From Patulibacter medicamentivorans (GTDB lineage: Bacteria > Actinomycetota > Thermoleophilia > Solirubrobacterales > Solirubrobacteraceae), in NCBI RefSeq assembly GCF_000240225.1, contig NZ_AGUD01000004.1, positions 1 to 61,856 on the forward strand: a DNA stretch of 61,856 bases, written 5' to 3'. A program made the translations under genes and the position numbers. The notes under the pieces were generated by a model. That model ran no database searches, had not been told where the DNA came from, and saw only the letters and a program-made list of their open reading frames with translations. Shown piece after piece: positions 1-61,856 of the stretch (position 1 is the first letter of the stretch; each line of letters opens with the position of its first letter).

Positions 1-186
1 CACGTCGCAGGCGGCGGCCAGCTCGCGCGGGGTCGCGCAAGCGCGGACGTCGCCGGCCAGCGCCGCGACCCGCTCCGGCGAGCGGTCGTGGGCGTGAACG
101 GTCAGGCCCGCGGCGGCCAGCCGCTCGGCGATCGCGCCGCCGAGCGCGCCGACCCCGAGCACCCCGCAGACCGGCGCCGCGCTCAT
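1..186 (-). CDS. NAD(P)-binding dehydrogenase of the 6-phosphogluconate / 3-hydroxyisobutyrate dehydrogenase type (3' part beyond window)
   Basis: Only the first 62 codons are in the window; the gene continues past its left edge. Translation from the ATG at 186 gives a Rossmann start with GVGALGGAIAERL (GxGxxG, residues 10-15), followed by an acidic HDRSPERV strand end, as in 3-hydroxyisobutyrate/6-phosphogluconate dehydrogenase NAD-binding domains. Its ATG overlaps the stop of the upstream hydantoinase A gene (ATGA), so it is the next gene of the same leftward operon. The substrate cannot be told from this fragment. Confidence 0.75.
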   Translation of the reverse strand, partial: MSAAPVCGVLGVGALGGAIAERLAAAGLTVHAHDRSPERVAALAGDVRACATPRELAAACDV

Positions 187-2279
187 GCCGCGGCCCCGAC
201 GCCGTGGAGGCCGGCCGCGAACGCCGCGCCCCGCTCGCCCTCGTGGACCGCGAACGCGCCATAGGCGTCGACGTCGAGCACGAACCCGTCGGGGACGACG
301 ATCGTGGTGCTCGGCAGCTCGACGATCGCCGGGCCAGTCAGCCGCGCGCCCGAGGGCAGCGCGGCGCCGTCGTGGACCGGAGTCGGGACCAGCGCACGCG
401 CCGCCGCCGACCAGACCGGCCGCGTGTCGAGCAGCGCCGCCTCGACGCTGCCGGTGTCCGGGCCGGCCTCGGTCAGGCCGGGCTTCTCGGTCCGGCCGAT
501 CGCGACCAGGCGGACGGCCAGCAGCTCGACCGGCTGCTCGGGCGAGCTGTGGCCGAAGAGCGCGTCGTGCTCCTCGTGGAACGCGGCGGCGACCGCCTGG
601 CGATCGACCGGCAGGTCGATCGGGACGGTCAGCTCGTGCCACTGCCCGACGTAGCGCAGGTCGAGCGCTCCCCGCACCTCGGCGCGGTCGGCCGGCACGC
701 CCTCGCGGGCCAGCGTGTCGCGGCCCGCGCGCTCCATCTCGTCGATCAGCGCCGCGATCCGGGACTCGTCGGCCATCGCCAGCGGCGTCTTGTACGCGCG
801 CACGCCGTCATGCTTGAAGTCCGACATCAGCATCCCGGCGGCGCAGAAGATCGACGACTCGCGAGGGACCAGCAGCGCCGGGATCTCCAGCTCGCGGGCG
901 ATCGCGGCGGCGTGCAGCGGGCCGGCGCCGCCGGCGACCACCAGCGGGAAGTCGCGGGGGTCGAGCCCGCGGCGGACGCTGATGTCGCGGACGCCGGTCG
1001 CCATCGTCACGTTGACCAGGTCGTAGACGCCGGCCGCGGCCTGCTCGACGCTCAGCCCCAACCGCTCGGCCAGCGGCGCGAAGGCGTCGACCGCGGCCTG
1101 GCGGTCGAGCGTCATCCCGCCGTGGCGGAACGACGACTCGCCGAGGAAGCCGAGCACCAGGTCGGCGTCGGTGACGGTCGGCGCGCTGCCGCCGCGGCCG
1201 TAGCAGGCCGGTCCCGGCTGGGCCCCGGCGCTCTGCGGCCCGACGTGCAGCAGCCCGCCCTCGTCGAGCCAGGCGATCGAGCCGCCGCCGGCGCCGATCG
1301 TGTGGATGTCGATCGTCGGCAGCGCCAGCCGCCAGCGGTCGACGGTGCCGTCGTTCATCAGCAGCGGCTCCCCGTCCTTGACCAGCGCGGCGTCGAAGCT
1401 GGTCCCGCCCATGTCGACGGTGATGCACTCGCGCAGCCCGTGCGGAGCCAGCTGCCAGAGGCCGGCGGTCGGGCCGGAGGCAGGACCGGAGAGCAGCGAC
1501 AGCGCCGCCCGCTCGCTGATCTCGGCCGGGGTCGCGACGCCGCCGTTGGACTGCATGATCAGCAGCGTGCCGCCGAACCGCAGCTCGGCCAGGCGGCCGG
1601 TCAGCGCGTCGAGGTAGCGCGAGATGATCGGCCCGACGTAGGCGTTCAGCACCGTCGTGCTGGTGCGGTCGTAGTAGCGGACCTGGGGCAGCAGGTCGCT
1701 CGACGCGGTCACGTAGGCGTCGGGCAGCAGCTCGCGCAGCAGGTCGCGGGTCCGCCGCTCGTGGGCCGGGTCGGCGGGGGAGTGCATGAACGAGATCGCC
1801 ACCGCCTCGACGCCCTCCTCGCGGAAGGTCGCGGCCGCGGTCGCCACGTCGTCCTCGACCAGCGGCGCCAGCTCGCGGCCGGCGTGGTCGGTGCGCTGGC
1901 CGACCGGCAGCCGCAGGTAGCGCGGCACCAGCGGGGTCGGCGGCTGGAGCCGGTTGTCGTAGGGCTCCTCGCGGGTGCCGTCGCGCAGCGCCAGCACGTC
2001 GCGGAAGCCCTCGGTCACCAGCAGGCCGGTGCGTGCGCCGCGGTGGGTCAGGACCGCGTTGGTGGTGACCGTCGTGCCGTGGACGATCAGGTCCAGGCGG
2101 GCGACGAACGCCTCCAGGTCCAGGCCCAGCTGCTCGGCGATCTCGGCCAGGCCGGTCACGAACCCGCGCGAGGGGTCGTCGGGGGTCGAGCTGGTCTTGT
2201 GGACCAGCCGGGTGCCCTCGCCCAGCAGCAGGAAGTCGGTGAACGTGCCTCCGACGTCGATCCCGATCCGGTAGCTCAT
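183..2279 (-). CDS. Hydantoinase/oxoprolinase family protein, subunit A (HyuA-like)
   Basis: 698 aa, the usual size for ATP-dependent hydantoinase A / 5-oxoprolinase / acetone carboxylase beta proteins. The N-terminus has the ASKHA phosphate loop IGIDVGGTFTDF (about residues 5-16). The second phosphate motif DMGGTSFDAALV and the family signatures GAGGGSIAW and QPGPACYGRGG follow in the middle. Such subunits activate the substrate with ATP for ring opening or carboxylation together with a B subunit. The start is the ATG at 2279 inside the stop of the B gene (ATGA overlap). The partner genes (HyuB upstream, creatinase-like M24 before it) suggest a hydantoin- or creatinine-like ring compound, but the substrate is not shown. 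Cytoplasmic. Confidence 0.9.
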   Translation of the reverse strand: MSYRIGIDVGGTFTDFLLLGEGTRLVHKTSSTPDDPSRGFVTGLAEIAEQLGLDLEAFVARLDLIVHGTTVTTNAVLTHRGARTGLLVTEGFRDVLALRDGTREEPYDNRLQPPTPLVPRYLRLPVGQRTDHAGRELAPLVEDDVATAAATFREEGVEAVAISFMHSPADPAHERRTRDLLRELLPDAYVTASSDLLPQVRYYDRTSTTVLNAYVGPIISRYLDALTGRLAELRFGGTLLIMQSNGGVATPAEISERAALSLLSGPASGPTAGLWQLAPHGLRECITVDMGGTSFDAALVKDGEPLLMNDGTVDRWRLALPTIDIHTIGAGGGSIAWLDEGGLLHVGPQSAGAQPGPACYGRGGSAPTVTDADLVLGFLGESSFRHGGMTLDRQAAVDAFAPLAERLGLSVEQAAAGVYDLVNVTMATGVRDISVRRGLDPRDFPLVVAGGAGPLHAAAIARELEIPALLVPRESSIFCAAGMLMSDFKHDGVRAYKTPLAMADESRIAALIDEMERAGRDTLAREGVPADRAEVRGALDLRYVGQWHELTVPIDLPVDRQAVAAAFHEEHDALFGHSSPEQPVELLAVRLVAIGRTEKPGLTEAGPDTGSVEAALLDTRPVWSAAARALVPTPVHDGAALPSGARLTGPAIVELPSTTIVVPDGFVLDVDAYGAFAVHEGERGAAFAAGLHGVGAAA

Positions 2280-4033
2280 GCGCGCTCCTCCTGCCGCAGG
2301 CGGCGGGTCGTCTGCTCGTCGATCGTGCGGCCGTCCGCGGCGATCGCCACGCCGTAGTCGCGGCGGGCCGCCTCGGCGCTCAGCAGGCCGTCGCGGACCT
2401 CGGCCAGCACCAGCTCGGGCGGGCGCTGGCGAGCGTCGCCGTAGCCGCCGCCACCGCCGTTGCGCGAGACGCAGACGGTGCCGGCCGGGATCCCCTCGAC
2501 GATCTCCTTCGACCCCCACGCCTTGGTCGTCCCGTCGGGGAAGCGCAGGGTCAGCTCGTTGAGGCCGCCCTCGCCGCCGCCGAAGAGCCCGTGCGGCGGA
2601 TCGGCGCCCTCGCTGGCGACGTCGTCGCCGATCGTCGTGCCGGCCTCGTCGACGCCGAGGAAGGTCCAGCTCGAGCGGGTGCCGTAGCCGCCGCGCCACT
2701 CGCCGTGGCCGGCCGAGTCGGGCAGGTACTCGTAGTAGTGCATCAGGTGCGGCGTCGACAGCTCGAACATCTCCATGTCGGGCGAGCGCATCGAGCCGGG
2801 CGTGCCGCTGAAGCCGAGGGCGTCGTAGCCGTCGGCGCCGCGCATCGCGCCCGGGCCGCCGCGCTGGAAGATCGTCAGCGAGACCGACGGCTCGTCCGTC
2901 CGCGGGTCGACCCCGTTCAGCGCCGTGCACAGGAACTGGTTCCAGCCGGCGGTGACCCGGTCGGGCAGGGCATCGGAGAGGGCGAGCATGATCGCCTCGA
3001 CCACCTCGTCGCACATCTGGTTGCCGAAGATCGTCGAGGCCGGGAACCGCGGGTCGATCAGCGAGCCCTTGCGGAAGACGGTCCGGATCGGGGCGAAGAC
3101 GCCGTGGTTGGCCGGGATCGAGAGCCCGCCGGCGGTGACGAGCATCAGGAACGCGATCCGGATCGCGCCGATCGCCGACGCGGCGGGCATGTTGGTGAAG
3201 CCGGGGGCCTGGTCGTCGGTCGCGCTGAAGTCGAACGTGATGTCCGAGCCGGCGACGGTGATCTCGACCGCCACGCGGTAGCGCGCGGTCGGGTCGAGCC
3301 CGTCGGACACCATCCAGCTCTCGCCGCGGTAGACGCCGTCGGGCCAGCGCTCGATCTCGGCCCGGACCTGGCGCTCGGACGCCTCGATCACGTAGTCCAT
3401 GTGGGCGTCGAAGGTCTCGGCGCCGTAGCGGTCGAGCAGGTCGACGATCCGCCGCCGGCCGATCGTGCAGGCCCCGATCATCGCCTTGATGTCCTCGGCG
3501 ACGATGTCGAGCCGGATGTTCGCCCGCACCAGATCCCAGACGTCGCGGCGCAGCTCGCCGCGGTCGTGCAGCTTCAGCGGCGGGATCCGGAAGGCCTCCT
3601 GCCAGACGTCGCGGGCCCGCGGGTCGTAGCCGCCGGCCGTCATCCCGCCGATGTCGGCGACGTGGCCCTTGCTCGCCGTCCACGCGACGAGCTGGTCGCG
3701 CCAGAAGATCGGCACGAAGACGCCGACGTCGGCGTTCTGGTTGCCGCCGCTGTAGACGTCGTTGTGGAGGATCACGTCGCCGTCGTGGACGTCGCCGGCG
3801 AAGTACTCGATGATCCGCTGCAGCGGCGGCTGGGCGCCGTTGGCGATGATCGACGCGTACTCGGTCTGGGCCAGGGTGCGCCCGTCGCGATCGAAGACGA
3901 CGGTCACCAGGTCGCCGATCTCGTTGAAGATCGGCGAGCGGGAGGACCGCATCAGCACGGTCGCCATCTCGTGGGAGATCGCCTGGACCCGTCGCTGCAG
4001 GACCGAGGCGAGGATCGGATCGGGGGTCGTCAT
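2276..4033 (-). CDS. Hydantoinase B/oxoprolinase family protein (HyuB-like)
   Basis: 585 aa, standard length for HyuB. Family features include MATVLMRSSRSPIFNEIGD near the N-terminus, the metal-site region HNDVYSGGNQNADVGVF, and a glycine-rich C-terminal stretch (NGGGGGYGD). It is expected to form the catalytic complex with the A subunit downstream. Start at the ATG at 4033, which overlaps the stop of the M24 gene (ATGA); stop overlaps the HyuA start (ATGA), so translation of the three genes is coupled. A longer in-frame extension to 5245 exists but runs through the M24 gene in another frame and is not real. Confidence 0.9.
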   Translation of the reverse strand: MTTPDPILASVLQRRVQAISHEMATVLMRSSRSPIFNEIGDLVTVVFDRDGRTLAQTEYASIIANGAQPPLQRIIEYFAGDVHDGDVILHNDVYSGGNQNADVGVFVPIFWRDQLVAWTASKGHVADIGGMTAGGYDPRARDVWQEAFRIPPLKLHDRGELRRDVWDLVRANIRLDIVAEDIKAMIGACTIGRRRIVDLLDRYGAETFDAHMDYVIEASERQVRAEIERWPDGVYRGESWMVSDGLDPTARYRVAVEITVAGSDITFDFSATDDQAPGFTNMPAASAIGAIRIAFLMLVTAGGLSIPANHGVFAPIRTVFRKGSLIDPRFPASTIFGNQMCDEVVEAIMLALSDALPDRVTAGWNQFLCTALNGVDPRTDEPSVSLTIFQRGGPGAMRGADGYDALGFSGTPGSMRSPDMEMFELSTPHLMHYYEYLPDSAGHGEWRGGYGTRSSWTFLGVDEAGTTIGDDVASEGADPPHGLFGGGEGGLNELTLRFPDGTTKAWGSKEIVEGIPAGTVCVSRNGGGGGYGDARQRPPELVLAEVRDGLLSAEAARRDYGVAIAADGRTIDEQTTRRLRQEERA

Positions 4034-5193
4034 GCGACGCTCCAGATGTCGCGGGAGAGCGAGGACACCGCGGTCGTGGCGTCGGCGCCGACGACCAGCG
4101 AATCGGCCATGTAGCCGACGGCCCGGTCCTCCGCGTCGACCACGTACGGGTGCAGGGCGAGGGTCATCCCCTCGGCGATGGTCATGGCGCCGGTGGCCCG
4201 GTCCTCGACGACGTCGAGGCCGATCCACGGCTCCTCCAGCACGTCCTGGCCCAGGCCGTGGCCGGACCAGTAGGCGCAGCGCGCGCCGTGCTCGGCGACG
4301 GCGGCCTCGATCGCGCGCTGGGCGGCGGGGGGGTCGGCGCCGGGCCGCAGCGCGACCGTGCCGGCGTCCATCCCGGCGACGACGGCGGCGTTCATCCGCT
4401 GCTGCAGCTCGCTCGGCGGGCCGATCGTCACCATCCGCGACAGCTCCATCCAGTAGCCGAGCGGACCGACGATCTCGAACGAGAAGATCTGCAGGTCGCC
4501 GGGCGCCAGGAGCCGGTCGACCGCCTGCCCGAAGTGGCCCTCGACGGTGCCGTCGCCGCGGTCGCGGCCGTACATCGTCAGGAACAGCAGGTCCTCGCCG
4601 CCCTCGGCCAGCGCGACCCGGGCGACCTCGGCCCCGATCGTCCGCTCGCTGACGCCGGGGCCGGCGACCTCGAGCAGCCGTGCGAAGCACCGCTCGGCGA
4701 TCCTCGTCGACTCGACCACGCCGGCCCGCTCCTCGTCGGACTTGATCGCGCGGACGCGCTCGAAGGCGGGGCCGGCGTCGACGATCTCGGCGTCGGGGTG
4801 GGCGGCGGCGATCGCCAGGTAGTCCTCGATCTTCATCACCTGGCCGAGGCCGACGACGCCGATCCGGCGCGGGGCGGGGCCGCGGCCCAGCTCCTCCAGC
4901 AGCCCGTCGGCGACCCGCCGGGCGTAGCGGACGGCGACGTCGCCGCGGCCGCGCGGGTTCATCGTCAGGTTGACCGGGAGGACGAGCACGGGGTCGCACC
5001 CGGGGGCGATGACGGCGTAGCCGTAGCGGTGGGCGAGGTTGTAGTCGCCGACCCAGCGCAGCGTGCCCTTGTGGCCGCGGTAGTCGTTGGCCGCGAGCAC
5101 CAGGGCGTCGAGGCCCTCGTCGTCCAGGAGCTGGTGCAGCAACCCGACGCGACGCTGATGCTCGGCGGTAGAGAGTCCTGCCATGCACGCCAT
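4030..5193 (-). CDS. M24 family (creatinase / Xaa-Pro aminopeptidase-fold) protein with non-canonical active site
   Basis: 387 aa with a creatinase N-terminal domain (about 1-140) and a pita-bread M24 domain. The conserved His is kept (SGHGLGQDV, about residue 310). The usual dinuclear-metal ligands are not: the first Asp region reads SFEIVGPLGYWMELSR (about 236-252), the penultimate Glu is His in LALHPYVV, and the last Glu is Ala in YMADSLV. Metal-independent creatinase also lacks these ligands, so a creatinase-like hydrolase fits better than a peptidase. First gene of the leftward operon, overlapping hyuB by 4 bp. ATG 5193 is used; ATG 5184 is an alternative and neither has a clear Shine-Dalgarno. 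Confidence 0.8.
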   Translation of the reverse strand: MACMAGLSTAEHQRRVGLLHQLLDDEGLDALVLAANDYRGHKGTLRWVGDYNLAHRYGYAVIAPGCDPVLVLPVNLTMNPRGRGDVAVRYARRVADGLLEELGRGPAPRRIGVVGLGQVMKIEDYLAIAAAHPDAEIVDAGPAFERVRAIKSDEERAGVVESTRIAERCFARLLEVAGPGVSERTIGAEVARVALAEGGEDLLFLTMYGRDRGDGTVEGHFGQAVDRLLAPGDLQIFSFEIVGPLGYWMELSRMVTIGPPSELQQRMNAAVVAGMDAGTVALRPGADPPAAQRAIEAAVAEHGARCAYWSGHGLGQDVLEEPWIGLDVVEDRATGAMTIAEGMTLALHPYVVDAEDRAVGYMADSLVVGADATTAVSSLSRDIWSVA

Positions 5194-5234
5194 CGGACCA
5201 CAGCCGTCGAGCGTTCGTCAACGCAAGATATTTG

Positions 5235-5245
5235 TTGTTTGACAC
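5235..5245. promoter_or_regulatory. Candidate GntR/FadR-type operator in divergent promoter
   Basis: TTGTTTGACAC matches five of six fixed positions of the FadR-subfamily operator pattern TNGTNNNACNA and contains a TGT-N3-ACA dyad. It sits in an unusually AT-rich 66-bp gap between the leftward M24/hyuBA operon and the GntR gene, 15 bp before the regulator's ATG. Autoregulation plus control of the divergent operon is inferred. Confidence 0.4.
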
Positions 5246-5259
5246 TATGGCGCGCTGTC

Positions 5260-5988
5260 ATGCAGAGTATGGCCAGCGTGCTGTTCGAGCATCCGGTCCT
5301 CTCCGCACCGCAGCAGCTCCGGGCATGCCTGGAGGAGCTGGTCCTCGACGGCACGCTCGCCGCCGGCGACGCGCTGCCCCGCGTCGACGTGATCGCCGAG
5401 CAGTTCGGCGTCTCCGCCCCGACCGCCCAGATCGCTCTTCGCGCGCTTCGCGACGACGGCGCGCTCTCGGTCACCCGCGGCCGCCACGGGGGCTACCGCG
5501 TGACCGGCGACGCGATCGCCGTCGCGCGCGAGCGCCACCAGCGGGCCGCCGCCCGCGGCGCCGGGCCGCCGACCGACTACGCCACGCTGCTGGAGCTGCG
5601 CCGCTCGCAGGAGGTGCTGACGGCGCGCTTCGCCGCCAGCCGCCGGACCGCGCACGAGCTGGGCAGCCTGGCCTCGGCGCTGCCGGCGCCGGACGGGCTG
5701 CCGGAGAGCGTCGAGGAGGCGTTCGACCTGGACCTGCGCTTCCACCGGCTGCTGGCCGAGTGCACCCACGACGCCTTCCTCGTCCGCGCCACGCGCGAGA
5801 CGGTCAAGGCGATGCGGGGGCTCGGCCGGGCGACCTCGGCGCTCGGGCCGGCCGACGTCGTGGTCGCACTCGACGGAGTCGTCGACGCGGTCGACCGGCG
5901 CGACCCCGCGGCCGCCGCCCACGCGATGCGGCGCCACCTGCGCCGCTCCTCCGACTTCTTCGCCGCCGACGGGGCCGTGGCCCGATGA
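5260..5988 (+). CDS. GntR family transcriptional regulator, FCD (FadR-like) subfamily
   Basis: 242 aa. Winged HTH at residues 15-75 (LEELVLDGTLAAGDALPR, then FGVSAPTAQIALRALRDDG and a GGYRV wing). An all-helical FCD ligand domain follows, with LELRRSQEVL, DLRFHRLLAECTHDAFL and the C-terminal MRRHLRRSSDFF, which supplies typical FCD metal-binding His/Asp positions. These regulators usually bind small acids. Divergent from the HyuAB operon and overlapping the next SDR gene (ATGA), so it probably controls one or both. ATG 5260 is chosen; ATG 5269 is an alternative. No ribosome binding site is evident, so the mRNA may be leaderless. Confidence 0.85.
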   Translation: MQSMASVLFEHPVLSAPQQLRACLEELVLDGTLAAGDALPRVDVIAEQFGVSAPTAQIALRALRDDGALSVTRGRHGGYRVTGDAIAVARERHQRAAARGAGPPTDYATLLELRRSQEVLTARFAASRRTAHELGSLASALPAPDGLPESVEEAFDLDLRFHRLLAECTHDAFLVRATRETVKAMRGLGRATSALGPADVVVALDGVVDAVDRRDPAAAAHAMRRHLRRSSDFFAADGAVAR

Positions 5989-6746
5989 GCGACCGCCCCG
6001 ACGGCCCGTCGGCGCCCGCCGGCAGCCGGCGGGTGGCGATCGTGACCGGAGCCGCCCGGGGCACCGGCGAGGCGATCGCCCGCGAGCTGGCGCGGCGCGG
6101 CGACCACGTCGTCGTCGCCGACCTGGCCGGGCAGCGAGCGCGGGCCGTCGCCGACGAGATCGGCGGCAGCGCGGCGGTCCTCGACGTCCGCGACTGGGAC
6201 GCGGTGCGGTCGCTGGTCGACGCGACCGTCGCCGAGCACGGGGCGCTCGACGTGCTGGTCAACAACGCGGCCCGCTCGGTCGCGCGCTCGCTCTGGGAGA
6301 TCGAGCGCGAGGAGTGGGACGACGTCCTGGGCGTCAACCTGGGCGGGGTCTTCGCCGGCTGCCGGGCCGCGGCGCCGCACATGCGCGACCGGGGCCGCGG
6401 CCGGATCGTCAACGTCTCGTCGATCGCGGGCCAGCAGGGCGGCGTCAATGGCGGCGCGCACTATGCGGCGTCGAAGGCGGGGATCGGCGTCCTGACCAAG
6501 GTCGTCGCCGCCGAGCTGGCGCCCCACGGCGTGACCGTCAACGCGGTCGCGCCGGCCGCGATCGCCGGCCCGGTGATGGACGCGCTCGGCCCCGAGCGGC
6601 AGGCGGTGATCGCCGCCTCGATCCCGGTCGGCCGGCTGGGGCGCCCGGAGGAGGTCGCCGCCGCGGTCGCCTACCTGGCCTCCGACGAGGCCGGCTTCGT
6701 CACCGGCGCCACCCTCGACCTCAACGGCGGCCTGCTGATGCGCTGA
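5985..6746 (+). CDS. SDR family NAD(P)-dependent oxidoreductase (FabG-like)
   Basis: 253 aa classical short-chain dehydrogenase. TGAARGTGEAIA (TGxxxGxG cofactor loop, about residues 21-32), NNAARS, catalytic Ser in VNVSSIAG, YAASKAG (YxxxK), and the C-terminal FVTGATLDLNGG. An Asp after beta-2 (VVVADLAG) favours NAD(H). Starts within the stop codon of the GntR gene (ATGA). It probably oxidises a hydroxy-acid or hydroxyacyl intermediate in the same pathway as the following CMD-like, SRPBCC and FAD proteins; the substrate is unknown. Confidence 0.9.
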   Translation: MSDRPDGPSAPAGSRRVAIVTGAARGTGEAIARELARRGDHVVVADLAGQRARAVADEIGGSAAVLDVRDWDAVRSLVDATVAEHGALDVLVNNAARSVARSLWEIEREEWDDVLGVNLGGVFAGCRAAAPHMRDRGRGRIVNVSSIAGQQGGVNGGAHYAASKAGIGVLTKVVAAELAPHGVTVNAVAPAAIAGPVMDALGPERQAVIAASIPVGRLGRPEEVAAAVAYLASDEAGFVTGATLDLNGGLLMR

Positions 6747-6780
6747 GCGCGCGTCGTCGCCGCCCGTTCCCCGGAGACCC

Positions 6781-7203
6781 ATGATCGAGCCGACCCCCGA
6801 TCGCCGCGCCCGCGGGATCGCCATGTACGCCCGCCAGTTCGGCGTCCCCGAGGACGAGGTCCACGACCACATGGCGCGGATGCTCGGCGCGCGGATGGCC
6901 GAGGAGGCCCAGCACGCCAGCGGCGGCGCCTGGAGCGGCGACGGGCTGACGATGCGCGAGCGCAGCCTGGTCGTGATCTCCAGCCTGGTCACCCAGGGCG
7001 GGGTCGAAGGGCGGCTGCGCGGCCACCTGCGGTGGGCGGGCGAGAACGGCCTGGCGCCCGAGGACCTGGAGGCGGCGATCGTGCTGCTGGCCGGCTACGT
7101 CGGCTACCCGCGCGCGTCGACCGCGATGGAGCTGCTGCGGGCCGAGCTGGGGCCGATCGAGGGTGACGCCGGGCCGTCCGGCCCCTCGACGCCAATCCGC
7201 TGA
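6781..7203 (+). CDS. Carboxymuconolactone decarboxylase family protein
   Basis: 140 aa. The CMD core reads LVVISSLVTQGGVEG, then LRGHLRWAGENGL and LLAGYVGYPRASTAMELL, the pattern of 4-carboxymuconolactone decarboxylase. It lacks the CxxC of AhpD-type peroxidase members. True CMDs act in protocatechuate breakdown, but many paralogues have unknown roles and there are no other protocatechuate genes here. Lies 34 bp after the SDR gene, same strand. Confidence 0.85.
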   Translation: MIEPTPDRRARGIAMYARQFGVPEDEVHDHMARMLGARMAEEAQHASGGAWSGDGLTMRERSLVVISSLVTQGGVEGRLRGHLRWAGENGLAPEDLEAAIVLLAGYVGYPRASTAMELLRAELGPIEGDAGPSGPSTPIR

Positions 7204-7232
7204 CGACCCGAGACCCCGACCCGGAGCCGAAC

Positions 7233-7718
7233 GTGCCCCCGAACGATCCCCACGCCCACACCGCCAGCATCGCCGTCGACGCGTCGCCGGACGACGCCTT
7301 CGCGTTCATGGCCTCCGGCCGGCTCCAGACCCACTGGGCGCTCGGCAGCTGGGATCGCGAGCACGTCGAGGGGGACGTCTACCGCGGCACGTCGCTGTGG
7401 GACGGCAGCGACCTGTACGTCCGCGTCACCGGCCACCCCGAGCTGCGGCTGGTCGACTACGCGGTCGGCCCGGACCCGGACGCGCTGCGGCGGGTGGTCG
7501 AGGCGCGGGTCGTCGATCGCGCCGAGCTCGGCCACGACGACGGCGGGTCGGTGATCACCCTCACCGTCTGGCGCACGCGCGACGAGCGGCCAGACAGCTG
7601 GGCCCGCACCTTCCACGCCTTCCAGACCGAGGTCCACCTGATCCGCGGCCGGCTGGACTCGAGCAGCGCGCTGGCCGTCGGGCGCCGGGCGCGGGAGGCC
7701 AGCGACCATGGCGCGTGA
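7233..7718 (+). CDS. SRPBCC (START/Bet v1-like) family protein
   Basis: 161 aa, GTG start. It opens with the typical SRPBCC first strand and helix (ASIAVDASPDDAFAFMAS), followed by alternating beta strands and a long C-terminal helix (HAFQTEVHLIRGRLDSS), consistent with a hydrophobic-ligand cavity. Role unknown; it could be a polyketide-cyclase-like or lipid-binding protein. Overlaps the next gene by 11 bp, so it is part of the same transcript. Confidence 0.7.
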   Translation: MPPNDPHAHTASIAVDASPDDAFAFMASGRLQTHWALGSWDREHVEGDVYRGTSLWDGSDLYVRVTGHPELRLVDYAVGPDPDALRRVVEARVVDRAELGHDDGGSVITLTVWRTRDERPDSWARTFHAFQTEVHLIRGRLDSSSALAVGRRAREASDHGA

Positions 7719-9333
7719 GGTCGACGCCGTCGTCGTCGGCAGCGGCCACAACGGGCTCGTCGCCGCCGCCTACCTGGCGCGCGCGGGCTGGTCGGTCGAG
7801 GTCCTGGAGCAGGCCGACCGCGCCGGCGGCGCGGTCGCCACCGAGGAGCTGACCGTCCCCGGCTACCGCCACGACACGTTCTCCAGCTGGCACCCGCTGT
7901 TCCAGGGGTCGCAGGCGTGGGCCGAGCTGGGGGACGAGCTGCGGGCCCACGGACTCGACTACGTCAACGCCGACGACGCGGTCACCGCCAGCGTGCTGCC
8001 CGACGGCAGCGCCGTGGTCGGCCACCGCGACCCGGAGCGGACCGCGGCCGGCTTCGGCGACCGCGACGGCGCCGCGTACCTGGCGGAGCTGGCCGACCTG
8101 GGCCGGCACATCGAGTCGATCGGCGGCCTGCTCGGCGTCGAGCTGCACGGCCTCGGCGCGCTGCGCCAGGCGGCCGGCCTGCGGCGGGCGATGGGCGGCC
8201 GGGCGTTCGCGGCGCTCGGGTCGCGGGTCGCCGCCAGCTCGCGCGCGTGGCTGGAGTCGACCTTCGAGGGCCGCGCGGTCGGCGACCTGCTGGCGCCGTG
8301 GGGGCTGCACACCGGCCTGACGCCGGACGACGCCGGCGGCGCGTTCTCGCTGCTGGCCCTGGCCGGCGGCCTCCACGCCGGCGGCTTGCCGGTCGTCCGT
8401 GGCGGCTCGGTCGGGTTCGTCGACGCGTTCGTCGGGCTGATCGCGGCCCACGGCGGCACCGTCCGCACCGGCACCGCGGTCGAGGAGATCGTCGTCCGCG
8501 GGGGTCGCGCGGTCGCCGTCCGCGCCGGCGGCGAGGAGATCGCCGCCCGCCGGGCCGTGATCGCCAACGTCACCCCGACCCAGCTCTACGGCTCGCTGCT
8601 GGCGGCGGGCAGCGCGCCGCGGCAGGCGACCGACGAGGCGGCCCGCTTCCGCTACGGCCGCCGCGCCGGCACCCAGATCCACCTGGCCCTCGACGCTCCG
8701 CCCCGCTGGCGCGGCGACGCCCGCCTGGCGCGGGCGCCGCTGATCCACCTGACGTCGGGCGTCGACGGGGTCACCCGCGCCTGCGTCGACGCGGCGCTCG
8801 GGCTGCTGCCGGCCGAGCCGACGATCGTCTGCGGCCAGCCGACGGTGATCGACCCCAGCCGCGCGCCCGCCGGCGGGGCGATCATCTGGATCCAGCTGCA
8901 GGAGGTGCCCTACCGGCCGACCGGCGACGCCGCCGGCACGATCGACGTCGGTGAGGGCAGCTGGACGCCGGAGCTGGAGGCGGCCTACGCCGACCGGATC
9001 GTCGAGCGGCTGGGCGTCCACGTCGAGGGGCTCCAGGAGTCGATCGTCGGCCGGGCGATCCTCAGCCCGCGCGAGCTGGAGCGCCGCAACCCGAACCTGG
9101 TCCGCGGCGACATCTACGCCGGCGCGACCGACCTCGACCAGTCCTACCTGTGGCGACCGCTGCCGAGCTTCGGCTCGCACGCCACGCCCGTGGCGGGCCT
9201 GTACCAGTGCGGGGCGAGCACCTATCCCGGCCCGGGCCTGAACGCCGCCTCGGGCCGGATCGTGGCCCGGGCGCTGCTGGCCCCGACCGCCCGCGAGCGG
9301 CTGCGGTCGCGGCTGCGGCGCGGACGCGGCTGA
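7708..9333 (+). CDS. FAD-dependent oxidoreductase, phytoene desaturase (CrtI)-like
   Basis: 541 aa. The N-terminal dinucleotide fold is VVVGSGHNGLVAAAYLARAG with the Glu-ending second strand SVEVLEQ. The C-terminal FAD contact is GLYQCGASTYPGPGLNAASG, typical of CrtI/amine-oxidase-like NAD(P)/FAD oxidoreductases of the COG1233 group. No other carotenoid genes are present, so a role in desaturating or isomerising the substrate of the SDR/CMD cluster is at least as likely. Last gene of the rightward run; it converges on iorB, with a stem-loop between. Confidence 0.85.
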   Translation: MAREVDAVVVGSGHNGLVAAAYLARAGWSVEVLEQADRAGGAVATEELTVPGYRHDTFSSWHPLFQGSQAWAELGDELRAHGLDYVNADDAVTASVLPDGSAVVGHRDPERTAAGFGDRDGAAYLAELADLGRHIESIGGLLGVELHGLGALRQAAGLRRAMGGRAFAALGSRVAASSRAWLESTFEGRAVGDLLAPWGLHTGLTPDDAGGAFSLLALAGGLHAGGLPVVRGGSVGFVDAFVGLIAAHGGTVRTGTAVEEIVVRGGRAVAVRAGGEEIAARRAVIANVTPTQLYGSLLAAGSAPRQATDEAARFRYGRRAGTQIHLALDAPPRWRGDARLARAPLIHLTSGVDGVTRACVDAALGLLPAEPTIVCGQPTVIDPSRAPAGGAIIWIQLQEVPYRPTGDAAGTIDVGEGSWTPELEAAYADRIVERLGVHVEGLQESIVGRAILSPRELERRNPNLVRGDIYAGATDLDQSYLWRPLPSFGSHATPVAGLYQCGASTYPGPGLNAASGRIVARALLAPTARERLRSRLRRGRG

Positions 9334-9345
9334 ACCTGCGGGAGC

Positions 9346-9370
9346 GTGCCCGGCCACGGCGGCCCGGCAC
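9346..9370. terminator. Bidirectional stem-loop terminator
   Basis: GTGCCCGGCC and GGCCCGGCAC pair with one mismatch around a 5-nt loop (ACGGC), 13 bp after the CrtI-like stop and just before the end of the convergent iorB gene. No U-tract is visible, as is common in this GC range. Confidence 0.5.
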
Positions 9371-9381
9371 GCCGCCGGCGC

Positions 9382-11022
9382 TCAGTGCGCCGGCGCCTTC
9401 GGCAGCTTCGCCTCCAGCTCGTGGCCGTGCTCGTCGGCCAGCGCCGCGTCGCGCAGCGCGGCCAGCCGCTCGGCGGCGCCGTCCTGGCCGGCCAGCTCGT
9501 CGGCGGCGTCCATCAGCCGGGCGAAGCTCTCGCTGCCGTGCTCGTAGGTCGCGCCGTAGCCCTTCAGCACCCGCTGGCACTCGACGATCTCGCGCGCCAG
9601 CTCGCCGTCGGCCGGCGCGACGCCCAGCGCCCGCTCGATCCAGCGGTCGATCGCCTCCTGCTCGCGCACGAAGCGCAGCGTCCGCGGGCGCAGCGGCCGC
9701 ATCCGGGCCAGCAGCGACAGCTGCGTGTAGCCGAGGATCGACGTGGTGTTCAGGATCATGCCCTGGCGGGTGGCCGCCTGGACGGTCCGGCGCACGATCC
9801 GCGACCGCCGCAGCCGCTTGGCCATCCCCGCGGGCATCGAGTCGGTCAGCTCGTCGAACTGCGGGTGCAGGTACTCGCGCACCTGGAGCAGCTGGTCCGG
9901 CTTGGCCTTGGCCTCCTGGCGGATCCGGTCCATCCGCGCCCGGCGGGTCTTCTGCTGGGCGACCTGGATGATGTCCTGGAAGCACATCCAGAGCGCGACG
10001 TGGCGGGCCGCCTCGCAGGTCAGCCGGGCCTCGCCCTCGCGGTCGGGGTCGACCGCGGCGAATCGCCGCACCCGCTCCAGGTAGCGCTCGGCGTACGAGG
10101 CGTCCTGGTAGACGGCGGTCCGCACCAGGCCGTGCAGCGTCATCGAGCGGGCCGCCTCGGGCAGCTCGCGAACCTGCTCGGCCAGCGGTCGCAGGCCAGG
10201 TCCGACGAGCGACCCCGGGTCCTCTGCGGCAATCCGCCGCCGCTCCTCCTCGCGATGCCCCTTGCGCGCCTCGACGGCCCGCGAGGGCCGCGCCGGTCCC
10301 GCGTCGGACGCCCCCGACCAGCTGCTCATCGGCAGCTCGACCGGGGCGGGCGCGGGTGCGGCGGGGGGCTCGGTGGCCGCGTCGTAGCCGGCGGCGAAGG
10401 CGGCCAGCGAGGACTCGACGCCCTTGCCGAAGGCGCGGATCGGCGCCTCGAACGCCTCGCGCGTGAACGGCAGCGCGCCGCAGCCGGCGACGGCGCCGAA
10501 GAGCGAGGCGCTGATCACGCTGCCCGCGTCCTCGGCCATCTGCATGAAGTCCGCGGCCACCAGCCGCTTCGACGCGCGGCCGGCGGCGGCCAGCAACTCT
10601 GCGTCGTCGACCCGGCCGTCGCCCATCGCCATCTTCTCGTCGATCGAGTAGACGCGGCTGGTCGAGGTGATCAGCGTGGTCCGGTCGGCGGTCGAGAACC
10701 CGCGCTGGATCGCGCGGCCGCTCTCCATCAGCTCCGACGCGACGACCACGTCGACCTCGCCGGGGGTGGGGAAGATGCTCATCACCGGCTCGCGGCGGAC
10801 GCCGCCGGTCGCGGCGTCGCCCTCGGCCGGCGGGAACAGCTCGACGTAGTAGACGGTGGCCCCGGTGCGCTGCGCGACGCCGGCGACCGAGGTGTTCTGG
10901 GCGTACCAGCCGCCCTGCTCGGCGACCGCGACGACCCAGTCCGCCAGCACGCCGCCGCCCTCGCCGCCGAGGGCGAGGATCGCGAGCGTCAGCGGACGCC
11001 GCCCTTCCGACCAGCTCGACAT
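9382..11022 (-). CDS. iorB: Indolepyruvate oxidoreductase subunit beta family protein, long form with C-terminal DUF6537-like region
   Basis: 546 aa, against about 200 aa for classical IorB. Residues 1-220 are the pyruvate:ferredoxin oxidoreductase gamma-type domain (LAILALGGEGGGVLADWV, SVAGVAQRTGATVYYVE, EVDVVVASELMESGRA). After a Pro/Ala linker, about 280 residues of helical, Arg-rich sequence resemble the C-terminal extension (DUF6537) of fused bacterial indolepyruvate oxidoreductases. It would work with IorA to oxidise aryl-2-oxoacids to aryl-acetyl-CoA using ferredoxin. The start ATG shares one base with the iorA stop (TGATG). Confidence 0.85.
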   Translation of the reverse strand: MSSWSEGRRPLTLAILALGGEGGGVLADWVVAVAEQGGWYAQNTSVAGVAQRTGATVYYVELFPPAEGDAATGGVRREPVMSIFPTPGEVDVVVASELMESGRAIQRGFSTADRTTLITSTSRVYSIDEKMAMGDGRVDDAELLAAAGRASKRLVAADFMQMAEDAGSVISASLFGAVAGCGALPFTREAFEAPIRAFGKGVESSLAAFAAGYDAATEPPAAPAPAPVELPMSSWSGASDAGPARPSRAVEARKGHREEERRRIAAEDPGSLVGPGLRPLAEQVRELPEAARSMTLHGLVRTAVYQDASYAERYLERVRRFAAVDPDREGEARLTCEAARHVALWMCFQDIIQVAQQKTRRARMDRIRQEAKAKPDQLLQVREYLHPQFDELTDSMPAGMAKRLRRSRIVRRTVQAATRQGMILNTTSILGYTQLSLLARMRPLRPRTLRFVREQEAIDRWIERALGVAPADGELAREIVECQRVLKGYGATYEHGSESFARLMDAADELAGQDGAAERLAALRDAALADEHGHELEAKLPKAPAH

Positions 11023-13187
11023 CAGGCGGCGACCTCGAATCGCGCGGCGCGGCGCTCCAGCCCGCGGGAGAGGGCGCGCATCCACCACGAGCGGATCCGC
11101 ACCAGGACCTTGTCGCGCGCTGTCGGGTTGTGCACGACGTCGGTCCGGTAGAACGACGGGCAGAGGACGGCCGCGTGGGCGTTGTTGCCGCAGACGCCGC
11201 AGCCGACGCAGCTGTCGAGCACCTTCGCGACCGGGTCGGTCCGCATCGGGTCGGGGTTCGACGCGATCGTCAGCGACGGGCAGCCGGAGATCCGGATGCA
11301 GGCGTGATCGCCGGTGCAGGTCTCGGCGTCGACGCCGAAGCGCTCGCGCACGACCCGCTTGCCGTCCTTCAGCGCCTTGCGCATCTCGGGCTTCACGCGC
11401 CGCTGACGGTTCAGCTGGCACTCGCTCTGCATCACGAGCACCTTCGGGCCGGCGTCCTTGGCCTCGAACGCCTCGACGAACGTGTCGCGGACCTGGGTGA
11501 CGTCGAAGGTGTTGTCGATCGTCTTCGCCCACTCGACGCCGATCCCGCGAACGGCCTTCTCGATCGGGTGCTGGGTCGAGCGCAGCGGCGTGTCGGCGTG
11601 CGAGGAGAGCACGTCCTGGCCGCCGGTGGCGGCGCTGTAGTCGTTGTCGACCACGACCAGCACCTGGTCGTTCTTGTTGAAGACCGCGTTGCCGACGCCG
11701 CTGGTCAGGCCGTTGTGCCAGAAGCCGCCGTCGCCCATGATCGCGACGGTCGAGCGGTCGGCGCCCGACGCGTTGAGCGCGGAGGCGCCGGCCGAGCCGA
11801 GGCCGTAGCCCATCGTCGTCGCGCCGAGGTCGAAGGGCGCGTTGATCGCGAACAGGTGGCAGCCGATGTCGGCGCTGACGTGGTGCTGGCCGGTCTCGCG
11901 CTCGGCGAGCTTCATGCCGCTGAAGATCGGGCGCTCGGGGCAGCCGGTGCAGAGGCCCGGGGGCCGGGGGAGGATGGCCGCCGGATCGACCGGCGACGCG
12001 AACGGGCTGGCCGGGTCGTCGCGGTCCAGCAGCAGGGCGGGCTCGTGGACGACCAGGTCGGGCTGGTAGCGCTGGAGGAACGCGGCGATCCCCTTCGTCA
12101 TCGCCGCCGACGTGTACTCGCCGGCGACCGGCAGCAGGTCCTTGCCGTGCAGCGCGGTGTCGACCCCGGCGCGGCGCAGGATCGCGTTGAGGTTCTGCTC
12201 CAGGTAGTCGGGCTGGCCCTCCTCCAGCAGCAGCACCGCGCGCTTGCCGGAGCAGAACGCGACGATCTCGTCGTCGACCACCGGGTACGTCACGTTCATG
12301 ACGTAGAGCGGCACCTGGGTGTTGCCGAACGGGTCGGAGCAGCCGAGCAGCTCCATCGAGCGGTTGAGCGTGTTGTACAGCCCGCCCTGGGTGATGATCC
12401 CGATGTCGCTGGCGCCGTCGTTGATGACCTCGTTCAGGCCCCGCTCCTTGATGAAGCGGACGGCGGCCGGCCAACGGTCGTTGACCTTCTCCTGCTCGTG
12501 CTGGAAGCTCGCCGGCGGCAGCACGACCCGGCTGACGTCGCGGGCCGGGTTCTCGATCGCGTCCTTGACGGTCATCGGCGGCCGCCGGTTGTCCTTGGCG
12601 GTGAACGCGCCGTGCAGGTGGCAGGAGCGCAGCCGCAGGTCGAGCATCACCGGGGTGTTGCTGGCCTCCGACAGCTCGAAGCCGGCCTCGACCGCGTCGA
12701 CGATCGCCGTGATGTTCGGCCGCGGGTCGAGCAGCCACATCTGCGACTTCATGGCGAACGCGTGCGAGCGCTCCTGCATGATGCTCGAGCCCTCGCCGTA
12801 GTCCTCGCCGAGGATCACGAGCGCGCCGCCCTTGACGCCGCCGCTGGCCAGGTTCGCCAGCGCGTCGGAGGCGACGTTCAGGCCGACCGTCGACTTGAAG
12901 GTCACCGCGCCGCGCAGCGGATAGTGGACCGACGCGGCCAGCATCGCGGCGGCGGTCGCCTCGGACGCGCTGTTCTCGAAGTAGACGCCCAGCTCGTCGA
13001 GGATCTCGCGCGCGTCGCCGAGCACGTCCATCAGGTGCGAGATCGGGGCGCCCTGGTACCCGCCGACGTACGCGACGCCGGACTGGAGCAGGGCCTTGGT
13101 CACGGCGAGGATGCCCTCGACGTGCAACTCGGTGCCGGCGCCGTGGCGCAGCTGCTGCACCTCGGCGGTGAAGGATCGCTCGGCCAT
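11022..13187 (-). CDS. iorA: Indolepyruvate ferredoxin oxidoreductase subunit alpha
   Basis: 721 aa. N-terminal pyrimidine-like domain with GYQGAPISHLMDVL; a GLCTGCPERP motif at about 411; the TPP/Mg motif GDGGFWHNGL at about 482-491. The C-terminal Fe-S region has one cluster with CVGCGVCGNNA and a distal LCP (657-676). The first cluster reads CTGDHACIRISGCP, with three Cys where the archaeal form has CxxCxxCxxxCP. It converts indole- or phenylpyruvate to the aryl-acetyl-CoA, consistent with the PaaX-like regulator and PaaI-like thioesterase immediately upstream. Transcribed with iorB. Confidence 0.9.
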   Translation of the reverse strand: MAERSFTAEVQQLRHGAGTELHVEGILAVTKALLQSGVAYVGGYQGAPISHLMDVLGDAREILDELGVYFENSASEATAAAMLAASVHYPLRGAVTFKSTVGLNVASDALANLASGGVKGGALVILGEDYGEGSSIMQERSHAFAMKSQMWLLDPRPNITAIVDAVEAGFELSEASNTPVMLDLRLRSCHLHGAFTAKDNRRPPMTVKDAIENPARDVSRVVLPPASFQHEQEKVNDRWPAAVRFIKERGLNEVINDGASDIGIITQGGLYNTLNRSMELLGCSDPFGNTQVPLYVMNVTYPVVDDEIVAFCSGKRAVLLLEEGQPDYLEQNLNAILRRAGVDTALHGKDLLPVAGEYTSAAMTKGIAAFLQRYQPDLVVHEPALLLDRDDPASPFASPVDPAAILPRPPGLCTGCPERPIFSGMKLAERETGQHHVSADIGCHLFAINAPFDLGATTMGYGLGSAGASALNASGADRSTVAIMGDGGFWHNGLTSGVGNAVFNKNDQVLVVVDNDYSAATGGQDVLSSHADTPLRSTQHPIEKAVRGIGVEWAKTIDNTFDVTQVRDTFVEAFEAKDAGPKVLVMQSECQLNRQRRVKPEMRKALKDGKRVVRERFGVDAETCTGDHACIRISGCPSLTIASNPDPMRTDPVAKVLDSCVGCGVCGNNAHAAVLCPSFYRTDVVHNPTARDKVLVRIRSWWMRALSRGLERRAARFEVAA

Positions 13188-13300
13188 CTCCGCTTCGCCC
13201 CTTGTGGTGGAACCTCGGTCCGGCGACGCCGGACCCGGACGCGTGGCGCGCAGCGGGGAGCGCCACGGCCACGAAGCAGCCTACCGCCGCGCCGGCGATC

Positions 13301-13340
13301 TGTCTACATAGGAGCGAGGTGATATGTCTAGCGAGGTGAT
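13301..13340. promoter_or_regulatory. Tandem boxes upstream of iorA, overlapping the end of the PaaX-like gene
   Basis: TGTCTA (13301-13306) and AGCGAGGTGAT (13313-13323) are both repeated as TGTCTA (13325-13330) and AGCGAGGTGAT (13330-13340). The unit therefore occurs twice in 40 bp, about 115-150 bp upstream of the iorA ATG. An ACATA...TATGT dyad is included. The region is less GC-rich than its surroundings. Probably promoter/operator sequence of iorAB; the protein that binds is unknown, and the PaaX-like regulator next door is the obvious candidate. Confidence 0.5.
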
Positions 13341-14269
13341 TCGGGCGCTTCGCGATCGAGCACGAGCCGCTCCTGCTGCGCGACGCCGTGGAAGTGCGCG
13401 TCGGCCGCCTCGGCCAGTCCCTCGTAGAGCGCGTCGAACAGCGCGACGACGTCCTCCCGGAGCTCGCCGACGGCGTCGACCTCCGGCGGGAGCTCCGGGT
13501 CCAGGGCGGGGAAGAACCGGAAGCGGTGCAGCATCGCCGTGCGGATCAGGAACGCCTCCCGCGGGGTCAGGGCGGCCTGCTGCTCGGCGGCCCGGAAGGG
13601 CGCGTATGCATCGATGAACGCGCGGTACTGCCGGTCGACCGCGTCGAGGTCCCAGGCCTGGGCGACGATCGCCGTGGGGGAGAGCCCGCGCGACAGCCGT
13701 CCGACGAAGACCGACGCGAAGGACTCGATGCCGAGCGACCGCAGGAGCGCCGTCGCCTCGGGCTCCCGATCGCGAGCGGCGATCCAGGTGCTGTCCTGGA
13801 CCGAGCCGAAGCCCAGGAATCGCAGGCGCGAGGCCAGTCGCGAGCGCGCGACGCGCTCGGCCTCGGGCATCGCGTGCCAGACGATCGTCCAGAGGTCGTT
13901 CGCGCGGGCCGCGCGGCCGAAGCCGAAGATCCGCCGGTCGCCGTCGCTCAGCAGCTCGTCGGCGCGGTTGGTCAGCGAGTAGAAGGCCAGCCGTCCCTGC
14001 TTGTGCCGCGCGAGCAGCCCGCGGCCCGCGAGCCGGGCCAACGCGGCCCGGGCGGCTTCGATCGAGAAGCCGAACTCGGTCAGCAGCTCGACCGCGCCGC
14101 CGGACCAGACGGTGGCGCGTGGATCCCGCAGGTGGGCTCCGAGGATGGTGAGGACGAGATCCTGCGGCTGGAGCGGGGCGCCGTCGGCGGCCACCGGACG
14201 CTGATCCTGCGCGCCGCGAGTCGCGCGACGGCGGGCGGGCGACGGGTGGTGGGAGTCGGGGGACGGCAT
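13328..14269 (-). CDS. PaaX family transcriptional regulator
   Basis: 313 aa from ATG 14269 (GTG 14275 possible). The winged HTH spans roughly 25-110 (DLVLTILGAHL, FGFSIEAARAALARLAGRGLL, then a KQGRLAFYSLT wing). The central and C-terminal PaaX-type domains follow, with DLWTIVWHAMPEAERVARSRL, LRFLGFGSVQDSTWIA and REAFLIRTAMLHRFRFFPALDPELP. PaaX of E. coli represses phenylacetate genes and releases DNA on phenylacetyl-CoA. Here it lies between a PaaI-like thioesterase and iorAB, so control of aryl-acetyl-CoA metabolism is a fair inference. The 34-aa Arg/Pro-rich N-terminus is poorly conserved-looking and may be partly untranslated. Confidence 0.85.
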   Translation of the reverse strand: MPSPDSHHPSPARRRATRGAQDQRPVAADGAPLQPQDLVLTILGAHLRDPRATVWSGGAVELLTEFGFSIEAARAALARLAGRGLLARHKQGRLAFYSLTNRADELLSDGDRRIFGFGRAARANDLWTIVWHAMPEAERVARSRLASRLRFLGFGSVQDSTWIAARDREPEATALLRSLGIESFASVFVGRLSRGLSPTAIVAQAWDLDAVDRQYRAFIDAYAPFRAAEQQAALTPREAFLIRTAMLHRFRFFPALDPELPPEVDAVGELREDVVALFDALYEGLAEAADAHFHGVAQQERLVLDREAPESPR

Positions 14270-14370
14270 CGTTGGCACCGCGCAGCCTAGAGCGCAGGTG
14301 GCCGGCGCGCACGGCGCGCGACCCCGGTCGCGGCGGGTCCCGGCCGTCGCGTCGGCGGACGAGCCGTCGA

Positions 14371-14802
14371 CTAGGGACGCCGGCGTGCGTCGTCGGCCGG
14401 GCGAACCGCGATCGTGACGCGCGAGATCGCGCACGGCCGGCCCTCGTCGTCCTGCAGCTCGACGTCCCAGACCCAGGTGGTCCGGCCGCGGTGGCGCGGC
14501 TCCGCGCTGCCCAGGATCCGCCCGCCGGCGACGGGTCGCAGGAAGCTCGTGGCGTTCGACAGCCCGAGCGCGAACGCGCCGCGTGAGGCCACGGCCTGGT
14601 TGGTGCCGAACGAGGCGAGCGCCTCGGCGATGCTGCAGTACACGCCGCCGTGGACGACGCCGGTCGGCTGCAGGTGGTGGGCGGCCACGTCGAGCGCGCC
14701 GCGGGTCCGCTCGGCCGAGCACTCGAGGATCCGCAGGCCGTAGAACTCGTCGAAGGCCGACGCGTTCGCCAGCGCGTCGTCGTAGGCGGCGCCGCTGCTC
14801 AT
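14371..14802 (-). CDS. PaaI family thioesterase (hotdog fold)
   Basis: 143 aa. The hotdog core shows LQPTGVVHGGVYCSIAEALAS (the HGG region and catalytic acidic residue on the long helix), then SNATSFLRPVAGGRI, and a terminal strand with WVWDVELQDDEGRPCAISRVTIAV. It would hydrolyse aryl-CoA or other acyl-CoA esters. An upstream ATG (14844) adds 14 residues, but it falls inside the promoter -10 region described separately. ATG 14802 also has a GTGGGG Shine-Dalgarno-like stretch at the right distance. Confidence 0.85.
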   Translation of the reverse strand: MSSGAAYDDALANASAFDEFYGLRILECSAERTRGALDVAAHHLQPTGVVHGGVYCSIAEALASFGTNQAVASRGAFALGLSNATSFLRPVAGGRILGSAEPRHRGRTTWVWDVELQDDEGRPCAISRVTIAVRPADDARRRP

Positions 14803-14842
14803 CGATCCCCACCCGCTGCGTCGTTCGCCGTCAACGCTTTGC

Positions 14843-14872
14843 ATACTTTCGCGCTGGCATGCCTACTGTCAA
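14843..14872 (-). promoter_or_regulatory. Promoter of the PaaI-like thioesterase gene
   Basis: A perfect -35 hexamer TTGACA (14872-14867, minus strand) is followed 18 bp later by AAGTAT (14848-14843). This would place the transcription start near 14835 and the ATG at 14802 about 30 bp downstream. It lies in the 211-bp divergent gap before the secreted-protein gene. Confidence 0.5.
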
Positions 14873-15013
14873 GCGACGCGCGAGGCGGCCTGGAGGCGGT
14901 GGTCCCGGTCGGTGGGTGTCGTACGCTGCTGGCGTACTTCGACGCGCGGCCAGGGTCGGGTCGGTGGCCCCGTGCTCGCGGTGTCCGTACTCCGATCCCC
15001 CCCCGAGGCAACG

Positions 15014-16123
15014 ATGTCCCGATCTGCCGTCTCCGCCCGCCCTGACGACCGGCGGCGTCTCGTCAATCGCGTCCGCGGCCCGCGCCTGCGGGTCGTCGTG
15101 GCGGTGGCCACGGCGCTGGCTGCCGGGCCCGCGGCGACCGCGTCCGCGGCCGGCCCGTCGGTCCAGGTGAGCGCGACGCCGATCGCCAAGCCGCTGGCGA
15201 CGAAGGCGACGAAGGCGACGGTGGCGGTCAGGAACGCCGGCAAGGGCACGATCCGCGGTCTGACGCTGACCGTGTCCCCGGCGAAGGGCGTGACGGTCAC
15301 GGTCTCGGGCGCCGAGAAGGGCAGGCGGAGCCGCAAGCTGCGGTCGCTCAGGGCGGGCAGGACCGTGCGGATCGGCGTCGCGGTGCGCCGTACGAGCAAG
15401 GGCCCCAAGAGCGGCAGCCTGGGTCTGAAGGTGGTCCGCAAGGGCAGGACGGTGGCGAGGGGCAAGCTGGCCTTCGGCGTCAAGCCGGGGCAGTCGACCG
15501 ACCCGAACTCGCTGGCCGGCCGCTACTTCTGGGGCTCGACGTACACGGTCTCCGGGATCCAGCAGCACACGCTGTACTTCACCGGGTCGAACCTGGTGTT
15601 CACTTCGGACGCCGAGAGCGCGTGGCCGACGTGCACCGCGGTGACCGACACGTGCAAGTCGTACTCCTACGACGCGGCGAAGAAGCAGCTGACGATCGAC
15701 GGCCAGCCCGCCACCCTCGAGGGCCGCAAGCTGACGCTCGACGGCGACGCCTACCTGGAGTTCGGCTACCCGCCGGCGGGGGCGCGCTGGGACACCCAGG
15801 TCACCTACTCGAACTCGAGCGGGATCTGCCCGCTGTCCTGCAGCTACTACACGGAGAACCTGACCTTCCGTCCCGACGGCACGTTCATCCGCGACGCGGT
15901 CGCGTCCGGCAGCGGCCCGATCGTCGACTGGGCGTCGATCCCGCCGAACAGCAAGGGCACCTACGAGGTTCGCGCCGACCACACCCTGCGCCTGGCGTTC
16001 GCCGATGGCAGCGAGCGGATCGAGACGATCGGGCTGTACCTGAACGACGACGGCAGCCTCCAGGCCGCCGGCGAGGGCATGGTCCTCGGCGGCGACGGCT
16101 ACTTCGACATCCGCGACAAGTAG
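15014..16123 (+). CDS. Secreted protein of unknown function with N-terminal beta-sandwich-like region
   Basis: 369 aa. Signal peptide: an Arg-rich start (DDRRRLVNRVRG), a hydrophobic core VVVAVATALAAGPAATA, and likely cleavage after SAA near residue 48. Residues 50-160 resemble a CARDB/APHP-type Ig-like repeat (VSATPIAKP, KATVAVRNAGKGTIRGLTLTV, KGVTVTVSG). Residues 175-369 form a Gly/Tyr/Thr-rich beta domain with two Cys pairs (WPTCTAVTDTC; GICPLSC) that may be disulfides outside the cell. GAGG ribosome binding site 6 bp before ATG 15014. No function recognised. It converges on the following leftward operon. Confidence 0.7.
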   Translation: MSRSAVSARPDDRRRLVNRVRGPRLRVVVAVATALAAGPAATASAAGPSVQVSATPIAKPLATKATKATVAVRNAGKGTIRGLTLTVSPAKGVTVTVSGAEKGRRSRKLRSLRAGRTVRIGVAVRRTSKGPKSGSLGLKVVRKGRTVARGKLAFGVKPGQSTDPNSLAGRYFWGSTYTVSGIQQHTLYFTGSNLVFTSDAESAWPTCTAVTDTCKSYSYDAAKKQLTIDGQPATLEGRKLTLDGDAYLEFGYPPAGARWDTQVTYSNSSGICPLSCSYYTENLTFRPDGTFIRDAVASGSGPIVDWASIPPNSKGTYEVRADHTLRLAFADGSERIETIGLYLNDDGSLQAAGEGMVLGGDGYFDIRDK

Positions 16124-16183
16124 CAGCGGCGGGGCGGCGAGCCGGTTTCAGGCATGCACGCCAGGAGCGCCCGAGCCGTGGAG

Positions 16184-16205
16184 GGGACGTGGTGGATGCC
16201 GTCCC
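16184..16205. terminator. Weak stem-loop between convergent genes
   Basis: GGGACG and CGTCCC pair around a 10-nt loop, with flanking GAG/CTC possibly extending the stem over one bulge. It is the only inverted repeat I see in the 98-bp convergent gap. Confidence 0.3.
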
Positions 16206-16221
16206 TCAGGGCGGGTTGCGG

Positions 16222-17343
16222 CTAGTCGTCGCGCTCGAGCACCTGCACCCGGCGGCGCAGGTGCGCCGCCCACCCCGCCAGCAGGCCGGCGCCGCCCAGG
16301 CCGGCGATCCACAGCCAGGTCGCCGGCAGCCGGACGCCGTCTTGCGCGGTCGCCTGCTGTGCGAGGACCGGTGCTGCGCCCCCACCGGTCGGAGCGATCG
16401 CGCCGTCCGGCGTCTGCTGCCCGGCCGCCTCGCCCGTCGAGACGCCGCTCGTCTCGGTCGCGTCGCTGGCATCGGTCGCCCCTGCCCCGCCGCCACTGGC
16501 TCCCGCGGCGGAGCTCCCGAACGGGTTGTCGGAGCCGGGAGCGGTCGCCGGCGGGGTGGTGGAGGTCGTCGTGCCCGTCGGGCTATCGGTCCTGTCCCTC
16601 GACGGAGCCGACGGGCGAGGGCGCTGCGTGCCGCCTCCGCCGCTCGTCGCAGGGGCCGTCGGCGTCGGGGCGCCGGGCGCCACGATCGGGATCGTCGCGA
16701 TGACGTTCGGCTCGCCGGACTGCACGGAGCAGGCCCAGGCGAAGCTCCAGGTCACCGTCCAGTGGACCGTGGCCCGGGCCACGTACGCGACCGTCGCCGG
16801 CGTGCCGCTGAGCGGGTTGCGCGTGAAGCCGTTGCCGGGAAGCCGGATCGTGACGGCGCCGCGGGCGTCGGCCGGGATCCGGATCGTGGGGAAGGTCACC
16901 GGGCCGCTCGGCACCAGCGGGACGCGCGCCGGCTGGCGTCCCGTCGACCAGCGGTCGGCGGGGTGCAGGAACGTCCGGTCGCCGACGGTGACCTTCGCGT
17001 TCATCGTGTCGGAGATCGCGTCGACCCACTTGACGTCGAACTGGGCGGCGCCCGCGCTGTACTCGTCCGGCACCCGAACGTCGACCGTGCCCCGCAGCGA
17101 CAGCGACGCGCCGGGCGCCACCGACGTCGGGACGTTCAGGGTCATGCCCAGCCCGAGCGGCTCGTTCCGGATCGCCTCGCCGTTGCTGGCGACGCACTGG
17201 TAAGTCTGCTGGGCGCGCCGGGCCACCGTCTCGGCCTGGGCGCCGGCCGGGCTCGCGGCCAGCAGCGCGGCCGCCAGCGCGCAGGTCGGGCCGACCCGAC
17301 GAACGGCGCTCGACGGACGCAGGGTGGTGGTGCACCGGGTCAT
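16222..17343 (-). CDS. Secreted, C-terminally membrane-anchored protein, DUF6801-like (ABC operon accessory)
   Basis: 373 aa. Signal peptide with ALAAALLAASPAGAQA, then a beta-rich ectodomain opening with TYQCVASNG and PTSVAPGASLSLRGTVDV. A long Gly/Ser/Thr/Pro linker (about 235-325) leads to one C-terminal TM segment (TWLWIAGLGGAGLLAGWAA) and a short basic tail. The YxC...VxPG pattern resembles actinobacterial DUF6801-type secreted domains; that assignment is tentative. Same architecture as the next upstream gene, with which it overlaps by ATGA. Probably an extracytoplasmic partner of the MacB-like ABC system. Confidence 0.65.
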   Translation of the reverse strand: MTRCTTTLRPSSAVRRVGPTCALAAALLAASPAGAQAETVARRAQQTYQCVASNGEAIRNEPLGLGMTLNVPTSVAPGASLSLRGTVDVRVPDEYSAGAAQFDVKWVDAISDTMNAKVTVGDRTFLHPADRWSTGRQPARVPLVPSGPVTFPTIRIPADARGAVTIRLPGNGFTRNPLSGTPATVAYVARATVHWTVTWSFAWACSVQSGEPNVIATIPIVAPGAPTPTAPATSGGGGTQRPRPSAPSRDRTDSPTGTTTSTTPPATAPGSDNPFGSSAAGASGGGAGATDASDATETSGVSTGEAAGQQTPDGAIAPTGGGAAPVLAQQATAQDGVRLPATWLWIAGLGGAGLLAGWAAHLRRRVQVLERDD

Positions 17344-18419
17344 CGCGGATCCCCCTCGATCTTCGCTTCCTGCAGGCGCCGCCAACCGCCGAGCACCTGC
17401 CGGCCCATCGTCGTCAGCAGCGCCGCCAGCAGGACCCCGAGCACCCACGCCGGCACGACGACGTCGCCGTCGCCGCGCGTCGCGGCGGGCACCGGCGCCC
17501 AGACGGTCGCGCTCGCGGTCTCGGCGTCGGTGAACGGGTCCGGCTCGCCGGCGACGTCGCCGCTCGTCCCCGGGCCCGAGCCCGTCTCGGCGTCGGCGGT
17601 CAGCTCCGCGCCGCCGTCGGTTGCGCCGCCCGCGTCGCCGCTGTCCGTGCCGCCCGACGTCGCCGGCGCCGGTGCGCTGCGCGTGGTGGTCCCCGGACGC
17701 TCGGGCGTCGTGGCCGTGGTCGTGGTCGCGGGCGTCGTGGCGGCGGCCGGCGGCGGCGCGGGAGCCGCGACGATCGGGATCCGGGCGACGATCGCCTTCG
17801 GCGCCCCGGCCGCGCGGCAGGCCAGCGGCGTGTCGCGGAGCAGGCCGCCGTCGAAGCGGACGGTGCCGGTGAACGCGGCGTCATCGCCGCCGCCGTCGCT
17901 GGCCGCCGTCCCGTCGCGGGGCAGCAGGATCTCGACGTCGCCGGTCGCGTCCGACGGCAGGACGATCGGCGGCAGGGTGAGCGCGGCCGCGAGCACGAGC
18001 GGCTCGCCGAGCCCGGGGATCGACGCCGGCTCGGCGCGCACGTCGCGCAGGACGACGATCCGCTCGACGATCCCTCCGGGCGTCGCGACCCGCACGGGCA
18101 GCCCGATCGTTCCGGGCGCCAGCTGGGCACTGCGCGAGAGCGTCAGCAGCCCGGCCAGGGCGGGCGCGCCCGAGGTGAGCGTCAGCTGCAGCCGGCCGCT
18201 GGCGGTGAGCGTCCCGCCGGGCACGACCGTGGCCGCCGTGCGCAGGCGGACCGCCAGCTCGCCGGTGCTCGGGGCGAGCCCGCCGAGGGTCGAGCAGGCG
18301 TAGTCGCCGGCGCGGGACCACTCGGCGTCCTCCGCCGGCGCGGCGGCTGGGCCGGCCAGCGTCGCGGCCGCGACGCCGGCGACCGACAGCAGGGTGCTCA
18401 CGGGGCGGGTGCGGATCAT
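17340..18419 (-). CDS. Secreted, C-terminally membrane-anchored protein, paralogue-like partner of the downstream gene
   Basis: 359 aa. Signal peptide (STLLSVAGVAAATLAGPAAA, cleavage near residue 29), ectodomain beginning GDYACSTLGG with VVPGGTLTASGRLQLTL, a Thr/Ala/Gly/Asp-rich low-complexity linker (about 215-310), a TM helix (VVPAWVLGVLLAALLTTMG) and a short charged cytoplasmic tail. It matches its neighbour in layout but not in detail, so the two may form a heteromeric surface complex. Start ATG overlaps the permease stop (ATGA). Not recognised as any characterised family. Confidence 0.65.
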   Translation of the reverse strand: MIRTRPVSTLLSVAGVAAATLAGPAAAPAEDAEWSRAGDYACSTLGGLAPSTGELAVRLRTAATVVPGGTLTASGRLQLTLTSGAPALAGLLTLSRSAQLAPGTIGLPVRVATPGGIVERIVVLRDVRAEPASIPGLGEPLVLAAALTLPPIVLPSDATGDVEILLPRDGTAASDGGGDDAAFTGTVRFDGGLLRDTPLACRAAGAPKAIVARIPIVAAPAPPPAAATTPATTTTATTPERPGTTTRSAPAPATSGGTDSGDAGGATDGGAELTADAETGSGPGTSGDVAGEPDPFTDAETASATVWAPVPAATRGDGDVVVPAWVLGVLLAALLTTMGRQVLGGWRRLQEAKIEGDPR

Positions 18420-21034
18420 CCTTCGGCCAGGGCGCGGGCTGGCGACACGCGCGCGGCCCGATCGAGGGGCAGGAGCGTCGCGGCGCGGACCACGAGCAGC
18501 ACGGCGACCACCAGGACGACGATCGGCGGCACCGGCCATGCGTGGACGGCCGGCACGTCGAGCGCGGCGGCGACCCGGTCGACGAGCAGGACCGCCAGGG
18601 CCGTGCCGAGCAGCACGCCGATCGCCGTGCCGACGACGGTGACCGCGACGACCCGGCGCAGCAGCAGCGAGCGCAGCCGCCGCCGGTCCAGGCCGATCGC
18701 TCGCAGCGTGACGTGCTCACGACGCTGCTCGGCGACGGAGAGCGCGAACGTCGTCGCGGCGCCGATGATCGCCACCAGGATCGCGAGCGCCAGCAGGGCC
18801 GTGGCCGCCGTCCGCGCGGTCTCGATCGCGTGGGTGATGCGCGCGTCGGTCAGGGCCGGGCCGTCGATCGGCAACGGGCCGCCGAGGACCGCCAGGCCGG
18901 CGACCTCGGCGAGCGCCGCGGTCCGCTGCGGGCCGGTCCCGAGGCGGATCCAGGCGACGTGGACCTCGGTGCGCCGCGCCACCTGCCTCAGCAGCGCGGG
19001 GGTCACCAGGCTCGTCGCCGGCAGGTCGCGGACGTACTCCACCCGGAGGCCGTCGACCCGGCCGTGGGGGCCGCGCAGGCTCACGCGCGCGCCGGGGGGA
19101 TAGGGCGGGTACCCGGTCCGGGGCAGCAGCACGACGTCGTCGCGCAACCGGTGGACCGCGGCGTCCGCCGGGAAGACCGCGTCGAGGGCGCGCCGGCTGA
19201 CCCCGGCCACGCCGCCGGCCACCCGCACTCGTCGCCGGGCGCCCGTTCCGACGACGATCGCCTCGGGGCTGGAGCGCACGCCGACCGTCGCCTGCACGCC
19301 GTCGACCTGCCGCAGCGACCGCCGCAGCTCCGGCGCGACGACCTCCTGGCCCGACGGGGCGCCGAGCGTCAGGTCCGGCTGCGCGGTGCGGGCCAGCCGC
19401 GCCGAGGCCGTCTCGGCGATCGAGGCCGAGCCGAGCCAGGTGGCGCTGACGAGCGCCACCGCCACGACGACCGCCAGCGCCTCGGCCGCGGCGCGGGACG
19501 GCTGGTGGGCGATCGTCCGGGCGTTCAGGCGCCGCAGGACGCGACGGCCGGTCGCGCGCCGGGTGCCCACGGCCGCCACCGCACGCATCGCCGGGGCGAT
19601 CGACCCCAGCGCGCCCGCGGTCAGCAGCACCGTCGCGACGATCATCCCCGGCCAGCCGTCGAGCGCCAGCGCGGCGACGATCCCGGCCGCGAGCAATGAC
19701 GGCCCGACGAGCGACCCGACCGGGGTGGGGCGCCGCCCGGGCGCCTCCCGCAGGGCGTCGGCGGGCCGGATCCGGGCGACCCAGAGGGCAGGAACGGTCG
19801 CCGCGATCGCGGCCAGCAGGAGGGCCGCCCCGACGGCCGCGGCCAGCGCTCCCGGGTGGACGGTGAACGCCGCGCCGTCGATCCGGGGCAGACCGGGGAT
19901 CGACGCCGTCGCCGGCAGGCCGAGGCGGGCGAGCAGCACGCCGGCCGCCGCGCCGACGATCGCCGCGACCGCGGCCAGGGCCAGCACCTCGGCGACGATC
20001 AACGCCACGGCGACCGCCCGCGGGGCCCCGAGCGCCCGTAGCAGCGCGAGCGTCCGCCGGCGCGAGCCGAGCGCGACGGTGCTGGTCGTCCCGAGCACGA
20101 GGCCGGCGATCAGGAGCCCGACCGCGGCGAACGACGCGGCGACCGAGCTCAGCGCGACCGCCCGGTCGGCGTTGACACCGAGCGACGCGCTCCGCAGGCT
20201 CGACGCGGTCTCGGGCCAGCCGACCGGGGCGCGCGCGTTGACGACGTCGACGAGCCGGTCCGGGCTCGTGCCGGGCGTGGCTCGCAGCAGCACGGCGGTC
20301 GGCCCGACGGTGCCGGCCAGCGACTGGGCGACCGCCGGCGTCACCACGCCGTAGGGCGAGCGGCCGACCTGGAGCGACCCGCGGACGTCGAGCACCCCGA
20401 CGACGGTGAAGAGCGCCCGGCCGACGCCGGGCCGGCCCAGCGCGAGCCGGTCTCCGAGGCGGATCCGCAGCTCGTCCAGCGTGTCGCGCGTGACCGCGAT
20501 CTCGCTGCCGCTGACCGGGGAGCGGCCCGCCTCGAGCTGCTGCCAGACGAACGAGGGATCGTCGGCCAGGCTCTCGACGGTGATCCCGCGAACGCGGTCG
20601 CCGACCTGGACGGCGGCCTCCGCCTGGACGAAGGCGGCGGCGCGCTCCACGCCCGGCAGCCCGCGCAGCCGTGCCAGCTGCTCCGGCGCGATGCCGGTGC
20701 CGGCGGCGCCGGTGGCGCCGCCGGAGGACGTCGCGCCGCCGGCCGAGTCGGAGACGGCGCTCGTGCGGACGACGACGTCGGCGCCGCGACGGCCGGGCGA
20801 GGAGCCCGCCGGCCCGGCGTACTCGACGCCGGCGCCGTCCTCGATCGAGGTCCTCGCGCTGTCCCCGAGCACGAGCGCCGCGGTCAGCAGCGCCGCGCCC
20901 AGCGCGATCGTGACGCCGGTGGCCAGCGTCCGTCCGCGGTGCGCCCGCAGCTCGGCCCGCCAGAGCCCGAGCAGCGCCCGCCAGCGCGCGCGTGGCCGTC
21001 GACGCAGCCCGGGGCGTGTCGGGCCGTCGCTCAC
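18416..21034 (-). CDS. FtsX-like permease of a MacB/LolCDE-type ABC transporter
   Basis: 872 aa with a duplicated FtsX layout. TM1 is near 37-58 (GVTIALGAALLTAALVLGD), followed by a large extracytoplasmic domain to about 275 and a triple-TM FtsX core (VGLLIAGLVLGTTSTVALGSRRRTLALLRALGAPR onward). A second ectodomain and a second core come at the C-terminus (AATTFALSVAEQRREHVTLRAIGLDRRRL). Such permeases use ATP to move the periplasmic domain and extrude or release lipids, peptides or lipoproteins. Overlaps both the ATPase gene and the next gene by 4 bp. Confidence 0.85.
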   Translation of the reverse strand: MSDGPTRPGLRRRPRARWRALLGLWRAELRAHRGRTLATGVTIALGAALLTAALVLGDSARTSIEDGAGVEYAGPAGSSPGRRGADVVVRTSAVSDSAGGATSSGGATGAAGTGIAPEQLARLRGLPGVERAAAFVQAEAAVQVGDRVRGITVESLADDPSFVWQQLEAGRSPVSGSEIAVTRDTLDELRIRLGDRLALGRPGVGRALFTVVGVLDVRGSLQVGRSPYGVVTPAVAQSLAGTVGPTAVLLRATPGTSPDRLVDVVNARAPVGWPETASSLRSASLGVNADRAVALSSVAASFAAVGLLIAGLVLGTTSTVALGSRRRTLALLRALGAPRAVAVALIVAEVLALAAVAAIVGAAAGVLLARLGLPATASIPGLPRIDGAAFTVHPGALAAAVGAALLLAAIAATVPALWVARIRPADALREAPGRRPTPVGSLVGPSLLAAGIVAALALDGWPGMIVATVLLTAGALGSIAPAMRAVAAVGTRRATGRRVLRRLNARTIAHQPSRAAAEALAVVVAVALVSATWLGSASIAETASARLARTAQPDLTLGAPSGQEVVAPELRRSLRQVDGVQATVGVRSSPEAIVVGTGARRRVRVAGGVAGVSRRALDAVFPADAAVHRLRDDVVLLPRTGYPPYPPGARVSLRGPHGRVDGLRVEYVRDLPATSLVTPALLRQVARRTEVHVAWIRLGTGPQRTAALAEVAGLAVLGGPLPIDGPALTDARITHAIETARTAATALLALAILVAIIGAATTFALSVAEQRREHVTLRAIGLDRRRLRSLLLRRVVAVTVVGTAIGVLLGTALAVLLVDRVAAALDVPAVHAWPVPPIVVLVVAVLLVVRAATLLPLDRAARVSPARALAEG

Positions 21035-21792
21035 GTGGCGACGCTCGGCAGCTGCATCGTCGGGGCCTCGGAGGAGGAGCCGCCGTGGGCGACCAGCCGG
21101 CCGCGGTCCATCCGCAGGACGTCGTCCGCCCAGCCGGCGACCCGCGGGTCGTGGGTCACGACGACGAGCGTGTGGCCGTGCTCGTCGGCCAGCGAGCGGA
21201 AGAGTCGCAGCAGCGCCTGGGAGGCGTCGTCGTCGAGGGCGCCGGTCGGCTCGTCCGCGAAGACGACGTCCGGCTCGGCGATCACCGCGCGGGCGACGGC
21301 GACCCGCTGCTGCTGGCCGCCGGAGAGCTGGGCCGGCAGGTGGTCGAGGCGGTCGGCGATCCCCAGCTGCTCGGCGACCTGCTCGAGCCGCTCGGCGGGC
21401 GCCTCGTAGCCGTCGAGCTCGACCGGCAGCGTGATGTTGTCGCGGGCGCTGAGGCTCGGCACCAGGTTGAACGACTGGAAGACGAAGCCGATCCGGCGCC
21501 GTCGCAGGGCCGCCAGGCGGCGGTCGCCCAGGCGCGTGACCTCGACTCCGCCGATCCAGGCCCGGCCGCGGTCGGGCCGGTCGAGGGCGGCGAGCAGCTG
21601 CAGCAGGGTCGACTTGCCCGACCCGGAGGGCCCGGTGATCGCCGTGATCGCGCCAGCCCGGGCGGCCAGCGAGACGTCGTCGACGGCGACCACCGGCTCG
21701 CGCCCGCGCGGCGCGCGGAAGCTGCGCGTCAGGCCCTCGGCACGGACGGGTGGTTGGGCGTCTCCTTCGGCGCGACGAGAAGTTCGGGTCAC
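21031..21792 (-). CDS. ABC transporter ATP-binding protein, MacB/LolD type
   Basis: 253 aa. Walker A GPSGSGKST, Q-loop VFQSFNLVPSLSARDNI (typical of MacB/LolD), signature LSGGQQQRVAVARA, Walker B VVFADEPTGALDDD, H-loop VTHD. Start taken as GTG 21792, since there is no in-frame Met before the domain. First gene of the four-gene leftward operon (ATPase, FtsX permease, two anchored surface proteins). The GTG lies inside a candidate iron box shared with the divergent irtA promoter. Confidence 0.85.
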   Translation of the reverse strand: MTRTSRRAEGDAQPPVRAEGLTRSFRAPRGREPVVAVDDVSLAARAGAITAITGPSGSGKSTLLQLLAALDRPDRGRAWIGGVEVTRLGDRRLAALRRRRIGFVFQSFNLVPSLSARDNITLPVELDGYEAPAERLEQVAEQLGIADRLDHLPAQLSGGQQQRVAVARAVIAEPDVVFADEPTGALDDDASQALLRLFRSLADEHGHTLVVVTHDPRVAGWADDVLRMDRGRLVAHGGSSSEAPTMQLPSVAT

Positions 21793-21796
21793 CTTA
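21778..21796. promoter_or_regulatory. Candidate DtxR/IdeR iron box
   Basis: On the minus strand, 19 bp starting TAAGGTGACCCGAAC agree with the IdeR/DtxR consensus TTAGGTTAGCCTAACCTAA at 12 of 19 positions, including AGGT and the AAC of the second arm. It lies about 20 bp upstream of the irtA -10 element, overlapping where its -35 would be. That position would allow iron-dependent repression of irtAB. It also overlaps the GTG of the divergent ATPase gene, so part of the match is coding. Confidence 0.35.
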
Positions 21797-21816
21797 CTTT
21801 TGGAGTGTACCGCCGG

Positions 21817-21822
21817 TATGAT
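21817..21822 (+). promoter_or_regulatory. -10 element of irtA promoter
   Basis: TATGAT matches TATAAT at five of six positions in the 90-bp gap between the divergent ABC operon and irtA. No good -35 is seen, which fits an activator- or repressor-dependent promoter. Confidence 0.4.
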
Positions 21823-21841
21823 CGCCGCGTTGCCGAGCACT

Positions 21842-21860
21842 GCTCGCCCGTCGGGCGAGC
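21842..21860. repeat. Perfect hairpin in the irtA leader
   Basis: GCTCGCCC-GTC-GGGCGAGC is a perfect 8-bp stem with a 3-nt loop, 22 bp before the irtA ATG and downstream of the predicted -10. In the mRNA it would sit directly ahead of the ribosome binding site. An overlapping GAGC-ACT-GCTC dyad precedes it, allowing alternative pairing. Confidence 0.5.
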
Positions 21861-21882
21861 TCGACGAGAGGCGGGAGCCCGG

Positions 21883-24540
21883 ATGGCGCGGGGTTGGAGC
21901 GGGGCGTTGATGTCGATGTCGGGGGCCGGCGAGTGGGAGCTCGAGGTCCGCTCGATCACCGACGTGACGCCGCACTACCGACGGATCGCGTTCCACGCGC
22001 CGGGCTTCTACGACGGCGCGATCGAGATCGAGTTCTCGGCCGCGTCGTGGATCCGCCTCTGGGTCCCCGACGAGTCCGACCCCGGCCGCGAGCATCAGCG
22101 CGGCTACACCGTCGTCGAGAGCGACCCCGAGCAGGACGAACTGACGCTGGAGTTCGTCCTCCACCAGCCGGCCGGCCCGGCCTGCACGTGGGCGCGCAAC
22201 GCGACCGTCGGCGCGCGCGTGATCGCGACGCGCTTCGGGATCCAGCAGTTCACCCCGCCCGACCCGCCGGCCGCCGGCTACCTGCTGGTCGGCGACCCCG
22301 CCGGCATCCCCGGCATCAACGGGATCCTCGAGGTCCTGCCGCCGGACGTGCCGGTCGACGTCTACCTGGAGCACGTCTACCCCGACGACCGCGAGATCCC
22401 GATCGTCGCCCATCCCCGGCGCCGCCTGACCTGGGTGCCGCGGACGGGCGAGGCGGGAGCGCTCGCCGACGCGCTGACCGAGCGCGACTACGACGGCTGG
22501 TTCGGCTGGGTCACCTGCGAGCGCGACGCGGTCCGCGCCGTCCGCGAGCGTCTGAAGGAGTGGGGCTTCCCCCGCGGGGCGGTCAAGTCGCAGGCCTACT
22601 GGACGCTGGGCAAGGGCGCCGTCAAGGAGGGCGACGTCGCCCCGGAGCTGCCGCCGCCGGCCGCGGCGCCGATCACGATCGAGCCGGAGCCCGTCGTCGC
22701 GGCGATCGGCGACGGCGAGCCGGCCCCCGCGTCGATGGACGTCGACAAGCGGGCCGCGGGCTGGGCGGGCACGGCCGGCCGGCGGCTGCTGGAGCCGATC
22801 CGGCCGCTGCTGGTGGCCGCCGCGGTCGTGCAGGCGATCGTCTCGCTGCTGCAGATCGCGCCCTACGTCGTGCTGGCCGAGGTCTGCAGCCGGATCCTCG
22901 CGGGCGACACCGACGACCTCGGCGGACTGGCCTGGACGGCCGTCGCGCTGATGGGCGCCGGCAGCCTGCTGGCGATCGCGCTGGTCGCCGCGATGCACGT
23001 GCTGGACGCGGAGCTCGGCCACCGGATCCGACGGCGGCTCGTGACGCACCTCGGCCGCCTGCCGCTGGGCTGGTTCGACGATCGCAGCTCCGGGATCGTG
23101 CGCAAGGCCGTCCAGGACGACGCCGCGCAGCTGCACTACCTCGTGACCCACGCGGTCCTCGACGCGGTCGCCGCGGTCGTCGCGCCGATCGCGGTGCTCC
23201 TCTACCTGTTCGTCGTGCACCCGGGTCTGGCCGCGGTGCTGCTGCTGCCGCTGCTGGCCCTCTACGTGCTGATGCTGCGCGTGCTGGCGATGGCCGGCGA
23301 CGGCCGTCCGGTGTTCGAGCGCTACCGGGAGCGGGTCAGCGCCGAGTCCGTCGCCCTGACCGACGGCGCGGCCGTGATGCGGATCTACGACTTCGGCCCT
23401 GCGAGCCGGTTCCGGCGGCTGCTCGCCGACCGGATGCGGTTCTTCGACCAGTGGCAGGGACCGCTGACCGAGCCGAAGGCGCGCCAGGACCTGGTGGTCC
23501 GCCCGACGACGTCGATGCTCCTGATCGCCGGCGTCGGCGGCGCGTTCGTGATCGCCGGCTGGATGCAGCCGCACGAGCTGGTGGTCTTCCTCTTCGTCGG
23601 CGTCACGTTCGGCGCCCAGCTGCTGGCGGTCTCCTACGGCCTGATGGCGGTCTACGAGAGCCAGAAGGCGGCCGGCCGGATCGGCCTGCTGCTCGAGGAG
23701 GACGAGCTGCCGGTCGCCGAGCCGGAGGCCGCGAGCGCGCCGCCGCCGGCACCGGCGCCCGCGGACGGCCCGCCCGGCCGCGTGCGGTTCGAGGGCGTGA
23801 CCTTCGGCTACCGCGCCGACCGGCCGATCGTGCGCGACCTCGACCTGGCGCTGGAGCCCGGGACGCTGACCGCGATCGTCGGCGCCAGCGGCGCCGGCAA
23901 GTCGACGCTGGCCTCGCTGCTGGCCCGGTTCTACGACGTCGACGCGGGGCGGATCACGATCGACGGCGACGACCTGCGCGCGCTGCCGCCCGCCGAGCTG
24001 CACCGCCGGGTCGGCTTCGTGCTGCAGGGCAACTCGGCGGTCCGCGCGAGCCTGCGCGACAACATCGCCCTCGGCCGGCCCGACGCCGCGCCGGACGAGG
24101 TCGAGCGCGCCGCCCGCGCCGCCCAGATCCACGAGCGGATCGCCCGCGACCCGCGCGGCTACGACGCGGTCCTCGGCGAGGACACCTGGCTCTCGGGCGG
24201 CGAGCTGCAGCGGCTGGCGGTCGCCCGGACGCTGCTGGCCGACCCGCCGGTGCTCGTGCTCGACGAGGCGACCGCGTTCGCCGACCCCGAGTCCGAGCAC
24301 CTCGTCCAGCAGGCGATCAACGCCCTCGCCGCCGACCGCACGGTGCTGGCGATCGCCCACCGGCTGCCGACGATCGTGCACGCCGATCGGATCGTCGTGC
24401 TCGAGGACGGCGGGATCCTGGAGCAGGGGACGCATGCCGAGCTGCTGGCCGCGAGGGGCCGCTACCACGAGCTCTGGGCCGCCTGGTCGGCGAGCCACGC
24501 GCCCGCGGTCGCGACCGCCCGGGACGGAGCGGCGGCATGA
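21883..24540 (+). CDS. irtA: IrtA-like siderophore importer: FAD-binding siderophore-interacting domain fused to ABC TM-NBD
   Basis: 885 aa. Residues 15-240 are a siderophore-interacting (FAD/NAD(P)-binding) domain: HQRGYTVVESDPE, LLVGDPAGIPGINGIL, then AYWTLGKGA. An ABC-exporter-fold TM domain (about 300-580) and an NBD (630-870) follow, with Walker A GASGAGKST, signature LSGGELQRLAVAR and Walker B LVLDEATAFADPESE. This order is that of mycobacterial IrtA, which imports and reduces ferric siderophore with IrtB. GGGAG ribosome binding site precedes ATG 21883; ATG 21910 is possible. irtB follows with an ATGA overlap. No siderophore synthesis genes are in view. Confidence 0.85.
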   Translation: MARGWSGALMSMSGAGEWELEVRSITDVTPHYRRIAFHAPGFYDGAIEIEFSAASWIRLWVPDESDPGREHQRGYTVVESDPEQDELTLEFVLHQPAGPACTWARNATVGARVIATRFGIQQFTPPDPPAAGYLLVGDPAGIPGINGILEVLPPDVPVDVYLEHVYPDDREIPIVAHPRRRLTWVPRTGEAGALADALTERDYDGWFGWVTCERDAVRAVRERLKEWGFPRGAVKSQAYWTLGKGAVKEGDVAPELPPPAAAPITIEPEPVVAAIGDGEPAPASMDVDKRAAGWAGTAGRRLLEPIRPLLVAAAVVQAIVSLLQIAPYVVLAEVCSRILAGDTDDLGGLAWTAVALMGAGSLLAIALVAAMHVLDAELGHRIRRRLVTHLGRLPLGWFDDRSSGIVRKAVQDDAAQLHYLVTHAVLDAVAAVVAPIAVLLYLFVVHPGLAAVLLLPLLALYVLMLRVLAMAGDGRPVFERYRERVSAESVALTDGAAVMRIYDFGPASRFRRLLADRMRFFDQWQGPLTEPKARQDLVVRPTTSMLLIAGVGGAFVIAGWMQPHELVVFLFVGVTFGAQLLAVSYGLMAVYESQKAAGRIGLLLEEDELPVAEPEAASAPPPAPAPADGPPGRVRFEGVTFGYRADRPIVRDLDLALEPGTLTAIVGASGAGKSTLASLLARFYDVDAGRITIDGDDLRALPPAELHRRVGFVLQGNSAVRASLRDNIALGRPDAAPDEVERAARAAQIHERIARDPRGYDAVLGEDTWLSGGELQRLAVARTLLADPPVLVLDEATAFADPESEHLVQQAINALAADRTVLAIAHRLPTIVHADRIVVLEDGGILEQGTHAELLAARGRYHELWAAWSASHAPAVATARDGAAA

Positions 24541-26306
24541 TCGGCACGCTGCTGCGCTTCGTCGACGACCGCGCGCTGCTGCGGCGGTTCCGCCTGCTGA
24601 TGGCGGCCAGCGCCGCCGTCCGCGCCGCGACGGTGCTGACGCTGTTCCCGCTGCTGCGGGAGTTGCTCTCCGACGAGCCCTCCGGCGCCTGGCCGTGGAT
24701 CGGCCTGCTGGCGGTGCTCGTGCTCGCGAGCTGGGTGGTCGACGTCCGCTATGCGCGGGCGAGCTTCGCGATCGGCTTCATGCTGCTGCGGTCGGTCGAG
24801 CAGCGCGTCCTGCACCGCTTCGAGCGGCTGGCGATCCCGGACGTCACGCCGGCGATCGCGTCCGCCACCCAGCGGGCGCTGACCGCCGCCGGGCAGGAGC
24901 TCTGCAGCGGGTTCGCCTACGTGATCGCGCCGCTGCTGGCCACGCTCGTCGCGACGGTGCTGATCGGCATCGGGCTGGCGGTCGTGTCGCCGTGGCTCGG
25001 GCTGGTCGCGCTGGTCAGCCTCGTCGCCCTGAGCCTGGCGATGGCGGTCTCCGGGACGTTGATCCGGCGGGCCGAGGGCGCCTACGACGCCGCCTCGAGC
25101 GATGTCGGCGAGCGGATCGTCGAGTTCGCGCAGGCCCAGCGGGCGCTGCGCGCGAGCGGTCGCCCCGTCGACGAGGACTCGGCGCTCGGCCGGGCGCTCG
25201 GCCGGCAGCGGCGTGCGACCCGGCGGCTGCTCGGGATGGCGCTGCCCGGCACCCTGCTCTTCGCGCTGGCCGGCCAGGCCGCGCTGGCCGGCCTGGCGGT
25301 CGTCGCCATCGCGCTCTCGCGCGACGGATCGCTGAGCGGCCCCGAGGTCGTGGCGCTGGTCGTCGTCTCGGTCCGCTTCCTGGAGCCGTTCTTCACCGCG
25401 GCGGGCCTGAGCGCGACGCTCGAGGTCACGCGCGGGTCGCTGCAGCGGGTCGAGCAGCTGCTGGCGACGTCGCCGCTTCCCGAGCCCGCCGGAGAGGAAG
25501 CGCCCGCCGCGGTGCCCGGCGCGCCGACGCTGGAGCTGCGCGCGGTCGACTTCGCCTATCCGAGCGGCCCGCCGGTCCTGCGCGGGATCGACCTCGTCGC
25601 GCAGCGCGGGCGGACGGTGGCCGTCGTCGGGCCGTCCGGGTCGGGCAAGAGCACGCTGCTGTCGCTCGCCGCGCGGCTCGTCGACCCGCAAGCCGGCGAG
25701 GTGCTGCTCGACGGGGCACCGGCGCGGGCCTATCCGCTCGAGGCGCTGAGCGCGCGCGTCGGCGCGGTGCTGCAGGACGTCTACCTGCTGGACGCGCCGC
25801 TGCTGGAGAACATCCGCCTGGCCCGGCCCGAGGCGAGCGACGACGAGGTGCGGGCGGCCGGCGCCGCGGCGCAGCTCGAGGAGGTCGTCGAGCGGCTGCC
25901 CGACGGCTGGCGCACGCGGGTCGGCGAGGGCGGGGCGCTGCTCTCGGGCGGCGAGCGCCAGCGGGTGAGCATCGCCCGCGCCCTGCTCAAGCGCGCGCCG
26001 CTGCTGCTGCTCGACGAGGCGACCTCGGCCGTCGACGCCCTGACCGAGCGGGCGCTCGTGGACGCGCTGCAGGCGGACGCGGCCGAGCGTGCGACGGTCG
26101 TGGTGGCCCACCGGCTGGGCACGATCGCCGACGCCGACGAGATCCTGTTCGTCGACGGCGGCACCGTCGTCGAGCGGGGAACCCACGCCGAGCTGCTGGC
26201 CGCCGACGGTCGGTTCGCCGCCTACTGGCGCCAGCGCGAGTCGGCCGCGAGCTGGACGCTGAGCGGCGACGGTCCGGCGCGCGTCGGCGCGTCCGCCCGT
26301 TGCTGA
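24537..26306 (+). CDS. irtB: IrtB-like siderophore ABC transporter half
   Basis: 589 aa: six-helix ABC-exporter-type TM domain (1-310) and NBD with Walker A GPSGSGKST, Q-loop VLQDVYLLDAPLLENI, signature LLSGGERQRVSIARALL, Walker B LLLLDEATSAVDALTE and H-loop VAHRLGT. It lacks the FAD domain of IrtA and pairs with it as the heterodimeric inward transporter. Starts within the irtA stop (ATGA). The last 20 residues form a non-conserved tail. Confidence 0.85.
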   Translation: MIGTLLRFVDDRALLRRFRLLMAASAAVRAATVLTLFPLLRELLSDEPSGAWPWIGLLAVLVLASWVVDVRYARASFAIGFMLLRSVEQRVLHRFERLAIPDVTPAIASATQRALTAAGQELCSGFAYVIAPLLATLVATVLIGIGLAVVSPWLGLVALVSLVALSLAMAVSGTLIRRAEGAYDAASSDVGERIVEFAQAQRALRASGRPVDEDSALGRALGRQRRATRRLLGMALPGTLLFALAGQAALAGLAVVAIALSRDGSLSGPEVVALVVVSVRFLEPFFTAAGLSATLEVTRGSLQRVEQLLATSPLPEPAGEEAPAAVPGAPTLELRAVDFAYPSGPPVLRGIDLVAQRGRTVAVVGPSGSGKSTLLSLAARLVDPQAGEVLLDGAPARAYPLEALSARVGAVLQDVYLLDAPLLENIRLARPEASDDEVRAAGAAAQLEEVVERLPDGWRTRVGEGGALLSGGERQRVSIARALLKRAPLLLLDEATSAVDALTERALVDALQADAAERATVVVAHRLGTIADADEILFVDGGTVVERGTHAELLAADGRFAAYWRQRESAASWTLSGDGPARVGASARC

Positions 26307-26375
26307 GGTCGACGTGGGCGAAGTCCAGTCTGCCAGCCCCTGAGTCGGCGCAGATCCAGCCGTCGTCGGTGGGCA

Positions 26376-26401
26376 CGTCGGCGCCGGCGGCCCCGCCGAC
26401 G
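26376..26401. terminator. Stem-loop after irtB
   Basis: CGTCGGCG and CGCCGACG form an 8-bp stem with a 10-nt loop, 70 bp after the irtB stop. Probable transcription end, separating irtAB from the island to the right. Confidence 0.4.
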
Positions 26402-26416
26402 GCTGCCGCTCGGTAC

Positions 26417-26432
26417 CTGTCGGTTCACACAG
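26417..26432 (+). promoter_or_regulatory. Island motif copy 1 (CTG-N10-CAG dyad), upstream of SDR
   Basis: CTGTCGGTTCACACAG agrees with the island consensus CTGTCGGTTCCGCCAG at 13 of 16 positions, with intact outer CTG/CAG. It is 165 bp before the GTG of the SDR gene. Confidence 0.55.
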
Positions 26433-26597
26433 TTCGCGTTGCCGTCGCGGCGCCCATGCGCCAGATTGCTGATCGACGTCTGGATGCACGCGGGGAGGCC
26501 GAGCCACGCCGATGTCGCTCCACGGCGACGGGAGTGGCGAGAGCGGGCGCGCGTCCTCGCAGACGAACCACCACCTCGACCCGACGGAGACCAAGAC

Positions 26598-27338
26598 GTG
26601 CTCGAGACCGGGCTCCAGGACAAGATCTGCCTCGTCACCGGCGCGGCAAGCGGCATCGGTCGTGCCTGTGCGGAGATTCTCGAAGGCGAAGGGGCGACGC
26701 TCGTCCTCACCGACCGCGACTCCGCGGGCGTCGAGGCCGTCTGCCCCGGCGCGACGACCGCGCTTCGCCGGGCGGGGGACCTGAGCGACCCGGCGTTCGT
26801 CACGTCGCTCGCCGCGGATCTGGAGCACCGGTTCGGGAGGCTGGACGTCGCGGTCCACATGGCCGGGGTCTACACCACGACGTCCTGGGACGAGGTGGGC
26901 GACGACGAGTGGCGGTCCGTCCTCGACGTGAACCTGCACGGCAGCTTCCTCGTCGCCCAGGCGGCGATGCGCCTGATGGGCCGGGAAGGGGGACGGATCG
27001 TCCTCTGCGGCTCGTACGCGGCCCGGACCGGCGGGCTCCGGGCGAGCGCCGCGTACGCCGCGGCGAAGTCCGGGGTCATCGGCCTGACGCGGCATCTGGC
27101 GCTGCACGGCGGCCCCCTGGGGATCCGCGTCAACGCGATCCACCCGGGGATGATCGAGACGCCGATGCTCTCCGTCCTCGACGACGAGGCGCGCGAGGAC
27201 GGCCGGAGCCGCTCGCCGATGGGCCGGCTGGCGACGGCGGAGGAGGCGGCGCGGATGGCCGTCGTCCTGGTGTCCGACCTCGCCAGCTGGGTGCAGGGCG
27301 TGCAGCTCGACGTCAACGGCGGAATGCACATGGCGTGA
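26598..27338 (+). CDS. SDR family oxidoreductase
   Basis: 246 aa from GTG 26598, which has a GGAG ribosome binding site 8 bp upstream. TGAASGIGRACAE cofactor loop, Asp-ending strand LVLTDRDS (NAD preference), catalytic Ser in LCGSYAA, YAAAKSG (YxxxK), and WVQGVQLDVNGG near the end. First gene of the island's first unit (this SDR, a deleted SDR, a quinone-oxidoreductase-like gene). It probably oxidises a hydroxyl group of the island's substrate; specificity unknown. Confidence 0.88.
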   Translation: MLETGLQDKICLVTGAASGIGRACAEILEGEGATLVLTDRDSAGVEAVCPGATTALRRAGDLSDPAFVTSLAADLEHRFGRLDVAVHMAGVYTTTSWDEVGDDEWRSVLDVNLHGSFLVAQAAMRLMGREGGRIVLCGSYAARTGGLRASAAYAAAKSGVIGLTRHLALHGGPLGIRVNAIHPGMIETPMLSVLDDEAREDGRSRSPMGRLATAEEAARMAVVLVSDLASWVQGVQLDVNGGMHMA

Positions 27339-27393
27339 CCGGTTCGCGCGGTGACGCCGCGCGGCCGGGCGCCGACGAGCGAGAGGAGACGTC

Positions 27394-27660
27394 ATGAGCG
27401 AGGAGCGACAGGTGGTCGCGGTCACCGGCGCGACCAGCGGCATCGGCAGGGCGCTCGCGACGCACCTGGCCCAGGAGGGATGGGTCGTCGAGCTCGCGCG
27501 GCTGGAGGACTACGGCGACGGCGAGCTCGAGTCGATCCTCGTGACGAACGGCGAGCCCGGCGAGATCGCTCAGGCGGTCGCGTTCCTGCTCGGTCCGACG
27601 TCGTCGTACGCGACGGGCACGGCGCTCTCCGTCGACGGGGGCGTGATGACGGGTGTCTGA
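27394..27660 (+). CDS. Internally deleted SDR remnant (88 aa)
   Basis: The reading frame is intact, with GGAG before ATG 27394. The product joins an SDR N-terminus (VVAVTGATSGIGRALATHLAQEGW, residues 8-31) directly to an SDR C-terminus (GEPGEIAQAVAFLLGPTSS, then GTALSVDGG). About 160 residues are missing, including NNAG, the catalytic Ser and YxxxK. It cannot be an active SDR of the known type. An in-frame deletion that keeps translation running into the next gene (8-bp overlap) is the simplest reading; a small regulatory or structural role is possible but unsupported. Confidence 0.7.
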   Translation: MSEERQVVAVTGATSGIGRALATHLAQEGWVVELARLEDYGDGELESILVTNGEPGEIAQAVAFLLGPTSSYATGTALSVDGGVMTGV

Positions 27661-28675
27661 CGCAGGCGGGACCCCGCGGCCGCCCGCGGCGGCCGCGCCC
27701 TCGTCTCGCCGGATCGTGGAGCTCCGCGCGTTCGGGGAGCCCGAGGTCATGTCGTGGGCGACGGGCGAGCTGCCGGACCCGGACCCGGACGAGGTGGTCG
27801 TCGACGTCGCCGCGATCGGCGTGAACTTCGGCGACACGATGGTGCGACGCGGCGAGTACCGCCGCGACCAGCCACTGAGCTTCGTCCCCGGCTTCGAGGT
27901 CGCCGGACGCGTCCGCGCGGGGCCGGCGGACGGCCCGCCGGTCGGGACCCCCGTCGTCGCGTTCCTCGAGGACGGCGGCGGCTACGCCGACACCGTCGTG
28001 GTGCCGGCGAGCCACGTCTTCCCCGTCGTCGACGGGATCCCGCTCGAGGTCGCCGCGGGGCTCTTCACCCAGGGCGTGACGGCCTGGTACGCGGCCACGC
28101 GCTACGGCCCGGTCGGGCCGGAGGGCGCCGTGCTCGTCCACGGCAGCGCCGGTGGTCTCGGCGCGCTCTGCGTCCAGCTCTACCGCGAGCGCGGTGCGCG
28201 GGTCATCGCGACGGCGTCGACCGCGGCGAAGCTCGACGTCGCCCGGCGGCATGGAGCGGCGGCGACCACGCTGGCCGACCCCGCGACGCTCACGAACGAG
28301 GTCCGGCGACTCACCGACGGCCGCGGCGTCGACGTCGTCGTCGACGGCGTCGGCGGGGCGCTGTTCGCCCCGAGCATGCGCGCGCTGGCGATGAACGGCC
28401 GCTACGTGGTCGTCGGGTCCGCCAGCCAGGAGCCCGCGAACGTCGACGTCCGCGGGCTGATGCCCCGCGGCCAGAGCATCGTCGGATTCGTCGTGGCGCG
28501 CGTCGCCGAGCTGGACCCGCGCGAGCCGGCGGCGGCCTTCGCCGCCGTCCAGGCGGCGTGGCTCGAGGGGCGGATCGCGCCGGAGATCCGCATGCTCCCG
28601 GCGGCCGACGTCGTCGCCGCCCATCGCGCGCTGGAGGCCCGGACGACCACGGGCAAGCTCGTGCTCGTGCTGTGA
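27653..28675 (+). CDS. NADPH:quinone oxidoreductase / zinc-independent MDR family protein
   Basis: 340 aa, GTG start overlapping the stop of the SDR remnant by 8 bp. GroES-like N-terminal half (VGVNFGDTMVRRGEY-type region, VPGFEVAGRV) and Rossmann half with VLVHGSAGGLGALCVQL (AxxGxxG-like). No Cys/His zinc ligands are evident, as in quinone oxidoreductase and enoyl reductase MDRs. It probably reduces an enone, quinone or enoyl thioester. A strong hairpin follows 4 bp after the stop, ending this unit. Confidence 0.88.
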   Translation: MSDAGGTPRPPAAAAPSSRRIVELRAFGEPEVMSWATGELPDPDPDEVVVDVAAIGVNFGDTMVRRGEYRRDQPLSFVPGFEVAGRVRAGPADGPPVGTPVVAFLEDGGGYADTVVVPASHVFPVVDGIPLEVAAGLFTQGVTAWYAATRYGPVGPEGAVLVHGSAGGLGALCVQLYRERGARVIATASTAAKLDVARRHGAAATTLADPATLTNEVRRLTDGRGVDVVVDGVGGALFAPSMRALAMNGRYVVVGSASQEPANVDVRGLMPRGQSIVGFVVARVAELDPREPAAAFAAVQAAWLEGRIAPEIRMLPAADVVAAHRALEARTTTGKLVLVL

Positions 28676-28678
28676 GCC

Positions 28679-28726
28679 CCGGCGGCACGTCGTTCGCGAC
28701 CGGTGTCCGCTCGGACGTGCCGCCGG
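28679..28726. terminator. Long stem-loop terminator
   Basis: CCGGCGGCACGTC and GACGTGCCGCCGG form a perfect 13-bp stem with a 22-nt loop, starting 4 bp after the stop of the MDR gene. It separates this unit from the acetone-carboxylase-like operon. Confidence 0.65.
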
Positions 28727-28768
28727 CCGTCGCCGCCGCGCGCCGACGAGCTCTCCGCCCCGACCGAC

Positions 28769-28784
28769 CTGGCGGTTCCAACAG
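28769..28784 (+). promoter_or_regulatory. Island motif copy 2, upstream of the HyuA-like gene
   Basis: CTGGCGGTTCCAACAG agrees with the island consensus CTGTCGGTTCCGCCAG at 13 of 16 positions and keeps the full CTG-N10-CAG dyad. A TTGGCA hexamer that could be a -35 follows 6 bp later (28791-28796). The HyuA-like ATG is 132 bp downstream of the motif. Confidence 0.6.
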
Positions 28785-28916
28785 CAGCGCTTGGCACCAC
28801 GTGCTCGGCGGGCGAGAGTACGCGCACCGTGGCTCGGCGGCTCCGCCCGTTCCGCCACGACGTCGAAGGCGACGCCGGGCGCGTCAGACGTCACCCGACT
28901 CGAGAGAGAGAACCGC

Positions 28917-31028
28917 ATGAGCACCGTTGCACCGGAAACCTCGAGGGACCAGGGCCTCACGACCCTGATCGGCGTCGACGTCGGCGGCACGCACACCGAC
29001 ATCGCGGTATCGACCCCGACCGGCCTGGTCCGGGGCAAGGCCCTGACGTCGCACGACGAGTACAGCCGGGGGATCCTCGAGGCGATCGCGGTCGCCGGGG
29101 AACGGCTCGACCTGAGCCTCGCCGAGACGCTCGGCCAGACCGAGCAGATCGTGCTGTCGACGACGGTCGTCACCAACGCGCTGACGGAGCTCCGCGGCGC
29201 GAAGGTCGGCGTGCTCATCACCCAGGGCTTCAAGGACACCTTCCGACTCGCCGGCGGCGCCCGGCAGCCGGTGATGGACGACCAGGCGCACCGCAACCCG
29301 CCGGACCTCGTGCCGCGCTCCTGCATCGTCGAGATCCCGGAGCGCGTCCTCTCCGACGGGACCGCGGCCGTGGCGCTCGACGAGGACGCCGTCCGGATGG
29401 CGGTGCGGCAACTTCGTGACGAGGGCGTCGACGCGATCGCCGTCTGCTTCCTCTGGTCCTTCAAGGTCCCCGGCCACGAGCAGCGCGCGCGGGAGATCAT
29501 CGAGGACGAGTGGCCCGAGGTCTTCACCTCGCTCTCCAGCGAGGTCTATCCCGTCATCCGCGAGCACGAGCGCTTCTTCAGCGCCGTCTTCAACTGCTTC
29601 TGCCAGCCCGCGGCGAGCATCCTGCTCGACACGCTCCGCGATCGCCTGGACAGCGAGGGCTTCGCCGGCGAGCTGACGATGTTCTCGGGCGCCGGCGGCG
29701 TCATCCCGGTGGAGACCGCGCGTCGCCTGCCCGTCCTGCTGCTGGCATCCGGGCCGGCCGGTGGTGTCGCGGGCGCGATCCACCTGGCCGAGAGGATGGG
29801 CCACGAGAACATCATCGTGACCGACATGGGCGGCACGAGCTACGACCTGTCGCTGGTCGAGGACCGCCGCGCCGCCATCACCCCGCGGATCTCGGTCGCC
29901 GGCCTCGACACCGGCATCAGCATCGTCGACGTCCTGTCCGTCGGGGCCGGCGGCGGCTCGATCGTCTGGATCGACGAGCGCGGCGTCCCGCAGGTCGGAC
30001 CGCACAGCGCCGGGTCGATGCCCGGACCGGCGTGCTACGGCCGCGGCGGCGAGCGGCCGACCGTGACGGACGCGGCCGTCGTCGCCGGCCTGATCGATCC
30101 GGCCGGGTACCTGAACGGCCGCATGAGCCTCGACCGCGAGGCGGCGGTGCGGGTGGTCGGCGCGTTCGGCGCGAAGCTCGGCTGGACGCCGAACCAGGCC
30201 GCCAACGCCATCCTCGACCTCACGGTGACGAACATGGCCAACGCGACGCGCTCGGTCAGCGTCGAGCGTGGGTACGACCCGCGCGAGTTCGCGATGTTCG
30301 CCTACGGCGGGACGCTGCCGCTCTTCGCCCCCCGGATCTGCGACGCGCTCGACATCACGCGGGTCGTGCTGCCGGCCAACAGCTCCGTGTTCTGCGCCTT
30401 CGGGCTGCTGACCGCCGACTTCGTCCGGCGCTACTCGACCTCGGTCGACGTCACGCTCGGCGCGGACGTCGACCCCACGGCCATCAACGAGATCCGCCGG
30501 GGCCTCGTCGAGCAGGCCCGGACCGAGCTCGCGCAGGTCGGTCTCGACCCCGATCGCGCCGAGCTGGAGTGGGAAGCCGGCGTCCGCTTCGCCGGACAGG
30601 TGTGGGAGATCACGGTCCCGCTCGCCGACGAGGACCTGACGACCGCGTCGATGACGGCGATGGCCGCCGGGTTCCCGGCGACGTACGAGCGCTCCTACGG
30701 CGAGGGCACGGCGTGGGAAGGCTCCGAGGTCCTGCTCGCGAACCTGACCCTCCGCACCCGCGTCCCGCGACGCAACCCCACGCTCGCGACCCCGCCGCCG
30801 GGCGACCCGGACGTCGAGGCGGCGCTGAAGGGGCGTCGCCGGGCACTGCTCCCCGGCGCCGACGAGCAGACCGAGATCCCGGTCTACGACGGCAACCGCT
30901 TCGCCGAGGGGCTGACGGTCAGCGGGCCGGCGATCGTCGACGAGCACGACACGACGCTCTTCATCCCGCCGTCGTGGTCGTGCACCCGCGACCACATGTC
31001 GAACTACAACCTGAAGAAGGAGGGCTGA
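28917..31028 (+). CDS. Hydantoinase/oxoprolinase A family protein, acetone-carboxylase beta-like
   Basis: 703 aa. ASKHA phosphate loop IGVDVGGTHTDIAVS (about 17-31), second motif TDMGGTSYDLSLV, signatures VGAGGGSIVWID and MPGPACYGRGGERPTVTDA. It would activate substrate or bicarbonate with ATP and transfer it to the B subunit encoded next. The B subunit carries an acetone-carboxylase gamma-like zinc ribbon, so an ATP-dependent ketone carboxylase (acetone/acetophenone type) is the better guess over hydantoinase. Purine-rich ribosome binding site (GAGAGAGA) before ATG 28917. Stop overlaps the next start (TGATG). Confidence 0.88.
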   Translation: MSTVAPETSRDQGLTTLIGVDVGGTHTDIAVSTPTGLVRGKALTSHDEYSRGILEAIAVAGERLDLSLAETLGQTEQIVLSTTVVTNALTELRGAKVGVLITQGFKDTFRLAGGARQPVMDDQAHRNPPDLVPRSCIVEIPERVLSDGTAAVALDEDAVRMAVRQLRDEGVDAIAVCFLWSFKVPGHEQRAREIIEDEWPEVFTSLSSEVYPVIREHERFFSAVFNCFCQPAASILLDTLRDRLDSEGFAGELTMFSGAGGVIPVETARRLPVLLLASGPAGGVAGAIHLAERMGHENIIVTDMGGTSYDLSLVEDRRAAITPRISVAGLDTGISIVDVLSVGAGGGSIVWIDERGVPQVGPHSAGSMPGPACYGRGGERPTVTDAAVVAGLIDPAGYLNGRMSLDREAAVRVVGAFGAKLGWTPNQAANAILDLTVTNMANATRSVSVERGYDPREFAMFAYGGTLPLFAPRICDALDITRVVLPANSSVFCAFGLLTADFVRRYSTSVDVTLGADVDPTAINEIRRGLVEQARTELAQVGLDPDRAELEWEAGVRFAGQVWEITVPLADEDLTTASMTAMAAGFPATYERSYGEGTAWEGSEVLLANLTLRTRVPRRNPTLATPPPGDPDVEAALKGRRRALLPGADEQTEIPVYDGNRFAEGLTVSGPAIVDEHDTTLFIPPSWSCTRDHMSNYNLKKEG

Positions 31029-33265
31029 TGTCCACCGACACCGCGCCGGCGACGGGCACCGTCGCCCCCGCCACCCCGGACTACGACGTCCTCGGGGTCG
31101 AGGTTCACCGGAAGGCGATGGACGAGATCGCCCGCGAGATCGGCATCACGCTCGTCCGGACCTCGGGCTCGCCGGTGGTCACCGAGGCCAAGGACCTCAG
31201 CTGCGCGATCCTCGACGAATCCAGCGAGCTCGTCGGCTTCTCGGGCTTCGTCGGATTCCACGTCTCGACCTCCGCGCTGGGCGTCGAGGCCGTGCTGCGC
31301 AACTACGACCTGGCGGACATCCGCCCGGGGGACGCGTTCATCGCGAACGACCCGCACTCGTCCGGGGCGATCCACCAGGGCGACGTCGGCGTGATCATGC
31401 CCTACTTCCACGACGACGAGCTGATCGGCTGGGGGTACGTCAACGCGCACCTGCTGGACGTCGGCGGCTCCTCGGTCTCGGGGTTCGCCCCCGAGGCGCG
31501 CGAGAGCTTCGCCGAGGCGCTCGCGTTCCCGGCCGTCCGCTTCGTACGCGACGGCAAGCTCAGCCATGACTGGGCGCTGTTCATCGCCAACAGCGTCCGG
31601 GTCCCGGTCCCGGTCCTCAACGACCTGCGCTCCATGATCGCGGCGCTGAACGCCGGCAAGCGGCGGCTGGATGCGGTGATCGCGTCTCACGGGCTGCAGA
31701 CGCACCGGGAGTACTGCCGCATCAACAAGGCCCTCTCCGAGCAGCTGATCCGCTCGCGCATCGCCGAGCTGCCCGACGGCGAGTACGTGTCGAAGGAGTG
31801 GATCGAGTACGACGGCCACGGCACCGCCGACCTCTACGAGCTCGGCGTCGCGATGACCGTCCGCGGCGACGAGATCGACCTGCGCTTCCACGGCGTCGAC
31901 CAGGTGCCGGCCTACGTCAACGGGGCCCGGCCGTCGGTCCTCGGCAACGCGATGAACGCCCTGCAGACGGTGTTCATCCCCGACGTGCCGGTGAACGCCG
32001 CGCTCTGGCGGGCGATCCACTTCGACCTCGGCCCGGCCGGCTCGATCGTCAACTCGGTCCCGCCGGCCCCGGTCTCGCAGTCGCACATGGAGTGCGGGAT
32101 GCGGATCACGCGCCTGATGTCCGACGTGCTCGCCCAGGCGATGGCCCTGTCCCCGTCCGACCGCCTGCGCAGCCGGGTGGCCGGGCAGCCCAACAACGGC
32201 ATCGCCACGTGCACGCTGACGGGCGCGGACCGGCGCACCGGGCAGCCGATCGTCATCTTCCCGATCGCGCCGACCGTCGGTCTCGGTGGCCCCGCGCAGT
32301 CCGTGTCCGACGGCGTGGACACGTACTCCGGGCAGTTCAACATCGGCACCCGGATGGCGGCCGTCGAGGTCGACGAGGCAGCCGGCCCGATGGTGACCCT
32401 CTGGCGCCGGATCGAGGCATCCAACGGCGGCGCGGGCCAGATGCGCGGTGGGCAGGGCATGACCAGCGCGCTCGCCATGCGCGGGATCGACTCGATGACG
32501 GGCACGGCCTTCAACAGCTGCGCCGAGGTCCCCCCGCGGGGCTCCGGCGGCGGGCAGCCGGGGGCCGGATCCGACTACCACGTGGTGCGCGGCAGCGAGG
32601 TCAACGACCTGCTCGATCGCGGTGCCATGCCGACGGTCGAGACGCTCGGCGGGAGCACGCAGCGGATGCCGTCGAAGACCGGGACGCTGACGTTGCGTGA
32701 GGGCGACGTCTTCGTGGTCGCCAGCGGCGGCGGGGGCGGCCTGGGCGATCCGCTGCTCCGCGACCCCGCCGCCGTGGCCAAGGACGTCGCCGACGGCTAC
32801 ACCGACGAGGCGGCGGCGCGGGAGGTCTACGGCGTCGTCCTGGACGGCGCCGGCGCGGACGAGGCGGCCACCGACGCGCAGCGCCTGAGGATCCGGACCG
32901 CGCGGATCGGGGCCGTCCCGCCGCGCGAGATCCGCGACGCCGCCCGGCGCGAGATCGGCGTCGCGGTGCGAGTCGTGGCCGGCCGCTGGACGTGCGGGTG
33001 CTGCGGCGAGGACCTCGGCGACGTGGACGACAACTACCGCGCGGCGTGCGTGGCGACGAGCGGCAGCGCCGCGTCGACGCTGGGGGCCCGCGGGACGCGC
33101 CTGCGGTCGCGCACGGTGGGGCCGGACGTCCTGCTCACCGAGTACTTCTGCCGGGGGTGCGGCCTGAGCGTCCGCGCGGACGTCGGGGTCGAGGGCGACG
33201 AGGTCGTCCCCGCGCCGCGCCTGACCGCCGAGGGGCGCCGGCTCGCGGATCGCGCCGCGACCTGA
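31028..33265 (+). CDS. Hydantoinase B-like (acetone-carboxylase alpha-like) protein with fused C-terminal zinc ribbon
   Basis: 745 aa; HyuB proteins are usually 520-600. Residues 18-600 are the HyuB fold (LVRTSGSPVVTEAKDLSCA, FIANDPHSSGAIHQGDVGV, GQPNNGIATC, GGGGGLGDPLLRD). After a helical linker, residues about 650-745 form a small domain with WTCGCCGEDLG and YFCRGCGLSVRAD, a CxCC...CxxC zinc ribbon like the separate gamma subunit of acetone carboxylase. The fusion suggests one polypeptide doing the work of alpha plus gamma. Pairs with the A protein just upstream. A strong terminator follows 32 bp after the stop. Confidence 0.85.
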   Translation: MSTDTAPATGTVAPATPDYDVLGVEVHRKAMDEIAREIGITLVRTSGSPVVTEAKDLSCAILDESSELVGFSGFVGFHVSTSALGVEAVLRNYDLADIRPGDAFIANDPHSSGAIHQGDVGVIMPYFHDDELIGWGYVNAHLLDVGGSSVSGFAPEARESFAEALAFPAVRFVRDGKLSHDWALFIANSVRVPVPVLNDLRSMIAALNAGKRRLDAVIASHGLQTHREYCRINKALSEQLIRSRIAELPDGEYVSKEWIEYDGHGTADLYELGVAMTVRGDEIDLRFHGVDQVPAYVNGARPSVLGNAMNALQTVFIPDVPVNAALWRAIHFDLGPAGSIVNSVPPAPVSQSHMECGMRITRLMSDVLAQAMALSPSDRLRSRVAGQPNNGIATCTLTGADRRTGQPIVIFPIAPTVGLGGPAQSVSDGVDTYSGQFNIGTRMAAVEVDEAAGPMVTLWRRIEASNGGAGQMRGGQGMTSALAMRGIDSMTGTAFNSCAEVPPRGSGGGQPGAGSDYHVVRGSEVNDLLDRGAMPTVETLGGSTQRMPSKTGTLTLREGDVFVVASGGGGGLGDPLLRDPAAVAKDVADGYTDEAAAREVYGVVLDGAGADEAATDAQRLRIRTARIGAVPPREIRDAARREIGVAVRVVAGRWTCGCCGEDLGDVDDNYRAACVATSGSAASTLGARGTRLRSRTVGPDVLLTEYFCRGCGLSVRADVGVEGDEVVPAPRLTAEGRRLADRAAT

Positions 33266-33297
33266 CCGAGACCCGCCCGCGACATCGGCGTGCTCCG

Positions 33298-33325
33298 GCA
33301 CCGCGGCCCTCGAGGGCCGCGGTGC
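33298..33325. terminator. Perfect palindromic terminator
   Basis: GCACCGCGGCCCTC directly abuts GAGGGCCGCGGTGC: a perfect 28-bp palindrome that folds into a 12-bp stem with a TCGA loop, followed by TTCGG. It closes the carboxylase-like operon. Confidence 0.75.
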
Positions 33326-33353
33326 TTCGGCGCGCGTTCGGGCGCCGTTCGCG

Positions 33354-33369
33354 CTGTCGGTTTCGGGAG
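33354..33369 (+). promoter_or_regulatory. Island motif copy 3, upstream of the ABC binding-protein gene
   Basis: CTGTCGGTTTCGGGAG agrees with CTGTCGGTTCCGCCAG at 13 of 16 positions. It lies between the terminator and the SBP gene, 103 bp before the ATG. Confidence 0.6.
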
Positions 33370-33472
33370 TTTCGCCGACCACCGCTCGTCCGGTCTGATG
33401 ACTCCAGTCCTGAGGCGTCGGTCCAACCGGCCTGACGCGCACCAGGGTCCAAGCGTCAGAGGAGAGAACACG

Positions 33473-34621
33473 ATGAGCAATCGAGGATGGCGAGCACTCG
33501 CACTGGTGCTCTGCTCGAGCGCCGCCTTCGGGGTCACCGCGTGCGGCTCGAGCGACAGCGGCTCGGGCGGAGGGGCAACGACGTCGGGCGGCGCGGGCTC
33601 CGCCGTTCCCGCGGCGGCCGCCGCGGCCGCCGAGAAGGCGACCACCCCGGCCACCAAGATCGCGGTCGTCCAGGCCGGCCTGAAGCCGTTCAGCCCCAAG
33701 CCGGGCGCCAAGATCGTGAACATCTCGTGCGACGTCTCGATCACGGGCTGCAACGCGATCTCCAACGGCGTCAAGGCCGGGGTCCAGGCCCTCGGCTACG
33801 AGTACACCCGGTGCGACGCCGGCAAGACGCCCGACCGGGCGACCAGTTGCTTCACGAACGCCGTCAACGCGAAGCCGGACGCCATCATCGTCAACGCCGT
33901 CGGCACCAGCGTGGCGGCCGACGGCTACGCGGCGGCGAAGAAGGCGGGGATCCCGGTCGTCGGCCTGTTCACCGGGGACGGGCCGGGGGCCGGGGGCGCG
34001 GCCGTCCAGGTCGGAGCCGGCGGCTGCGTCGAGCAGGGCAAGCTGATGGCCGACTCGATCGCCGTCCAGTCCAAGGGCAAGGCGGACATCCTCTTCGCGA
34101 CCGAGAGCTCGATCGGGTGCAGCGTCGCGCGCACCGAGGGCTTCAAGGCCGAGCTGCCCAAGGCCTGCCCCGAGTGCAAGGTCAAGGAGCTGAAGTTCAA
34201 CTCGGCGACCATGCAGCAGTCGCTGCCGCAGCAGCTGCAGGCCGAGCTGAACCAGAACCCCGACCTCACGTGGATCGTGGGCGTCTTCGACAGCGCGGCG
34301 GCGATCGCCAACACGCAGGTCGCGCAGGCCGGCAAGCAGGACCAGATCAGCGTCGGCGGGATGGACGCGGACCCCGCGAACATCGAGGTGATGCTCAAGA
34401 AGGGCATCCAGAAGCTCGACGTCGCGTTCGCGTTCGGCGAGACGCCGTGGGCCGCGGCCGACGCCGCCGCGCGCATCTACTCCGGCGAGGACGTCCCCGA
34501 CAGCGTCCCGGCGAACATCTTCGTCGTCAACCAGGACAACACCGACAAGCTGCCGCCGACCAAGGTCTGGGACGGGCCGACGGACTACCAGGACCAGTTC
34601 AAGGCGCTCTGGAGCAAGTGA
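33473..34621 (+). CDS. ABC transporter substrate-binding lipoprotein, ribose/YtfQ type
   Basis: 382 aa. Lipoprotein signal: hydrophobic ALALVLCSSAAFG and lipobox VTAC with Cys24, followed by a flexible Ser/Gly/Ala stretch. The mature part is a type I periplasmic-binding fold with a substrate-loop order like RbsB/YtfQ (CNAISNGVKAGVQALGYEY, NAKPDAIIVNAVGTSV, AGIPVVGLFTG, VGGMDADPANIEVMLKKG). GGAGAG ribosome binding site 5 bp before ATG. It is anchored outside the membrane and feeds the ATPase/permease pair downstream. Although the family is sugar-type, the context suggests an acid or aromatic ligand. Confidence 0.88.
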   Translation: MSNRGWRALALVLCSSAAFGVTACGSSDSGSGGGATTSGGAGSAVPAAAAAAAEKATTPATKIAVVQAGLKPFSPKPGAKIVNISCDVSITGCNAISNGVKAGVQALGYEYTRCDAGKTPDRATSCFTNAVNAKPDAIIVNAVGTSVAADGYAAAKKAGIPVVGLFTGDGPGAGGAAVQVGAGGCVEQGKLMADSIAVQSKGKADILFATESSIGCSVARTEGFKAELPKACPECKVKELKFNSATMQQSLPQQLQAELNQNPDLTWIVGVFDSAAAIANTQVAQAGKQDQISVGGMDADPANIEVMLKKGIQKLDVAFAFGETPWAAADAAARIYSGEDVPDSVPANIFVVNQDNTDKLPPTKVWDGPTDYQDQFKALWSK

Positions 34622-34625
34622 CCGT

Positions 34626-34667
34626 CGGTCGGCGGGGAGCGGTCCGCCGACCGCGCCCCGCCGACCG
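34626..34667. repeat. Very stable intercistronic hairpin between SBP and ATPase genes
   Basis: Outer arms CGGTCGGCGGGG (34626-34637) and CCCCGCCGACCG (34656-34667) pair perfectly. Inner arms GCGGTC (34639-34644) and GACCGC (34649-34654) continue the stem after one mismatch, closing on CGCC. This gives an almost unbroken 18-19-bp stem 4 bp after the SBP stop. Such structures commonly protect the SBP transcript or attenuate read-through, giving more binding protein than transporter. Confidence 0.7.
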
Positions 34668-34687
34668 GTCGACGAGGAGCAACTGAC

Positions 34688-36241
34688 ATGACACCGACGA
34701 CCGCGCTCCGCCCCGGCCTGCAGGCCACGGGCATCAGCAAGTCGTTCAACGGCAACCGGGTGCTCCAGGACCTCGAGCTCGAGATCCCGGCGGGCACCGT
34801 CCACGCGCTGCTCGGACACAACGGCTCGGGCAAGTCCACCTTCATCAAGATCCTGGCCGGCTACCACGAGCCGGACGCCGGCAGCGGGAGCATCACCGTG
34901 GCCGACCACGAGCTCGTCTTCGGCGACCCGGAGTCGACTCGCGCGGCGGGCGTGACGTTCGTGCACCAGACCCTCGGGGTGATCCCGTCGCTCTCGGTGC
35001 TCGAGAACCTCCGCCTCGGGCAGCCCTGGAGGACGAACGCCGTCGGGAAGATCGGCTGGCGCGCCGAGCGCGGCATGGCCCGGGAGCGCCTGGCCGAGTT
35101 CGGACTCGACGTCTCCCCGGACGCGCTGATCGGCAACCTCAACACCGTCGAGCAGACCGAGGTGGCGATCGTCCGCGCGCTGAGCGCCGGGGACGACACC
35201 CGCGTGCTCGTGCTCGACGAGCCGACCGCGGCCCTGACCGATCACGAGGTCGGGAAGCTGTTTCGCCTGATCGAGCGCGTCAAGCAGCGCGGCGTGTCGA
35301 TCATCTACGTCAGCCACCGGCTCGAGGAGATCCCGCAGATCGCCGACGCGCTCACCGTGCTGCGCGACGGCCGGACGGTCGGGCGCGGGCCGGTGGCCGA
35401 GTTCCCGTGGGGGCGCTTGGTCGACCTGATCGCCGGGGAGCACCACGACGACGCCGGCGGGGACGCGGCCGCGCCGCGGGCCCCGGCCGCCGCTCGGGAC
35501 GCCGCTCCGATCCTGCGACTCGACGGGCTCCGCGGCGGCGACCTGCGGGACGGCACCCTCGACGGTCGGCCGGGCGAGATCGTCGGGGCGGTGGGGCTGC
35601 TGGGAAGCGGCGTCATCGACCTCGCCCGCGTCCTCACCGGCCGGCTGCCGGTCGAGGGCGGAAGCGCCGAGCTCGACGGCCGGCCCGCCGACCTCTCCGA
35701 CTTCGCGGGGCTCGCGCGCCGGGGCCTCGCCGCGGTCGTCGGACAGCGCGCCGATCGGGTGGCGATGAGCCTGAGCGTCCAGGAGAACGTGTCACTGGGC
35801 GTGCTCGGTCGCTTCTTCTCCCACGGGGTCCTCAGCCGCCGGGCGGTGACGGCGTTCGCGACGGCGGTGATCGCCGATCACGAGGTGCGCTGCGCCGGGC
35901 CCGACGTCGTGATGTCGAGCCTCAGCGGCGGCAACCAGCAGAAGGCCGCGATCGCCAAGGTCCTCGCCACCGGACCCCGGGTGCTCGTGCTCGAGGAGCC
36001 GTGCCACGGCGTCGACGAGCGTGGCCGCCGCGAGATCCGGGAGCTGCTGCGTCGCGCCGCGGACGGCGGCGCGCTGGTGCTGGTCGTCGACTCGGACCTG
36101 GACGAGGTCGTGGGGCTCTGCACGAAGGTCGTCGTCTTCCGGGACGGGACCGCGGTGGAGACCTTCGCGGGGGAGGGTATGAACAGGCAGGCGGTACTGA
36201 ACGCCTGCTACGGAACGGACGAACAGGAGCAGGGCCGATGA
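34688..36241 (+). CDS. Sugar-type ABC transporter ATP-binding protein (RbsA-like, two NBDs)
   Basis: 517 aa with tandem NBDs. NBD1 (residues 8-235): Walker A GHNGSGKST, signature region NTVEQTEVAIVRAL, Walker B VLVLDEPTAALTD, H-loop YVSHRLEE. NBD2 (about 275-510): degenerate Walker A (GLLGSGVIDLARVL, no GKS/T, as usual in RbsA second halves), signature SLSGGNQQKAAIAKVL, Walker B VLVLEEPCHGVD. Powers the permease downstream, with which it overlaps (ATGA). Confidence 0.9.
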   Translation: MTPTTALRPGLQATGISKSFNGNRVLQDLELEIPAGTVHALLGHNGSGKSTFIKILAGYHEPDAGSGSITVADHELVFGDPESTRAAGVTFVHQTLGVIPSLSVLENLRLGQPWRTNAVGKIGWRAERGMARERLAEFGLDVSPDALIGNLNTVEQTEVAIVRALSAGDDTRVLVLDEPTAALTDHEVGKLFRLIERVKQRGVSIIYVSHRLEEIPQIADALTVLRDGRTVGRGPVAEFPWGRLVDLIAGEHHDDAGGDAAAPRAPAAARDAAPILRLDGLRGGDLRDGTLDGRPGEIVGAVGLLGSGVIDLARVLTGRLPVEGGSAELDGRPADLSDFAGLARRGLAAVVGQRADRVAMSLSVQENVSLGVLGRFFSHGVLSRRAVTAFATAVIADHEVRCAGPDVVMSSLSGGNQQKAAIAKVLATGPRVLVLEEPCHGVDERGRREIRELLRRAADGGALVLVVDSDLDEVVGLCTKVVVFRDGTAVETFAGEGMNRQAVLNACYGTDEQEQGR

Positions 36242-37254
36242 GCACCACGACCGTCGACGTCGGGAGCCTCCCGGCCGACGAGCCCCCCGCGAAGGACCGC
36301 AACGCCGGCCGCCCCGGGGTCGGGCAACGGTACGCCGGGGTCTTCGTCCTGATCGCGATCCTGGCGCTGTTCACCGCGCTGGAGCCGGCGAAGTTCATGA
36401 GCTACGACAACGTCGTCGGCGTCCTGGGCAACAGCGCGATCCTCGGCATCCTGGCCGTGGGGCTGCTCGCCCCGCTCGCCGCCGGGGTCTTCGACATCTC
36501 GATCGGCGGCACGATGACCCTCGCGGTCGTCGCCGTCGCGTACCTCTTCCAGAGCACCGGCGGGAGCTTCCCGGTGCCGCTCGCGATCCTCGTCGTGTTC
36601 GTCGGCGCCGTCGGCGTCGGCCTCGTCAACTCGTGGCTCGTCGTCAACCGGGGCGTCGAGCCGTTCATCGCGACGATCGGGACCGGCTCCGTGATGGTCG
36701 GCATGTCGCAGCTGCTCGCCAACGGCACCACGATCACGAACGACATCCCGTCGACCTTCACCGACTTCGGGCGCTGGAGCGTCGGCCGGATCCCCGTCGG
36801 CGTGTTCATCCTGCTCGGGCTCTGCCTCGTGGCCTGGTACGTCCTGCAGTACACGCCCTTCGGGCGGCACCTCTACGCCACCGGGGCATCGCGCGAGGCC
36901 ACCCGCCTGACAGGCATCCGCACCACCCGGGTCCTGAAGGTCGCCTTCGTCGTCTCGGCGCTCGCGGCGGCGATCGCCGGCGTGACCTTCGCGGCCCGGC
37001 TGGGCTCCGGGCCCCCGGACATCGGCCAGGGCTTCCTGATCGGCGCCTACTCGGTCGCCTTCCTGGGCTCGACGATCATCCAGCCGGGCCGGTTCAACGT
37101 CGGCGGCCTGATCGTCGCCCTGCTGATCATCTCGTTCGGGGTCAACGGGCTCCAGATCTCGGGCCTGCCGTTCTGGGTCGTCGAGACCTTCCAGGGGATG
37201 GCGCTGCTGGTCGCCGTGCTCCTCGGACGCCGGAAGGCGAGCCAGACCCCCTGA
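36238..37254 (+). CDS. ABC transporter permease, ribose/branched type (RbsC-like)
   Basis: 338 aa, eight to ten hydrophobic segments after a 30-aa hydrophilic N-terminus. Family signatures include LAAGVFDISIGGTM (the BPD_transp_2 region), GNSAILGILAVGLLAPLA, VNRGVEPFIATIG and FGRHLYATGASREATRLTGI. Single permease gene, expected to form a homodimer. Ends the three-gene importer unit; a ligase gene with its own upstream motif follows 180 bp later. Confidence 0.9.
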   Translation: MSTTTVDVGSLPADEPPAKDRNAGRPGVGQRYAGVFVLIAILALFTALEPAKFMSYDNVVGVLGNSAILGILAVGLLAPLAAGVFDISIGGTMTLAVVAVAYLFQSTGGSFPVPLAILVVFVGAVGVGLVNSWLVVNRGVEPFIATIGTGSVMVGMSQLLANGTTITNDIPSTFTDFGRWSVGRIPVGVFILLGLCLVAWYVLQYTPFGRHLYATGASREATRLTGIRTTRVLKVAFVVSALAAAIAGVTFAARLGSGPPDIGQGFLIGAYSVAFLGSTIIQPGRFNVGGLIVALLIISFGVNGLQISGLPFWVVETFQGMALLVAVLLGRRKASQTP

Positions 37255-37291
37255 CGGGGCCCGGAGCCCGGCGGCCGCCGCCGCGATGCGA

Positions 37292-37307
37292 CTGTCGGTT
37301 CCGGGCG
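37292..37307 (+). promoter_or_regulatory. Island motif copy 4, upstream of the acyl-CoA ligase
   Basis: CTGTCGGTTCCGGGCG is identical to the island consensus CTGTCGGTTCCGCCAG in its first 12 bases and differs only near the end. A TAGCAT -10-like hexamer lies 23 bp downstream (37331-37336). The ligase GTG is 127 bp downstream. Confidence 0.6.
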
Positions 37308-37434
37308 TCGCCACGCGGCGGCACCGGGACTAGCATCGGGTGCGCAGCCCCTCGCGTCCTCGGGTGCGAGGTCTGCGACGCCCGGACGCCCGCGGGCGGG
37401 CCGCGTCCGCTCACCATCCGACCTGAGGACTGCA

Positions 37435-39003
37435 GTGCGTCACCACACCATCGGGCACCGCACGATCGGTGCGCTCCTCGACGAGCGGGCAGACGAACGA
37501 CCCGACGGGACGTTCCTCGTCTTCGAGGCTGCGGACGGCACGATCTCGGAGCTGACGTACGGCGACGTCCGGGACCGCGTCCGACGCTGCGCCCGGGGCT
37601 TCGCGGACCTCGGCGTCCGCCGCGACGACTGCGTGGTCGTCCAGCTGCGCAACAGCCCCGAGATCCTCGTCGCCTTCTTCGCGCTCGCGCACCTCGGGGC
37701 GATCTTCGTCCCCTCGAACACGGCCAACACGGCCGGCGAGCTCGGGCACGTCTTCGCGACGACCGGCGCGCGGTTCGCGGTCGCCGAGCCCGCGTCGCTC
37801 GACGCCGTCCGGGCCGCCGCGCCGGAGGGCAGCACGCTCGTGGTCGCGCGCGGAACGCCCCCCGAGGGCGCGGTCGCCTTCTCCGCGGTCGAGAGCGCCG
37901 AGGGCCCGCCGCCCGAGCGCGCCACGGACGAGCGGCGGACCGTCGAGCTGATCTTCACCTCGGGCACCACGAGCCTGCCGAAGGCCGTGATGCTCACGCA
38001 CGCCAACTGCCTGCGCTCCGGCCTCGACGCCGTGAACGCCCTCTGGCTCGACGCGGGCGAGCGCTGCCTCACGGCGCTGCCGCTCTTCCACGTCAACGCC
38101 CAGGCGATGTCCCTGTTCGCCGCCCTGACCGTCGGCGGCACGCTGATCCTCCTCGAGGAGTTCCGCGCCTCGAAGTACTGGGACCAGGTCCGGGCCCACC
38201 GCGCCACGCAGACCGCGCTCGTCGCGATGCAGCTCCGGGTCCTGCTCGCGCAGCCCCCGAGCCCGTCGGACGGCGAGCACGCGCTCCGCCGCGTCTTCTA
38301 CGCGATCAACGTCTCGGACGAGGAGAAGGACGCCTTCGAGCGCCGGTTCGGCATCACGCTGATCAACGGCTACGGCTGCTCGGAGGCGATGACCCTGATC
38401 GCGGCGTCGCCGGTGGTCGGCCCGAGGAGGTGGCCCTCCGTCGGGCTGCCGGCCCCGGGGCGCGTGGTCCGGATCGTCGACGACGAGGGGCAGGACGCCG
38501 CCCCGGGCGACGTCGGCGAGATCGTCGTGCGCGGCGACGTCGGCGTGACGATCATGGCCGGGTACTACGGGGACCCGGCCGCGACCTCCGCCGCGGTCCG
38601 CGACGGGTGGCTGCACACCGGGGACAAGGCGTACGCGGACCCCGACGGCTACCTCTTCTTCTTCGACCGCAAGAAGGACATGATCAAGCGGGCCGGCGAG
38701 AACGTCTCGGCGACCGAGGTCGAGAACGTCCTGAACGGGCATCCCGAGGTCGACGAGGTCGCGGTGGTCGGCGTGCCCGATCCCGTCCGCGACCAGGCCG
38801 TGGCCGCCGTCGTCGTCCGCGTCGCGGGGGCGACGTGCGGCCCCGACGAGCTCGCCGCCTACTGCCGCGAGCGCCTCGCGCGGTTCAAGGTGCCCACGGT
38901 CTTCGAGTTTCGGGCGGCGCTGCCGAGGACGTCGGTCGGCAAGCTCAAGAAGGCCGAGCTGCGCGACCAGCTGGCGATGACCCGCGACGGACGGAACGAC
39001 TGA
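37435..39003 (+). CDS. AMP-forming acyl-CoA ligase (LvaE-like position)
   Basis: 522 aa, GTG start with GAGG ribosome binding site. Adenylation motifs: A3 LIFTSGTTSLPKAVMLTHAN, A5 YGCSEAMT, A7-A8 HTGDKAYADPDGYLFFFDRK and MIKRAGENVSATEVENVL, A10 Lys in TSVGKLKKAEL. It makes acyl-CoA from a carboxylic acid, ATP and CoA. It is followed with one-base and four-base overlaps by DUF6285 and APH-kinase genes. This is the gene set of levulinate-type (Lva) catabolism, suggesting a 4-oxo- or 4-hydroxy-acid substrate. Confidence 0.88.
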   Translation: MRHHTIGHRTIGALLDERADERPDGTFLVFEAADGTISELTYGDVRDRVRRCARGFADLGVRRDDCVVVQLRNSPEILVAFFALAHLGAIFVPSNTANTAGELGHVFATTGARFAVAEPASLDAVRAAAPEGSTLVVARGTPPEGAVAFSAVESAEGPPPERATDERRTVELIFTSGTTSLPKAVMLTHANCLRSGLDAVNALWLDAGERCLTALPLFHVNAQAMSLFAALTVGGTLILLEEFRASKYWDQVRAHRATQTALVAMQLRVLLAQPPSPSDGEHALRRVFYAINVSDEEKDAFERRFGITLINGYGCSEAMTLIAASPVVGPRRWPSVGLPAPGRVVRIVDDEGQDAAPGDVGEIVVRGDVGVTIMAGYYGDPAATSAAVRDGWLHTGDKAYADPDGYLFFFDRKKDMIKRAGENVSATEVENVLNGHPEVDEVAVVGVPDPVRDQAVAAVVVRVAGATCGPDELAAYCRERLARFKVPTVFEFRAALPRTSVGKLKKAELRDQLAMTRDGRND

Positions 39004-39413
39004 TGTTCAACGCGATGGACACCGGCGACCTGCTGGTCGCCCTGGCGGACGTGCTCCGGGACGCGGGCCGGATCGACCGCCCGCTCAGCGGCTTCGAGCG
39101 CAGCCAGCTGCTCTCGGCCTCGTCGATCGCCCGCAACCTCGCGGCTGAGGAGCGCGGCACCGCCGCCACGCTGCAGGCCGCCAACGACGCGGTGGCCGCT
39201 GCCGTGGCCGCGGCGGCGGCGGAGATCCACCCCGCCCCGTTCCGTCAGGCCCGCGACGGCCGGGAGCTCGGGGAGCAGCTCGGCGCGCTGCTCGAGGGCC
39301 TGCGCCGCGACGAGCGGACCGAGGCGCAGCGGCTCCGGACGCGGCTCCAGGGCGTCCTGCGCCGGCTGGCGGACGACGAGGTCGCGGCGCTCGCCGCGGG
39401 GGCCGGACGATGA
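39003..39413 (+). CDS. DUF6285 domain protein (LvaB-like)
   Basis: 136 aa, mainly helical, Ala/Leu/Arg-rich (DTGDLLVALADVLRDAG, LSGFERSQLLSASSIARNL, LRTRLQGVLRRLADDEV). Proteins of this kind sit next to APH-fold kinases and acyl-CoA dehydrogenases; in levulinate catabolism the small LvaB protein is needed for LvaA kinase activity. The assignment rests on size, composition and gene order. Overlaps the ligase stop by 1 bp (TGATG) and the kinase start by 4 bp (ATGA). Confidence 0.7.
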   Translation: MFNAMDTGDLLVALADVLRDAGRIDRPLSGFERSQLLSASSIARNLAAEERGTAATLQAANDAVAAAVAAAAAEIHPAPFRQARDGRELGEQLGALLEGLRRDERTEAQRLRTRLQGVLRRLADDEVAALAAGAGR

Positions 39414-40459
39414 CGTCGGCGCCGGCGGGCGCGACGCCGATCGACGAGCGCCTCGCGGCCTCGGCGCTCGCCGTGATGCGCGAGGCCGGGGCCGTCGGCG
39501 CGGACGCGACCGCCACCACGCTTCGGCAGCTCCACGGCGGATGGTCCCGGCACTCCTACGTCCTGGACGTGGCGGATCCCGAACGTGGCCAGCTCGCGTG
39601 CATCGTGCGGGTCCGGCCCGCGGGCGCGGTCCTCGACACCGACCTGGTGCAGGAGTACCGCACCTTCGCGGCGCTCCAGGACCTGCCGGTGCCGACGCCG
39701 GCGGTCTTCGGGCTCCACGCCGACGGGGACACCCCGTTCGGAGGGCCGTTCTTCGTCATGAGTCGCCTGGAGGGCGAGTCTCCGAACGTGTGGAACGCGC
39801 GCGAGCGCCGCGTGCTCGAGGAGGACTGGGCCGCTGGCCGCCGCATCGCGGACGACCTCGCGCGGCACCTGGCCACGATCCACGGGCTCACGGGCGAGGC
39901 GGCCGAGGCGATCGTGCCGGCCCGGTCGTTCGCGCAGACCGTCGAGCACTGGCGCGGCGTCTGGGAGGAGCAGCGCCTGGTCCGCGACCCGATCGTCGAC
40001 GAGGCGTTCCACTGGGTCGCGTCACGGACGCCGGATCCGGTCCGCCCGCGACTCGTGCACGGCGACTACCGGATCGGCAACTGCCTGGTCGACCGGGGAC
40101 GTCTCTCCGGGATCCTGGACTGGGAGCTGGCGCACGTCGGCGATCCGCGGTTCGACCTGGGCTACCTCGCGCTGCCCTACTCGTCCGGCAAGCTCTTCGC
40201 TCCGGGCTCCGAGCTGCTCGGCGGCGTCGCGGACCGCGACTGGTTCCTCGCCCGCTACGCGGACCTCACCGGCGACGAGGTCGACCTCGAAGTCGTGCGG
40301 ACCTTCTCGGTGATCGCGGCGCTGATGCTCACGGCCATCACCGCGACCGGGATCCGGGTCTTCCGGGACGGCGGATCCACCGACGTCCGGATGCTCTGGA
40401 GCCGCTTCATCATGCCCGGGCTGCGCCAGGACATGGCCGACCTCATGGGGTGGCGCTGA
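39410..40459 (+). CDS. APH-fold phosphotransferase (LvaA / ACAD10-11 kinase-like)
   Basis: 349 aa. Kinase-like N-lobe (LHGGWSRHSYVLDV), catalytic loop HGDYRIGNCLVD (His217, Asp219), metal Asp in ILDWELAHVGDPRFDLGYL, as in ACAD10/11 N-terminal kinases and LvaA rather than true antibiotic kinases. LvaA phosphorylates 4-hydroxyacyl-CoA so that water can be lost and beta-oxidation proceed. The neighbouring ligase and DUF6285 genes support the same role. A TetR-type dyad begins right after its stop codon. Confidence 0.82.
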   Translation: MTSAPAGATPIDERLAASALAVMREAGAVGADATATTLRQLHGGWSRHSYVLDVADPERGQLACIVRVRPAGAVLDTDLVQEYRTFAALQDLPVPTPAVFGLHADGDTPFGGPFFVMSRLEGESPNVWNARERRVLEEDWAAGRRIADDLARHLATIHGLTGEAAEAIVPARSFAQTVEHWRGVWEEQRLVRDPIVDEAFHWVASRTPDPVRPRLVHGDYRIGNCLVDRGRLSGILDWELAHVGDPRFDLGYLALPYSSGKLFAPGSELLGGVADRDWFLARYADLTGDEVDLEVVRTFSVIAALMLTAITATGIRVFRDGGSTDVRMLWSRFIMPGLRQDMADLMGWR

Positions 40460-40460
40460 T

Positions 40461-40480
40461 ATCCGACCGAGCGGTCGGAT
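40461..40480. promoter_or_regulatory. TetR-type operator dyad 1
   Basis: ATCCGACCGAGCGGTCGGAT has perfect 8-bp arms (ATCCGACC / GGTCGGAT) and a 4-bp spacer, typical in size for TetR operators. It starts one base after the APH stop and lies 75 bp upstream of the E1-alpha gene. Confidence 0.6.
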
Positions 40481-40486
40481 CTGATC

Positions 40487-40502
40487 CTGTCTCTACCGAC
40501 AG
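40487..40502 (+). promoter_or_regulatory. Island motif copy 5, upstream of the E1-alpha operon
   Basis: CTGTCTCTACCGACAG keeps the perfect outer dyad CTGTC/GACAG and agrees with the island consensus at 12 of 16 positions. It overlaps the second TetR-type dyad and is 53 bp before the E1-alpha ATG. Confidence 0.5.
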
Positions 40503-40511
40503 TCGCGGTAG
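40493..40511. promoter_or_regulatory. TetR-type operator dyad 2
   Basis: CTACCG and CGGTAG flank a 7-bp spacer. The half-site CTACCG recurs in dyad 3 and in front of the TetR gene at 48.7 kb. It shares ten bases with island motif copy 5, so the two binding events may compete. Confidence 0.55.
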
Positions 40512-40541
40512 AAGCCGTGGAGATCGAGCACTAGGTTCTCC

Positions 40542-40555
40542 CTACCACTCGGTAG
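40542..40555. promoter_or_regulatory. TetR-type operator dyad 3, abutting the E1-alpha start codon
   Basis: CTACC-ACTC-GGTAG is a perfect 5-bp inverted repeat ending at the base before ATG 40556. It occupies the normal ribosome-binding position; no other Shine-Dalgarno is seen there, so a protein bound here would block transcription directly. Confidence 0.55.
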
Positions 40556-41545
40556 ATGGGTTCTATGGTGACTTCGATCGACGATCAACTCGACGCCCTC
40601 GGGGCGAGCACGGATCCGGCGCTTGGGCGCTACGCGACGATGCAGCTGTGCCGTCGCTTCGAGGAGACGGTCCACGACCAGTTCCACAGCGAGCAGGGGG
40701 TCCCCGGCCCGTTGCACCTGGCGATCGGGCAGGAGGCCGTCGCGGTGGGGGCGTGCCACGACCTGAGGACGACCGACGTGATCACGTCGACCCATCGCGG
40801 GCATCACCACTGCATCGCGAAGGGCGCGCGCACGGACCGGATGATGGCCGAGCTCCTCGGCCGTCGTCCGGGCTACTCGCACGGCCGGGGCGGATCGATG
40901 CACATCGCGATCCCCGAGATCGGACTGCTCGGCACCAACGGCATCGTCGGCGGGGGCATCCCGATCGCCACGGGCGCCGCCTACGGCCTGCAGGTGCAGA
41001 AGCGCGACGACGTCGTCATCTGCTTCTTCGGGGAGGGGGCCGCCGCCGAGGGCGTGCTCGCCGAGGCGCTGAACGTCGCGTCGCTGTGGAAGCTGCCGAT
41101 CGTCTTCCTCTGCGAGAACAACCAGTACGTCGAGCTCGCCGCCCAGGACCTGCACGTCGCGGGCGAGATCTGGCGCCGGGGCACCGGCTACGCCGTCCCC
41201 GGCGTGCACGTCGACGGCAACGACGTCGACGCGGTGACCGCGGCGGTCGGGGAGGCCGTGGAGCGGGCGCGCACCGGCGGCGGGCCGACGATCATCGAGG
41301 CGCTGACCTTCCGCTGGTTCGGGCACTACGCCGGCGACAAGGCCGCGTTCCGGACCGACGAGGAGGTCGAGCTCGGTCGCGCCGGCGACCCGATCGTCCG
41401 GGCCCGCAAGGCGCTCGACCCCGTCGTCGTCGCCGAGGTCGATCGCGTCGTGGAGGACGAGATCGCCTCCGCGCTGCGGTTCGCGCTCTCCAGCCCGGTC
41501 TCCGGGCCGGACGTCCTGTCCCTCAACCACCTGGCCTCCGTATGA
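40556..41545 (+). CDS. Thiamine-dependent 2-oxoacid dehydrogenase E1 component, alpha subunit
   Basis: 329 aa. TPP/Mg motif FFGEGAAAEGVLAEALN ... CENNQ, and typical E1-alpha segments SEQGVPGPLHLAIGQEA, RGHHHCIAKGA and HGRGGSMHI. The size and single short form match pyruvate/acetoin dehydrogenase-type alpha2beta2 E1. It decarboxylates a 2-oxoacid (or acetoin-like ketone) and hands the acyl group to the lipoyl protein. ATG 40556 is used; ATG 40565 is an alternative. First of eight genes, nearly all overlapping, ending with MaoC genes at 45976. Confidence 0.9.
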   Translation: MGSMVTSIDDQLDALGASTDPALGRYATMQLCRRFEETVHDQFHSEQGVPGPLHLAIGQEAVAVGACHDLRTTDVITSTHRGHHHCIAKGARTDRMMAELLGRRPGYSHGRGGSMHIAIPEIGLLGTNGIVGGGIPIATGAAYGLQVQKRDDVVICFFGEGAAAEGVLAEALNVASLWKLPIVFLCENNQYVELAAQDLHVAGEIWRRGTGYAVPGVHVDGNDVDAVTAAVGEAVERARTGGGPTIIEALTFRWFGHYAGDKAAFRTDEEVELGRAGDPIVRARKALDPVVVAEVDRVVEDEIASALRFALSSPVSGPDVLSLNHLASV

Positions 41546-42528
41546 GCACCGAGATCGCGACGAAGTCCACCAAGTACTGGCAGGGCATCAGCCAGGCCCT
41601 CACCGAGGAGATGGACCGCGACGAGCGAGTCGTCCTGGTGGGCGAGGACGTCGGCCGCGCAGGCGGTCCCTACGGCCTGACCCGCGGCCTGCAGGACCGC
41701 TTCGGCGCGGACCGCGTCCGCGACACGCCGATCAGCGAGGCCGTGCTGATGGGTCTGGGCGTCGGAAGCGGTGCCGTCGGCCTGCGCCCGATCGTCGAGG
41801 TCATGTTCTTCGACTTCGCGATGCTGATGATGGATCAGCTGATCAACCAGGGCGCGAAGTACCGCTACTTCACCGGCCACCCGCTGCCGCTGACCGTCCG
41901 CGCCATGTGCGGCGCCGGCGGGCACAACGGGGCCCAGCACTCGCAGAACATCGAGGCCTGGTTCTGCGGCGTCCCCGGCCTGAAGGTCGCGATGTCGTCG
42001 AACGCCCGCGACGCCAAGGGCCTGCTGAAGTCCGCGGTCCGCGACGACGACCCGACGCTGATCATCGAGACGCAGGGCCTCCTCCGCGACCGCTTCGACG
42101 TCCCGGTCGTCGACGACCTGCTGATCCCCCTCGGGGTCGCCGACGTCCGGCGCACGGGAACGGACGTCACCGTCGTCGCGACCGGTCGGATGGTCCCCCG
42201 CGCGGTCGAGGCCGCGGAGGGGCTCGCCGACGAGATCTCCGTCGAGGTCGTCGACCCCAGGACGATCTCGCCGCTGGACACCGCGACGATCCTGGAGTCG
42301 GTCGCGAAGACCGGCCGGCTCGTGGTCGCGCAGGAGGCGCTCAGCCCCTGCAGCGTCGCCGCCGAGGTCTGCTCGCTGGCGGCCGAGCACTGCTTCGCCG
42401 AGCTCAAGGCTCCGCCCGTACGGGTGACGCCGGACTTCACGAACGTCCCGACGCCGCTGCCGCTGGTGGAGGCGCGCGTCCCGCAGGCCGACACGATCGC
42501 CGCGGCGATCCGAACCACCCTCGCGTAG
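41542..42528 (+). CDS. 2-oxoacid dehydrogenase E1 component, beta subunit
   Basis: 328 aa transketolase-like beta subunit: VVLVGEDVGRAGGPYGLTRGL, RVRDTPISEAVLMGLGVGSG, GAGGHNGAQHSQNIEAWF (the loop with the catalytic HSQ), and the C-terminal TPDFTNVPTPLPLVEARVP. Assembles with the alpha subunit, whose stop it overlaps (ATGA). Features are general for pyruvate/branched-chain/acetoin E1-beta, so the substrate is not resolved. Confidence 0.9.
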   Translation: MSTEIATKSTKYWQGISQALTEEMDRDERVVLVGEDVGRAGGPYGLTRGLQDRFGADRVRDTPISEAVLMGLGVGSGAVGLRPIVEVMFFDFAMLMMDQLINQGAKYRYFTGHPLPLTVRAMCGAGGHNGAQHSQNIEAWFCGVPGLKVAMSSNARDAKGLLKSAVRDDDPTLIIETQGLLRDRFDVPVVDDLLIPLGVADVRRTGTDVTVVATGRMVPRAVEAAEGLADEISVEVVDPRTISPLDTATILESVAKTGRLVVAQEALSPCSVAAEVCSLAAEHCFAELKAPPVRVTPDFTNVPTPLPLVEARVPQADTIAAAIRTTLA

Positions 42529-42540
42529 GAAGGCACCGTG

Positions 42541-42771
42541 ATGGAGATCACCGTCGAGAACGGCACCGCCGACGACGAGATCGAGATCCTCGAGATCGCG
42601 GTCGAGGTCGGACAGGAGGTGGCCGAGGGCGACCTGCTCGTCGAGGTCGCCACCGACAAGGCGAACATGGAGATCGTCGCGCCGAAGGCCGGGCGCGTCG
42701 CCGAGATCCGGGTGGCCGACGGCGACGACGCTCCGGGCAACGCCGTGCTCCTCGTCCTCGAGGACCTCTAG
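42541..42771 (+). CDS. Stand-alone lipoyl domain protein (detached E2 N-terminal domain)
   Basis: 76 aa, a single biotinyl/lipoyl domain. EVATDKANMEI carries the lipoylated Lys in the DKA hairpin, followed by APKAGRVAEIRVADGD. E2 proteins normally carry this domain fused to a peripheral-subunit-binding and a catalytic domain; here it is a separate gene. AGGAAGG ribosome binding site lies 7 bp before ATG 42541 (GTG 42538 is too close). The E2 catalytic gene follows after 2 bp. Confidence 0.88.
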   Translation: MEITVENGTADDEIEILEIAVEVGQEVAEGDLLVEVATDKANMEIVAPKAGRVAEIRVADGDDAPGNAVLLVLEDL

Positions 42772-42773
42772 CG

Positions 42774-43478
42774 ATGCCGGGCCCCGCCGAGACGGGCCGG
42801 GGGGAGCCGCGGATCGAGAAGCTCTCGCTCATGCGGCGCGCCATGGTCCGCCAGATGGACCAGGCCGCGGTCATCCCGTGCTTCTACCTGCGCCGCACCG
42901 CCGACGTGACGGCGATCGTGGACGAGCGTCGGCGCGTCCGCGCCGCCGGCGACCGACCGCCGTCCGTCAACGACTACCTGGTGCGTGCCGCCGCGCTCGC
43001 GCTGCGCGCGCACCCCGAGGTCAACGCGTCCTTCGACGACGGGTTCATCCACCAGCACCCCCGGGTCAACGTCGGCGTCGCGATCGCCGTGCCGGGCGGC
43101 CTGGTCGTCCCGGCCGTCTACGACGCCGACGGGCAGGACCCGACGCAGATCAGCGCCGCGGTCCGCGAGCTCGCCGACCTGGCGTCCCGCCGCAAGCTCG
43201 GCCGGGAGGTCCTCTCGGACGCCACGTTCTCGATCTCCAACCTCGGGATGTTCGGCGTCGAGGACTTCGACGCCGTCCTCAACCCGCCCCAGGCGGCCAT
43301 CCTGTCGGTCGGCGCCGTGGCGGAGCACGACGGCCGCAGCACGGTCCGCCTGGCCCTGGGCTGCGACCACCGGGTCCTCACGGGCGCGGAGGGCGCCGAG
43401 TTCCTGGGGGCCCTCGTCGAGCGCCTGGGCGATCTCGCCGCGCTCGGGACCGTCGAGCACGCGGGAGCGAGCGCATGA
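42774..43478 (+). CDS. E2 acyltransferase catalytic domain, stand-alone
   Basis: 234 aa, about half the usual E2. It begins almost directly with the catalytic domain (IEKLSLMRRAMVRQMDQAA), continues with ISNLGMFGVEDFDAVLNPPQAAILSVG, and ends with the active-site His199 in LGCDHRVLTGAEGAEF. There is no lipoyl domain and no peripheral-subunit-binding domain. The usual HxxxDG motif reads HRVLTG (Asp replaced by Thr203). It should transfer the acyl group from the separate lipoyl protein to CoA. How E1 and E3 dock is unclear; no E3 gene is in the window. Confidence 0.85.
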   Translation: MPGPAETGRGEPRIEKLSLMRRAMVRQMDQAAVIPCFYLRRTADVTAIVDERRRVRAAGDRPPSVNDYLVRAAALALRAHPEVNASFDDGFIHQHPRVNVGVAIAVPGGLVVPAVYDADGQDPTQISAAVRELADLASRRKLGREVLSDATFSISNLGMFGVEDFDAVLNPPQAAILSVGAVAEHDGRSTVRLALGCDHRVLTGAEGAEFLGALVERLGDLAALGTVEHAGASA

Positions 43479-44368
43479 GCGCCGCGGGCACCCGTACCGA
43501 GCTCGTCGCCGACGCGCGGACGGCGCTGGAGTCGGTCCAGGACGGGGCGACCGTGGGGATCGGCGGCATCCTGACCAACGGGCGGCCGATGACCCTCGTT
43601 CGCGAGCTCGCGCGCCGCGGGCTGCGCGACCTGACGGTCGTCGCGCCCGTCGCCGCCCTCGATGTCGACCTGCTGATCGCCACCGGTTGCGTGCGGCGCG
43701 TCGTGACCTCGTACGTGGGGTGCGAGGGGATCGCCGGCGTGGCGCCGCTGTTCCGGAGCGCCGCAGAGTCCGGCGCGATCGAGGTCTGGGAGCTGGACGA
43801 GGCGCATTGCGGCCTGGCGCTCAGGGCGGCCGCGCAGCGGCTCCCGTTCCTCCCCTGGCGCGGCGGGGTCGGGACCGATCTGCCGATCCACAATCCGCGG
43901 CTCGTGCCGTTCGCCGATCCGATCGGCGGGGAGTCGCTGCTCGCGATCCCCGCGTTGCCGCTGGACCTGGCGCTGATCCACGGGCACCGAGCCGACCGGT
44001 TCGGCAACGTCCAGTTCTCGGGTCCGACCCACATGGACCCCGTGATGGCCTCCGCGGCCGCGCGGGTCGTGGTGCAGGTCGAGGAGCTCGTCGGCAACGA
44101 CGTGATCCGCCGCGACCCGGCCGCGACCCACCGCTGGCGCACGACCTCGGTGGTCCCCGCCCGCTGGGGCACCCACCCGTACGCGGCGACGACCATCGAG
44201 GCGGACGTCGAGCATCTCACGGCCTTCGCCGCCGCCGGCAAGCGCGCCGCCCGCGGCGACCGCGACGGCCTCGAGCAGTACCTCGATGCCCACGTGCGGG
44301 GGCCCGCCGACCACGCGCAGTACCTCGACCACATCGGCCTGCGCCGGATTCTGGAGCTGAACCCGTGA
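43475..44368 (+). CDS. CoA-transferase family subunit A (glutaconate CoA-transferase / IpdA-like)
   Basis: 297 aa. Family I CoA-transferase alpha features: VQDGATVGIGGIL, a Rossmann-like strand LTVVAPVAALDVDLLI, SYVGCEGIAGVAPLFR, and a late AAAQRLPFLPWRGGVGTDL, which resembles actinobacterial IpdA-type proteins. IpdAB opens the last ring of steroids rather than moving CoA, so either CoA transfer or ring hydrolysis is possible. ATGA overlaps on both sides tie it to the E2 gene and to subunit B. Confidence 0.85.
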   Translation: MSAAGTRTELVADARTALESVQDGATVGIGGILTNGRPMTLVRELARRGLRDLTVVAPVAALDVDLLIATGCVRRVVTSYVGCEGIAGVAPLFRSAAESGAIEVWELDEAHCGLALRAAAQRLPFLPWRGGVGTDLPIHNPRLVPFADPIGGESLLAIPALPLDLALIHGHRADRFGNVQFSGPTHMDPVMASAAARVVVQVEELVGNDVIRRDPAATHRWRTTSVVPARWGTHPYAATTIEADVEHLTAFAAAGKRAARGDRDGLEQYLDAHVRGPADHAQYLDHIGLRRILELNP

Positions 44369-45141
44369 GCGTCACCGCGACCCCCGACGAGCTCCAGGCC
44401 GTCCTGCTGGCCCGGGACTTCCGCGCCGACGACCGCGTGGTCCAGATCGGGGCGAACCTGCCGACGGCTCGCGCCGGGGCCCTGATGGCGGGCCTGAGCA
44501 CCCACCCGGACCTGCGCGTCGTCATCGGGCTGTCCGTCGACAACCTCGCCACGGCGGCGAGCCTCCCGGCGGTTCGCGAGCTGTCGTTCCACGCGCGCAG
44601 CGCCTTCGAGGGCGAGGCCGTCATGGACCAGGGCACGGTCTTCGACGACGTCGCCAGTCCCGACGTCTTCTTCGTCGGGGGCCTGCAGGTCGACCGTCGC
44701 GGCAACGTCAACCTCGTCGGCATCCCGGACGGCGACGGGGGCTGGAAGGTCCACGGCCCCGGAGCCGTGGCGCTGGCGACGATGAGCACGAACTGCCGCG
44801 GCTACTACATCCTCATGCCCGCGCACTCGCCCCGGGTCTTCGTCGAGCGCGTCGCGTCGATCACGGCGCTCGGCGACCGCACCCGACGGGCCGAGCTGGG
44901 GCTGCCCGGGGGCGGCCCGCGCCTGCTGCTCTCGCCGCTGGGCGTCTTCGACTTCAACGACCACGGCGACATGCGCGTGGTCAGCCTGCATCCGGGCGTC
45001 TCGCTCGACGACGTCCAGGCCGCCACCGGCTTCGCGCTCGACGTGCCCGAGGCCGTGCCCACCACCGCGATGCCGTCCCCGTCCGAGCTCGACCTGCTCC
45101 GCGAGCGGGTCGACCCGGGCGGCCTCCTGCGAGCGACATGA
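44365..45141 (+). CDS. CoA-transferase family subunit B (IpdB-like)
   Basis: 258 aa, GTG start overlapping the subunit A stop. ANLPTARAGALMAGLSTHPDLR near the N-terminus and GGLQVDRRGNVNLVGI with LLLSPLGVFDF later are typical of glutaconate CoA-transferase B / IpdB relatives. Forms a heterodimer with subunit A. Its stop overlaps the start of the first MaoC-like gene (ATGA). Confidence 0.85.
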   Translation: MSVTATPDELQAVLLARDFRADDRVVQIGANLPTARAGALMAGLSTHPDLRVVIGLSVDNLATAASLPAVRELSFHARSAFEGEAVMDQGTVFDDVASPDVFFVGGLQVDRRGNVNLVGIPDGDGGWKVHGPGAVALATMSTNCRGYYILMPAHSPRVFVERVASITALGDRTRRAELGLPGGGPRLLLSPLGVFDFNDHGDMRVVSLHPGVSLDDVQAATGFALDVPEAVPTTAMPSPSELDLLRERVDPGGLLRAT

Positions 45142-45590
45142 CGTCCCGCGACGTCGACCAGAAAGAGCACATGACAGACACGCTGTCGAACATCGCCTTC
45201 GACGATCTCGTCGAGGACGACCGCAAGGGCCCGTACGTCGAGCAGATCACCGCGGACCTCGCCGGCCGGCTCGCCGGGCCGATCGGGCAGCCGCACGACG
45301 TGGCGCTCGCGCCGCCCGCGGTCTTCCCGGTGATCTTCCTGAAGGCCCTCCGGGCGTCGATGGGCGGCATCCCCGCCGGATCGGTCCTGGCCAAGCAGGA
45401 GCTCCGGTTCGGTGAGCCCGTGCCGGTCGGCGAGTCGGTGCGCACCACCACGTGGATCGGCGAGAAGTACGTGCGGCGCGAGCGGCCGTACGTCGTGATC
45501 CGCTTCGACGTCCGCCGCGCCGACGGCGCGTTGGCCGTCAGCGGCAGCAAGACCATCATGTGGCCCACGGGCCCGGGAGACCAGGCATGA
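45138..45590 (+). CDS. MaoC-like hydratase subunit (N-terminal FAS1-like dehydratase type)
   Basis: 150 aa. Hotdog-fold pattern (PPAVFPVIFLKALRASMGG, SVLAKQELRFGEPVPVGESV, then VVIRFDVRRADGALAVSGSKTIMW) without the GDxNPxH active-site motif. It matches the non-catalytic half of two-gene MaoC hydratases, whose catalytic half is the next gene. ATG 45138 overlaps the previous stop; an internal Met (45171) is possible but leaves the overlap pattern unexplained. Confidence 0.78.
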   Translation: MTSRDVDQKEHMTDTLSNIAFDDLVEDDRKGPYVEQITADLAGRLAGPIGQPHDVALAPPAVFPVIFLKALRASMGGIPAGSVLAKQELRFGEPVPVGESVRTTTWIGEKYVRRERPYVVIRFDVRRADGALAVSGSKTIMWPTGPGDQA

Positions 45591-45976
45591 CCGACCGTCG
45601 ATTCCCCGGCATCAGCGACGTCGTCACCCAGGAGAGCATCAACGCGTACGCGGAGCTCTCCGGCGACTACAACCCGCTGCACGTCGACCTCGAGATCGCT
45701 GCGGCCTCGGAGTTCGGCGGGACGATCGCGCACGGCCCGATCTCGTTCCAGTCGCTGTTCCGCTCCCTCACCGAGGGGCTCGACGTCGAGGCGCTCCCGG
45801 CAGGGAGCTCGGTCAGCGTGACCTATCGCGCTCCGGTGCGCCCGGGCGATGCCGTCACCGCGCGGATCGTGCGCCCCGCGGACGAGTCCGCGGCGGACGG
45901 CGCGCTCGCGGCGTCCTGCGTGAACCAGGACGGCGTGACCGTCCTGTCGGGCAGCGTGCTGCTCCCGCCGGCCTGA
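45587..45976 (+). CDS. MaoC family (R)-hydratase, catalytic subunit
   Basis: 129 aa. The hydratase-2 motif YAELSGDYNPLHVD with catalytic Asp and His is intact (about 21-34), followed by GGTIAHGPISFQSLF and VTYRAPVRPGDAV. With the preceding gene it should form a heterodimeric enoyl-CoA hydratase acting on a bulky or unusual acyl-CoA, as in steroid side-chain ChsH1/ChsH2. Last gene of the E1 operon. Confidence 0.85.
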   Translation: MTDRRFPGISDVVTQESINAYAELSGDYNPLHVDLEIAAASEFGGTIAHGPISFQSLFRSLTEGLDVEALPAGSSVSVTYRAPVRPGDAVTARIVRPADESAADGALAASCVNQDGVTVLSGSVLLPPA

Positions 45977-45984
45977 GCCCGCCG

Positions 45985-46015
45985 GCCCGGGGAAGGGGAC
46001 GGGCACGGCCCCCGG
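45985..46015. terminator. Stem-loop after the E1/MaoC operon
   Basis: CCCGGGG and CCCCGGG form a 7-bp stem with a 17-nt loop, 8 bp after the MaoC stop. Confidence 0.4.
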
Positions 46016-46037
46016 GGCGCCCTACCGGTCGGTCGGC

Positions 46038-46086
46038 GCCGAGTTTGGGGTGCCTCGATCCTCGGGATCCGTGGCCCGAACTCGGC
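46038..46086. repeat. Nested hairpin upstream of the response regulator
   Basis: GCCGAGTTTGGG (46038-46049) pairs with CCCGAACTCGGC (46075-46086) with one T-G wobble, giving a 12-bp stem. Its loop holds a second perfect stem GATCC-TCG-GGATC. It could be a second terminator or a structured leader. Confidence 0.45.
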
Positions 46087-46150
46087 CGACGGGCCTCCGC
46101 CCGGCGCGCGGGGGATGATCGGCCCGTCGTCTCGCGATGACCCCGAACTT

Positions 46151-46165
46151 CCCTGTTTTGCAGGG
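46151..46165. repeat. CCCTG-N5-CAGGG dyad in the response-regulator promoter
   Basis: A perfect 5-bp inverted repeat around TTTTG, in a locally AT-rich patch 130 bp before the response-regulator ATG. It shares CTG/CAG ends with the island motif but has a much shorter spacing. Confidence 0.3.
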
Positions 46166-46262
46166 GATTCCTGGAGCTTCGGCCGATCGCTGGCATGTGC
46201 CCCACGGGCCCCTCCGGAAGCAATGCCACACAGTGACGCCGGGTCTGTACTATGCGCGCAAT

Positions 46263-46278
46263 CCGTCCGACCGGACGG
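46263..46278. promoter_or_regulatory. Perfect dyad next to the response-regulator ribosome binding site
   Basis: CCGTCCG-AC-CGGACGG has perfect 7-bp arms and is followed by GTAGGGAGGAG, the Shine-Dalgarno. The trailing CGGTAG echoes the TetR-type half-site CTACCG/CGGTAG. Confidence 0.5.
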
Positions 46279-46294
46279 TAGGGAGGAGTACAGC

Positions 46295-46969
46295 ATGCGG
46301 ACCATGATCGTTGATGACCACGACCTCGTCAGGCACGGGATCCGGTCGGTGCTCGCGGGTGACTCGCGCGTTCGCGTCGTCGCCGAGGCGTCGACGGGCG
46401 GATTGGCGCTGCGCCAGGCGGCGGCGGCGCAGCTCGATCTCGCGCTCGTGGACCTCCGGCTGCCGGACATGCGGGGCGAGGACGTCGTGCGCGGCATCCT
46501 CGAAGTCCGCCCGCAGGCCGCGATCGTCGTCGTGAGCGCCTATCTGAGCGAGGACACGGTCCGCGGCGCCCTCCAGGCGGGCGCCATCGGCTACGTGACC
46601 AAGACGGCGGGACTCACCGAGCTGCGCACCGTCATCGACCGCGTCGTGCGCGGCGAGCGAGGCAGCGCCGAGGTCACCGGGCACCAGATCGTCGAGCGCC
46701 TGCACTCGCTGGGTTCGGAGATGAGCGGGCGCCCGAGCCTGACCCCCCAGCAGGAGCGCGTCCTGGAGCTCGCCGCGGCCGGATGGACCTACCAGCAGGT
46801 AGGCGCGAAGCTCTTCATCACCGAGTCGACGGTGCGATTCCACGTGCAGAAGATGAAGCGCAAGTTCGCCGCGCGGACGAAGACGGAGCTGATCGCGACC
46901 GCGATCCGGGCCGGAGTCCTCGCGCCGGCGGCCGAGGCAGGCCCGGTCTGCCTCGAGCGGGCGTCCTGA
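46295..46969 (+). CDS. LuxR/NarL family response regulator
   Basis: 224 aa. Receiver domain with acidic pair VDDHD, phosphoacceptor Asp53 in ALVDLRLPDM and Lys103 in VTKTAG. C-terminal LuxR HTH (about 150-210): LTPQQERVLELAAAGWTYQQV, then ITESTVRFHVQKMKRKF. GGGAGGAG ribosome binding site before ATG 46295. Followed 21 bp later by a histidine kinase gene, so the two form a system. As the only LuxR-type HTH in the island it is the prime candidate to bind the repeated CTG-N10-CAG motif. Confidence 0.9.
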   Translation: MRTMIVDDHDLVRHGIRSVLAGDSRVRVVAEASTGGLALRQAAAAQLDLALVDLRLPDMRGEDVVRGILEVRPQAAIVVVSAYLSEDTVRGALQAGAIGYVTKTAGLTELRTVIDRVVRGERGSAEVTGHQIVERLHSLGSEMSGRPSLTPQQERVLELAAAGWTYQQVGAKLFITESTVRFHVQKMKRKFAARTKTELIATAIRAGVLAPAAEAGPVCLERAS

Positions 46970-46990
46970 CGCCGACGAGCGGCGACGACG

Positions 46991-48031
46991 GTGCGCGCGA
47001 CGGACGGCAGCCGAGGGACGGCGGTGGGCGGGAGAGACGAGCCCGTCTCCTTCGGGGCGTCGCTCGCGTCGCTCGCGCTGCGGCTCGTCGCGCTTCGTGC
47101 CGGCAGCGCGACGCCGCCGCAGTGCGACCACGCGCTCGCCGCGCTCGCCGGTGCGGCGGACTTCGCGCGCCTCGACGTGATCCTCGACGGGTTCGTCCTG
47201 TCGGCCAGCGCGAGCGGGCGGCGGCGGATGGCGTCCGTCCCGGTCGAGGACGGGGTCGTGCGCGCGCCCGTCCTCGACGTCGCCCAGGCACCGATCGGCC
47301 TCGTGCTCGCACGACCGCGCGAGCGGGGCAACGAGGGCGTCGGGGCGCTCGTGCGCGAGATCGCGGAGACCTGCGCACGGGCCTGGCAGCTCGACCTGGT
47401 CGCTCGCGTCGCGCAGCGGTGGGCCGACGCGATCCACGACGGCCCGGTCCAGGCGCTCTCCGCCGCCGTCCTGCATCTCGGCCACGCCCGCGAGCAGCAG
47501 GAGGCGGGCGGCGACGCGACCGCGACCCTGGCGACGGGGCTGGCGCTGGTCGATCGCGGCCTGGGCGAACTGCGGCTCGCGATCCAGGAGCCGTACGCGG
47601 ACGAGTTCGCGGGCGCGTCGAGCGGTGCGGACGACGACCTGGCGGCGGTCGCGGCCGCCGCGGCCTCCCCCTGGGGCCTTCCGGTGACCTTCGACGCCTC
47701 GGACGCCGCCGTCCAGCGCTACCGGGACGCGGACCCGCGAGCCCGCGACCTCCTCGTCCGGGCGACGCGGGAGGGCGTGGCCAACGCGGCCAAGCACGCG
47801 CCGGCGGGCGGCGCCGAAGTGGTCCTCCGCTCGCCGGGGCGGGGCACCCTCGAGGTCGCGGTGCGCGACTTCGGAGCCACCGGAGCTCCCACCGCGGCCG
47901 CCCTGGCGAGCGGTCACGGCCTGGCGGCCCTCCGGCGTTCGGCGGCCCAGCTCGGCGGCGCTGCGCGTCTCGATCGGGCGGACGGCGCCGGCGGGCTGCT
48001 CGTGGTGCGGGTGCCGGTCAGCCCGGCCTGA
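46991..48031 (+). CDS. Soluble NarL-type sensor histidine kinase
   Basis: 346 aa, GTG start. No TM segment is evident. Residues 45-125 look GAF-like. The phosphoacceptor helix reads WADAIHDGPVQALSAAVLHL (His149, the HDxxxQ type that partners LuxR-family regulators). The ATPase domain follows with N-box REGVANAAKHA and a GHGLAALRR G-box. A cytoplasmic sensor implies an internal signal such as a pathway intermediate. Its last 14 bp overlap the convergent TetR gene. Confidence 0.82.
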   Translation: MRATDGSRGTAVGGRDEPVSFGASLASLALRLVALRAGSATPPQCDHALAALAGAADFARLDVILDGFVLSASASGRRRMASVPVEDGVVRAPVLDVAQAPIGLVLARPRERGNEGVGALVREIAETCARAWQLDLVARVAQRWADAIHDGPVQALSAAVLHLGHAREQQEAGGDATATLATGLALVDRGLGELRLAIQEPYADEFAGASSGADDDLAAVAAAAASPWGLPVTFDASDAAVQRYRDADPRARDLLVRATREGVANAAKHAPAGGAEVVLRSPGRGTLEVAVRDFGATGAPTAAALASGHGLAALRRSAAQLGGAARLDRADGAGGLLVVRVPVSPA

Positions 48032-48635
48032 CCTCGAGCCCGCGGAGCGCGATCTCCGCGAACATGTCCCCGATCTCGTCGGCCCCCATCTCGCCGCCGG
48101 TCTGGAACCAGGTGTAGCCCCAGTTGGCCATGGCGAGGACCGCCTTCGCGGCGATCTTCGGAGGCATGTCCACGAACGCCCCGGAGCGCGTGCCGTCGTT
48201 GATCACTCCCTGGACCATGCGCTCGTAGAAGTCGCGCTTGAGCACGATCTCGCTCCAGCGTTCGCCGCTGAGGGCGCGGTGCTCCGCCAGGAAGACGGTC
48301 ACGCCGTCCTGGTGGCGGCCGACGAAGTCCATCGCGCCCCGGACGATGTCGCGGAGCTTCTCGCTCGGCGGCTTCGACGACGAGAACACGACCATCGTCT
48401 CGGCGATCAGCTCGTCCACCATCTGCTCGTGGATGGCGAACAGCAGGTCCTCCTTCCGGCGGACGTGGTGGTACAGGCTCGGCTTGCGCATCCCGAGCTC
48501 CGAGGCCACGTCCGTCATCGACGCTCCGTGGTACCCGAGCTCGCTGAAGACCTTCGTCGCGGCGGCGATGATGTCCGCGCGGACCGCCTGTGGTTCGCCT
48601 GTGGTGGTGGGCCGCGAGGGCTGCGTCTTGGGCAT
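48018..48635 (-). CDS. TetR family transcriptional regulator
   Basis: 205 aa from ATG 48635, preceded by GAGG at the right distance; ATG 48671 would add 12 residues. HTH (about 25-65): IIAAATKVFSELGYHGASMTDVA and MRKPSLYHHVRRKEDLL, then an all-helical ligand domain (MDFVGRHQDGVTVFLAEHRAL). It resembles TetR regulators of acyl-CoA degradation (KstR2/PfmR-like). CTACCG-type dyads in its own promoter and ahead of the E1-alpha operon suggest autoregulation and control of that operon, with a CoA ester as likely inducer. Confidence 0.85.
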   Translation of the reverse strand: MPKTQPSRPTTTGEPQAVRADIIAAATKVFSELGYHGASMTDVASELGMRKPSLYHHVRRKEDLLFAIHEQMVDELIAETMVVFSSSKPPSEKLRDIVRGAMDFVGRHQDGVTVFLAEHRALSGERWSEIVLKRDFYERMVQGVINDGTRSGAFVDMPPKIAAKAVLAMANWGYTWFQTGGEMGADEIGDMFAEIALRGLEVRPG

Positions 48636-48694
48636 CGGAGTCCTCGAGAGATGACGATCGGCGGGCGGCACGGGCCGCGATCGGACGGCGTCAC

Positions 48695-48709
48695 GGACCG
48701 ATCGGTAGG
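48695..48709. promoter_or_regulatory. Candidate autoregulatory TetR operator
   Basis: On the minus strand CCTACCGATCGGTCC contains the perfect palindrome ACCGATCGGT and the same CTACCG half-site as the dyads before E1-alpha. It lies 60 bp upstream of the TetR ATG. Confidence 0.5.
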
Positions 48710-48750
48710 CGACTCGATGCTAGCGGAGCGCATCTCGGCTCCACGCGATG

Positions 48751-48766
48751 CTGGCGGAACCGCGAG
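48751..48766 (-). promoter_or_regulatory. Island motif copy 6, upstream of the SnoaL-like gene
   Basis: CTGGCGGAACCGCGAG on the plus strand; read in reverse, CTCGCGGTTCCGCCAG matches the island consensus CTGTCGGTTCCGCCAG at 14 of 16 positions. It lies 96 bp before the SnoaL-like ATG, between it and the divergent TetR gene. Confidence 0.6.
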
Positions 48767-48862
48767 TCCGGCGGGTGCACCATCCTGCAGATGGGATTCT
48801 GGAGGGGTCGGCTGCACCGACCGGCACCCGGTTCCGGGCACCGAACCAACGAGAGGACTGCG

Positions 48863-49321
48863 ATGGATCCCGACGTCGCGCGCATGCTCGCCGAGCGCGC
48901 CTGTGAACGACTGATCATCGAGTACGCGCGCCGCGTCGACTTCGGTGAGGCCTCGCGGATCGCGGAGCTGTTCGTGGCCGACGGCGTGTGGACCGGGGTC
49001 GACCTCCGCCTCGACGGACGGGACGCCATCCGCGAGTGGTTCACGGAGCGCGAGGCGCTCGACCGCCGCGTCTCCCGGCACGTGCACACGAACATCGCCG
49101 TCGAGCTGGAGGTCGGAGGCGACCGCGCTCTAGCCGAGTCGTACCTCGTCAACTACCGTCACGACCGCCGGGGCGCGGACCGGGCGATGCCGGCTCCCGG
49201 CGACATCCCGAAGTACGTCGGCGAGTGCCGCGACACGTTCGTGCGCACCGACGAGGGATGGCGCTTCGCGAGCCGGGACGTCGCCGTCGCCTTCGTGCGC
49301 CCGCGTCGCCCCGTCGCGTGA
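48863..49321 (+). CDS. SnoaL-like / NTF2-fold protein
   Basis: 152 aa. Starts with the helical SnoaL_4 pattern (LIIEYARRVDFGEASRIAELFVADGVW), continues with GRDAIREWFTEREAL and RHVHTNIAVELE, and ends with strands DTFVRTDEGWRFASRDVAVAF. Related proteins include dehydratases, isomerases and dioxygenase beta subunits; no partner is present. GAGAGGA ribosome binding site. It has its own upstream motif and probably acts in the island pathway. Confidence 0.78.
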   Translation: MDPDVARMLAERACERLIIEYARRVDFGEASRIAELFVADGVWTGVDLRLDGRDAIREWFTEREALDRRVSRHVHTNIAVELEVGGDRALAESYLVNYRHDRRGADRAMPAPGDIPKYVGECRDTFVRTDEGWRFASRDVAVAFVRPRRPVA

Positions 49322-49357
49322 GCGTTGCTCCCTGGGCGTCGGCGGCGAGGGCGGGTG

Positions 49358-49373
49358 CTGGCGGAAGCGACAG
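49358..49373 (-). promoter_or_regulatory. Island motif copy 7, upstream of the second ligase
   Basis: CTGGCGGAAGCGACAG on the plus strand; in reverse CTGTCGCTTCCGCCAG matches the island consensus at 15 of 16 positions, the best copy. It lies 60 bp before the ligase ATG. Confidence 0.65.
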
Positions 49374-49433
49374 AACCGCCCGGCGCCTACTGCCCGGAAG
49401 GTACGGTCGCGGTATGAACGGCCGGAGCCAGTG

Positions 49434-50942
49434 ATGGATGCGTCATACCCCCTGCTCTGCGCCTGCGAGCGCTTCGGCGACCGGCCCGCGATCGTCGATC
49501 GGAACGGAACGGTCAGCTTCAGGGAGCTGGAGCGGCGGATCGCGGGACTGTCGGCGGGACTCCGTCGCGCGGGGCACGGCGGCCGCACCGTGGGGATGCT
49601 GCTCGACAACCGGTCCGAGGTCGTCGAGGTGTACATGGCGCTGGCCCGGGCCGGCTGCATCGCGGTCCCGATCAACACCCGCCTCACGGCCGACGAGCAG
49701 GCGTTCGTCGTCGACGACGCCGGCGTCGAGCTGCTGGTCGCCGACGACCAGCAGCTCGACCGGGCCCGGGAGCTGGCCGCCGGGGCCGACCTCGACGTCC
49801 TCCCGCTCGCCGGCGGGTCCGGGTCGAGCATCCACGCGCTGCGGGAGACCGCTCCGGACCCCGTGCCGTCGGACCGCTCCGGACGCGACGACGACGTCGC
49901 GACGATCATCTACACGTCGGGGACCTCCGGCTTCCCGAAGGGCGTCGCGCGAACGCACCGGGCCAACGTCTGGAACGTCGTCAACTCGGCACTGGGCTCG
50001 CCGCGGCGGCCCGGAGAGGTCGAGGTCTTCAACCTGCCGACGTTCGGGATCGGGTTCTTCCACTTCCTGGTCCCCGCGCTGCTCGGCGGGGCGACCGTGG
50101 TCCTCGACGGAGCGTTCGATCCGGCGCGGGCATGGGAGCTCCTGGAGCGCCACCGGGCCACGCGCACCTTCCTGGCGCCGACGATGATCGCCGCGATGCT
50201 GGCCGTCGACGGGCACGAGCACCGCGACCTGACCGCCCTGGAGCTGATCTACACGGCCTACGCCTTCCCCGAGCGCGTGCGTCGGGCCGCCCTCGAGCGG
50301 TTCGGCTCGCGCTTCGCGTTCATGTACGGATTGACCGAGGCGCAGCTGACGTGCAGCGCGCCCGAGCACTTCGAGTCCGACCCCACTGACGTCGGGACGA
50401 CGATGGGCGTCTCGCGCGTGGCCGTCCTCGATCCCGCGGGACGCCCGCTCCCCGACGGCGAGGTCGGCGAGATCGGGTTCGCGGGCCCGAGCGTGATGGC
50501 GCATTACCACGGCAGGCCGGACGCGACCGCCGAGGCCGTTCGCGCTGGGTGGGTGCTCACGGGCGACCTCGGCCGCCGGGACGAGGACGGGCGGCTGCAC
50601 TTCGTCGGCCGGAGCAAGGAGATGATCAAGACCGGCGGGTTCAGCGTCGACCCCGTCGAGGTCGAGAACGCGATCCTCGCGCTGGACGGCGTCGTCGAGG
50701 CGGCGGTCGTGGGCGTCGAGGACGAGTACTGGGGCGAGGCGATCGTGGCCTTCGTCGTCGGCGACGTCCGCCCCGAGGCGGTGACCGGCGTGTGCCGGGA
50801 GCGGCTCGCCCGGTTCAAGGTGCCCAAGCGCGTCGTCGGCGTCGACGCGCTCCCCAAGAACGCAACGGGCAAGATCGAGCGCGGGCGCCTGCGCGCGGCG
50901 GTTCGGAGCGCGGGTGACGAGCCCCTCACGCCGGTCGCGTGA
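49434..50942 (+). CDS. AMP-forming acyl-CoA synthetase (second ligase)
   Basis: 502 aa. A3 TIIYTSGTSGFPKGVARTHR, A5 MYGLTEAQLT, A7 LTGDLGRRDEDGRLHFVGRS, A8 MIKTGGFSVDPVEVENAIL, A10 Lys in KNATGKIERGRL. Closest in layout to medium-chain or aryl/cyclohexane-carboxylate CoA ligases. ATG 49434 follows GGAG by 7 bp; GTG 49431 is too close. Only distantly similar to the ligase at 37.4 kb, so the island can activate two different acids or one acid at two stages. It converges on the isochorismatase-fold gene. Confidence 0.87.
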   Translation: MDASYPLLCACERFGDRPAIVDRNGTVSFRELERRIAGLSAGLRRAGHGGRTVGMLLDNRSEVVEVYMALARAGCIAVPINTRLTADEQAFVVDDAGVELLVADDQQLDRARELAAGADLDVLPLAGGSGSSIHALRETAPDPVPSDRSGRDDDVATIIYTSGTSGFPKGVARTHRANVWNVVNSALGSPRRPGEVEVFNLPTFGIGFFHFLVPALLGGATVVLDGAFDPARAWELLERHRATRTFLAPTMIAAMLAVDGHEHRDLTALELIYTAYAFPERVRRAALERFGSRFAFMYGLTEAQLTCSAPEHFESDPTDVGTTMGVSRVAVLDPAGRPLPDGEVGEIGFAGPSVMAHYHGRPDATAEAVRAGWVLTGDLGRRDEDGRLHFVGRSKEMIKTGGFSVDPVEVENAILALDGVVEAAVVGVEDEYWGEAIVAFVVGDVRPEAVTGVCRERLARFKVPKRVVGVDALPKNATGKIERGRLRAAVRSAGDEPLTPVA

Positions 50943-50954
50943 GGGGGCGGCTTC

Positions 50955-50980
50955 CCGCGCGGGCGCGGGCGCTCGCGCGG
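50955..50980. terminator. Bidirectional stem-loop between convergent genes
   Basis: CCGCGCG and CGCGCGG form a 7-bp stem with a 12-nt loop in the 38-bp gap between the ligase and the isochorismatase-fold gene. Confidence 0.45.
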
Positions 50981-51628
50981 CTACGACCCGCGAAGCTCGC
51001 CGATCAGCTCGTCCGACGTCATGACCCGTGCGAGGTACGGAAACAGCGTGTCCATGGTCATCTGGCTGTACTCGCCGAGCATGCGGTCGGTGCAGTCCGA
51101 GAGAACGATCGCACCGTAGTCCCGCTCGTTCGCGCCGCGAACGGTGAGCGAGACACCGAAGTCCGTGGCGAGCCCGGCGACGATCAGGATCTGGCGCCCC
51201 GTGTTGCGGATGAGCGGCTCGAACTCCGTGCACGGCCACGGGTCCACCCTCGCGTTGTCGACCTCCCACTCGGGTCGCCCGGGTTCAGGCGCGATCTCGC
51301 TGAGCGTCTCGGCCCCCCACTGTCCGCGAACCGCCATGTTCTCCTCGGGGCAGCGAAGCACCCGACCGGTTCCCCGCACGTAGCCCCCGCGTCGGATCTT
51401 CAGCTCAGGGTGGCCCGGGCGAAACGTCTCGTTGTGGTAGATGATCGGGACGTCCAGGGCCCGGCAGGCGTCGATCGTCCTCTTGATCCGCTGCAGCGTG
51501 TCCTCGAACGGCAGCGTGTCCTTCGTGAAGTCGTACCCACGACCCTCGGGGTGCCAGAAGTCGTTCTGCATGTGGGTCAACACGAGGATGACGTCATCGA
51601 CGGGGACGCGGTCGAACTCGTACTCCAT
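50981..51628 (-). CDS. Isochorismatase-fold (cysteine hydrolase superfamily) protein lacking the catalytic triad
   Basis: 215 aa. The fold is clear: VILVLTHMQNDFWHPEG, IDACRALDVPIIYHNE, RQILIVAGLATDFGVSLTVRGA, ERDYGAIVLSDCTDRM. The catalytic residues differ. The Asp before MQ is His19, the nucleophile Cys in the usual TxxCVxxT position is Gly158, and the Lys strand reads EVDNARVDPW. It may be a non-catalytic binding protein or use a different mechanism. It is alone on the minus strand and has an island motif 69 bp upstream. Confidence 0.8.
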   Translation of the reverse strand: MEYEFDRVPVDDVILVLTHMQNDFWHPEGRGYDFTKDTLPFEDTLQRIKRTIDACRALDVPIIYHNETFRPGHPELKIRRGGYVRGTGRVLRCPEENMAVRGQWGAETLSEIAPEPGRPEWEVDNARVDPWPCTEFEPLIRNTGRQILIVAGLATDFGVSLTVRGANERDYGAIVLSDCTDRMLGEYSQMTMDTLFPYLARVMTSDELIGELRGS

Positions 51629-51697
51629 GGGCTTGGGCCTTTCGCTCGATCTGGGTTCGACGGCCCTGTTTGTACGCGTTGGAGGGGCCTCCGGCTA

Positions 51698-51713
51698 CGC
51701 GCGAAAGCGACAG
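51698..51713 (-). promoter_or_regulatory. Island motif copy 8, upstream of the isochorismatase-fold gene
   Basis: On the minus strand CTGTCGCTTTCGCGCG agrees with the island consensus at 12 of 16 positions. It points towards the leftward gene starting at 51628 and marks the right-hand limit of the motif. The rest of the 218-bp gap to 51846 shows no gene. Confidence 0.5.
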
Positions 51714-51846
51714 CGCTGCGGGAAGCGAGCCCGCCCCGGCGCACCGCGGCCCTGGCGCCGCGGAAGTCCCGGGGCTCCTCGCCCCGTCGGCTCGCCGGCC
51801 GCGTCGAACTGGCCGATCAGCCCCGAGCGATGCCGCGGCGGCTGCG

Positions 51847-52665
51847 CTAGAGGATCCCGTCTCGTGCGGCGGCGTAGATGGTCGGCACGGTCGGCCGGAA
51901 GCCGAGCTGGTGGGCGAGCGTGGCGTCCATGCGGCCGGCCCAGGGGTTGGCGAGGGGTTCTGCGGAGCCGTCGATCGGGTCGCCGGCGAGCTCGGCCATC
52001 TGGAAGACGGTCACGGGCGCGTCGTCGGCGATGTTGACGGTCCGGCCGTCGATCGTGCCGGAGAGGGCGAGGTCGACGGCGGCCTTGACGTCGCGATGGT
52101 GGGCCACGGAGTAGGTGTGGGCGGGGTGCAGGCCGAAGCGCGGCGCCATCGCCGGCATCATCGCGAGGTGCCCGTCACCGTCGCCGTAGACGAACGGCAG
52201 GCGCAGGATCGCCCAGGTCAGGCCGCTGTCGCGGAGGAGCCGTTCGGCGGCGATCTTGCTGGCCGGGTAGGCGGCGGTGGGGGAGCACTCGTCGCTCTCG
52301 CGGCCGGGGCGCGGGGCGTCATGGTCGTAGACGTTCCCGGTGCTGGCCATGATGAGGCGGGCGCCGGCCGCGTGGGCCCGGACGGCGGCGATCAGGTTGC
52401 GCGTGCCGTCGCGGTTGGCCCGCCAGATCGCGTCCTCGTCCTCGGTGCGGAACAGGGCGGCCAGGTGGACGACGGCGTCGACGCCCTCGACGGCGGCGGA
52501 AAGCGCGTCGGGGTCGGCGAGGTCGCCGCGGACGGCGGTCGCGCCGGGCGGGAGCTCGGCGTCGCCGCGGACGAGCGCGCGGCAGTCGTGGCCGGCGTCG
52601 AGGAGGCGGGGGAGGAGGCGCGAGCCGACGAGGCCGGTGGCGCCGGTGAGGAGGATGGAGGTCAT
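51847..52665 (-). CDS. NAD(P)-dependent epimerase/dehydratase family protein (extended SDR)
   Basis: 272 aa. TGATGLVGSRL (GxxGxxG, residues 7-17), DLADPDALSAAVEGVDAVVHLAA, catalytic Ser/Thr region MASTGNVYDHD, YPASKIAAERLL (YxxxK) and RLPFVYGDGDG. Sugar-nucleotide epimerase-like fold, but many such proteins are reductases of small carbonyls. Divergent from a MarR gene with a near-perfect dyad between, so probably repressed by that MarR. Confidence 0.88.
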   Translation of the reverse strand: MTSILLTGATGLVGSRLLPRLLDAGHDCRALVRGDAELPPGATAVRGDLADPDALSAAVEGVDAVVHLAALFRTEDEDAIWRANRDGTRNLIAAVRAHAAGARLIMASTGNVYDHDAPRPGRESDECSPTAAYPASKIAAERLLRDSGLTWAILRLPFVYGDGDGHLAMMPAMAPRFGLHPAHTYSVAHHRDVKAAVDLALSGTIDGRTVNIADDAPVTVFQMAELAGDPIDGSAEPLANPWAGRMDATLAHQLGFRPTVPTIYAAARDGIL

Positions 52666-52680
52666 GCCTGTCCTTGTGCT

Positions 52681-52703
52681 GATCGTCAGTAAGACTGATG
52701 ATC
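52681..52703. promoter_or_regulatory. MarR-type operator between divergent genes
   Basis: GATCGTCAGT and ACTGATGATC flank AAG: 10-bp arms with one mismatch. The 60-bp AT-richer gap serves both the epimerase and the MarR gene, the usual arrangement for MarR control of a neighbour. Confidence 0.65.
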
Positions 52704-52725
52704 ACGATAGCAGTAGGATCTCGGT

Positions 52726-53175
52726 GTGCCGACCGAAGGCGATCTCGGACCGCAGCTCAGCGTCCGGCTGACGTACCTGCTCAAGCGCGCGCAGCTCGGG
52801 CTCGACGGCTTGCACGAGGAGCTGTTGGGCCCACTGGGCGTCAACCACCGCGAGCTTGCGGTCCTCCTGCTCCTGGATGCGCGCGAGCCGGAGTCCCAGC
52901 AGCAGGTGGCCGGCCGGCTCGGCGTCGACCGGACGACGATGGTCGCCCTGATCGACGGGTTGGAGGGCAAGGGCCTCGTGGCGCGTCGTCCGGACGCTGC
53001 CGACCGGCGCCGCAACGTCATCGCGCTCACCGGCGCCGGCCGCAAGACGCTGCGCCGGGCGACGCGCGCCAGCGACGAGGCCGAAGGCCGCCTCCTCGAC
53101 GGTCTGGACGAGGTCGAGGCCGCGCAGCTCCGGGCACTGCTCGGCCGCATCGCCCGCCCGGGCGAGCAGCGCTGA
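52726..53175 (+). CDS. MarR family transcriptional regulator
   Basis: 149 aa, GTG start. Winged HTH: VNHRELAVLLLLDAREPESQQQVA, LGVDRTTMVALIDGLEGKGLV (recognition helix) and the wing RRPDAADRRRNVIALTGAG. A C-terminal dimerisation helix follows. Probably regulates the divergent epimerase gene and itself. A hairpin shared with the tRNA gene follows. Confidence 0.88.
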   Translation: MPTEGDLGPQLSVRLTYLLKRAQLGLDGLHEELLGPLGVNHRELAVLLLLDAREPESQQQVAGRLGVDRTTMVALIDGLEGKGLVARRPDAADRRRNVIALTGAGRKTLRRATRASDEAEGRLLDGLDEVEAAQLRALLGRIARPGEQR

Positions 53176-53219
53176 GCCCGCCCGTCGCCGGTCTCGATCC
53201 GGGACGGCCCTGGAACGCG

Positions 53220-53245
53220 GGAACCCCCGCTCTCGCGGGGGTTCC
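53220..53245. terminator. Bidirectional terminator between MarR gene and tRNA-Ala
   Basis: GGAACCCCCGC-TCTC-GCGGGGGTTCC is a perfect 11-bp stem with a 4-nt loop. It sits 44 bp after the MarR stop and 8 bp beyond the 3' end of the convergent tRNA. Confidence 0.8.
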
Positions 53246-53253
53246 GTGTCCTA

Positions 53254-53326
53254 TGGAGCCTGCGGGGATCGAACCCGCGACCTCCTGCTTGCAAAGCAGG
53301 CGCTCTCCCAGCTGAGCTAAGGCCCC
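53254..53326 (-). tRNA. tRNA-Ala (anticodon TGC)
   Basis: 73 nt on the minus strand without encoded CCA. Acceptor GGGGCCT/AGGCTCC pairs with one G-T. D arm GCTC/GAGC, anticodon stem CCTGC/GCAGG with loop TTTGCAA, T arm GCGGG/CCCGC with TTCGATC. All stems close in a standard cloverleaf. The terminator follows immediately. Confidence 0.97.
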
Positions 53327-53394
53327 AGACGGCGAAGGCTAGCGCGGGGGCGGGGTGGGTGGCGGGCCGGTGGACGGGCGATCGGCTGGGGGAG

Positions 53395-53838
53395 TCAGTC
53401 GTCGACCGCCGTCCGCTCCAGCAGCTCGCGGACGGGCGGCGGCATCACGGCCAGGACGTCGGCGATCTCGCCGGGCGAGACGTGGTGGCGCAGGACGGCG
53501 AACGAGGCGGCGGTGGCGCTCGAGGCTTCGGAAGGGCCGCCGAGGCGCGCGTGCTGGGTGATCTCGCTCAGGAAGCCGTGGGCGTCGTGGTAGTGGTGCG
53601 GCGTCCGGCTCGGCACCCAGTTCTCGTAGTAGAAGCCGCGGATCAGCTCCGGCAGCTGCGAGGCGAGCTGCGCGGCCTCCTCGACGCTCAGGCGATCGCG
53701 CAGGGTCTGCAGGAAGGCCCGCAGGACGCGCAGCGCGTAGCGGCGGTCCTCGACTCCCAGCGCCTCGGCCGTCTCGGAGATCCACTGCTCGGCGGACTGG
53801 ACGCTGCGCTGCAGGACGGGGGTCTCGGTGTGCGACAT
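53395..53838 (-). CDS. DUF2267 domain protein
   Basis: 147 aa, helical. Features of DUF2267 include a core AEQWISETAEALGVEDRRYALRVLRAFLQTLRDRLS, a Gln-Leu-Pro helix (QLPELIRGFYYENWVP) and a repeat-like second half (LRHHVSPGEIADVLAVMPPPVRELL). Function unknown; these proteins are often near stress or nucleotide-binding proteins. It follows the baeRF gene on the same strand after a 40-bp gap and may be co-transcribed. Confidence 0.8.
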   Translation of the reverse strand: MSHTETPVLQRSVQSAEQWISETAEALGVEDRRYALRVLRAFLQTLRDRLSVEEAAQLASQLPELIRGFYYENWVPSRTPHHYHDAHGFLSEITQHARLGGPSEASSATAASFAVLRHHVSPGEIADVLAVMPPPVRELLERTAVDD

Positions 53839-53878
53839 GGGTGGCTCCTCGGGTAGATCGGCTCGGGCGGCGCGGCGC

Positions 53879-54982
53879 TCACCAGTTGAGCAGCGCCGCG
53901 ACCGAGCCCCGCGCCGCGAGCGCCTCGCGCTCGTGGTGCACGACGACGGTCGGCGCCGCCCGTCGGGCGGTCGCGTCGAGCAGGTGCGCGACGGCGTCGA
54001 CCGCGACCAGCGGCGTGTCGTCGTCGGGGCAGGTGGGACGGGCGTCGGCGGTCATCCAGCCGCAGGTCGGGCAGCGGCGGGCGGTCAGCTCGGCGTCCTC
54101 GGCGACCAGCAGCAGCGTCACGCGTCCCTCGGCCAGGACCGCCAGCACCTCGTCGAGTCCCGCGGCCGCGCGACCGCCGGTCGCCAGGCCGTCGCCGACC
54201 CGCGCCAGCAGCTCGCGCTCGCGATCGCGCTCGGCGGCCTCGACCACCGGGGCGACGGCGGCGGTCAGCTCGTCGATCGTGGCGTGCTCGAGGTCGCGGG
54301 CGACGGTCCCGGCGAGCACGGCGGCGAGATCGCCGTGGAGGCTCGCCCGGACGTTCGGCAGCAGCTCGTCGGAGGCGACGATCACCAGCTCGCCGAACGG
54401 GCTCCGCCGGTGCGCGCGCAGCAGCCGCTCCGCGACGCCGCGGACGTGGGCGTCGACCTGCTCCTCGATGCCGCGCTGGTACCGGGCCTGCGACCAACCG
54501 CCCTGGGCGTGGCGTCCGTGGACGTCGTCCTCGATCCGGGCGAACTCGACCAGGCGGGTCGGCCCGCCGCGGAGCAGGCGCGCGCCGCGGCGGCTGACGA
54601 CGGCGACGCCCCAGCCCTCGTCGGTCGTGGCGCCGACGAGCGGCTCGATCCACGGGACGCTGTCGACGACGACCATCGGCGGCACCCCGTGCGGCAGCCG
54701 CAGGACCTCCAGCAGCCCGGCCGCGGCGCACGAGAACGCGGCCAGCCCGTGCCCCGCTCCGGAGCCGGCGGCCTCGTCGCGCAGCCGCTCGGCGAGCGGC
54801 TCGATGTCCTCGGCGGACGCGTGCTGGCGGGCCGACACCAGCAGCGCGTTGATCTCGCGCTCGCGGGCGGTCGGCGTCGGGAAGTGGCCGGGGTCGAGGT
54901 CGACGTAGACGCTGAGGATCGGCGCTCCGCCGGTCTCGAGGCGGAGCAGGTGGTCGATCTGCGGGCTGGTGGTCGCGGTCAT
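53879..54982 (-). CDS. Bacterial eRF1/Vms1-like (baeRF) protein
   Basis: 367 aa from ATG 54982; a longer frame reaches 55216 but without a convincing start. N-terminal domain with ILSVYVDLDPG. A central eRF1-like domain carries a GGQ-type loop, GGWSQARYQR (about 161-170), the bacterial variant of the release-factor motif, followed by RGIEEQVDAHVRGVAERLL. A C-terminal zinc-ribbon-like part has CPTCGWMTADARPTC. By family it may hydrolyse peptidyl-tRNA on stalled ribosomes; this is predicted rather than shown. Divergent from the DDN-like gene. Confidence 0.78.
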   Translation of the reverse strand: MTATTSPQIDHLLRLETGGAPILSVYVDLDPGHFPTPTAREREINALLVSARQHASAEDIEPLAERLRDEAAGSGAGHGLAAFSCAAAGLLEVLRLPHGVPPMVVVDSVPWIEPLVGATTDEGWGVAVVSRRGARLLRGGPTRLVEFARIEDDVHGRHAQGGWSQARYQRGIEEQVDAHVRGVAERLLRAHRRSPFGELVIVASDELLPNVRASLHGDLAAVLAGTVARDLEHATIDELTAAVAPVVEAAERDRERELLARVGDGLATGGRAAAGLDEVLAVLAEGRVTLLLVAEDAELTARRCPTCGWMTADARPTCPDDDTPLVAVDAVAHLLDATARRAAPTVVVHHEREALAARGSVAALLNW

Positions 54983-55107
54983 GAACTGCCTCGTGTCGGG
55001 GCTCGGCGGATGGCTCGCCGAACGTAGAACGCCGGTCGCGCGACCGAATCCGGGGATCGCCCCATGCGCGCGCGGAGGACTACGGCGATCGTCGTGACGT
55101 CCGGCCA

Positions 55108-55130
55108 GGCACAGGGCCGCCGCCTGTGCC
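55108..55130. repeat. Perfect inverted repeat in divergent promoter
   Basis: GGCACAGG-GCCGCCG-CCTGTGCC has perfect 8-bp arms and lies 45 bp before the DDN-like GTG. It could be an operator or a leader hairpin. Confidence 0.4.
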
Positions 55131-55175
55131 CACCACACACCCGCGGCGCGCCCGGCCCGGCGTAGGCTGACGGCC

Positions 55176-55688
55176 GTGAGCGATCTGCCCCGCATCGATC
55201 CGTCGCGCAACCTCACCCGCCCGGCTCGCGCCTACGCGGCGGTCCTGCGCACCCCTCCCGGCCGCTGGCTGGCGATCAACGTGGCGTCGAAGGTCGACCC
55301 GTGGCTGATGCGGACGTCGCGCGGCAAGGTCGGGATGGGCCTGATGCTGCCCTCGGCGCTGCTGACGACCAAGGGCGCCAAGAGCGGCCAGGAGCGCGTC
55401 AACCCGGTCCTCTACTTCCACGACGGCGACGACGTGATCGTGATCGCGTCGAGCTTCGGGCGCGACAAGCACCCCGCCTGGTACCACAACCTCAAGGCCC
55501 ACCCCGACGTCCGGATCGCCAAGGACGGCGGCGGCGCGCCGCGGACCGCGGTCGAGGTCACCGACGCCGACGAGATCGCGCGGCTGTGGTCGCAGGCCGA
55601 CCGGATCTACCCGCCGTACGCCAACTACCGCCAGCGGACCGACGCGGTCGGCCGGCGGATCCCGATCGTCCGGCTGATCGCCGGCTGA
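55176..55688 (+). CDS. Deazaflavin (F420)-dependent nitroreductase-like protein (DDN family)
   Basis: 170 aa, GTG start. The DUF385/DDN pattern is LLTTKGAKSGQERVNPVLYF, then VIVIASSFGRDKHPAWYHNLKAHPDV, and a late YANYRQRTDA(V)GRRIPIV. Members bind F420 (or FMN-like cofactors) in a split-barrel dimer and reduce quinones or nitro groups. Presence is consistent with an F420-making actinobacterial host. Single gene, ending before tandem terminators. Confidence 0.85.
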   Translation: MSDLPRIDPSRNLTRPARAYAAVLRTPPGRWLAINVASKVDPWLMRTSRGKVGMGLMLPSALLTTKGAKSGQERVNPVLYFHDGDDVIVIASSFGRDKHPAWYHNLKAHPDVRIAKDGGGAPRTAVEVTDADEIARLWSQADRIYPPYANYRQRTDAVGRRIPIVRLIAG

Positions 55689-55740
55689 CGCCCCCCGGAG
55701 CAGCCTCGCGCGCCGACTCCTCCTCGGGCGCGTGAGCGAA

Positions 55741-55780
55741 ACGGTGGCCGGCGCTCTCTCCCCAGCCCGCCGGCCACCGT
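55741..55780. terminator. Tandem terminator, first hairpin
   Basis: ACGGTGGCCGGCG and CGCCGGCCACCGT form a perfect 13-bp stem with a 14-nt pyrimidine-rich loop, in the gap between the convergent DDN-like and acyl-CoA dehydrogenase genes. Confidence 0.7.
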
Positions 55781-55784
55781 GCTC

Positions 55785-55812
55785 TGCCGGGGCCGGACGA
55801 GCCGGCCCCGCA
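55785..55812. terminator. Tandem terminator, second hairpin
   Basis: GGGGCCGG-ACGAG-CCGGCCCC is a perfect 8-bp stem; TGC/GCA extends it over a one-base bulge. It ends 8 bp before the acyl-CoA dehydrogenase stop and most likely serves the leftward transcript. Confidence 0.6.
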
Positions 55813-55819
55813 GTCTGGG

Positions 55820-56965
55820 TCAGGCGGGCGTGACGCCCGCCAGCAGCTCGCCCGCGACGCGGTCGGCCGCGCCGTGGTCGCCGCCCAGCAGCCGCCGCGA
55901 CAGCTGCGCGCGACGGAAGTACAGCGGGGCGTCGTGCTCCCACGTCGCGCCGATCCCGCCGTGGACCGAGATCGTCTCGCGGGTCGCGTAGTCGAGCGCG
56001 TGGCCGGCGCCCGAGCGGGCCGCGGCCGCGGCCAGCGCCAGCTGCTCCGGCGCGTGCTCCGACGCCCAGGCCGCGTAGATCAGCAGCGACTTGGCGTTCT
56101 CCTGCAGCCGCAGGACCTCGACCAGGTGGTGCTTGACCGCCTGGTACGAGCCGATCGCCCGGCCGAACGTGTGGCGCTCCTTGGCGTAGGCGACCGCGAT
56201 CGGCAGCAGCCGCTCGACGATTCCGACGGCCTCGCCGGCCAGCAGCGCCTGGGCGATGTGCCAGGCGCGGCCGATCGCGTCGGCGTCGGCGTCGACGCGG
56301 CGGCCGACGGCGGCGGCCAGGCGCACGTGGCCGAGCGGCCGGGTCGCGTCGTAGCGCGTCACGTCCTCGACGGTCAGCCCGGCGGCGCCGGCCTCGACCA
56401 GGACCGCGGTCGGGGTGCCGGCGACGTCGGCGATCACCAGCAGCCGGTCGGCGTTCGGGGCGTCGGGCACCCACGCGACCTCGCCGTCGAGCGTCACCTG
56501 GTCGCCGTCGAGGACGCCGGTCGGCAGGCCGCCGCGGCGCACGCCGGATCGGGCCTCGACCGTCCAGCGGTCGTCGAGGTCGGTCGGCGGCGCGGCCGGC
56601 ACCCACGCCACCCGCAGCTCACCGCCGGCGGCGGCCGCGGAGTCGGCGTCGCCGGCGGCGTCGAGGATCGTCGCGGCGGGCAGCACGGACACCAGCGGCA
56701 CCGGCGCCAGCACGGCGCCGGCCTCCTGGGCGACCAGGATCGCGTCGTAGAGCCCGAGGCCGGCGCCACCGCCGTCCTCGCTCGTCAGCAGGCCCGGCCA
56801 GCCGGCCTCGACCACGGTCGGCCAGAGGTCGGGCAGCGGCGCGTGCTCGGGCGAGCCGGCCGGCTCGATCGCGGCCCGCGCGGCGGCGACGGTGTCGACG
56901 CGCGCGAGCGCGCCGCGGGCGGCCTCGCGCAGGAACTCCTGCTCGTCGGTCAGCGACAGGTCCAT
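55820..56965 (-). CDS. Acyl-CoA dehydrogenase family protein (small or partner subunit)
   Basis: 381 aa. N-terminal helical domain (LTDEQEFLREAARGALARVD), a reduced middle domain, and C-terminal helices with AYAKERHTFGRAIGSYQAVKHHLVEV and DYATRETISVHGGIGATWEHDAPLYFRRAQ. The middle domain lacks the clear FAD-binding WxTN/TEP-type motifs seen in its neighbour. This fits the alpha2beta2 actinobacterial FadE pairs, where one subunit is partly degenerate. Starts 1 bp after its partner's stop. Confidence 0.85.
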   Translation of the reverse strand: MDLSLTDEQEFLREAARGALARVDTVAAARAAIEPAGSPEHAPLPDLWPTVVEAGWPGLLTSEDGGGAGLGLYDAILVAQEAGAVLAPVPLVSVLPAATILDAAGDADSAAAAGGELRVAWVPAAPPTDLDDRWTVEARSGVRRGGLPTGVLDGDQVTLDGEVAWVPDAPNADRLLVIADVAGTPTAVLVEAGAAGLTVEDVTRYDATRPLGHVRLAAAVGRRVDADADAIGRAWHIAQALLAGEAVGIVERLLPIAVAYAKERHTFGRAIGSYQAVKHHLVEVLRLQENAKSLLIYAAWASEHAPEQLALAAAAARSGAGHALDYATRETISVHGGIGATWEHDAPLYFRRAQLSRRLLGGDHGAADRVAGELLAGVTPA

Positions 56966-56966
56966 C

Positions 56967-58181
56967 TCAGGCCACCCCCTCGATCTCGCGCGCCTTCAGC
57001 TCGCTGAAGGGCACGCCCTTGTCCAGGCGCGGCTCGGGCGGCAGGCCCAGGACGCGCTCGCCGATCGTGTTGCGGAGGATCTCCTCCGTGCCGCCGGCGG
57101 ACTTCAGGCCCGGCAGGAACGAGATCATGTACGCCCACTCGCTGGCGTCGTCGAGGGCCTCGGGCCCGACCACGTCGGCGATCAGGTCGCCGGCGCTGAC
57201 GGCGGCGCTGACCACGGTCACCTTGCCGAGCCCGAACTCGGGGCCCGGCAGGCCGCCGCCGGCCAGGTCGCTGAGCAGCCGGTGGCCGGCGAAGCGGCTG
57301 GCGATCAGCTCGGTGCCGATCGCGCCCAGCCGCTGACGGACGTCGCTGTCCTCGCGGGCGCCGGGGGCGTCGGCGATCACGGCGGCGAACTTCTCGGCGC
57401 TGTAGCCGATCGGCGAGGTGCCGATCGAGAGCCGCTCGAACATCAGCACGGTGAGCGCGGTCGCCCAGCCGCCGCCGACCTCGCCGAGGACCGCGTCGGC
57501 GCCGACCTGGACCTCGTCGAGGAAGACCTCGTTGAACTCCGCCTCGCCCGAGATCTGGCGCAGGCCGCGGATCGTCACGCCCTCGGCGTCCATCGGCACG
57601 ATGAACATCGTCAGGCCCTTGTGCTTGGGCACGTCGGCGTCGGTCCGCGCCAGCAGCACGCCGAAGGCGGCGAACTGGGCGTTGGTCGTCCAGACCTTCT
57701 GCCCGCTGATCCGGAAGCTGCCGTCGTCCTGCCGGACCGCGCGGGTGGTGATGCCGGCCAGGTCGGAGCCGGCGGCCGGCTCGCTGAAGAGCTGGCAGAA
57801 GACCTCGTCGGCGTGGAGCATCGGGCCGAGGTGGCGCCGCTTCTGCTCGTCGCTGCCATGGACGATGATCGCCGGGCCCATCATGCCCAGGCCGATGAAG
57901 TCGAGCGGGCCCGGGACGCCGGCGTGGGCCAGCTCCTGGTTGACGATCACCTGCTCGATCGGGCCCTTGCCGGCGCCGCCGAACTCCTGCGGCCAGGTCA
58001 CGCCGCAGAGGCCGCCCTTGGCCAGCTCGGCCTGCCAGCCGCGCCAGGCCTCGATCCGCTCGTCCTCGTCGGCGATCGCGTCGGCGCCGCGCACCTTCGG
58101 CGCCTGGGCGGCGTGGTCGGCGAGCCAGGCGCGCACCTGCGCCCGGTAGGCGGCCTGCTCGGGGTCGTCGTTCAGATCCAC
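56967..58181 (-). CDS. Acyl-CoA dehydrogenase family protein
   Basis: 404 aa, GTG start with GGAGG ribosome binding site. FAD/substrate motifs QLFSEPAAGSDLAGITTRA and ISGQKVWTTNAQFA, then LKSAGGTEEILRNTIGERVLGLP at the C-terminus. The adenine-contact region is complete. Pairs with the next gene to form a probable heteromeric acyl-CoA dehydrogenase of the steroid/long-chain type. No electron-transfer flavoprotein genes are near. Confidence 0.88.
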   Translation of the reverse strand: MDLNDDPEQAAYRAQVRAWLADHAAQAPKVRGADAIADEDERIEAWRGWQAELAKGGLCGVTWPQEFGGAGKGPIEQVIVNQELAHAGVPGPLDFIGLGMMGPAIIVHGSDEQKRRHLGPMLHADEVFCQLFSEPAAGSDLAGITTRAVRQDDGSFRISGQKVWTTNAQFAAFGVLLARTDADVPKHKGLTMFIVPMDAEGVTIRGLRQISGEAEFNEVFLDEVQVGADAVLGEVGGGWATALTVLMFERLSIGTSPIGYSAEKFAAVIADAPGAREDSDVRQRLGAIGTELIASRFAGHRLLSDLAGGGLPGPEFGLGKVTVVSAAVSAGDLIADVVGPEALDDASEWAYMISFLPGLKSAGGTEEILRNTIGERVLGLPPEPRLDKGVPFSELKAREIEGVA

Positions 58182-58230
58182 GGTTGCGGTCCTCCGCGTC
58201 CAGGTGACGGTTGTCGGGTCGGCCGTCGGC

Positions 58231-58245
58231 GCCAGCCTGGCTGGC
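58231..58245. promoter_or_regulatory. 15-bp palindromic operator in the acyl-CoA dehydrogenase leader
   Basis: GCCAGCC-T-GGCTGGC is a perfect palindrome with 7-bp arms, about 12-27 bp downstream of the predicted start of transcription and 50 bp before the GTG. A repressor bound here would block the operon. Confidence 0.5.
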
Positions 58246-58264
58246 TGACCGGCCAATCGGCTGG

Positions 58265-58292
58265 AGCATACGCCACGTCGAACGCGAAGCAA
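58265..58292 (-). promoter_or_regulatory. Promoter of the acyl-CoA dehydrogenase pair
   Basis: On the minus strand, TTGCTT (58292-58287) and TATGCT (58270-58265) are separated by 16 bp. A CCAGCTGG palindrome (58294-58301) lies immediately upstream. It is the most AT-rich part of the gap. Confidence 0.45.
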
Positions 58293-58308
58293 GCCAGCTG
58301 GTCGGTTT

Positions 58309-58791
58309 CTACAGGTCGTCGAGCAGGCCGGCGACCGTCCGCAGCGTCCGCGCCGCGACCGCCAGGTCGGCGTCGGGGACCCCGTCGAGGGCCGCGCCCC
58401 ACAGCCGCTGCCAGCGCTCGCGGCGCTCGGCGACGACCTCCTGGCCCTCGTCGGTCAGCCGCACCAGCACCACGCGACGGTCCTCGTCGCTGCGTCCGCG
58501 ACGGACGACGCCCAGCTCCTCGAGGTGATCGAGGGTCGCGGTCATCGACGCCGGGTTCAGCTCGACCGCGCGGGCCAGGGCGCCGGCGCTCATCGTGCCG
58601 CCGCCCTTCGCCAGCTCCATCAGGCTGCGGACCTGGGCGTGGCTGAGCTGGCCGGGGCGCTGCTGGTCGCGGCCCTTCAGCCGCCGCTCGGCCCCGAGCA
58701 GGCCGTAGAAGGCGCGGGTCAGGTCCTCGACCCGCTCGGCGCGCTCGCCGGTCAGGGGGAGGGCGGTGGCGGCGATGTCGATGGCGCTCAT
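58309..58791 (-). CDS. MarR family transcriptional regulator
   Basis: 160 aa. HTH with LSHAQVRSLMELAKGGGTMSAGALA, ELNPASMTATLDHLEELGVV and wing RRGRSDEDRRVVLVRLTDEG. Encoded directly after the MFS pump with an ATGA overlap. It therefore probably represses the shared promoter at 60.3 kb and responds to a pump substrate. Confidence 0.87.
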   Translation of the reverse strand: MSAIDIAATALPLTGERAERVEDLTRAFYGLLGAERRLKGRDQQRPGQLSHAQVRSLMELAKGGGTMSAGALARAVELNPASMTATLDHLEELGVVRRGRSDEDRRVVLVRLTDEGQEVVAERRERWQRLWGAALDGVPDADLAVAARTLRTVAGLLDDL

Positions 58792-60287
58792 GCTGCGGCC
58801 TCCAGGGCGGCTTCGTGGACGTGCGGATCGCTCTCGCGGGCGAGCGCCCGAGTGCTGCTGCCGTTGGCCCGCCGGCGCTCGACGACGGCCAGGACGATCG
58901 CCGGCAGCAGCGCGAGCGCGGTCACGCCGAGCACCCACCAGTAGGTGCTGGCGAAGGCGCCGGCCAGCTGCGACGGCTGCGCGGCGCCGCTGCCGAGGTC
59001 GGTGATGTGGCCCTGCAGGACGACCGTCAGGACCGCGACGCCGATCGAGCCGCCGACCCGCTGCAGCGTGTTCAGCTGCGGCGAGGCGTGGGTCACCTGG
59101 TCGGGCCGCAGGACCGCGAAGGCCGCCGTCATCGCGGGCATCATCGAGAGCCCGACGCCGAGGCCGCGCAGCACCATCGCGCCGCCGATCAGCCAGTACG
59201 AGGTGCTCGCGTCCAGCAGCACGAACGGGATCGTGGTGATCGCGGTCAGGGCGACGCCGGCGACCGCGACCCGGCCGCCGCCGAAGCGGTCGGTCAGCCG
59301 GCCGGAGAGCGCCATCGCGACCATCGCGCCGATCCCCTGGGGCGCGATCAGCAGACCGGTGTGGACCGCGTCCTCGCCGCGGACCTGCTGGAAGTAGAGC
59401 GGGATGATGATCATCGCGCCGAACAGCGCGGCGCCGAGCGCGAAGGTCGTCATCGAGGCCGCCGCGAACGCCTTGTCCTTGTACAGGCGGACGTTCAGCA
59501 GCGGGTTCTCGATCCGCAGCGCGCGGACCACGAACAGCGCGACCAGCGCCAGTCCGCCGAGCAGCGGGGCCAGCACGCTGCCGGCGGTCAGGCTGCCGGC
59601 GGTGCCGCTCTGGGCCAGGCCGTAGGTGATGCCGACGACGCCGGTCCCGACCAGCCCGAGCCCGACGGCGTCGAGCTTGCCGGCCTCGGCCGGGACGTCG
59701 CGGGGCAGCAGCTTGATGGCGGCGAACACGGCGCCGATCCCGATCGGCACGTTGACGAGGAAGATCCACTGCCAGCCGACGTGCTCGACCAGCAGGCCGC
59801 CGACGGTCGGGCCGAAGACGGGGGCCAGGACGATCGGGACGCCGATGAAGCTCATGATCCGGCCGAGGTTGCGGGGGCCGGCGGCCTTGACCAGGATCAT
59901 CTGGCCGATCGGCATGATCATGCCGCCGCCGACGCCCTGCAGGACGCGGAAGCCGATCAGCGATCCGGTCGACCAGGCCAGGCCGCAGAGCGCGGAGCCG
60001 ACCGTGAAGAGCGCGAGCGCGAACAGGTAGACGCGGCGCGCGCCGAAGCGGTTGGAGACCCAGCCGGTGATCGGGATCACCGCCGCCAGCGACAGCAGGT
60101 AGCCGGTCGCGACCCACTGGATGTCGTCGAGCGGGGAGTGCAGGTCCTTGCCGAGGGTGTCGAGCGCGACGTTGACGATCGTCGTGTCGAGCACCGACAT
60201 GATCGCGCCGAGGATCACGACGATCGCGATCCTCATCACGTGGGGTTCGATGCGCGAGGGCGGCGCGGCTGCAGTGGTGCTGGACAT
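58788..60287 (-). CDS. DHA2 family MFS transporter (EmrB/QacA type, 14 TM)
   Basis: 499 aa from ATG 60287 with GGGAG ribosome binding site; a TTG at 60329 would add 14 residues. Motif C region and the DHA2 signature ATGYLLSLAAVIPITGWVSNRF-type loop are clear, with FGPTVGGLLVEHVGWQWIFLVNVP (DHA2 motif) following. About 14 hydrophobic segments. Likely proton-driven drug or metabolite export, controlled by the MarR gene behind it. Confidence 0.88.
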   Translation of the reverse strand: MSSTTAAAPPSRIEPHVMRIAIVVILGAIMSVLDTTIVNVALDTLGKDLHSPLDDIQWVATGYLLSLAAVIPITGWVSNRFGARRVYLFALALFTVGSALCGLAWSTGSLIGFRVLQGVGGGMIMPIGQMILVKAAGPRNLGRIMSFIGVPIVLAPVFGPTVGGLLVEHVGWQWIFLVNVPIGIGAVFAAIKLLPRDVPAEAGKLDAVGLGLVGTGVVGITYGLAQSGTAGSLTAGSVLAPLLGGLALVALFVVRALRIENPLLNVRLYKDKAFAAASMTTFALGAALFGAMIIIPLYFQQVRGEDAVHTGLLIAPQGIGAMVAMALSGRLTDRFGGGRVAVAGVALTAITTIPFVLLDASTSYWLIGGAMVLRGLGVGLSMMPAMTAAFAVLRPDQVTHASPQLNTLQRVGGSIGVAVLTVVLQGHITDLGSGAAQPSQLAGAFASTYWWVLGVTALALLPAIVLAVVERRRANGSSTRALARESDPHVHEAALEAAA

Positions 60288-60304
60288 CTTCGACTCCCGT
60301 TCCT

Positions 60305-60327
60305 TTAGCAACCGAAGCTTAGCATCC
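60305..60327. promoter_or_regulatory. Direct repeats in the MFS/MarR promoter
   Basis: TTAGCAACC (60305-60313) and TTAGCATCC (60319-60327) repeat with a 14-bp period in a markedly AT-rich patch just upstream of the MFS ribosome binding site. A CAACC...GGTTG dyad spans 60309-60336. Candidate MarR binding region. Confidence 0.45.
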
Positions 60328-60408
60328 AAATGGTTGAGATGTGCAATCTGTGGCGCGTCGCACAGCTCCGGCCGGCGTCGTCGCGGGAGGGCGGCGGCCG
60401 CGCGGCGG

Positions 60409-61479
60409 CTAGAGCGCGACCGGAGCGCCGGTCGCGGCGGAGCGCTGCGCGGCCTCGACGACCCGCAGGGCCGCGACCGCGTCGGCCGGATCGACCGGGA
60501 CCGGGCCCTCGCCGCGCAGGGCCGCCGCGACCGCGACGTAGAAGGCGGGGTAGTCGCCGCGCTCGGTCGCCACCGGTCGCCGGTCGCCGTCGGTCCCGAT
60601 CGTGCCCCAGGCGGACTCGTCCTCGACCCCGTAGCCGGCGTCGCCCGGGCGCGTTCCGCCGCGCAGCTGCTCCTCCTGGACGTCGAGCCCGTGCTTGACG
60701 TAGGCCGCGGCCGAGCCGAGCACGCGCAGCCGCGGGCCGACGTCGGCGGCGGTCGCGCTGGCCCACAGGTGCGAGCGCACGCCGCCGGCGTGGGTCAGGG
60801 CCACGAACGCGTCGTCGTCGACCGCGGCCCCGGGACGCCGGACGTCGAGCTCGGCGTAGACGCTGGTCGGCGGGCCGAACAGCAGCAGCGCCTGGTCGAT
60901 CAGGTGGCTGCCGAGGTCGTAGAGGACGCCGCCGGCGTCGCGCGGGTCGGCCAGCTCGCGCCAGCCGACCTTCGGCCGCGGGCGCCAGCGCTCGAACCGC
61001 GACTCGAACCGCTGCACCCGGCCGAGCGACCCGTCGGCGATCAGCCGCCGGAGGGTCAGCAGGTCGCCGTCCCAGCGCCGGTTCTGGAACACGGTCAGCG
61101 GCCGCTGCCGTCGGCCGGCGAGCGCGACCAGCTCCTCGGCCTCGGCGGCCCGCGCCGCCAGCGGCTTGTCGACGACGACCGCCAGGCCGGCCTCGAGCGC
61201 CGTCCGCGCCAGTGGCACGTGGCTGCGGTTGGGCGTGGTGACGACGGCCAGGTCGAAGTCGCCGGCGCTCGCGAGCGCCGTCTCGCCGTCGGGCAGGACC
61301 GCGGCGCCGGGGTAGCGGGCGCCGACCTCGGCCACTCGCTGCGGGTCGCGCGTGGTGACCGCGGCCAGTCGCAGTCCGGGCGTGGCCGCGATCAGCGGGG
61401 CGTGGAAGGCGGCGCCGCCGATCCCGTAGCCCAGCAGCAGGACGCGGGCGGGGCGCTCGGGCGAGCCGACGGGGGGCAT
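60409..61479 (-). CDS. Gfo/Idh/MocA family oxidoreductase
   Basis: 356 aa from ATG 61479 (TTG 61491 possible). Rossmann start VLLLGYGIGGAAFHAPLIA, then VTTPNRSHVPLARTALEAGLAVVVDKPLA (the EKP-like motif, here DKP), and the C-terminal domain with GGVLYDLGSHLIDQALLLFG (GxxxDxGxHxxD-type active site, His present). NAD(P)-dependent oxidation or reduction of a sugar or cyclitol is likely; the substrate is unknown. Confidence 0.88.
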   Translation of the reverse strand: MPPVGSPERPARVLLLGYGIGGAAFHAPLIAATPGLRLAAVTTRDPQRVAEVGARYPGAAVLPDGETALASAGDFDLAVVTTPNRSHVPLARTALEAGLAVVVDKPLAARAAEAEELVALAGRRQRPLTVFQNRRWDGDLLTLRRLIADGSLGRVQRFESRFERWRPRPKVGWRELADPRDAGGVLYDLGSHLIDQALLLFGPPTSVYAELDVRRPGAAVDDDAFVALTHAGGVRSHLWASATAADVGPRLRVLGSAAAYVKHGLDVQEEQLRGGTRPGDAGYGVEDESAWGTIGTDGDRRPVATERGDYPAFYVAVAAALRGEGPVPVDPADAVAALRVVEAAQRSAATGAPVAL

Positions 61480-61498
61480 CGGTCCATTCAAGCAGCGC

Positions 61499-61537
61499 GC
61501 TCGGGCCGCGTTCGGATCGTCCGAACATCGCCCGAGC
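61499..61537. promoter_or_regulatory. Nested double palindrome in divergent promoter
   Basis: Outer arms GCTCGGGC (61499-61506) and GCCCGAGC (61530-61537), and inner arms GTTCGGA (61510-61516) and TCCGAAC (61520-61526), are all perfect and share one centre, with 3-bp gaps on each side. It lies between the oxidoreductase and glycosyltransferase starts. Confidence 0.6.
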
Positions 61538-61618
61538 GGCCCCGGGGCGCGGCGGCCGCTCCCGGCCGTTCACCAGCAGGCAGCGAGATCGCGCCCGGCG
61601 AGCGCTAGCGTGCGCGCC

Positions 61619-61856
61619 GTGGCCCGTCCGCTCCGGCTCGCCGCCGCCGCGCTCGTCGCCGTCCGCCTGTCGCGGGCCGCGCGCCCCGCGGCCCGCCTGA
61701 CCGCGCCGTCCGACCTGCGGCCGGATGCGCCGCCGCCCGCCGACCGGCCGACGGTGACCGTGATCGTGCCCGCGCGAAACGAGGAGCAGCGGATCGGAGC
61801 CTGCCTCGACGGGCTCGCCGGCGACCCCTGGATCGACGAGCTGCTGGTCGTCGACG
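61619..61856 (+). CDS. Family 2 glycosyltransferase (5' part, cut by window end)
   Basis: 79 codons from GTG 61619. After an Ala/Arg-rich, weakly hydrophobic N-terminus comes the GT-A start VTVIVPARNEEQRIGACLDG and a strand ending LLVVD, the nucleotide-binding beginning of GT2 enzymes. The rest is outside the window. The start is approximate; no clear Shine-Dalgarno is visible. Confidence 0.7.
   Translation, partial: MARPLRLAAAALVAVRLSRAARPAARLTAPSDLRPDAPPPADRPTVTVIVPARNEEQRIGACLDGLAGDPWIDELLVVD

Follow-up and report, generated by a model that had tools for sequence, protein, structure and literature searches.

A conserved palindromic dyad and its candidate regulators in a catabolic gene island of Patulibacter medicamentivorans

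NarL/FixJ-type two-component regulators of catabolic operons include the TodT/TmoT/StyR-type regulators and the TdiR and BphT groups, as outlined in parts of two reports (PMC5874301, PMC2442086). The same parts describe the operator of the TodT/TmoT/StyR type as a 16-bp dyad of 6-N4-6 layout (ATAAACN4GTTTAT), with the activating site at about -40 from the start point. As far as these accounts reach, the locus described here resembles the TodT/StyR type in its predicted two-component NarL/FixJ-type control of catabolic operons and in its 6-N4-6 dyad. The placement at about -40 is matched in related genomes by the spacing to a -10-like hexamer, the start points being predictions, whereas most hexamers of our sequence lie 5-6 bp further away. 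It differs in the half-site CTGGCG, the actinobacterial host, the many operons and divergent genes served and the TetR box on the regulator promoter. The two are likened by layout and not by tree.

A second described system is the DevR/DosR regulon of Mycobacterium tuberculosis, where a NarL-subfamily regulator acts on divergent targets and the start-proximal box overlaps the -35 region (partial account in PMC3029386). Within the limits of that account, the NarL subfamily, a box near -35 and divergent targets are common to both. In a comparison with the PDB, the regulator of our island matched VraR best and DevR second (9.8e-26), and the kinases of its relatives likewise have GAF and HisKA_3 domains. 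However, the gene set here is catabolic rather than related to dormancy, and there is an extra TetR layer. The Dev box differs in sequence from the dyad found here. KstR2-like TetR repressors of CoA-dependent catabolism share with the TetR of the island the TetR_N and TetR_C_24 domains and an autoregulatory palindrome, which is predicted in our case. KstR2 was among the PDB matches of this TetR (2.4e-16), better matches being uncharacterised TetRs, but here the TetR box is also found on the promoter of the two-component regulator. No description of the dyad motif or its regulon was found in the open-access literature searched.

Dyad sites and genes of the island

The window, by which we mean the whole stretch of 61,856 nucleotides that was analysed, holds an island of catabolic genes in which an earlier note had listed eight 16-mers as sites of one regulon. 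All eight were found again at their positions, all in predicted intergenic DNA. The dyad is confirmed as real, and the sites differ in strength. The top site of the window by matrix score (20.3) is 40487..40502 (+), upstream of an operon (40565..45976, +) encoding E1-alpha, E1-beta, a lipoyl domain, E2, a CoA-transferase pair resembling IpdAB/glutaconate CoA-transferase, a protein without Pfam match and a MaoC-like protein; a TAGGTT hexamer lies at 40532-40537. The site 49358..49373 (+; 15.6) lies upstream of acyl-CoA ligase 2, which is encoded together with a SnoaL-like protein at 48863..50942 (+), and is followed at offset 20 by GAAGGT (49397-49402). Between the SnoaL-like gene and the divergent tetR (-) lies the dyad 48751..48766, which is assigned to neither strand (12.3). 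Upstream of the operon for an SDR, an SDR remnant and a zinc-type dehydrogenase (26598..28675, +), the site 26417..26432 (+; 11.6) is followed by TTGCCG-N17-CAGATT, and upstream of the HyuA-like and HyuB-like genes (28917..33265, +; under all NCBIfam cut-offs) the site 28769..28784 (+; 10.9) is followed by TTGGCA-N17-GAGAGT.

The three remaining sites are weak. At 37292..37307 (+; 2.4), upstream of the genes for acyl-CoA ligase 1, a small protein without Pfam match and an APH-family protein (37435..40459, +), a TAGCAT hexamer (37331-37336) stands at offset 20, the offset conserved in relatives. The sites 33354..33369 (+; 5.4), upstream of an ABC importer operon for a binding protein, a double ATPase and a permease (33506..37254, +), and 51698..51713 (-; 5.0), upstream of an isochorismatase-fold hydrolase gene (50981..51628, -), are unproven members of the set. 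For HyuA, HyuB, both ligases, E1-alpha, E1-beta, E2, the alpha subunit of the CoA-transferase, the SDR and the permease, every NCBIfam match listed fell below its cut-off, and therefore no pathway is named. The motif had been said to tie the enzymes into one pathway; we infer co-regulation from it, which is not to say a single pathway.

The dyad was recovered independently of the window. In an exhaustive count of inverted dyads in the intergenic DNA of homologous clusters from eight relatives, picked by protein orthology with the window left out, ACTG-N10-CAGT came first (8 seen, 0.14 expected). At half-length 5 the leaders were CTGGC-N6-GCCAG, ACTGG-N8-CCAGT and CTGTC-N6-GACAG. At half-length 4, ACCG-N2-CGGT, the core of the TetR box discussed below, was fourth. 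TAAA-N6-TTTA ranked second in the relatives' dyad count (3 seen, 0.002 expected). On sequence comparison, the consensus of the dyad is better given as ACTGGCG-N4-CGCCAGT, with CTGTCGGTTCCGCCAG as a local variant, and the dyads of the window are degenerate.

A matrix was trained on 28 loci only, namely those chosen via protein orthology and their neighbours, without the window. With it, the eight sites ranked 1, 2, 4, 5, 6, 13, 14 and 19 among about 61,800 window positions, five of them within the six top places. A match at 26225, absent from the earlier list, scored 15.6 within the end of an ABC-transporter gene. At scores of at least 10.5, five matches fell in the 2,208 intergenic bases of the island and one in 89,383 intergenic bases from other parts of the genome; at the rate seen in this 794-kb control, 0.025 would be expected in the island. 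The sites 26417, 28769, 40487, 48751 and 49358 stand clear of this control, which 33354, 37292 and 51698 do not exceed on dyad score alone. The absence of copies from the flanking intergenic DNA was borne out, as no other intergenic match with a score of at least 7 was detected anywhere in the window.

The bare consensus is less telling. Six of the eight sites fit the consensus of the earlier note within three mismatches, with 40487 and 51698 outside. At this level there were nine window matches against 1.55 expected from shuffling, 28769 being counted on both strands and two matches (17641 and 28410, both coding) lying outside the claimed sites. Genome-wide, 46 forward and 48 reverse matches were counted, fewer than with the reversed control (131/114), and palindrome-like places at up to two mismatches numbered at least 59, so the consensus itself is not rare. 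Since bare counts fail to separate signal from background, the matrix and the split into intergenic and coding DNA are needed. The improved pattern occurs at 32 places in the genome, four of them in the window, and 13 of 14 examined among the other 28 are coding. For the palindrome CTGTCGG-N2-CCGACAG, the four top 16-mers of the window (12/14) are 26417, 28769, 40487 and 49358, all intergenic; at 11/14, four of 15 16-mers are intergenic. A de novo dyad count on the window alone, made with a poorer second gene map (38 genes, 9,533 intergenic bases), did not recover the motif and had G+C-rich dyads on top. Gene calls were made with our own GC-periodicity and codon scripts instead of a standard caller, so starts and some coding or intergenic labels may be wrong; one genome (G054) was called poorly at first and again with other settings.

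Regulators encoded in the island

The LuxR/NarL-type response regulator at 46295..46969 (+) is the proposed binder and activator. It consists of a receiver (Pfam Response_reg, 3.6e-22) and a GerE helix-turn-helix (2.3e-12). The phospho-acceptor D53 and K103 are invariant in ten regulator orthologs, the HTH is near-identical among close orthologs, and ESTVRFH within it is invariant in all 14 aligned regulators, of which that of G029 was read from about 15 nt downstream of its likely start. Orthologs with at least 56% identity were detected in nine of 200 other genomes, and in a class-wide alignment-based search the regulator was confined at 1e-60 to one family (10 of 399 genomes). A single-sequence search returned distant regulators (25-40% identity) at 23 loci.

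Directly after the regulator, a homologous kinase is encoded in all ten genomes that are readable beyond it. These relatives' kinases contain GAF, HisKA_3 and HATPase_c domains. The kinase of the window (47024..48031, +), a predicted soluble histidine kinase, has diverged from them: HATPase_c alone was detected (23.6 bits, Pfam cut-off 26.4), an IHDGPVQ stretch is H-box-like, and there was no tblastn match at 1e-8 to the kinases of two relatives. We regard it as the presumed sensor partner of the 46295 regulator.

The regulators named earlier for the island were incomplete. A TetR-family protein with its own conserved box, at 48018..48635 (-), had been missed and probably stands above the response regulator. 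It contains TetR_N (4.2e-13) and TetR_C_24 (2.1e-31) and is 52-70% identical to the TetRs of homologous clusters. The likely box of this TetR is CCTACCGNNCGGTAGG, matched at 12-14 of 14 positions in front of TetR in ten of ten ortholog loci, the window copy with 12. In the window, boxes of this type were detected upstream of tetR at 48694..48709 (-; CCTACCGATCGGTCCG), shortly before the response-regulator gene at 46267..46282 (+; CCGACCGGACGGTAGG) and in the same intergenic region at 46021..46036 (+), upstream of dyad 40487 at 40463..40478 (+; CCGACCGAGCGGTCGG), and between this dyad and the E1-alpha start at 40541..40556 (+; CCTACCACTCGGTAGA). A box precedes the regulator gene in nine of ten orthologs, although five of the ten score no more than 12 of 14 and individual P values are as high as 0.06 and 0.086 in two genomes. 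The exception, G029, is without the TetR.

With tetR and dyad 48751 in one intergenic region, we considered that the dyad might be the operator of the neighbouring TetR and the response regulator a mere passenger. TetR orthologs are found in eight of the nine other genomes with the regulator, and at one locus (L039, G062) tetR has a dyad scoring 20.0 next to it. However, it is the different palindrome that precedes TetR at all ten loci, with a dyad of at least 14 at one only. Furthermore, dyads surround the regulator in G047, where no TetR matched at 1e-20, and in G424, whose sole match is 27% identical (TetRs of G424, G029 and G074: no more than 27-35%). TetR as dyad binder was dropped because of this different box in relatives and the dyads of G047 without TetR, and we hold it to be improbable.

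Around the regulators, seven matches (six intergenic) were counted in 56 kb of G047 and three in 38 kb of G424; control DNA gave none in 80 kb elsewhere in G047 and two in 180 kb of G063. Because dyads lie around relatives of the 46295 regulator also in G047, where there is no TetR ortholog, this regulator is the best candidate binder of the dyad, as the earlier note had proposed. The binder is not assignable from sequence alone, and a third regulator from another part of the genome might own the dyad and act at the same promoters. Two paralogs of the regulator in G063 (53% and 47%) have no dyad nearby in the 35 and 15 kb examined. Nevertheless, the regulator is present in every dyad-rich cluster examined, those lacking the TetR included, and its HTH is near-identical in close orthologs, which makes such a third protein similarly unlikely.

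The association of motif and regulator is not uniform. No dyad was detected at the regulator in G029 (4 kb examined) or G074 (10.6 kb examined); G029 has dyads on other contigs, and the three of G074 lie about 19-23 kb off on the same contig, labelled coding by our gene calls. In G079 the regulator is present without an exact pattern match, but the matrix does find sites. The pattern was counted 27 times in the ten genomes that encode the regulator and 53 times in the remaining 191, a comparison that is not independent, because the pattern was drawn from sites in the same genomes.

Promoter geometry

Sites are kept upstream of homologous operons in nine relatives, and this conservation, together with the fixed promoter geometry, supports the shared regulon claimed earlier. 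Among 103 site-gene pairs (101 from nine relatives, two from the window), the dyad centre lies 40-49 bp before the start codon in 44 and 65-79 bp in 27. Of 91 promoter-side flanks in relatives, 51 have a KANNNT hexamer that begins exactly 20 nt beyond the 22-mer, compared with 8 of 82 other flanks. The loci L191-L207, which contribute to both counts, were fetched for their dyad pattern, and the sites per genome are therefore no unbiased count. The fixed spacing is what would be expected of an activator placed at the -35 region, and many promoters in relatives appear leaderless.

In the window, most of the -10-like hexamers are 5-6 bp further from the dyad than in relatives. This second register (offset 25-26) was reached in 0 of 5,000 permutations when the maximum over offsets was taken; it was spotted post hoc, and two weak sites as well as both sides of 48751 are among the nine flanks. 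The fixed distance to a -10-like hexamer would also suit a dyad that is part of the core promoter of an alternative sigma factor instead of an activator site. Yet the dyad is a symmetric 18-bp palindrome serving divergent genes both ways, the hexamer is of the ordinary TANNNT type, and the spacing shift in the window is presumably more than a sigma factor would accept, so that this reading is very doubtful. Chance in G+C-rich intergenic DNA read with a hand-picked consensus can practically be dismissed, and is very unlikely for the five strong sites. In its favour are the many genomic copies of the bare consensus, the failure of the de novo count on the window alone and the fact that 33354 and 51698 are indistinct from control DNA; the independent matrix, the same-genome control and the fixed promoter spacing all speak against it.

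The proposed circuit

The two motifs, where they lie, how they are conserved and how the promoters are spaced can be read directly from the genomes compared. We infer the assignment of the proteins to the motifs, an activating and not a repressing action, the phosphorylation and the inducer. In the circuit that we propose, ACTGGCG-N4-CGCCAGT would be the operator of the NarL/LuxR-type regulator 46295, which is predicted to bind 40487 and ACTGGCGCTAGCGCCAGT. The sensor kinase 47024, its presumed partner, would phosphorylate it, and the phosphorylated dimer, bound to the palindrome beside the -35 region, would activate the catabolic operons of the island, where a single palindrome could serve two divergent genes. 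TetR 48018 (-) may bind CCTACCGNNCGGTAGG at its own, the E1-alpha and the response-regulator promoters. By repressing the regulator pair it would gate the supply of the activator, which would drive the remaining operons; the inducer is perhaps a CoA-linked intermediate. We consider this circuit as a whole, with the dyad as 46295 operator, kinase-driven activation and TetR gating via CCTACCGNNCGGTAGG, to be quite probable.

The layout of the circuit is also found in related bacteria. Opinion is evenly balanced on a wider reading, in which it would be a two-tier circuit of one actinobacterial family: TetR gates the regulator, and the regulator drives many operons from single palindromes, each able to serve a divergent pair of promoters, often leaderless, with one fixed spacing between dyad and -10. 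The lineage of the window would then have re-tuned it, with the kinase replaced or reduced, the dyads loosened and most of them moved 5-6 bp from the -10.

The palindromic signal is thus probably the switch by which a sensor-driven regulator, apparently checked by a second repressor, turns on degradation genes. A candidate operator, activator and repressor are hereby assigned to a large uncharacterised catabolic cluster of an actinobacterial family, and the co-regulation of its HyuAB-like, acyl-CoA ligase, E1/E2 and CoA-transferase genes becomes directly testable. The fixed geometry makes start points predictable from sequence. Genomes with regulator and TetR, with the regulator without TetR, and with shifted spacing offer a natural test of how such a circuit may be rewired.

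Dyad sites in the window and in the same genome

The earlier note had placed eight copies of a 16-bp dyad (26417, 28769, 33354, 37292, 40487, 48751, 49358 and 51698) in a 25-kb catabolic island, and all were recovered, each between predicted genes. Its consensus fits six of the eight with at most three mismatches, but not the other two; nine matches occur in the window versus 1.55 by shuffling. Symmetric-palindrome scoring of the entire window returned four of these sites as its top four 16-mers.

An independent matrix was derived from homologous clusters of relatives, located via the TetR, ligase 2, HyuA and regulator of the cluster. All inverted dyads with spacers of 0-12 were counted across the intergenic sequence of 28 loci in eight genomes, the window being excluded. 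At half-length 4, ACTG-N10-CAGT led (8 seen versus 0.14 expected), followed by TAAA-N6-TTTA (3 versus 0.002), CTGT-N8-ACAG (4 versus 0.136) and ACCG-N2-CGGT (10 versus 1.8); at half-length 5, the leaders were CTGGC-N6-GCCAG (7 versus 0.23), ACTGG-N8-CCAGT (4 versus 0.022) and CTGTC-N6-GACAG (4 versus 0.028). The resulting symmetric matrix (22 columns, 32 sites of relatives) has the consensus ACTGGCGCTAGCGCCAGT. It ranks 40487 first in the window (score 20.3), then 49358 (15.6), 26225, 48751 (12.3), 26417 (11.6) and 28769 (10.9); 33354, 51698 and 37292 take ranks 13, 14 and 19. The previously unlisted dyad at 26225-26240 equals 49358 in score (15.6) and lies within the end of an ABC-transporter gene, 192 bp before 26417. 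In the stretch 21907-26306, one ABC exporter half carries a fused siderophore-interacting FAD domain and is followed by a second ABC half, a pair resembling IrtA/IrtB.

At scores of at least 10.5, the island holds five matches in 2,208 intergenic bases (0.025 expected), versus one intergenic and five coding matches in 40 control stretches of the same genome (793,875 bases, 89,383 of them intergenic). The window outside the island contributes one match, in coding DNA. With a term for a -10-like hexamer added, 40487, 49358, 48751 and 37292 score 12.0-18.4 versus a control maximum of 11.6; the coding place 11706 in the window reaches 13.3. A whole-genome pattern search gave 32 places, four within the window. 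Fourteen of the 28 outside were inspected: 13 are coding, and the single intergenic one (C311:15033) lacks the hexamer at the right position.

Conservation and promoter geometry

The dyad is conserved upstream of homologous operons. At a score of at least 14 we found 103 site-gene pairs, 101 from nine relatives and two from the window; some loci were fetched for holding the dyad pattern, which biases site numbers but not spacing. The dyad centre lies 40-49 bp ahead of the start codon in 44 of the 103 pairs and 65-79 bp ahead in 27. Of 91 promoter-side flanks, 51 have a KANNNT hexamer (for example TAGCGT, TAGGGT or GAGGGT) that begins exactly 20 nt downstream of the 22-mer, versus 8 of the 82 flanks in which no gene starts; other offsets are rarer on the promoter side (9 at 19, 2 at 21, 0-4 elsewhere). 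Placing the hexamer at -12 to -7 puts the centre of the dyad near -42, where an activator working at the -35 region would sit. The class near -44 then has almost no 5' leader, so that its mRNAs are probably leaderless; GGAGG-like leaders were seen in many members of the 65-79 class. At some loci of relatives (L198:7401, L128:2967 and L094:4183), starts near -44 lie on both sides of one palindrome.

The spacing is shifted in the window. Among nine gene-facing flanks, KANNNT occurs at offset 20 only at 37292 and 49358, and practically no background position scores as high as the hexamer at 37292 (printed fraction 0.0000). NANNNT at offset 25-26 is present in six of the nine, a number reached by random intergenic positions in 0 of 5000 draws (maximum over offsets). 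No such hexamer was found at 33354 or 51698. Downstream of 26417 and 28769 there is room, ahead of the hexamer, for a -35-like element and a 17-bp spacer (TTGCCG-N17-CAGATT at 26439-26467; TTGGCA-N17-GAGAGT at 28791-28819). In relatives, by contrast, the dyad abuts the -35 position, and such a -35/-10 pair is not evident.

Candidate regulators of the cluster

The LuxR/NarL-type regulator (46295-46969, plus strand) combines a receiver domain with a GerE-type HTH. Orthologs (at least 56% identity) occur in 9 of 200 other genomes, and 8 of these 9 also hold a TetR ortholog (best 59-70%; window gene 48018-48635, minus strand). Since both are found in nearly the same genomes, co-occurrence is unable to choose between them as the putative binder of the dyad. 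In favour of the regulator, all ten TetR ortholog loci carry their own, different box upstream of TetR (CCTACCGNNCGGTAGG-like, 12-14 of 14), whereas a dyad scoring at least 14 is found there at one only (L039). Moreover, dyads surround regulators with 44-46% identity to that of the window in two relatives, G047, where TetR found no match at 1e-20, and G424, whose TetR match reaches 27% only. G047 holds seven (six intergenic) in 56 kb and G424 three in 38 kb, several with the hexamer at offset 20. Away from the regulator there are none in 80 kb of G047 and two in 180 kb of the relative G063. The HTH stretch ESTVRFH is unchanged in 14 of 14 aligned regulators. The pattern CTRKCGSWWSCGMYAG, itself derived from sites in regulator genomes, occurs 27 times in ten regulator genomes (at least once in nine) versus 53 times in 191 others (at least once in 43). 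Two of the 191, G074 and G047, have regulators that are more distantly related. Against the regulator count the lack of dyads around two G063 paralogs (53% and 47%; 35 and 15 kb scanned) and right at the regulator in G029 and G074. Altogether, the regulator is a better candidate than TetR for the dyad binder.

TetR may act as a second layer. Its box (11-13 of 14) lies within 120 nt upstream of nine of ten regulator orthologs (single P 0.002-0.086); it is missing in G029, which lacks a TetR ortholog, and upstream of four more distant regulators the score is 8-10. Seven TetR relatives at 30-35% identity are spread over several contigs of G029, but the cluster TetR has no close ortholog there. 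Boxes scoring 12 or more in the window stand upstream of the regulator (46267, 46021), E1-alpha (40541, 40463), tetR (48694) and ligase 2 (49386). They amount to six within 4,970 intergenic bases, with one further box in coding DNA; the control has three in 89,383. One putative promoter holds both dyad 40487 and box 40541. TetR would repress the E1 operon as well as the regulator pair, and the remaining operons would be activated by the regulator. In G063, the 53% paralog (C1:536733-537958) directly adjoins a different TetR with 30% identity; the pairing of a TetR with such a regulator may therefore be recurrent.

In all ten genomes readable beyond the regulator, the next gene encodes a homologous GAF-HisKA_3 kinase (G063, G070, G054, G062, G079, G087, G095, G029, G047 and G424; in G082 and G074 the contig stops at the regulator). 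At 1e-8, tblastn did not match the window kinase (47024-48031, plus strand; 335 residues) to that of G063 or of G062, and by blastp it is 30% identical over 40% of the G063 kinase. It has no obvious membrane segment (19-residue hydropathy maximum 1.53). Judged by these alignments, the window kinase seems to have been replaced or much reduced in comparison with those of the ten genomes. The G063 kinase (L095:1646-3591) is divided between two overlapping frames, and that of G062 aligns to both.

Gene content and relation to known systems

The window cluster encodes SDRs, HyuA/HyuB-like proteins, an ABC importer, two acyl-CoA ligases, an APH-family protein, E1-alpha/beta, lipoyl, E2, MaoC, SnoaL-like and isochorismatase-fold proteins, and a CoA-transferase pair whose nearest PDB matches are IpdAB and glutaconate CoA-transferase. 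Clusters of relatives, whose family belongs to Actinomycetota, add acyl-CoA dehydrogenases, enoyl-CoA hydratases and luciferase-like monooxygenases. An SDR remnant of 88 aa (27394-27660) matches Pfam adh_short on its first 30 positions and adh_short_C2 on its last 38, and thus lacks the central part of the domain.

According to excerpts of the respective papers, StyR activates from a site at about -40 (PMC2442086), DevR boxes overlap the -35 element (PMC3029386), and TodT, TmoT and StyR may recognise ATAAACN4GTTTAT, TdiR a different palindrome (PMC5874301). Among the papers listed in searches of the literature, mostly outside subscription journals, none dealt with this motif or regulon. Catabolic NarL/FixJ-type regulators are known, and the system in the window would share their mechanism class. 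By its gene content the cluster looks like one for CoA-dependent catabolism, and what we call new relative to the known NarL/FixJ-type catabolic systems is the operator, the gene set and the added TetR layer.
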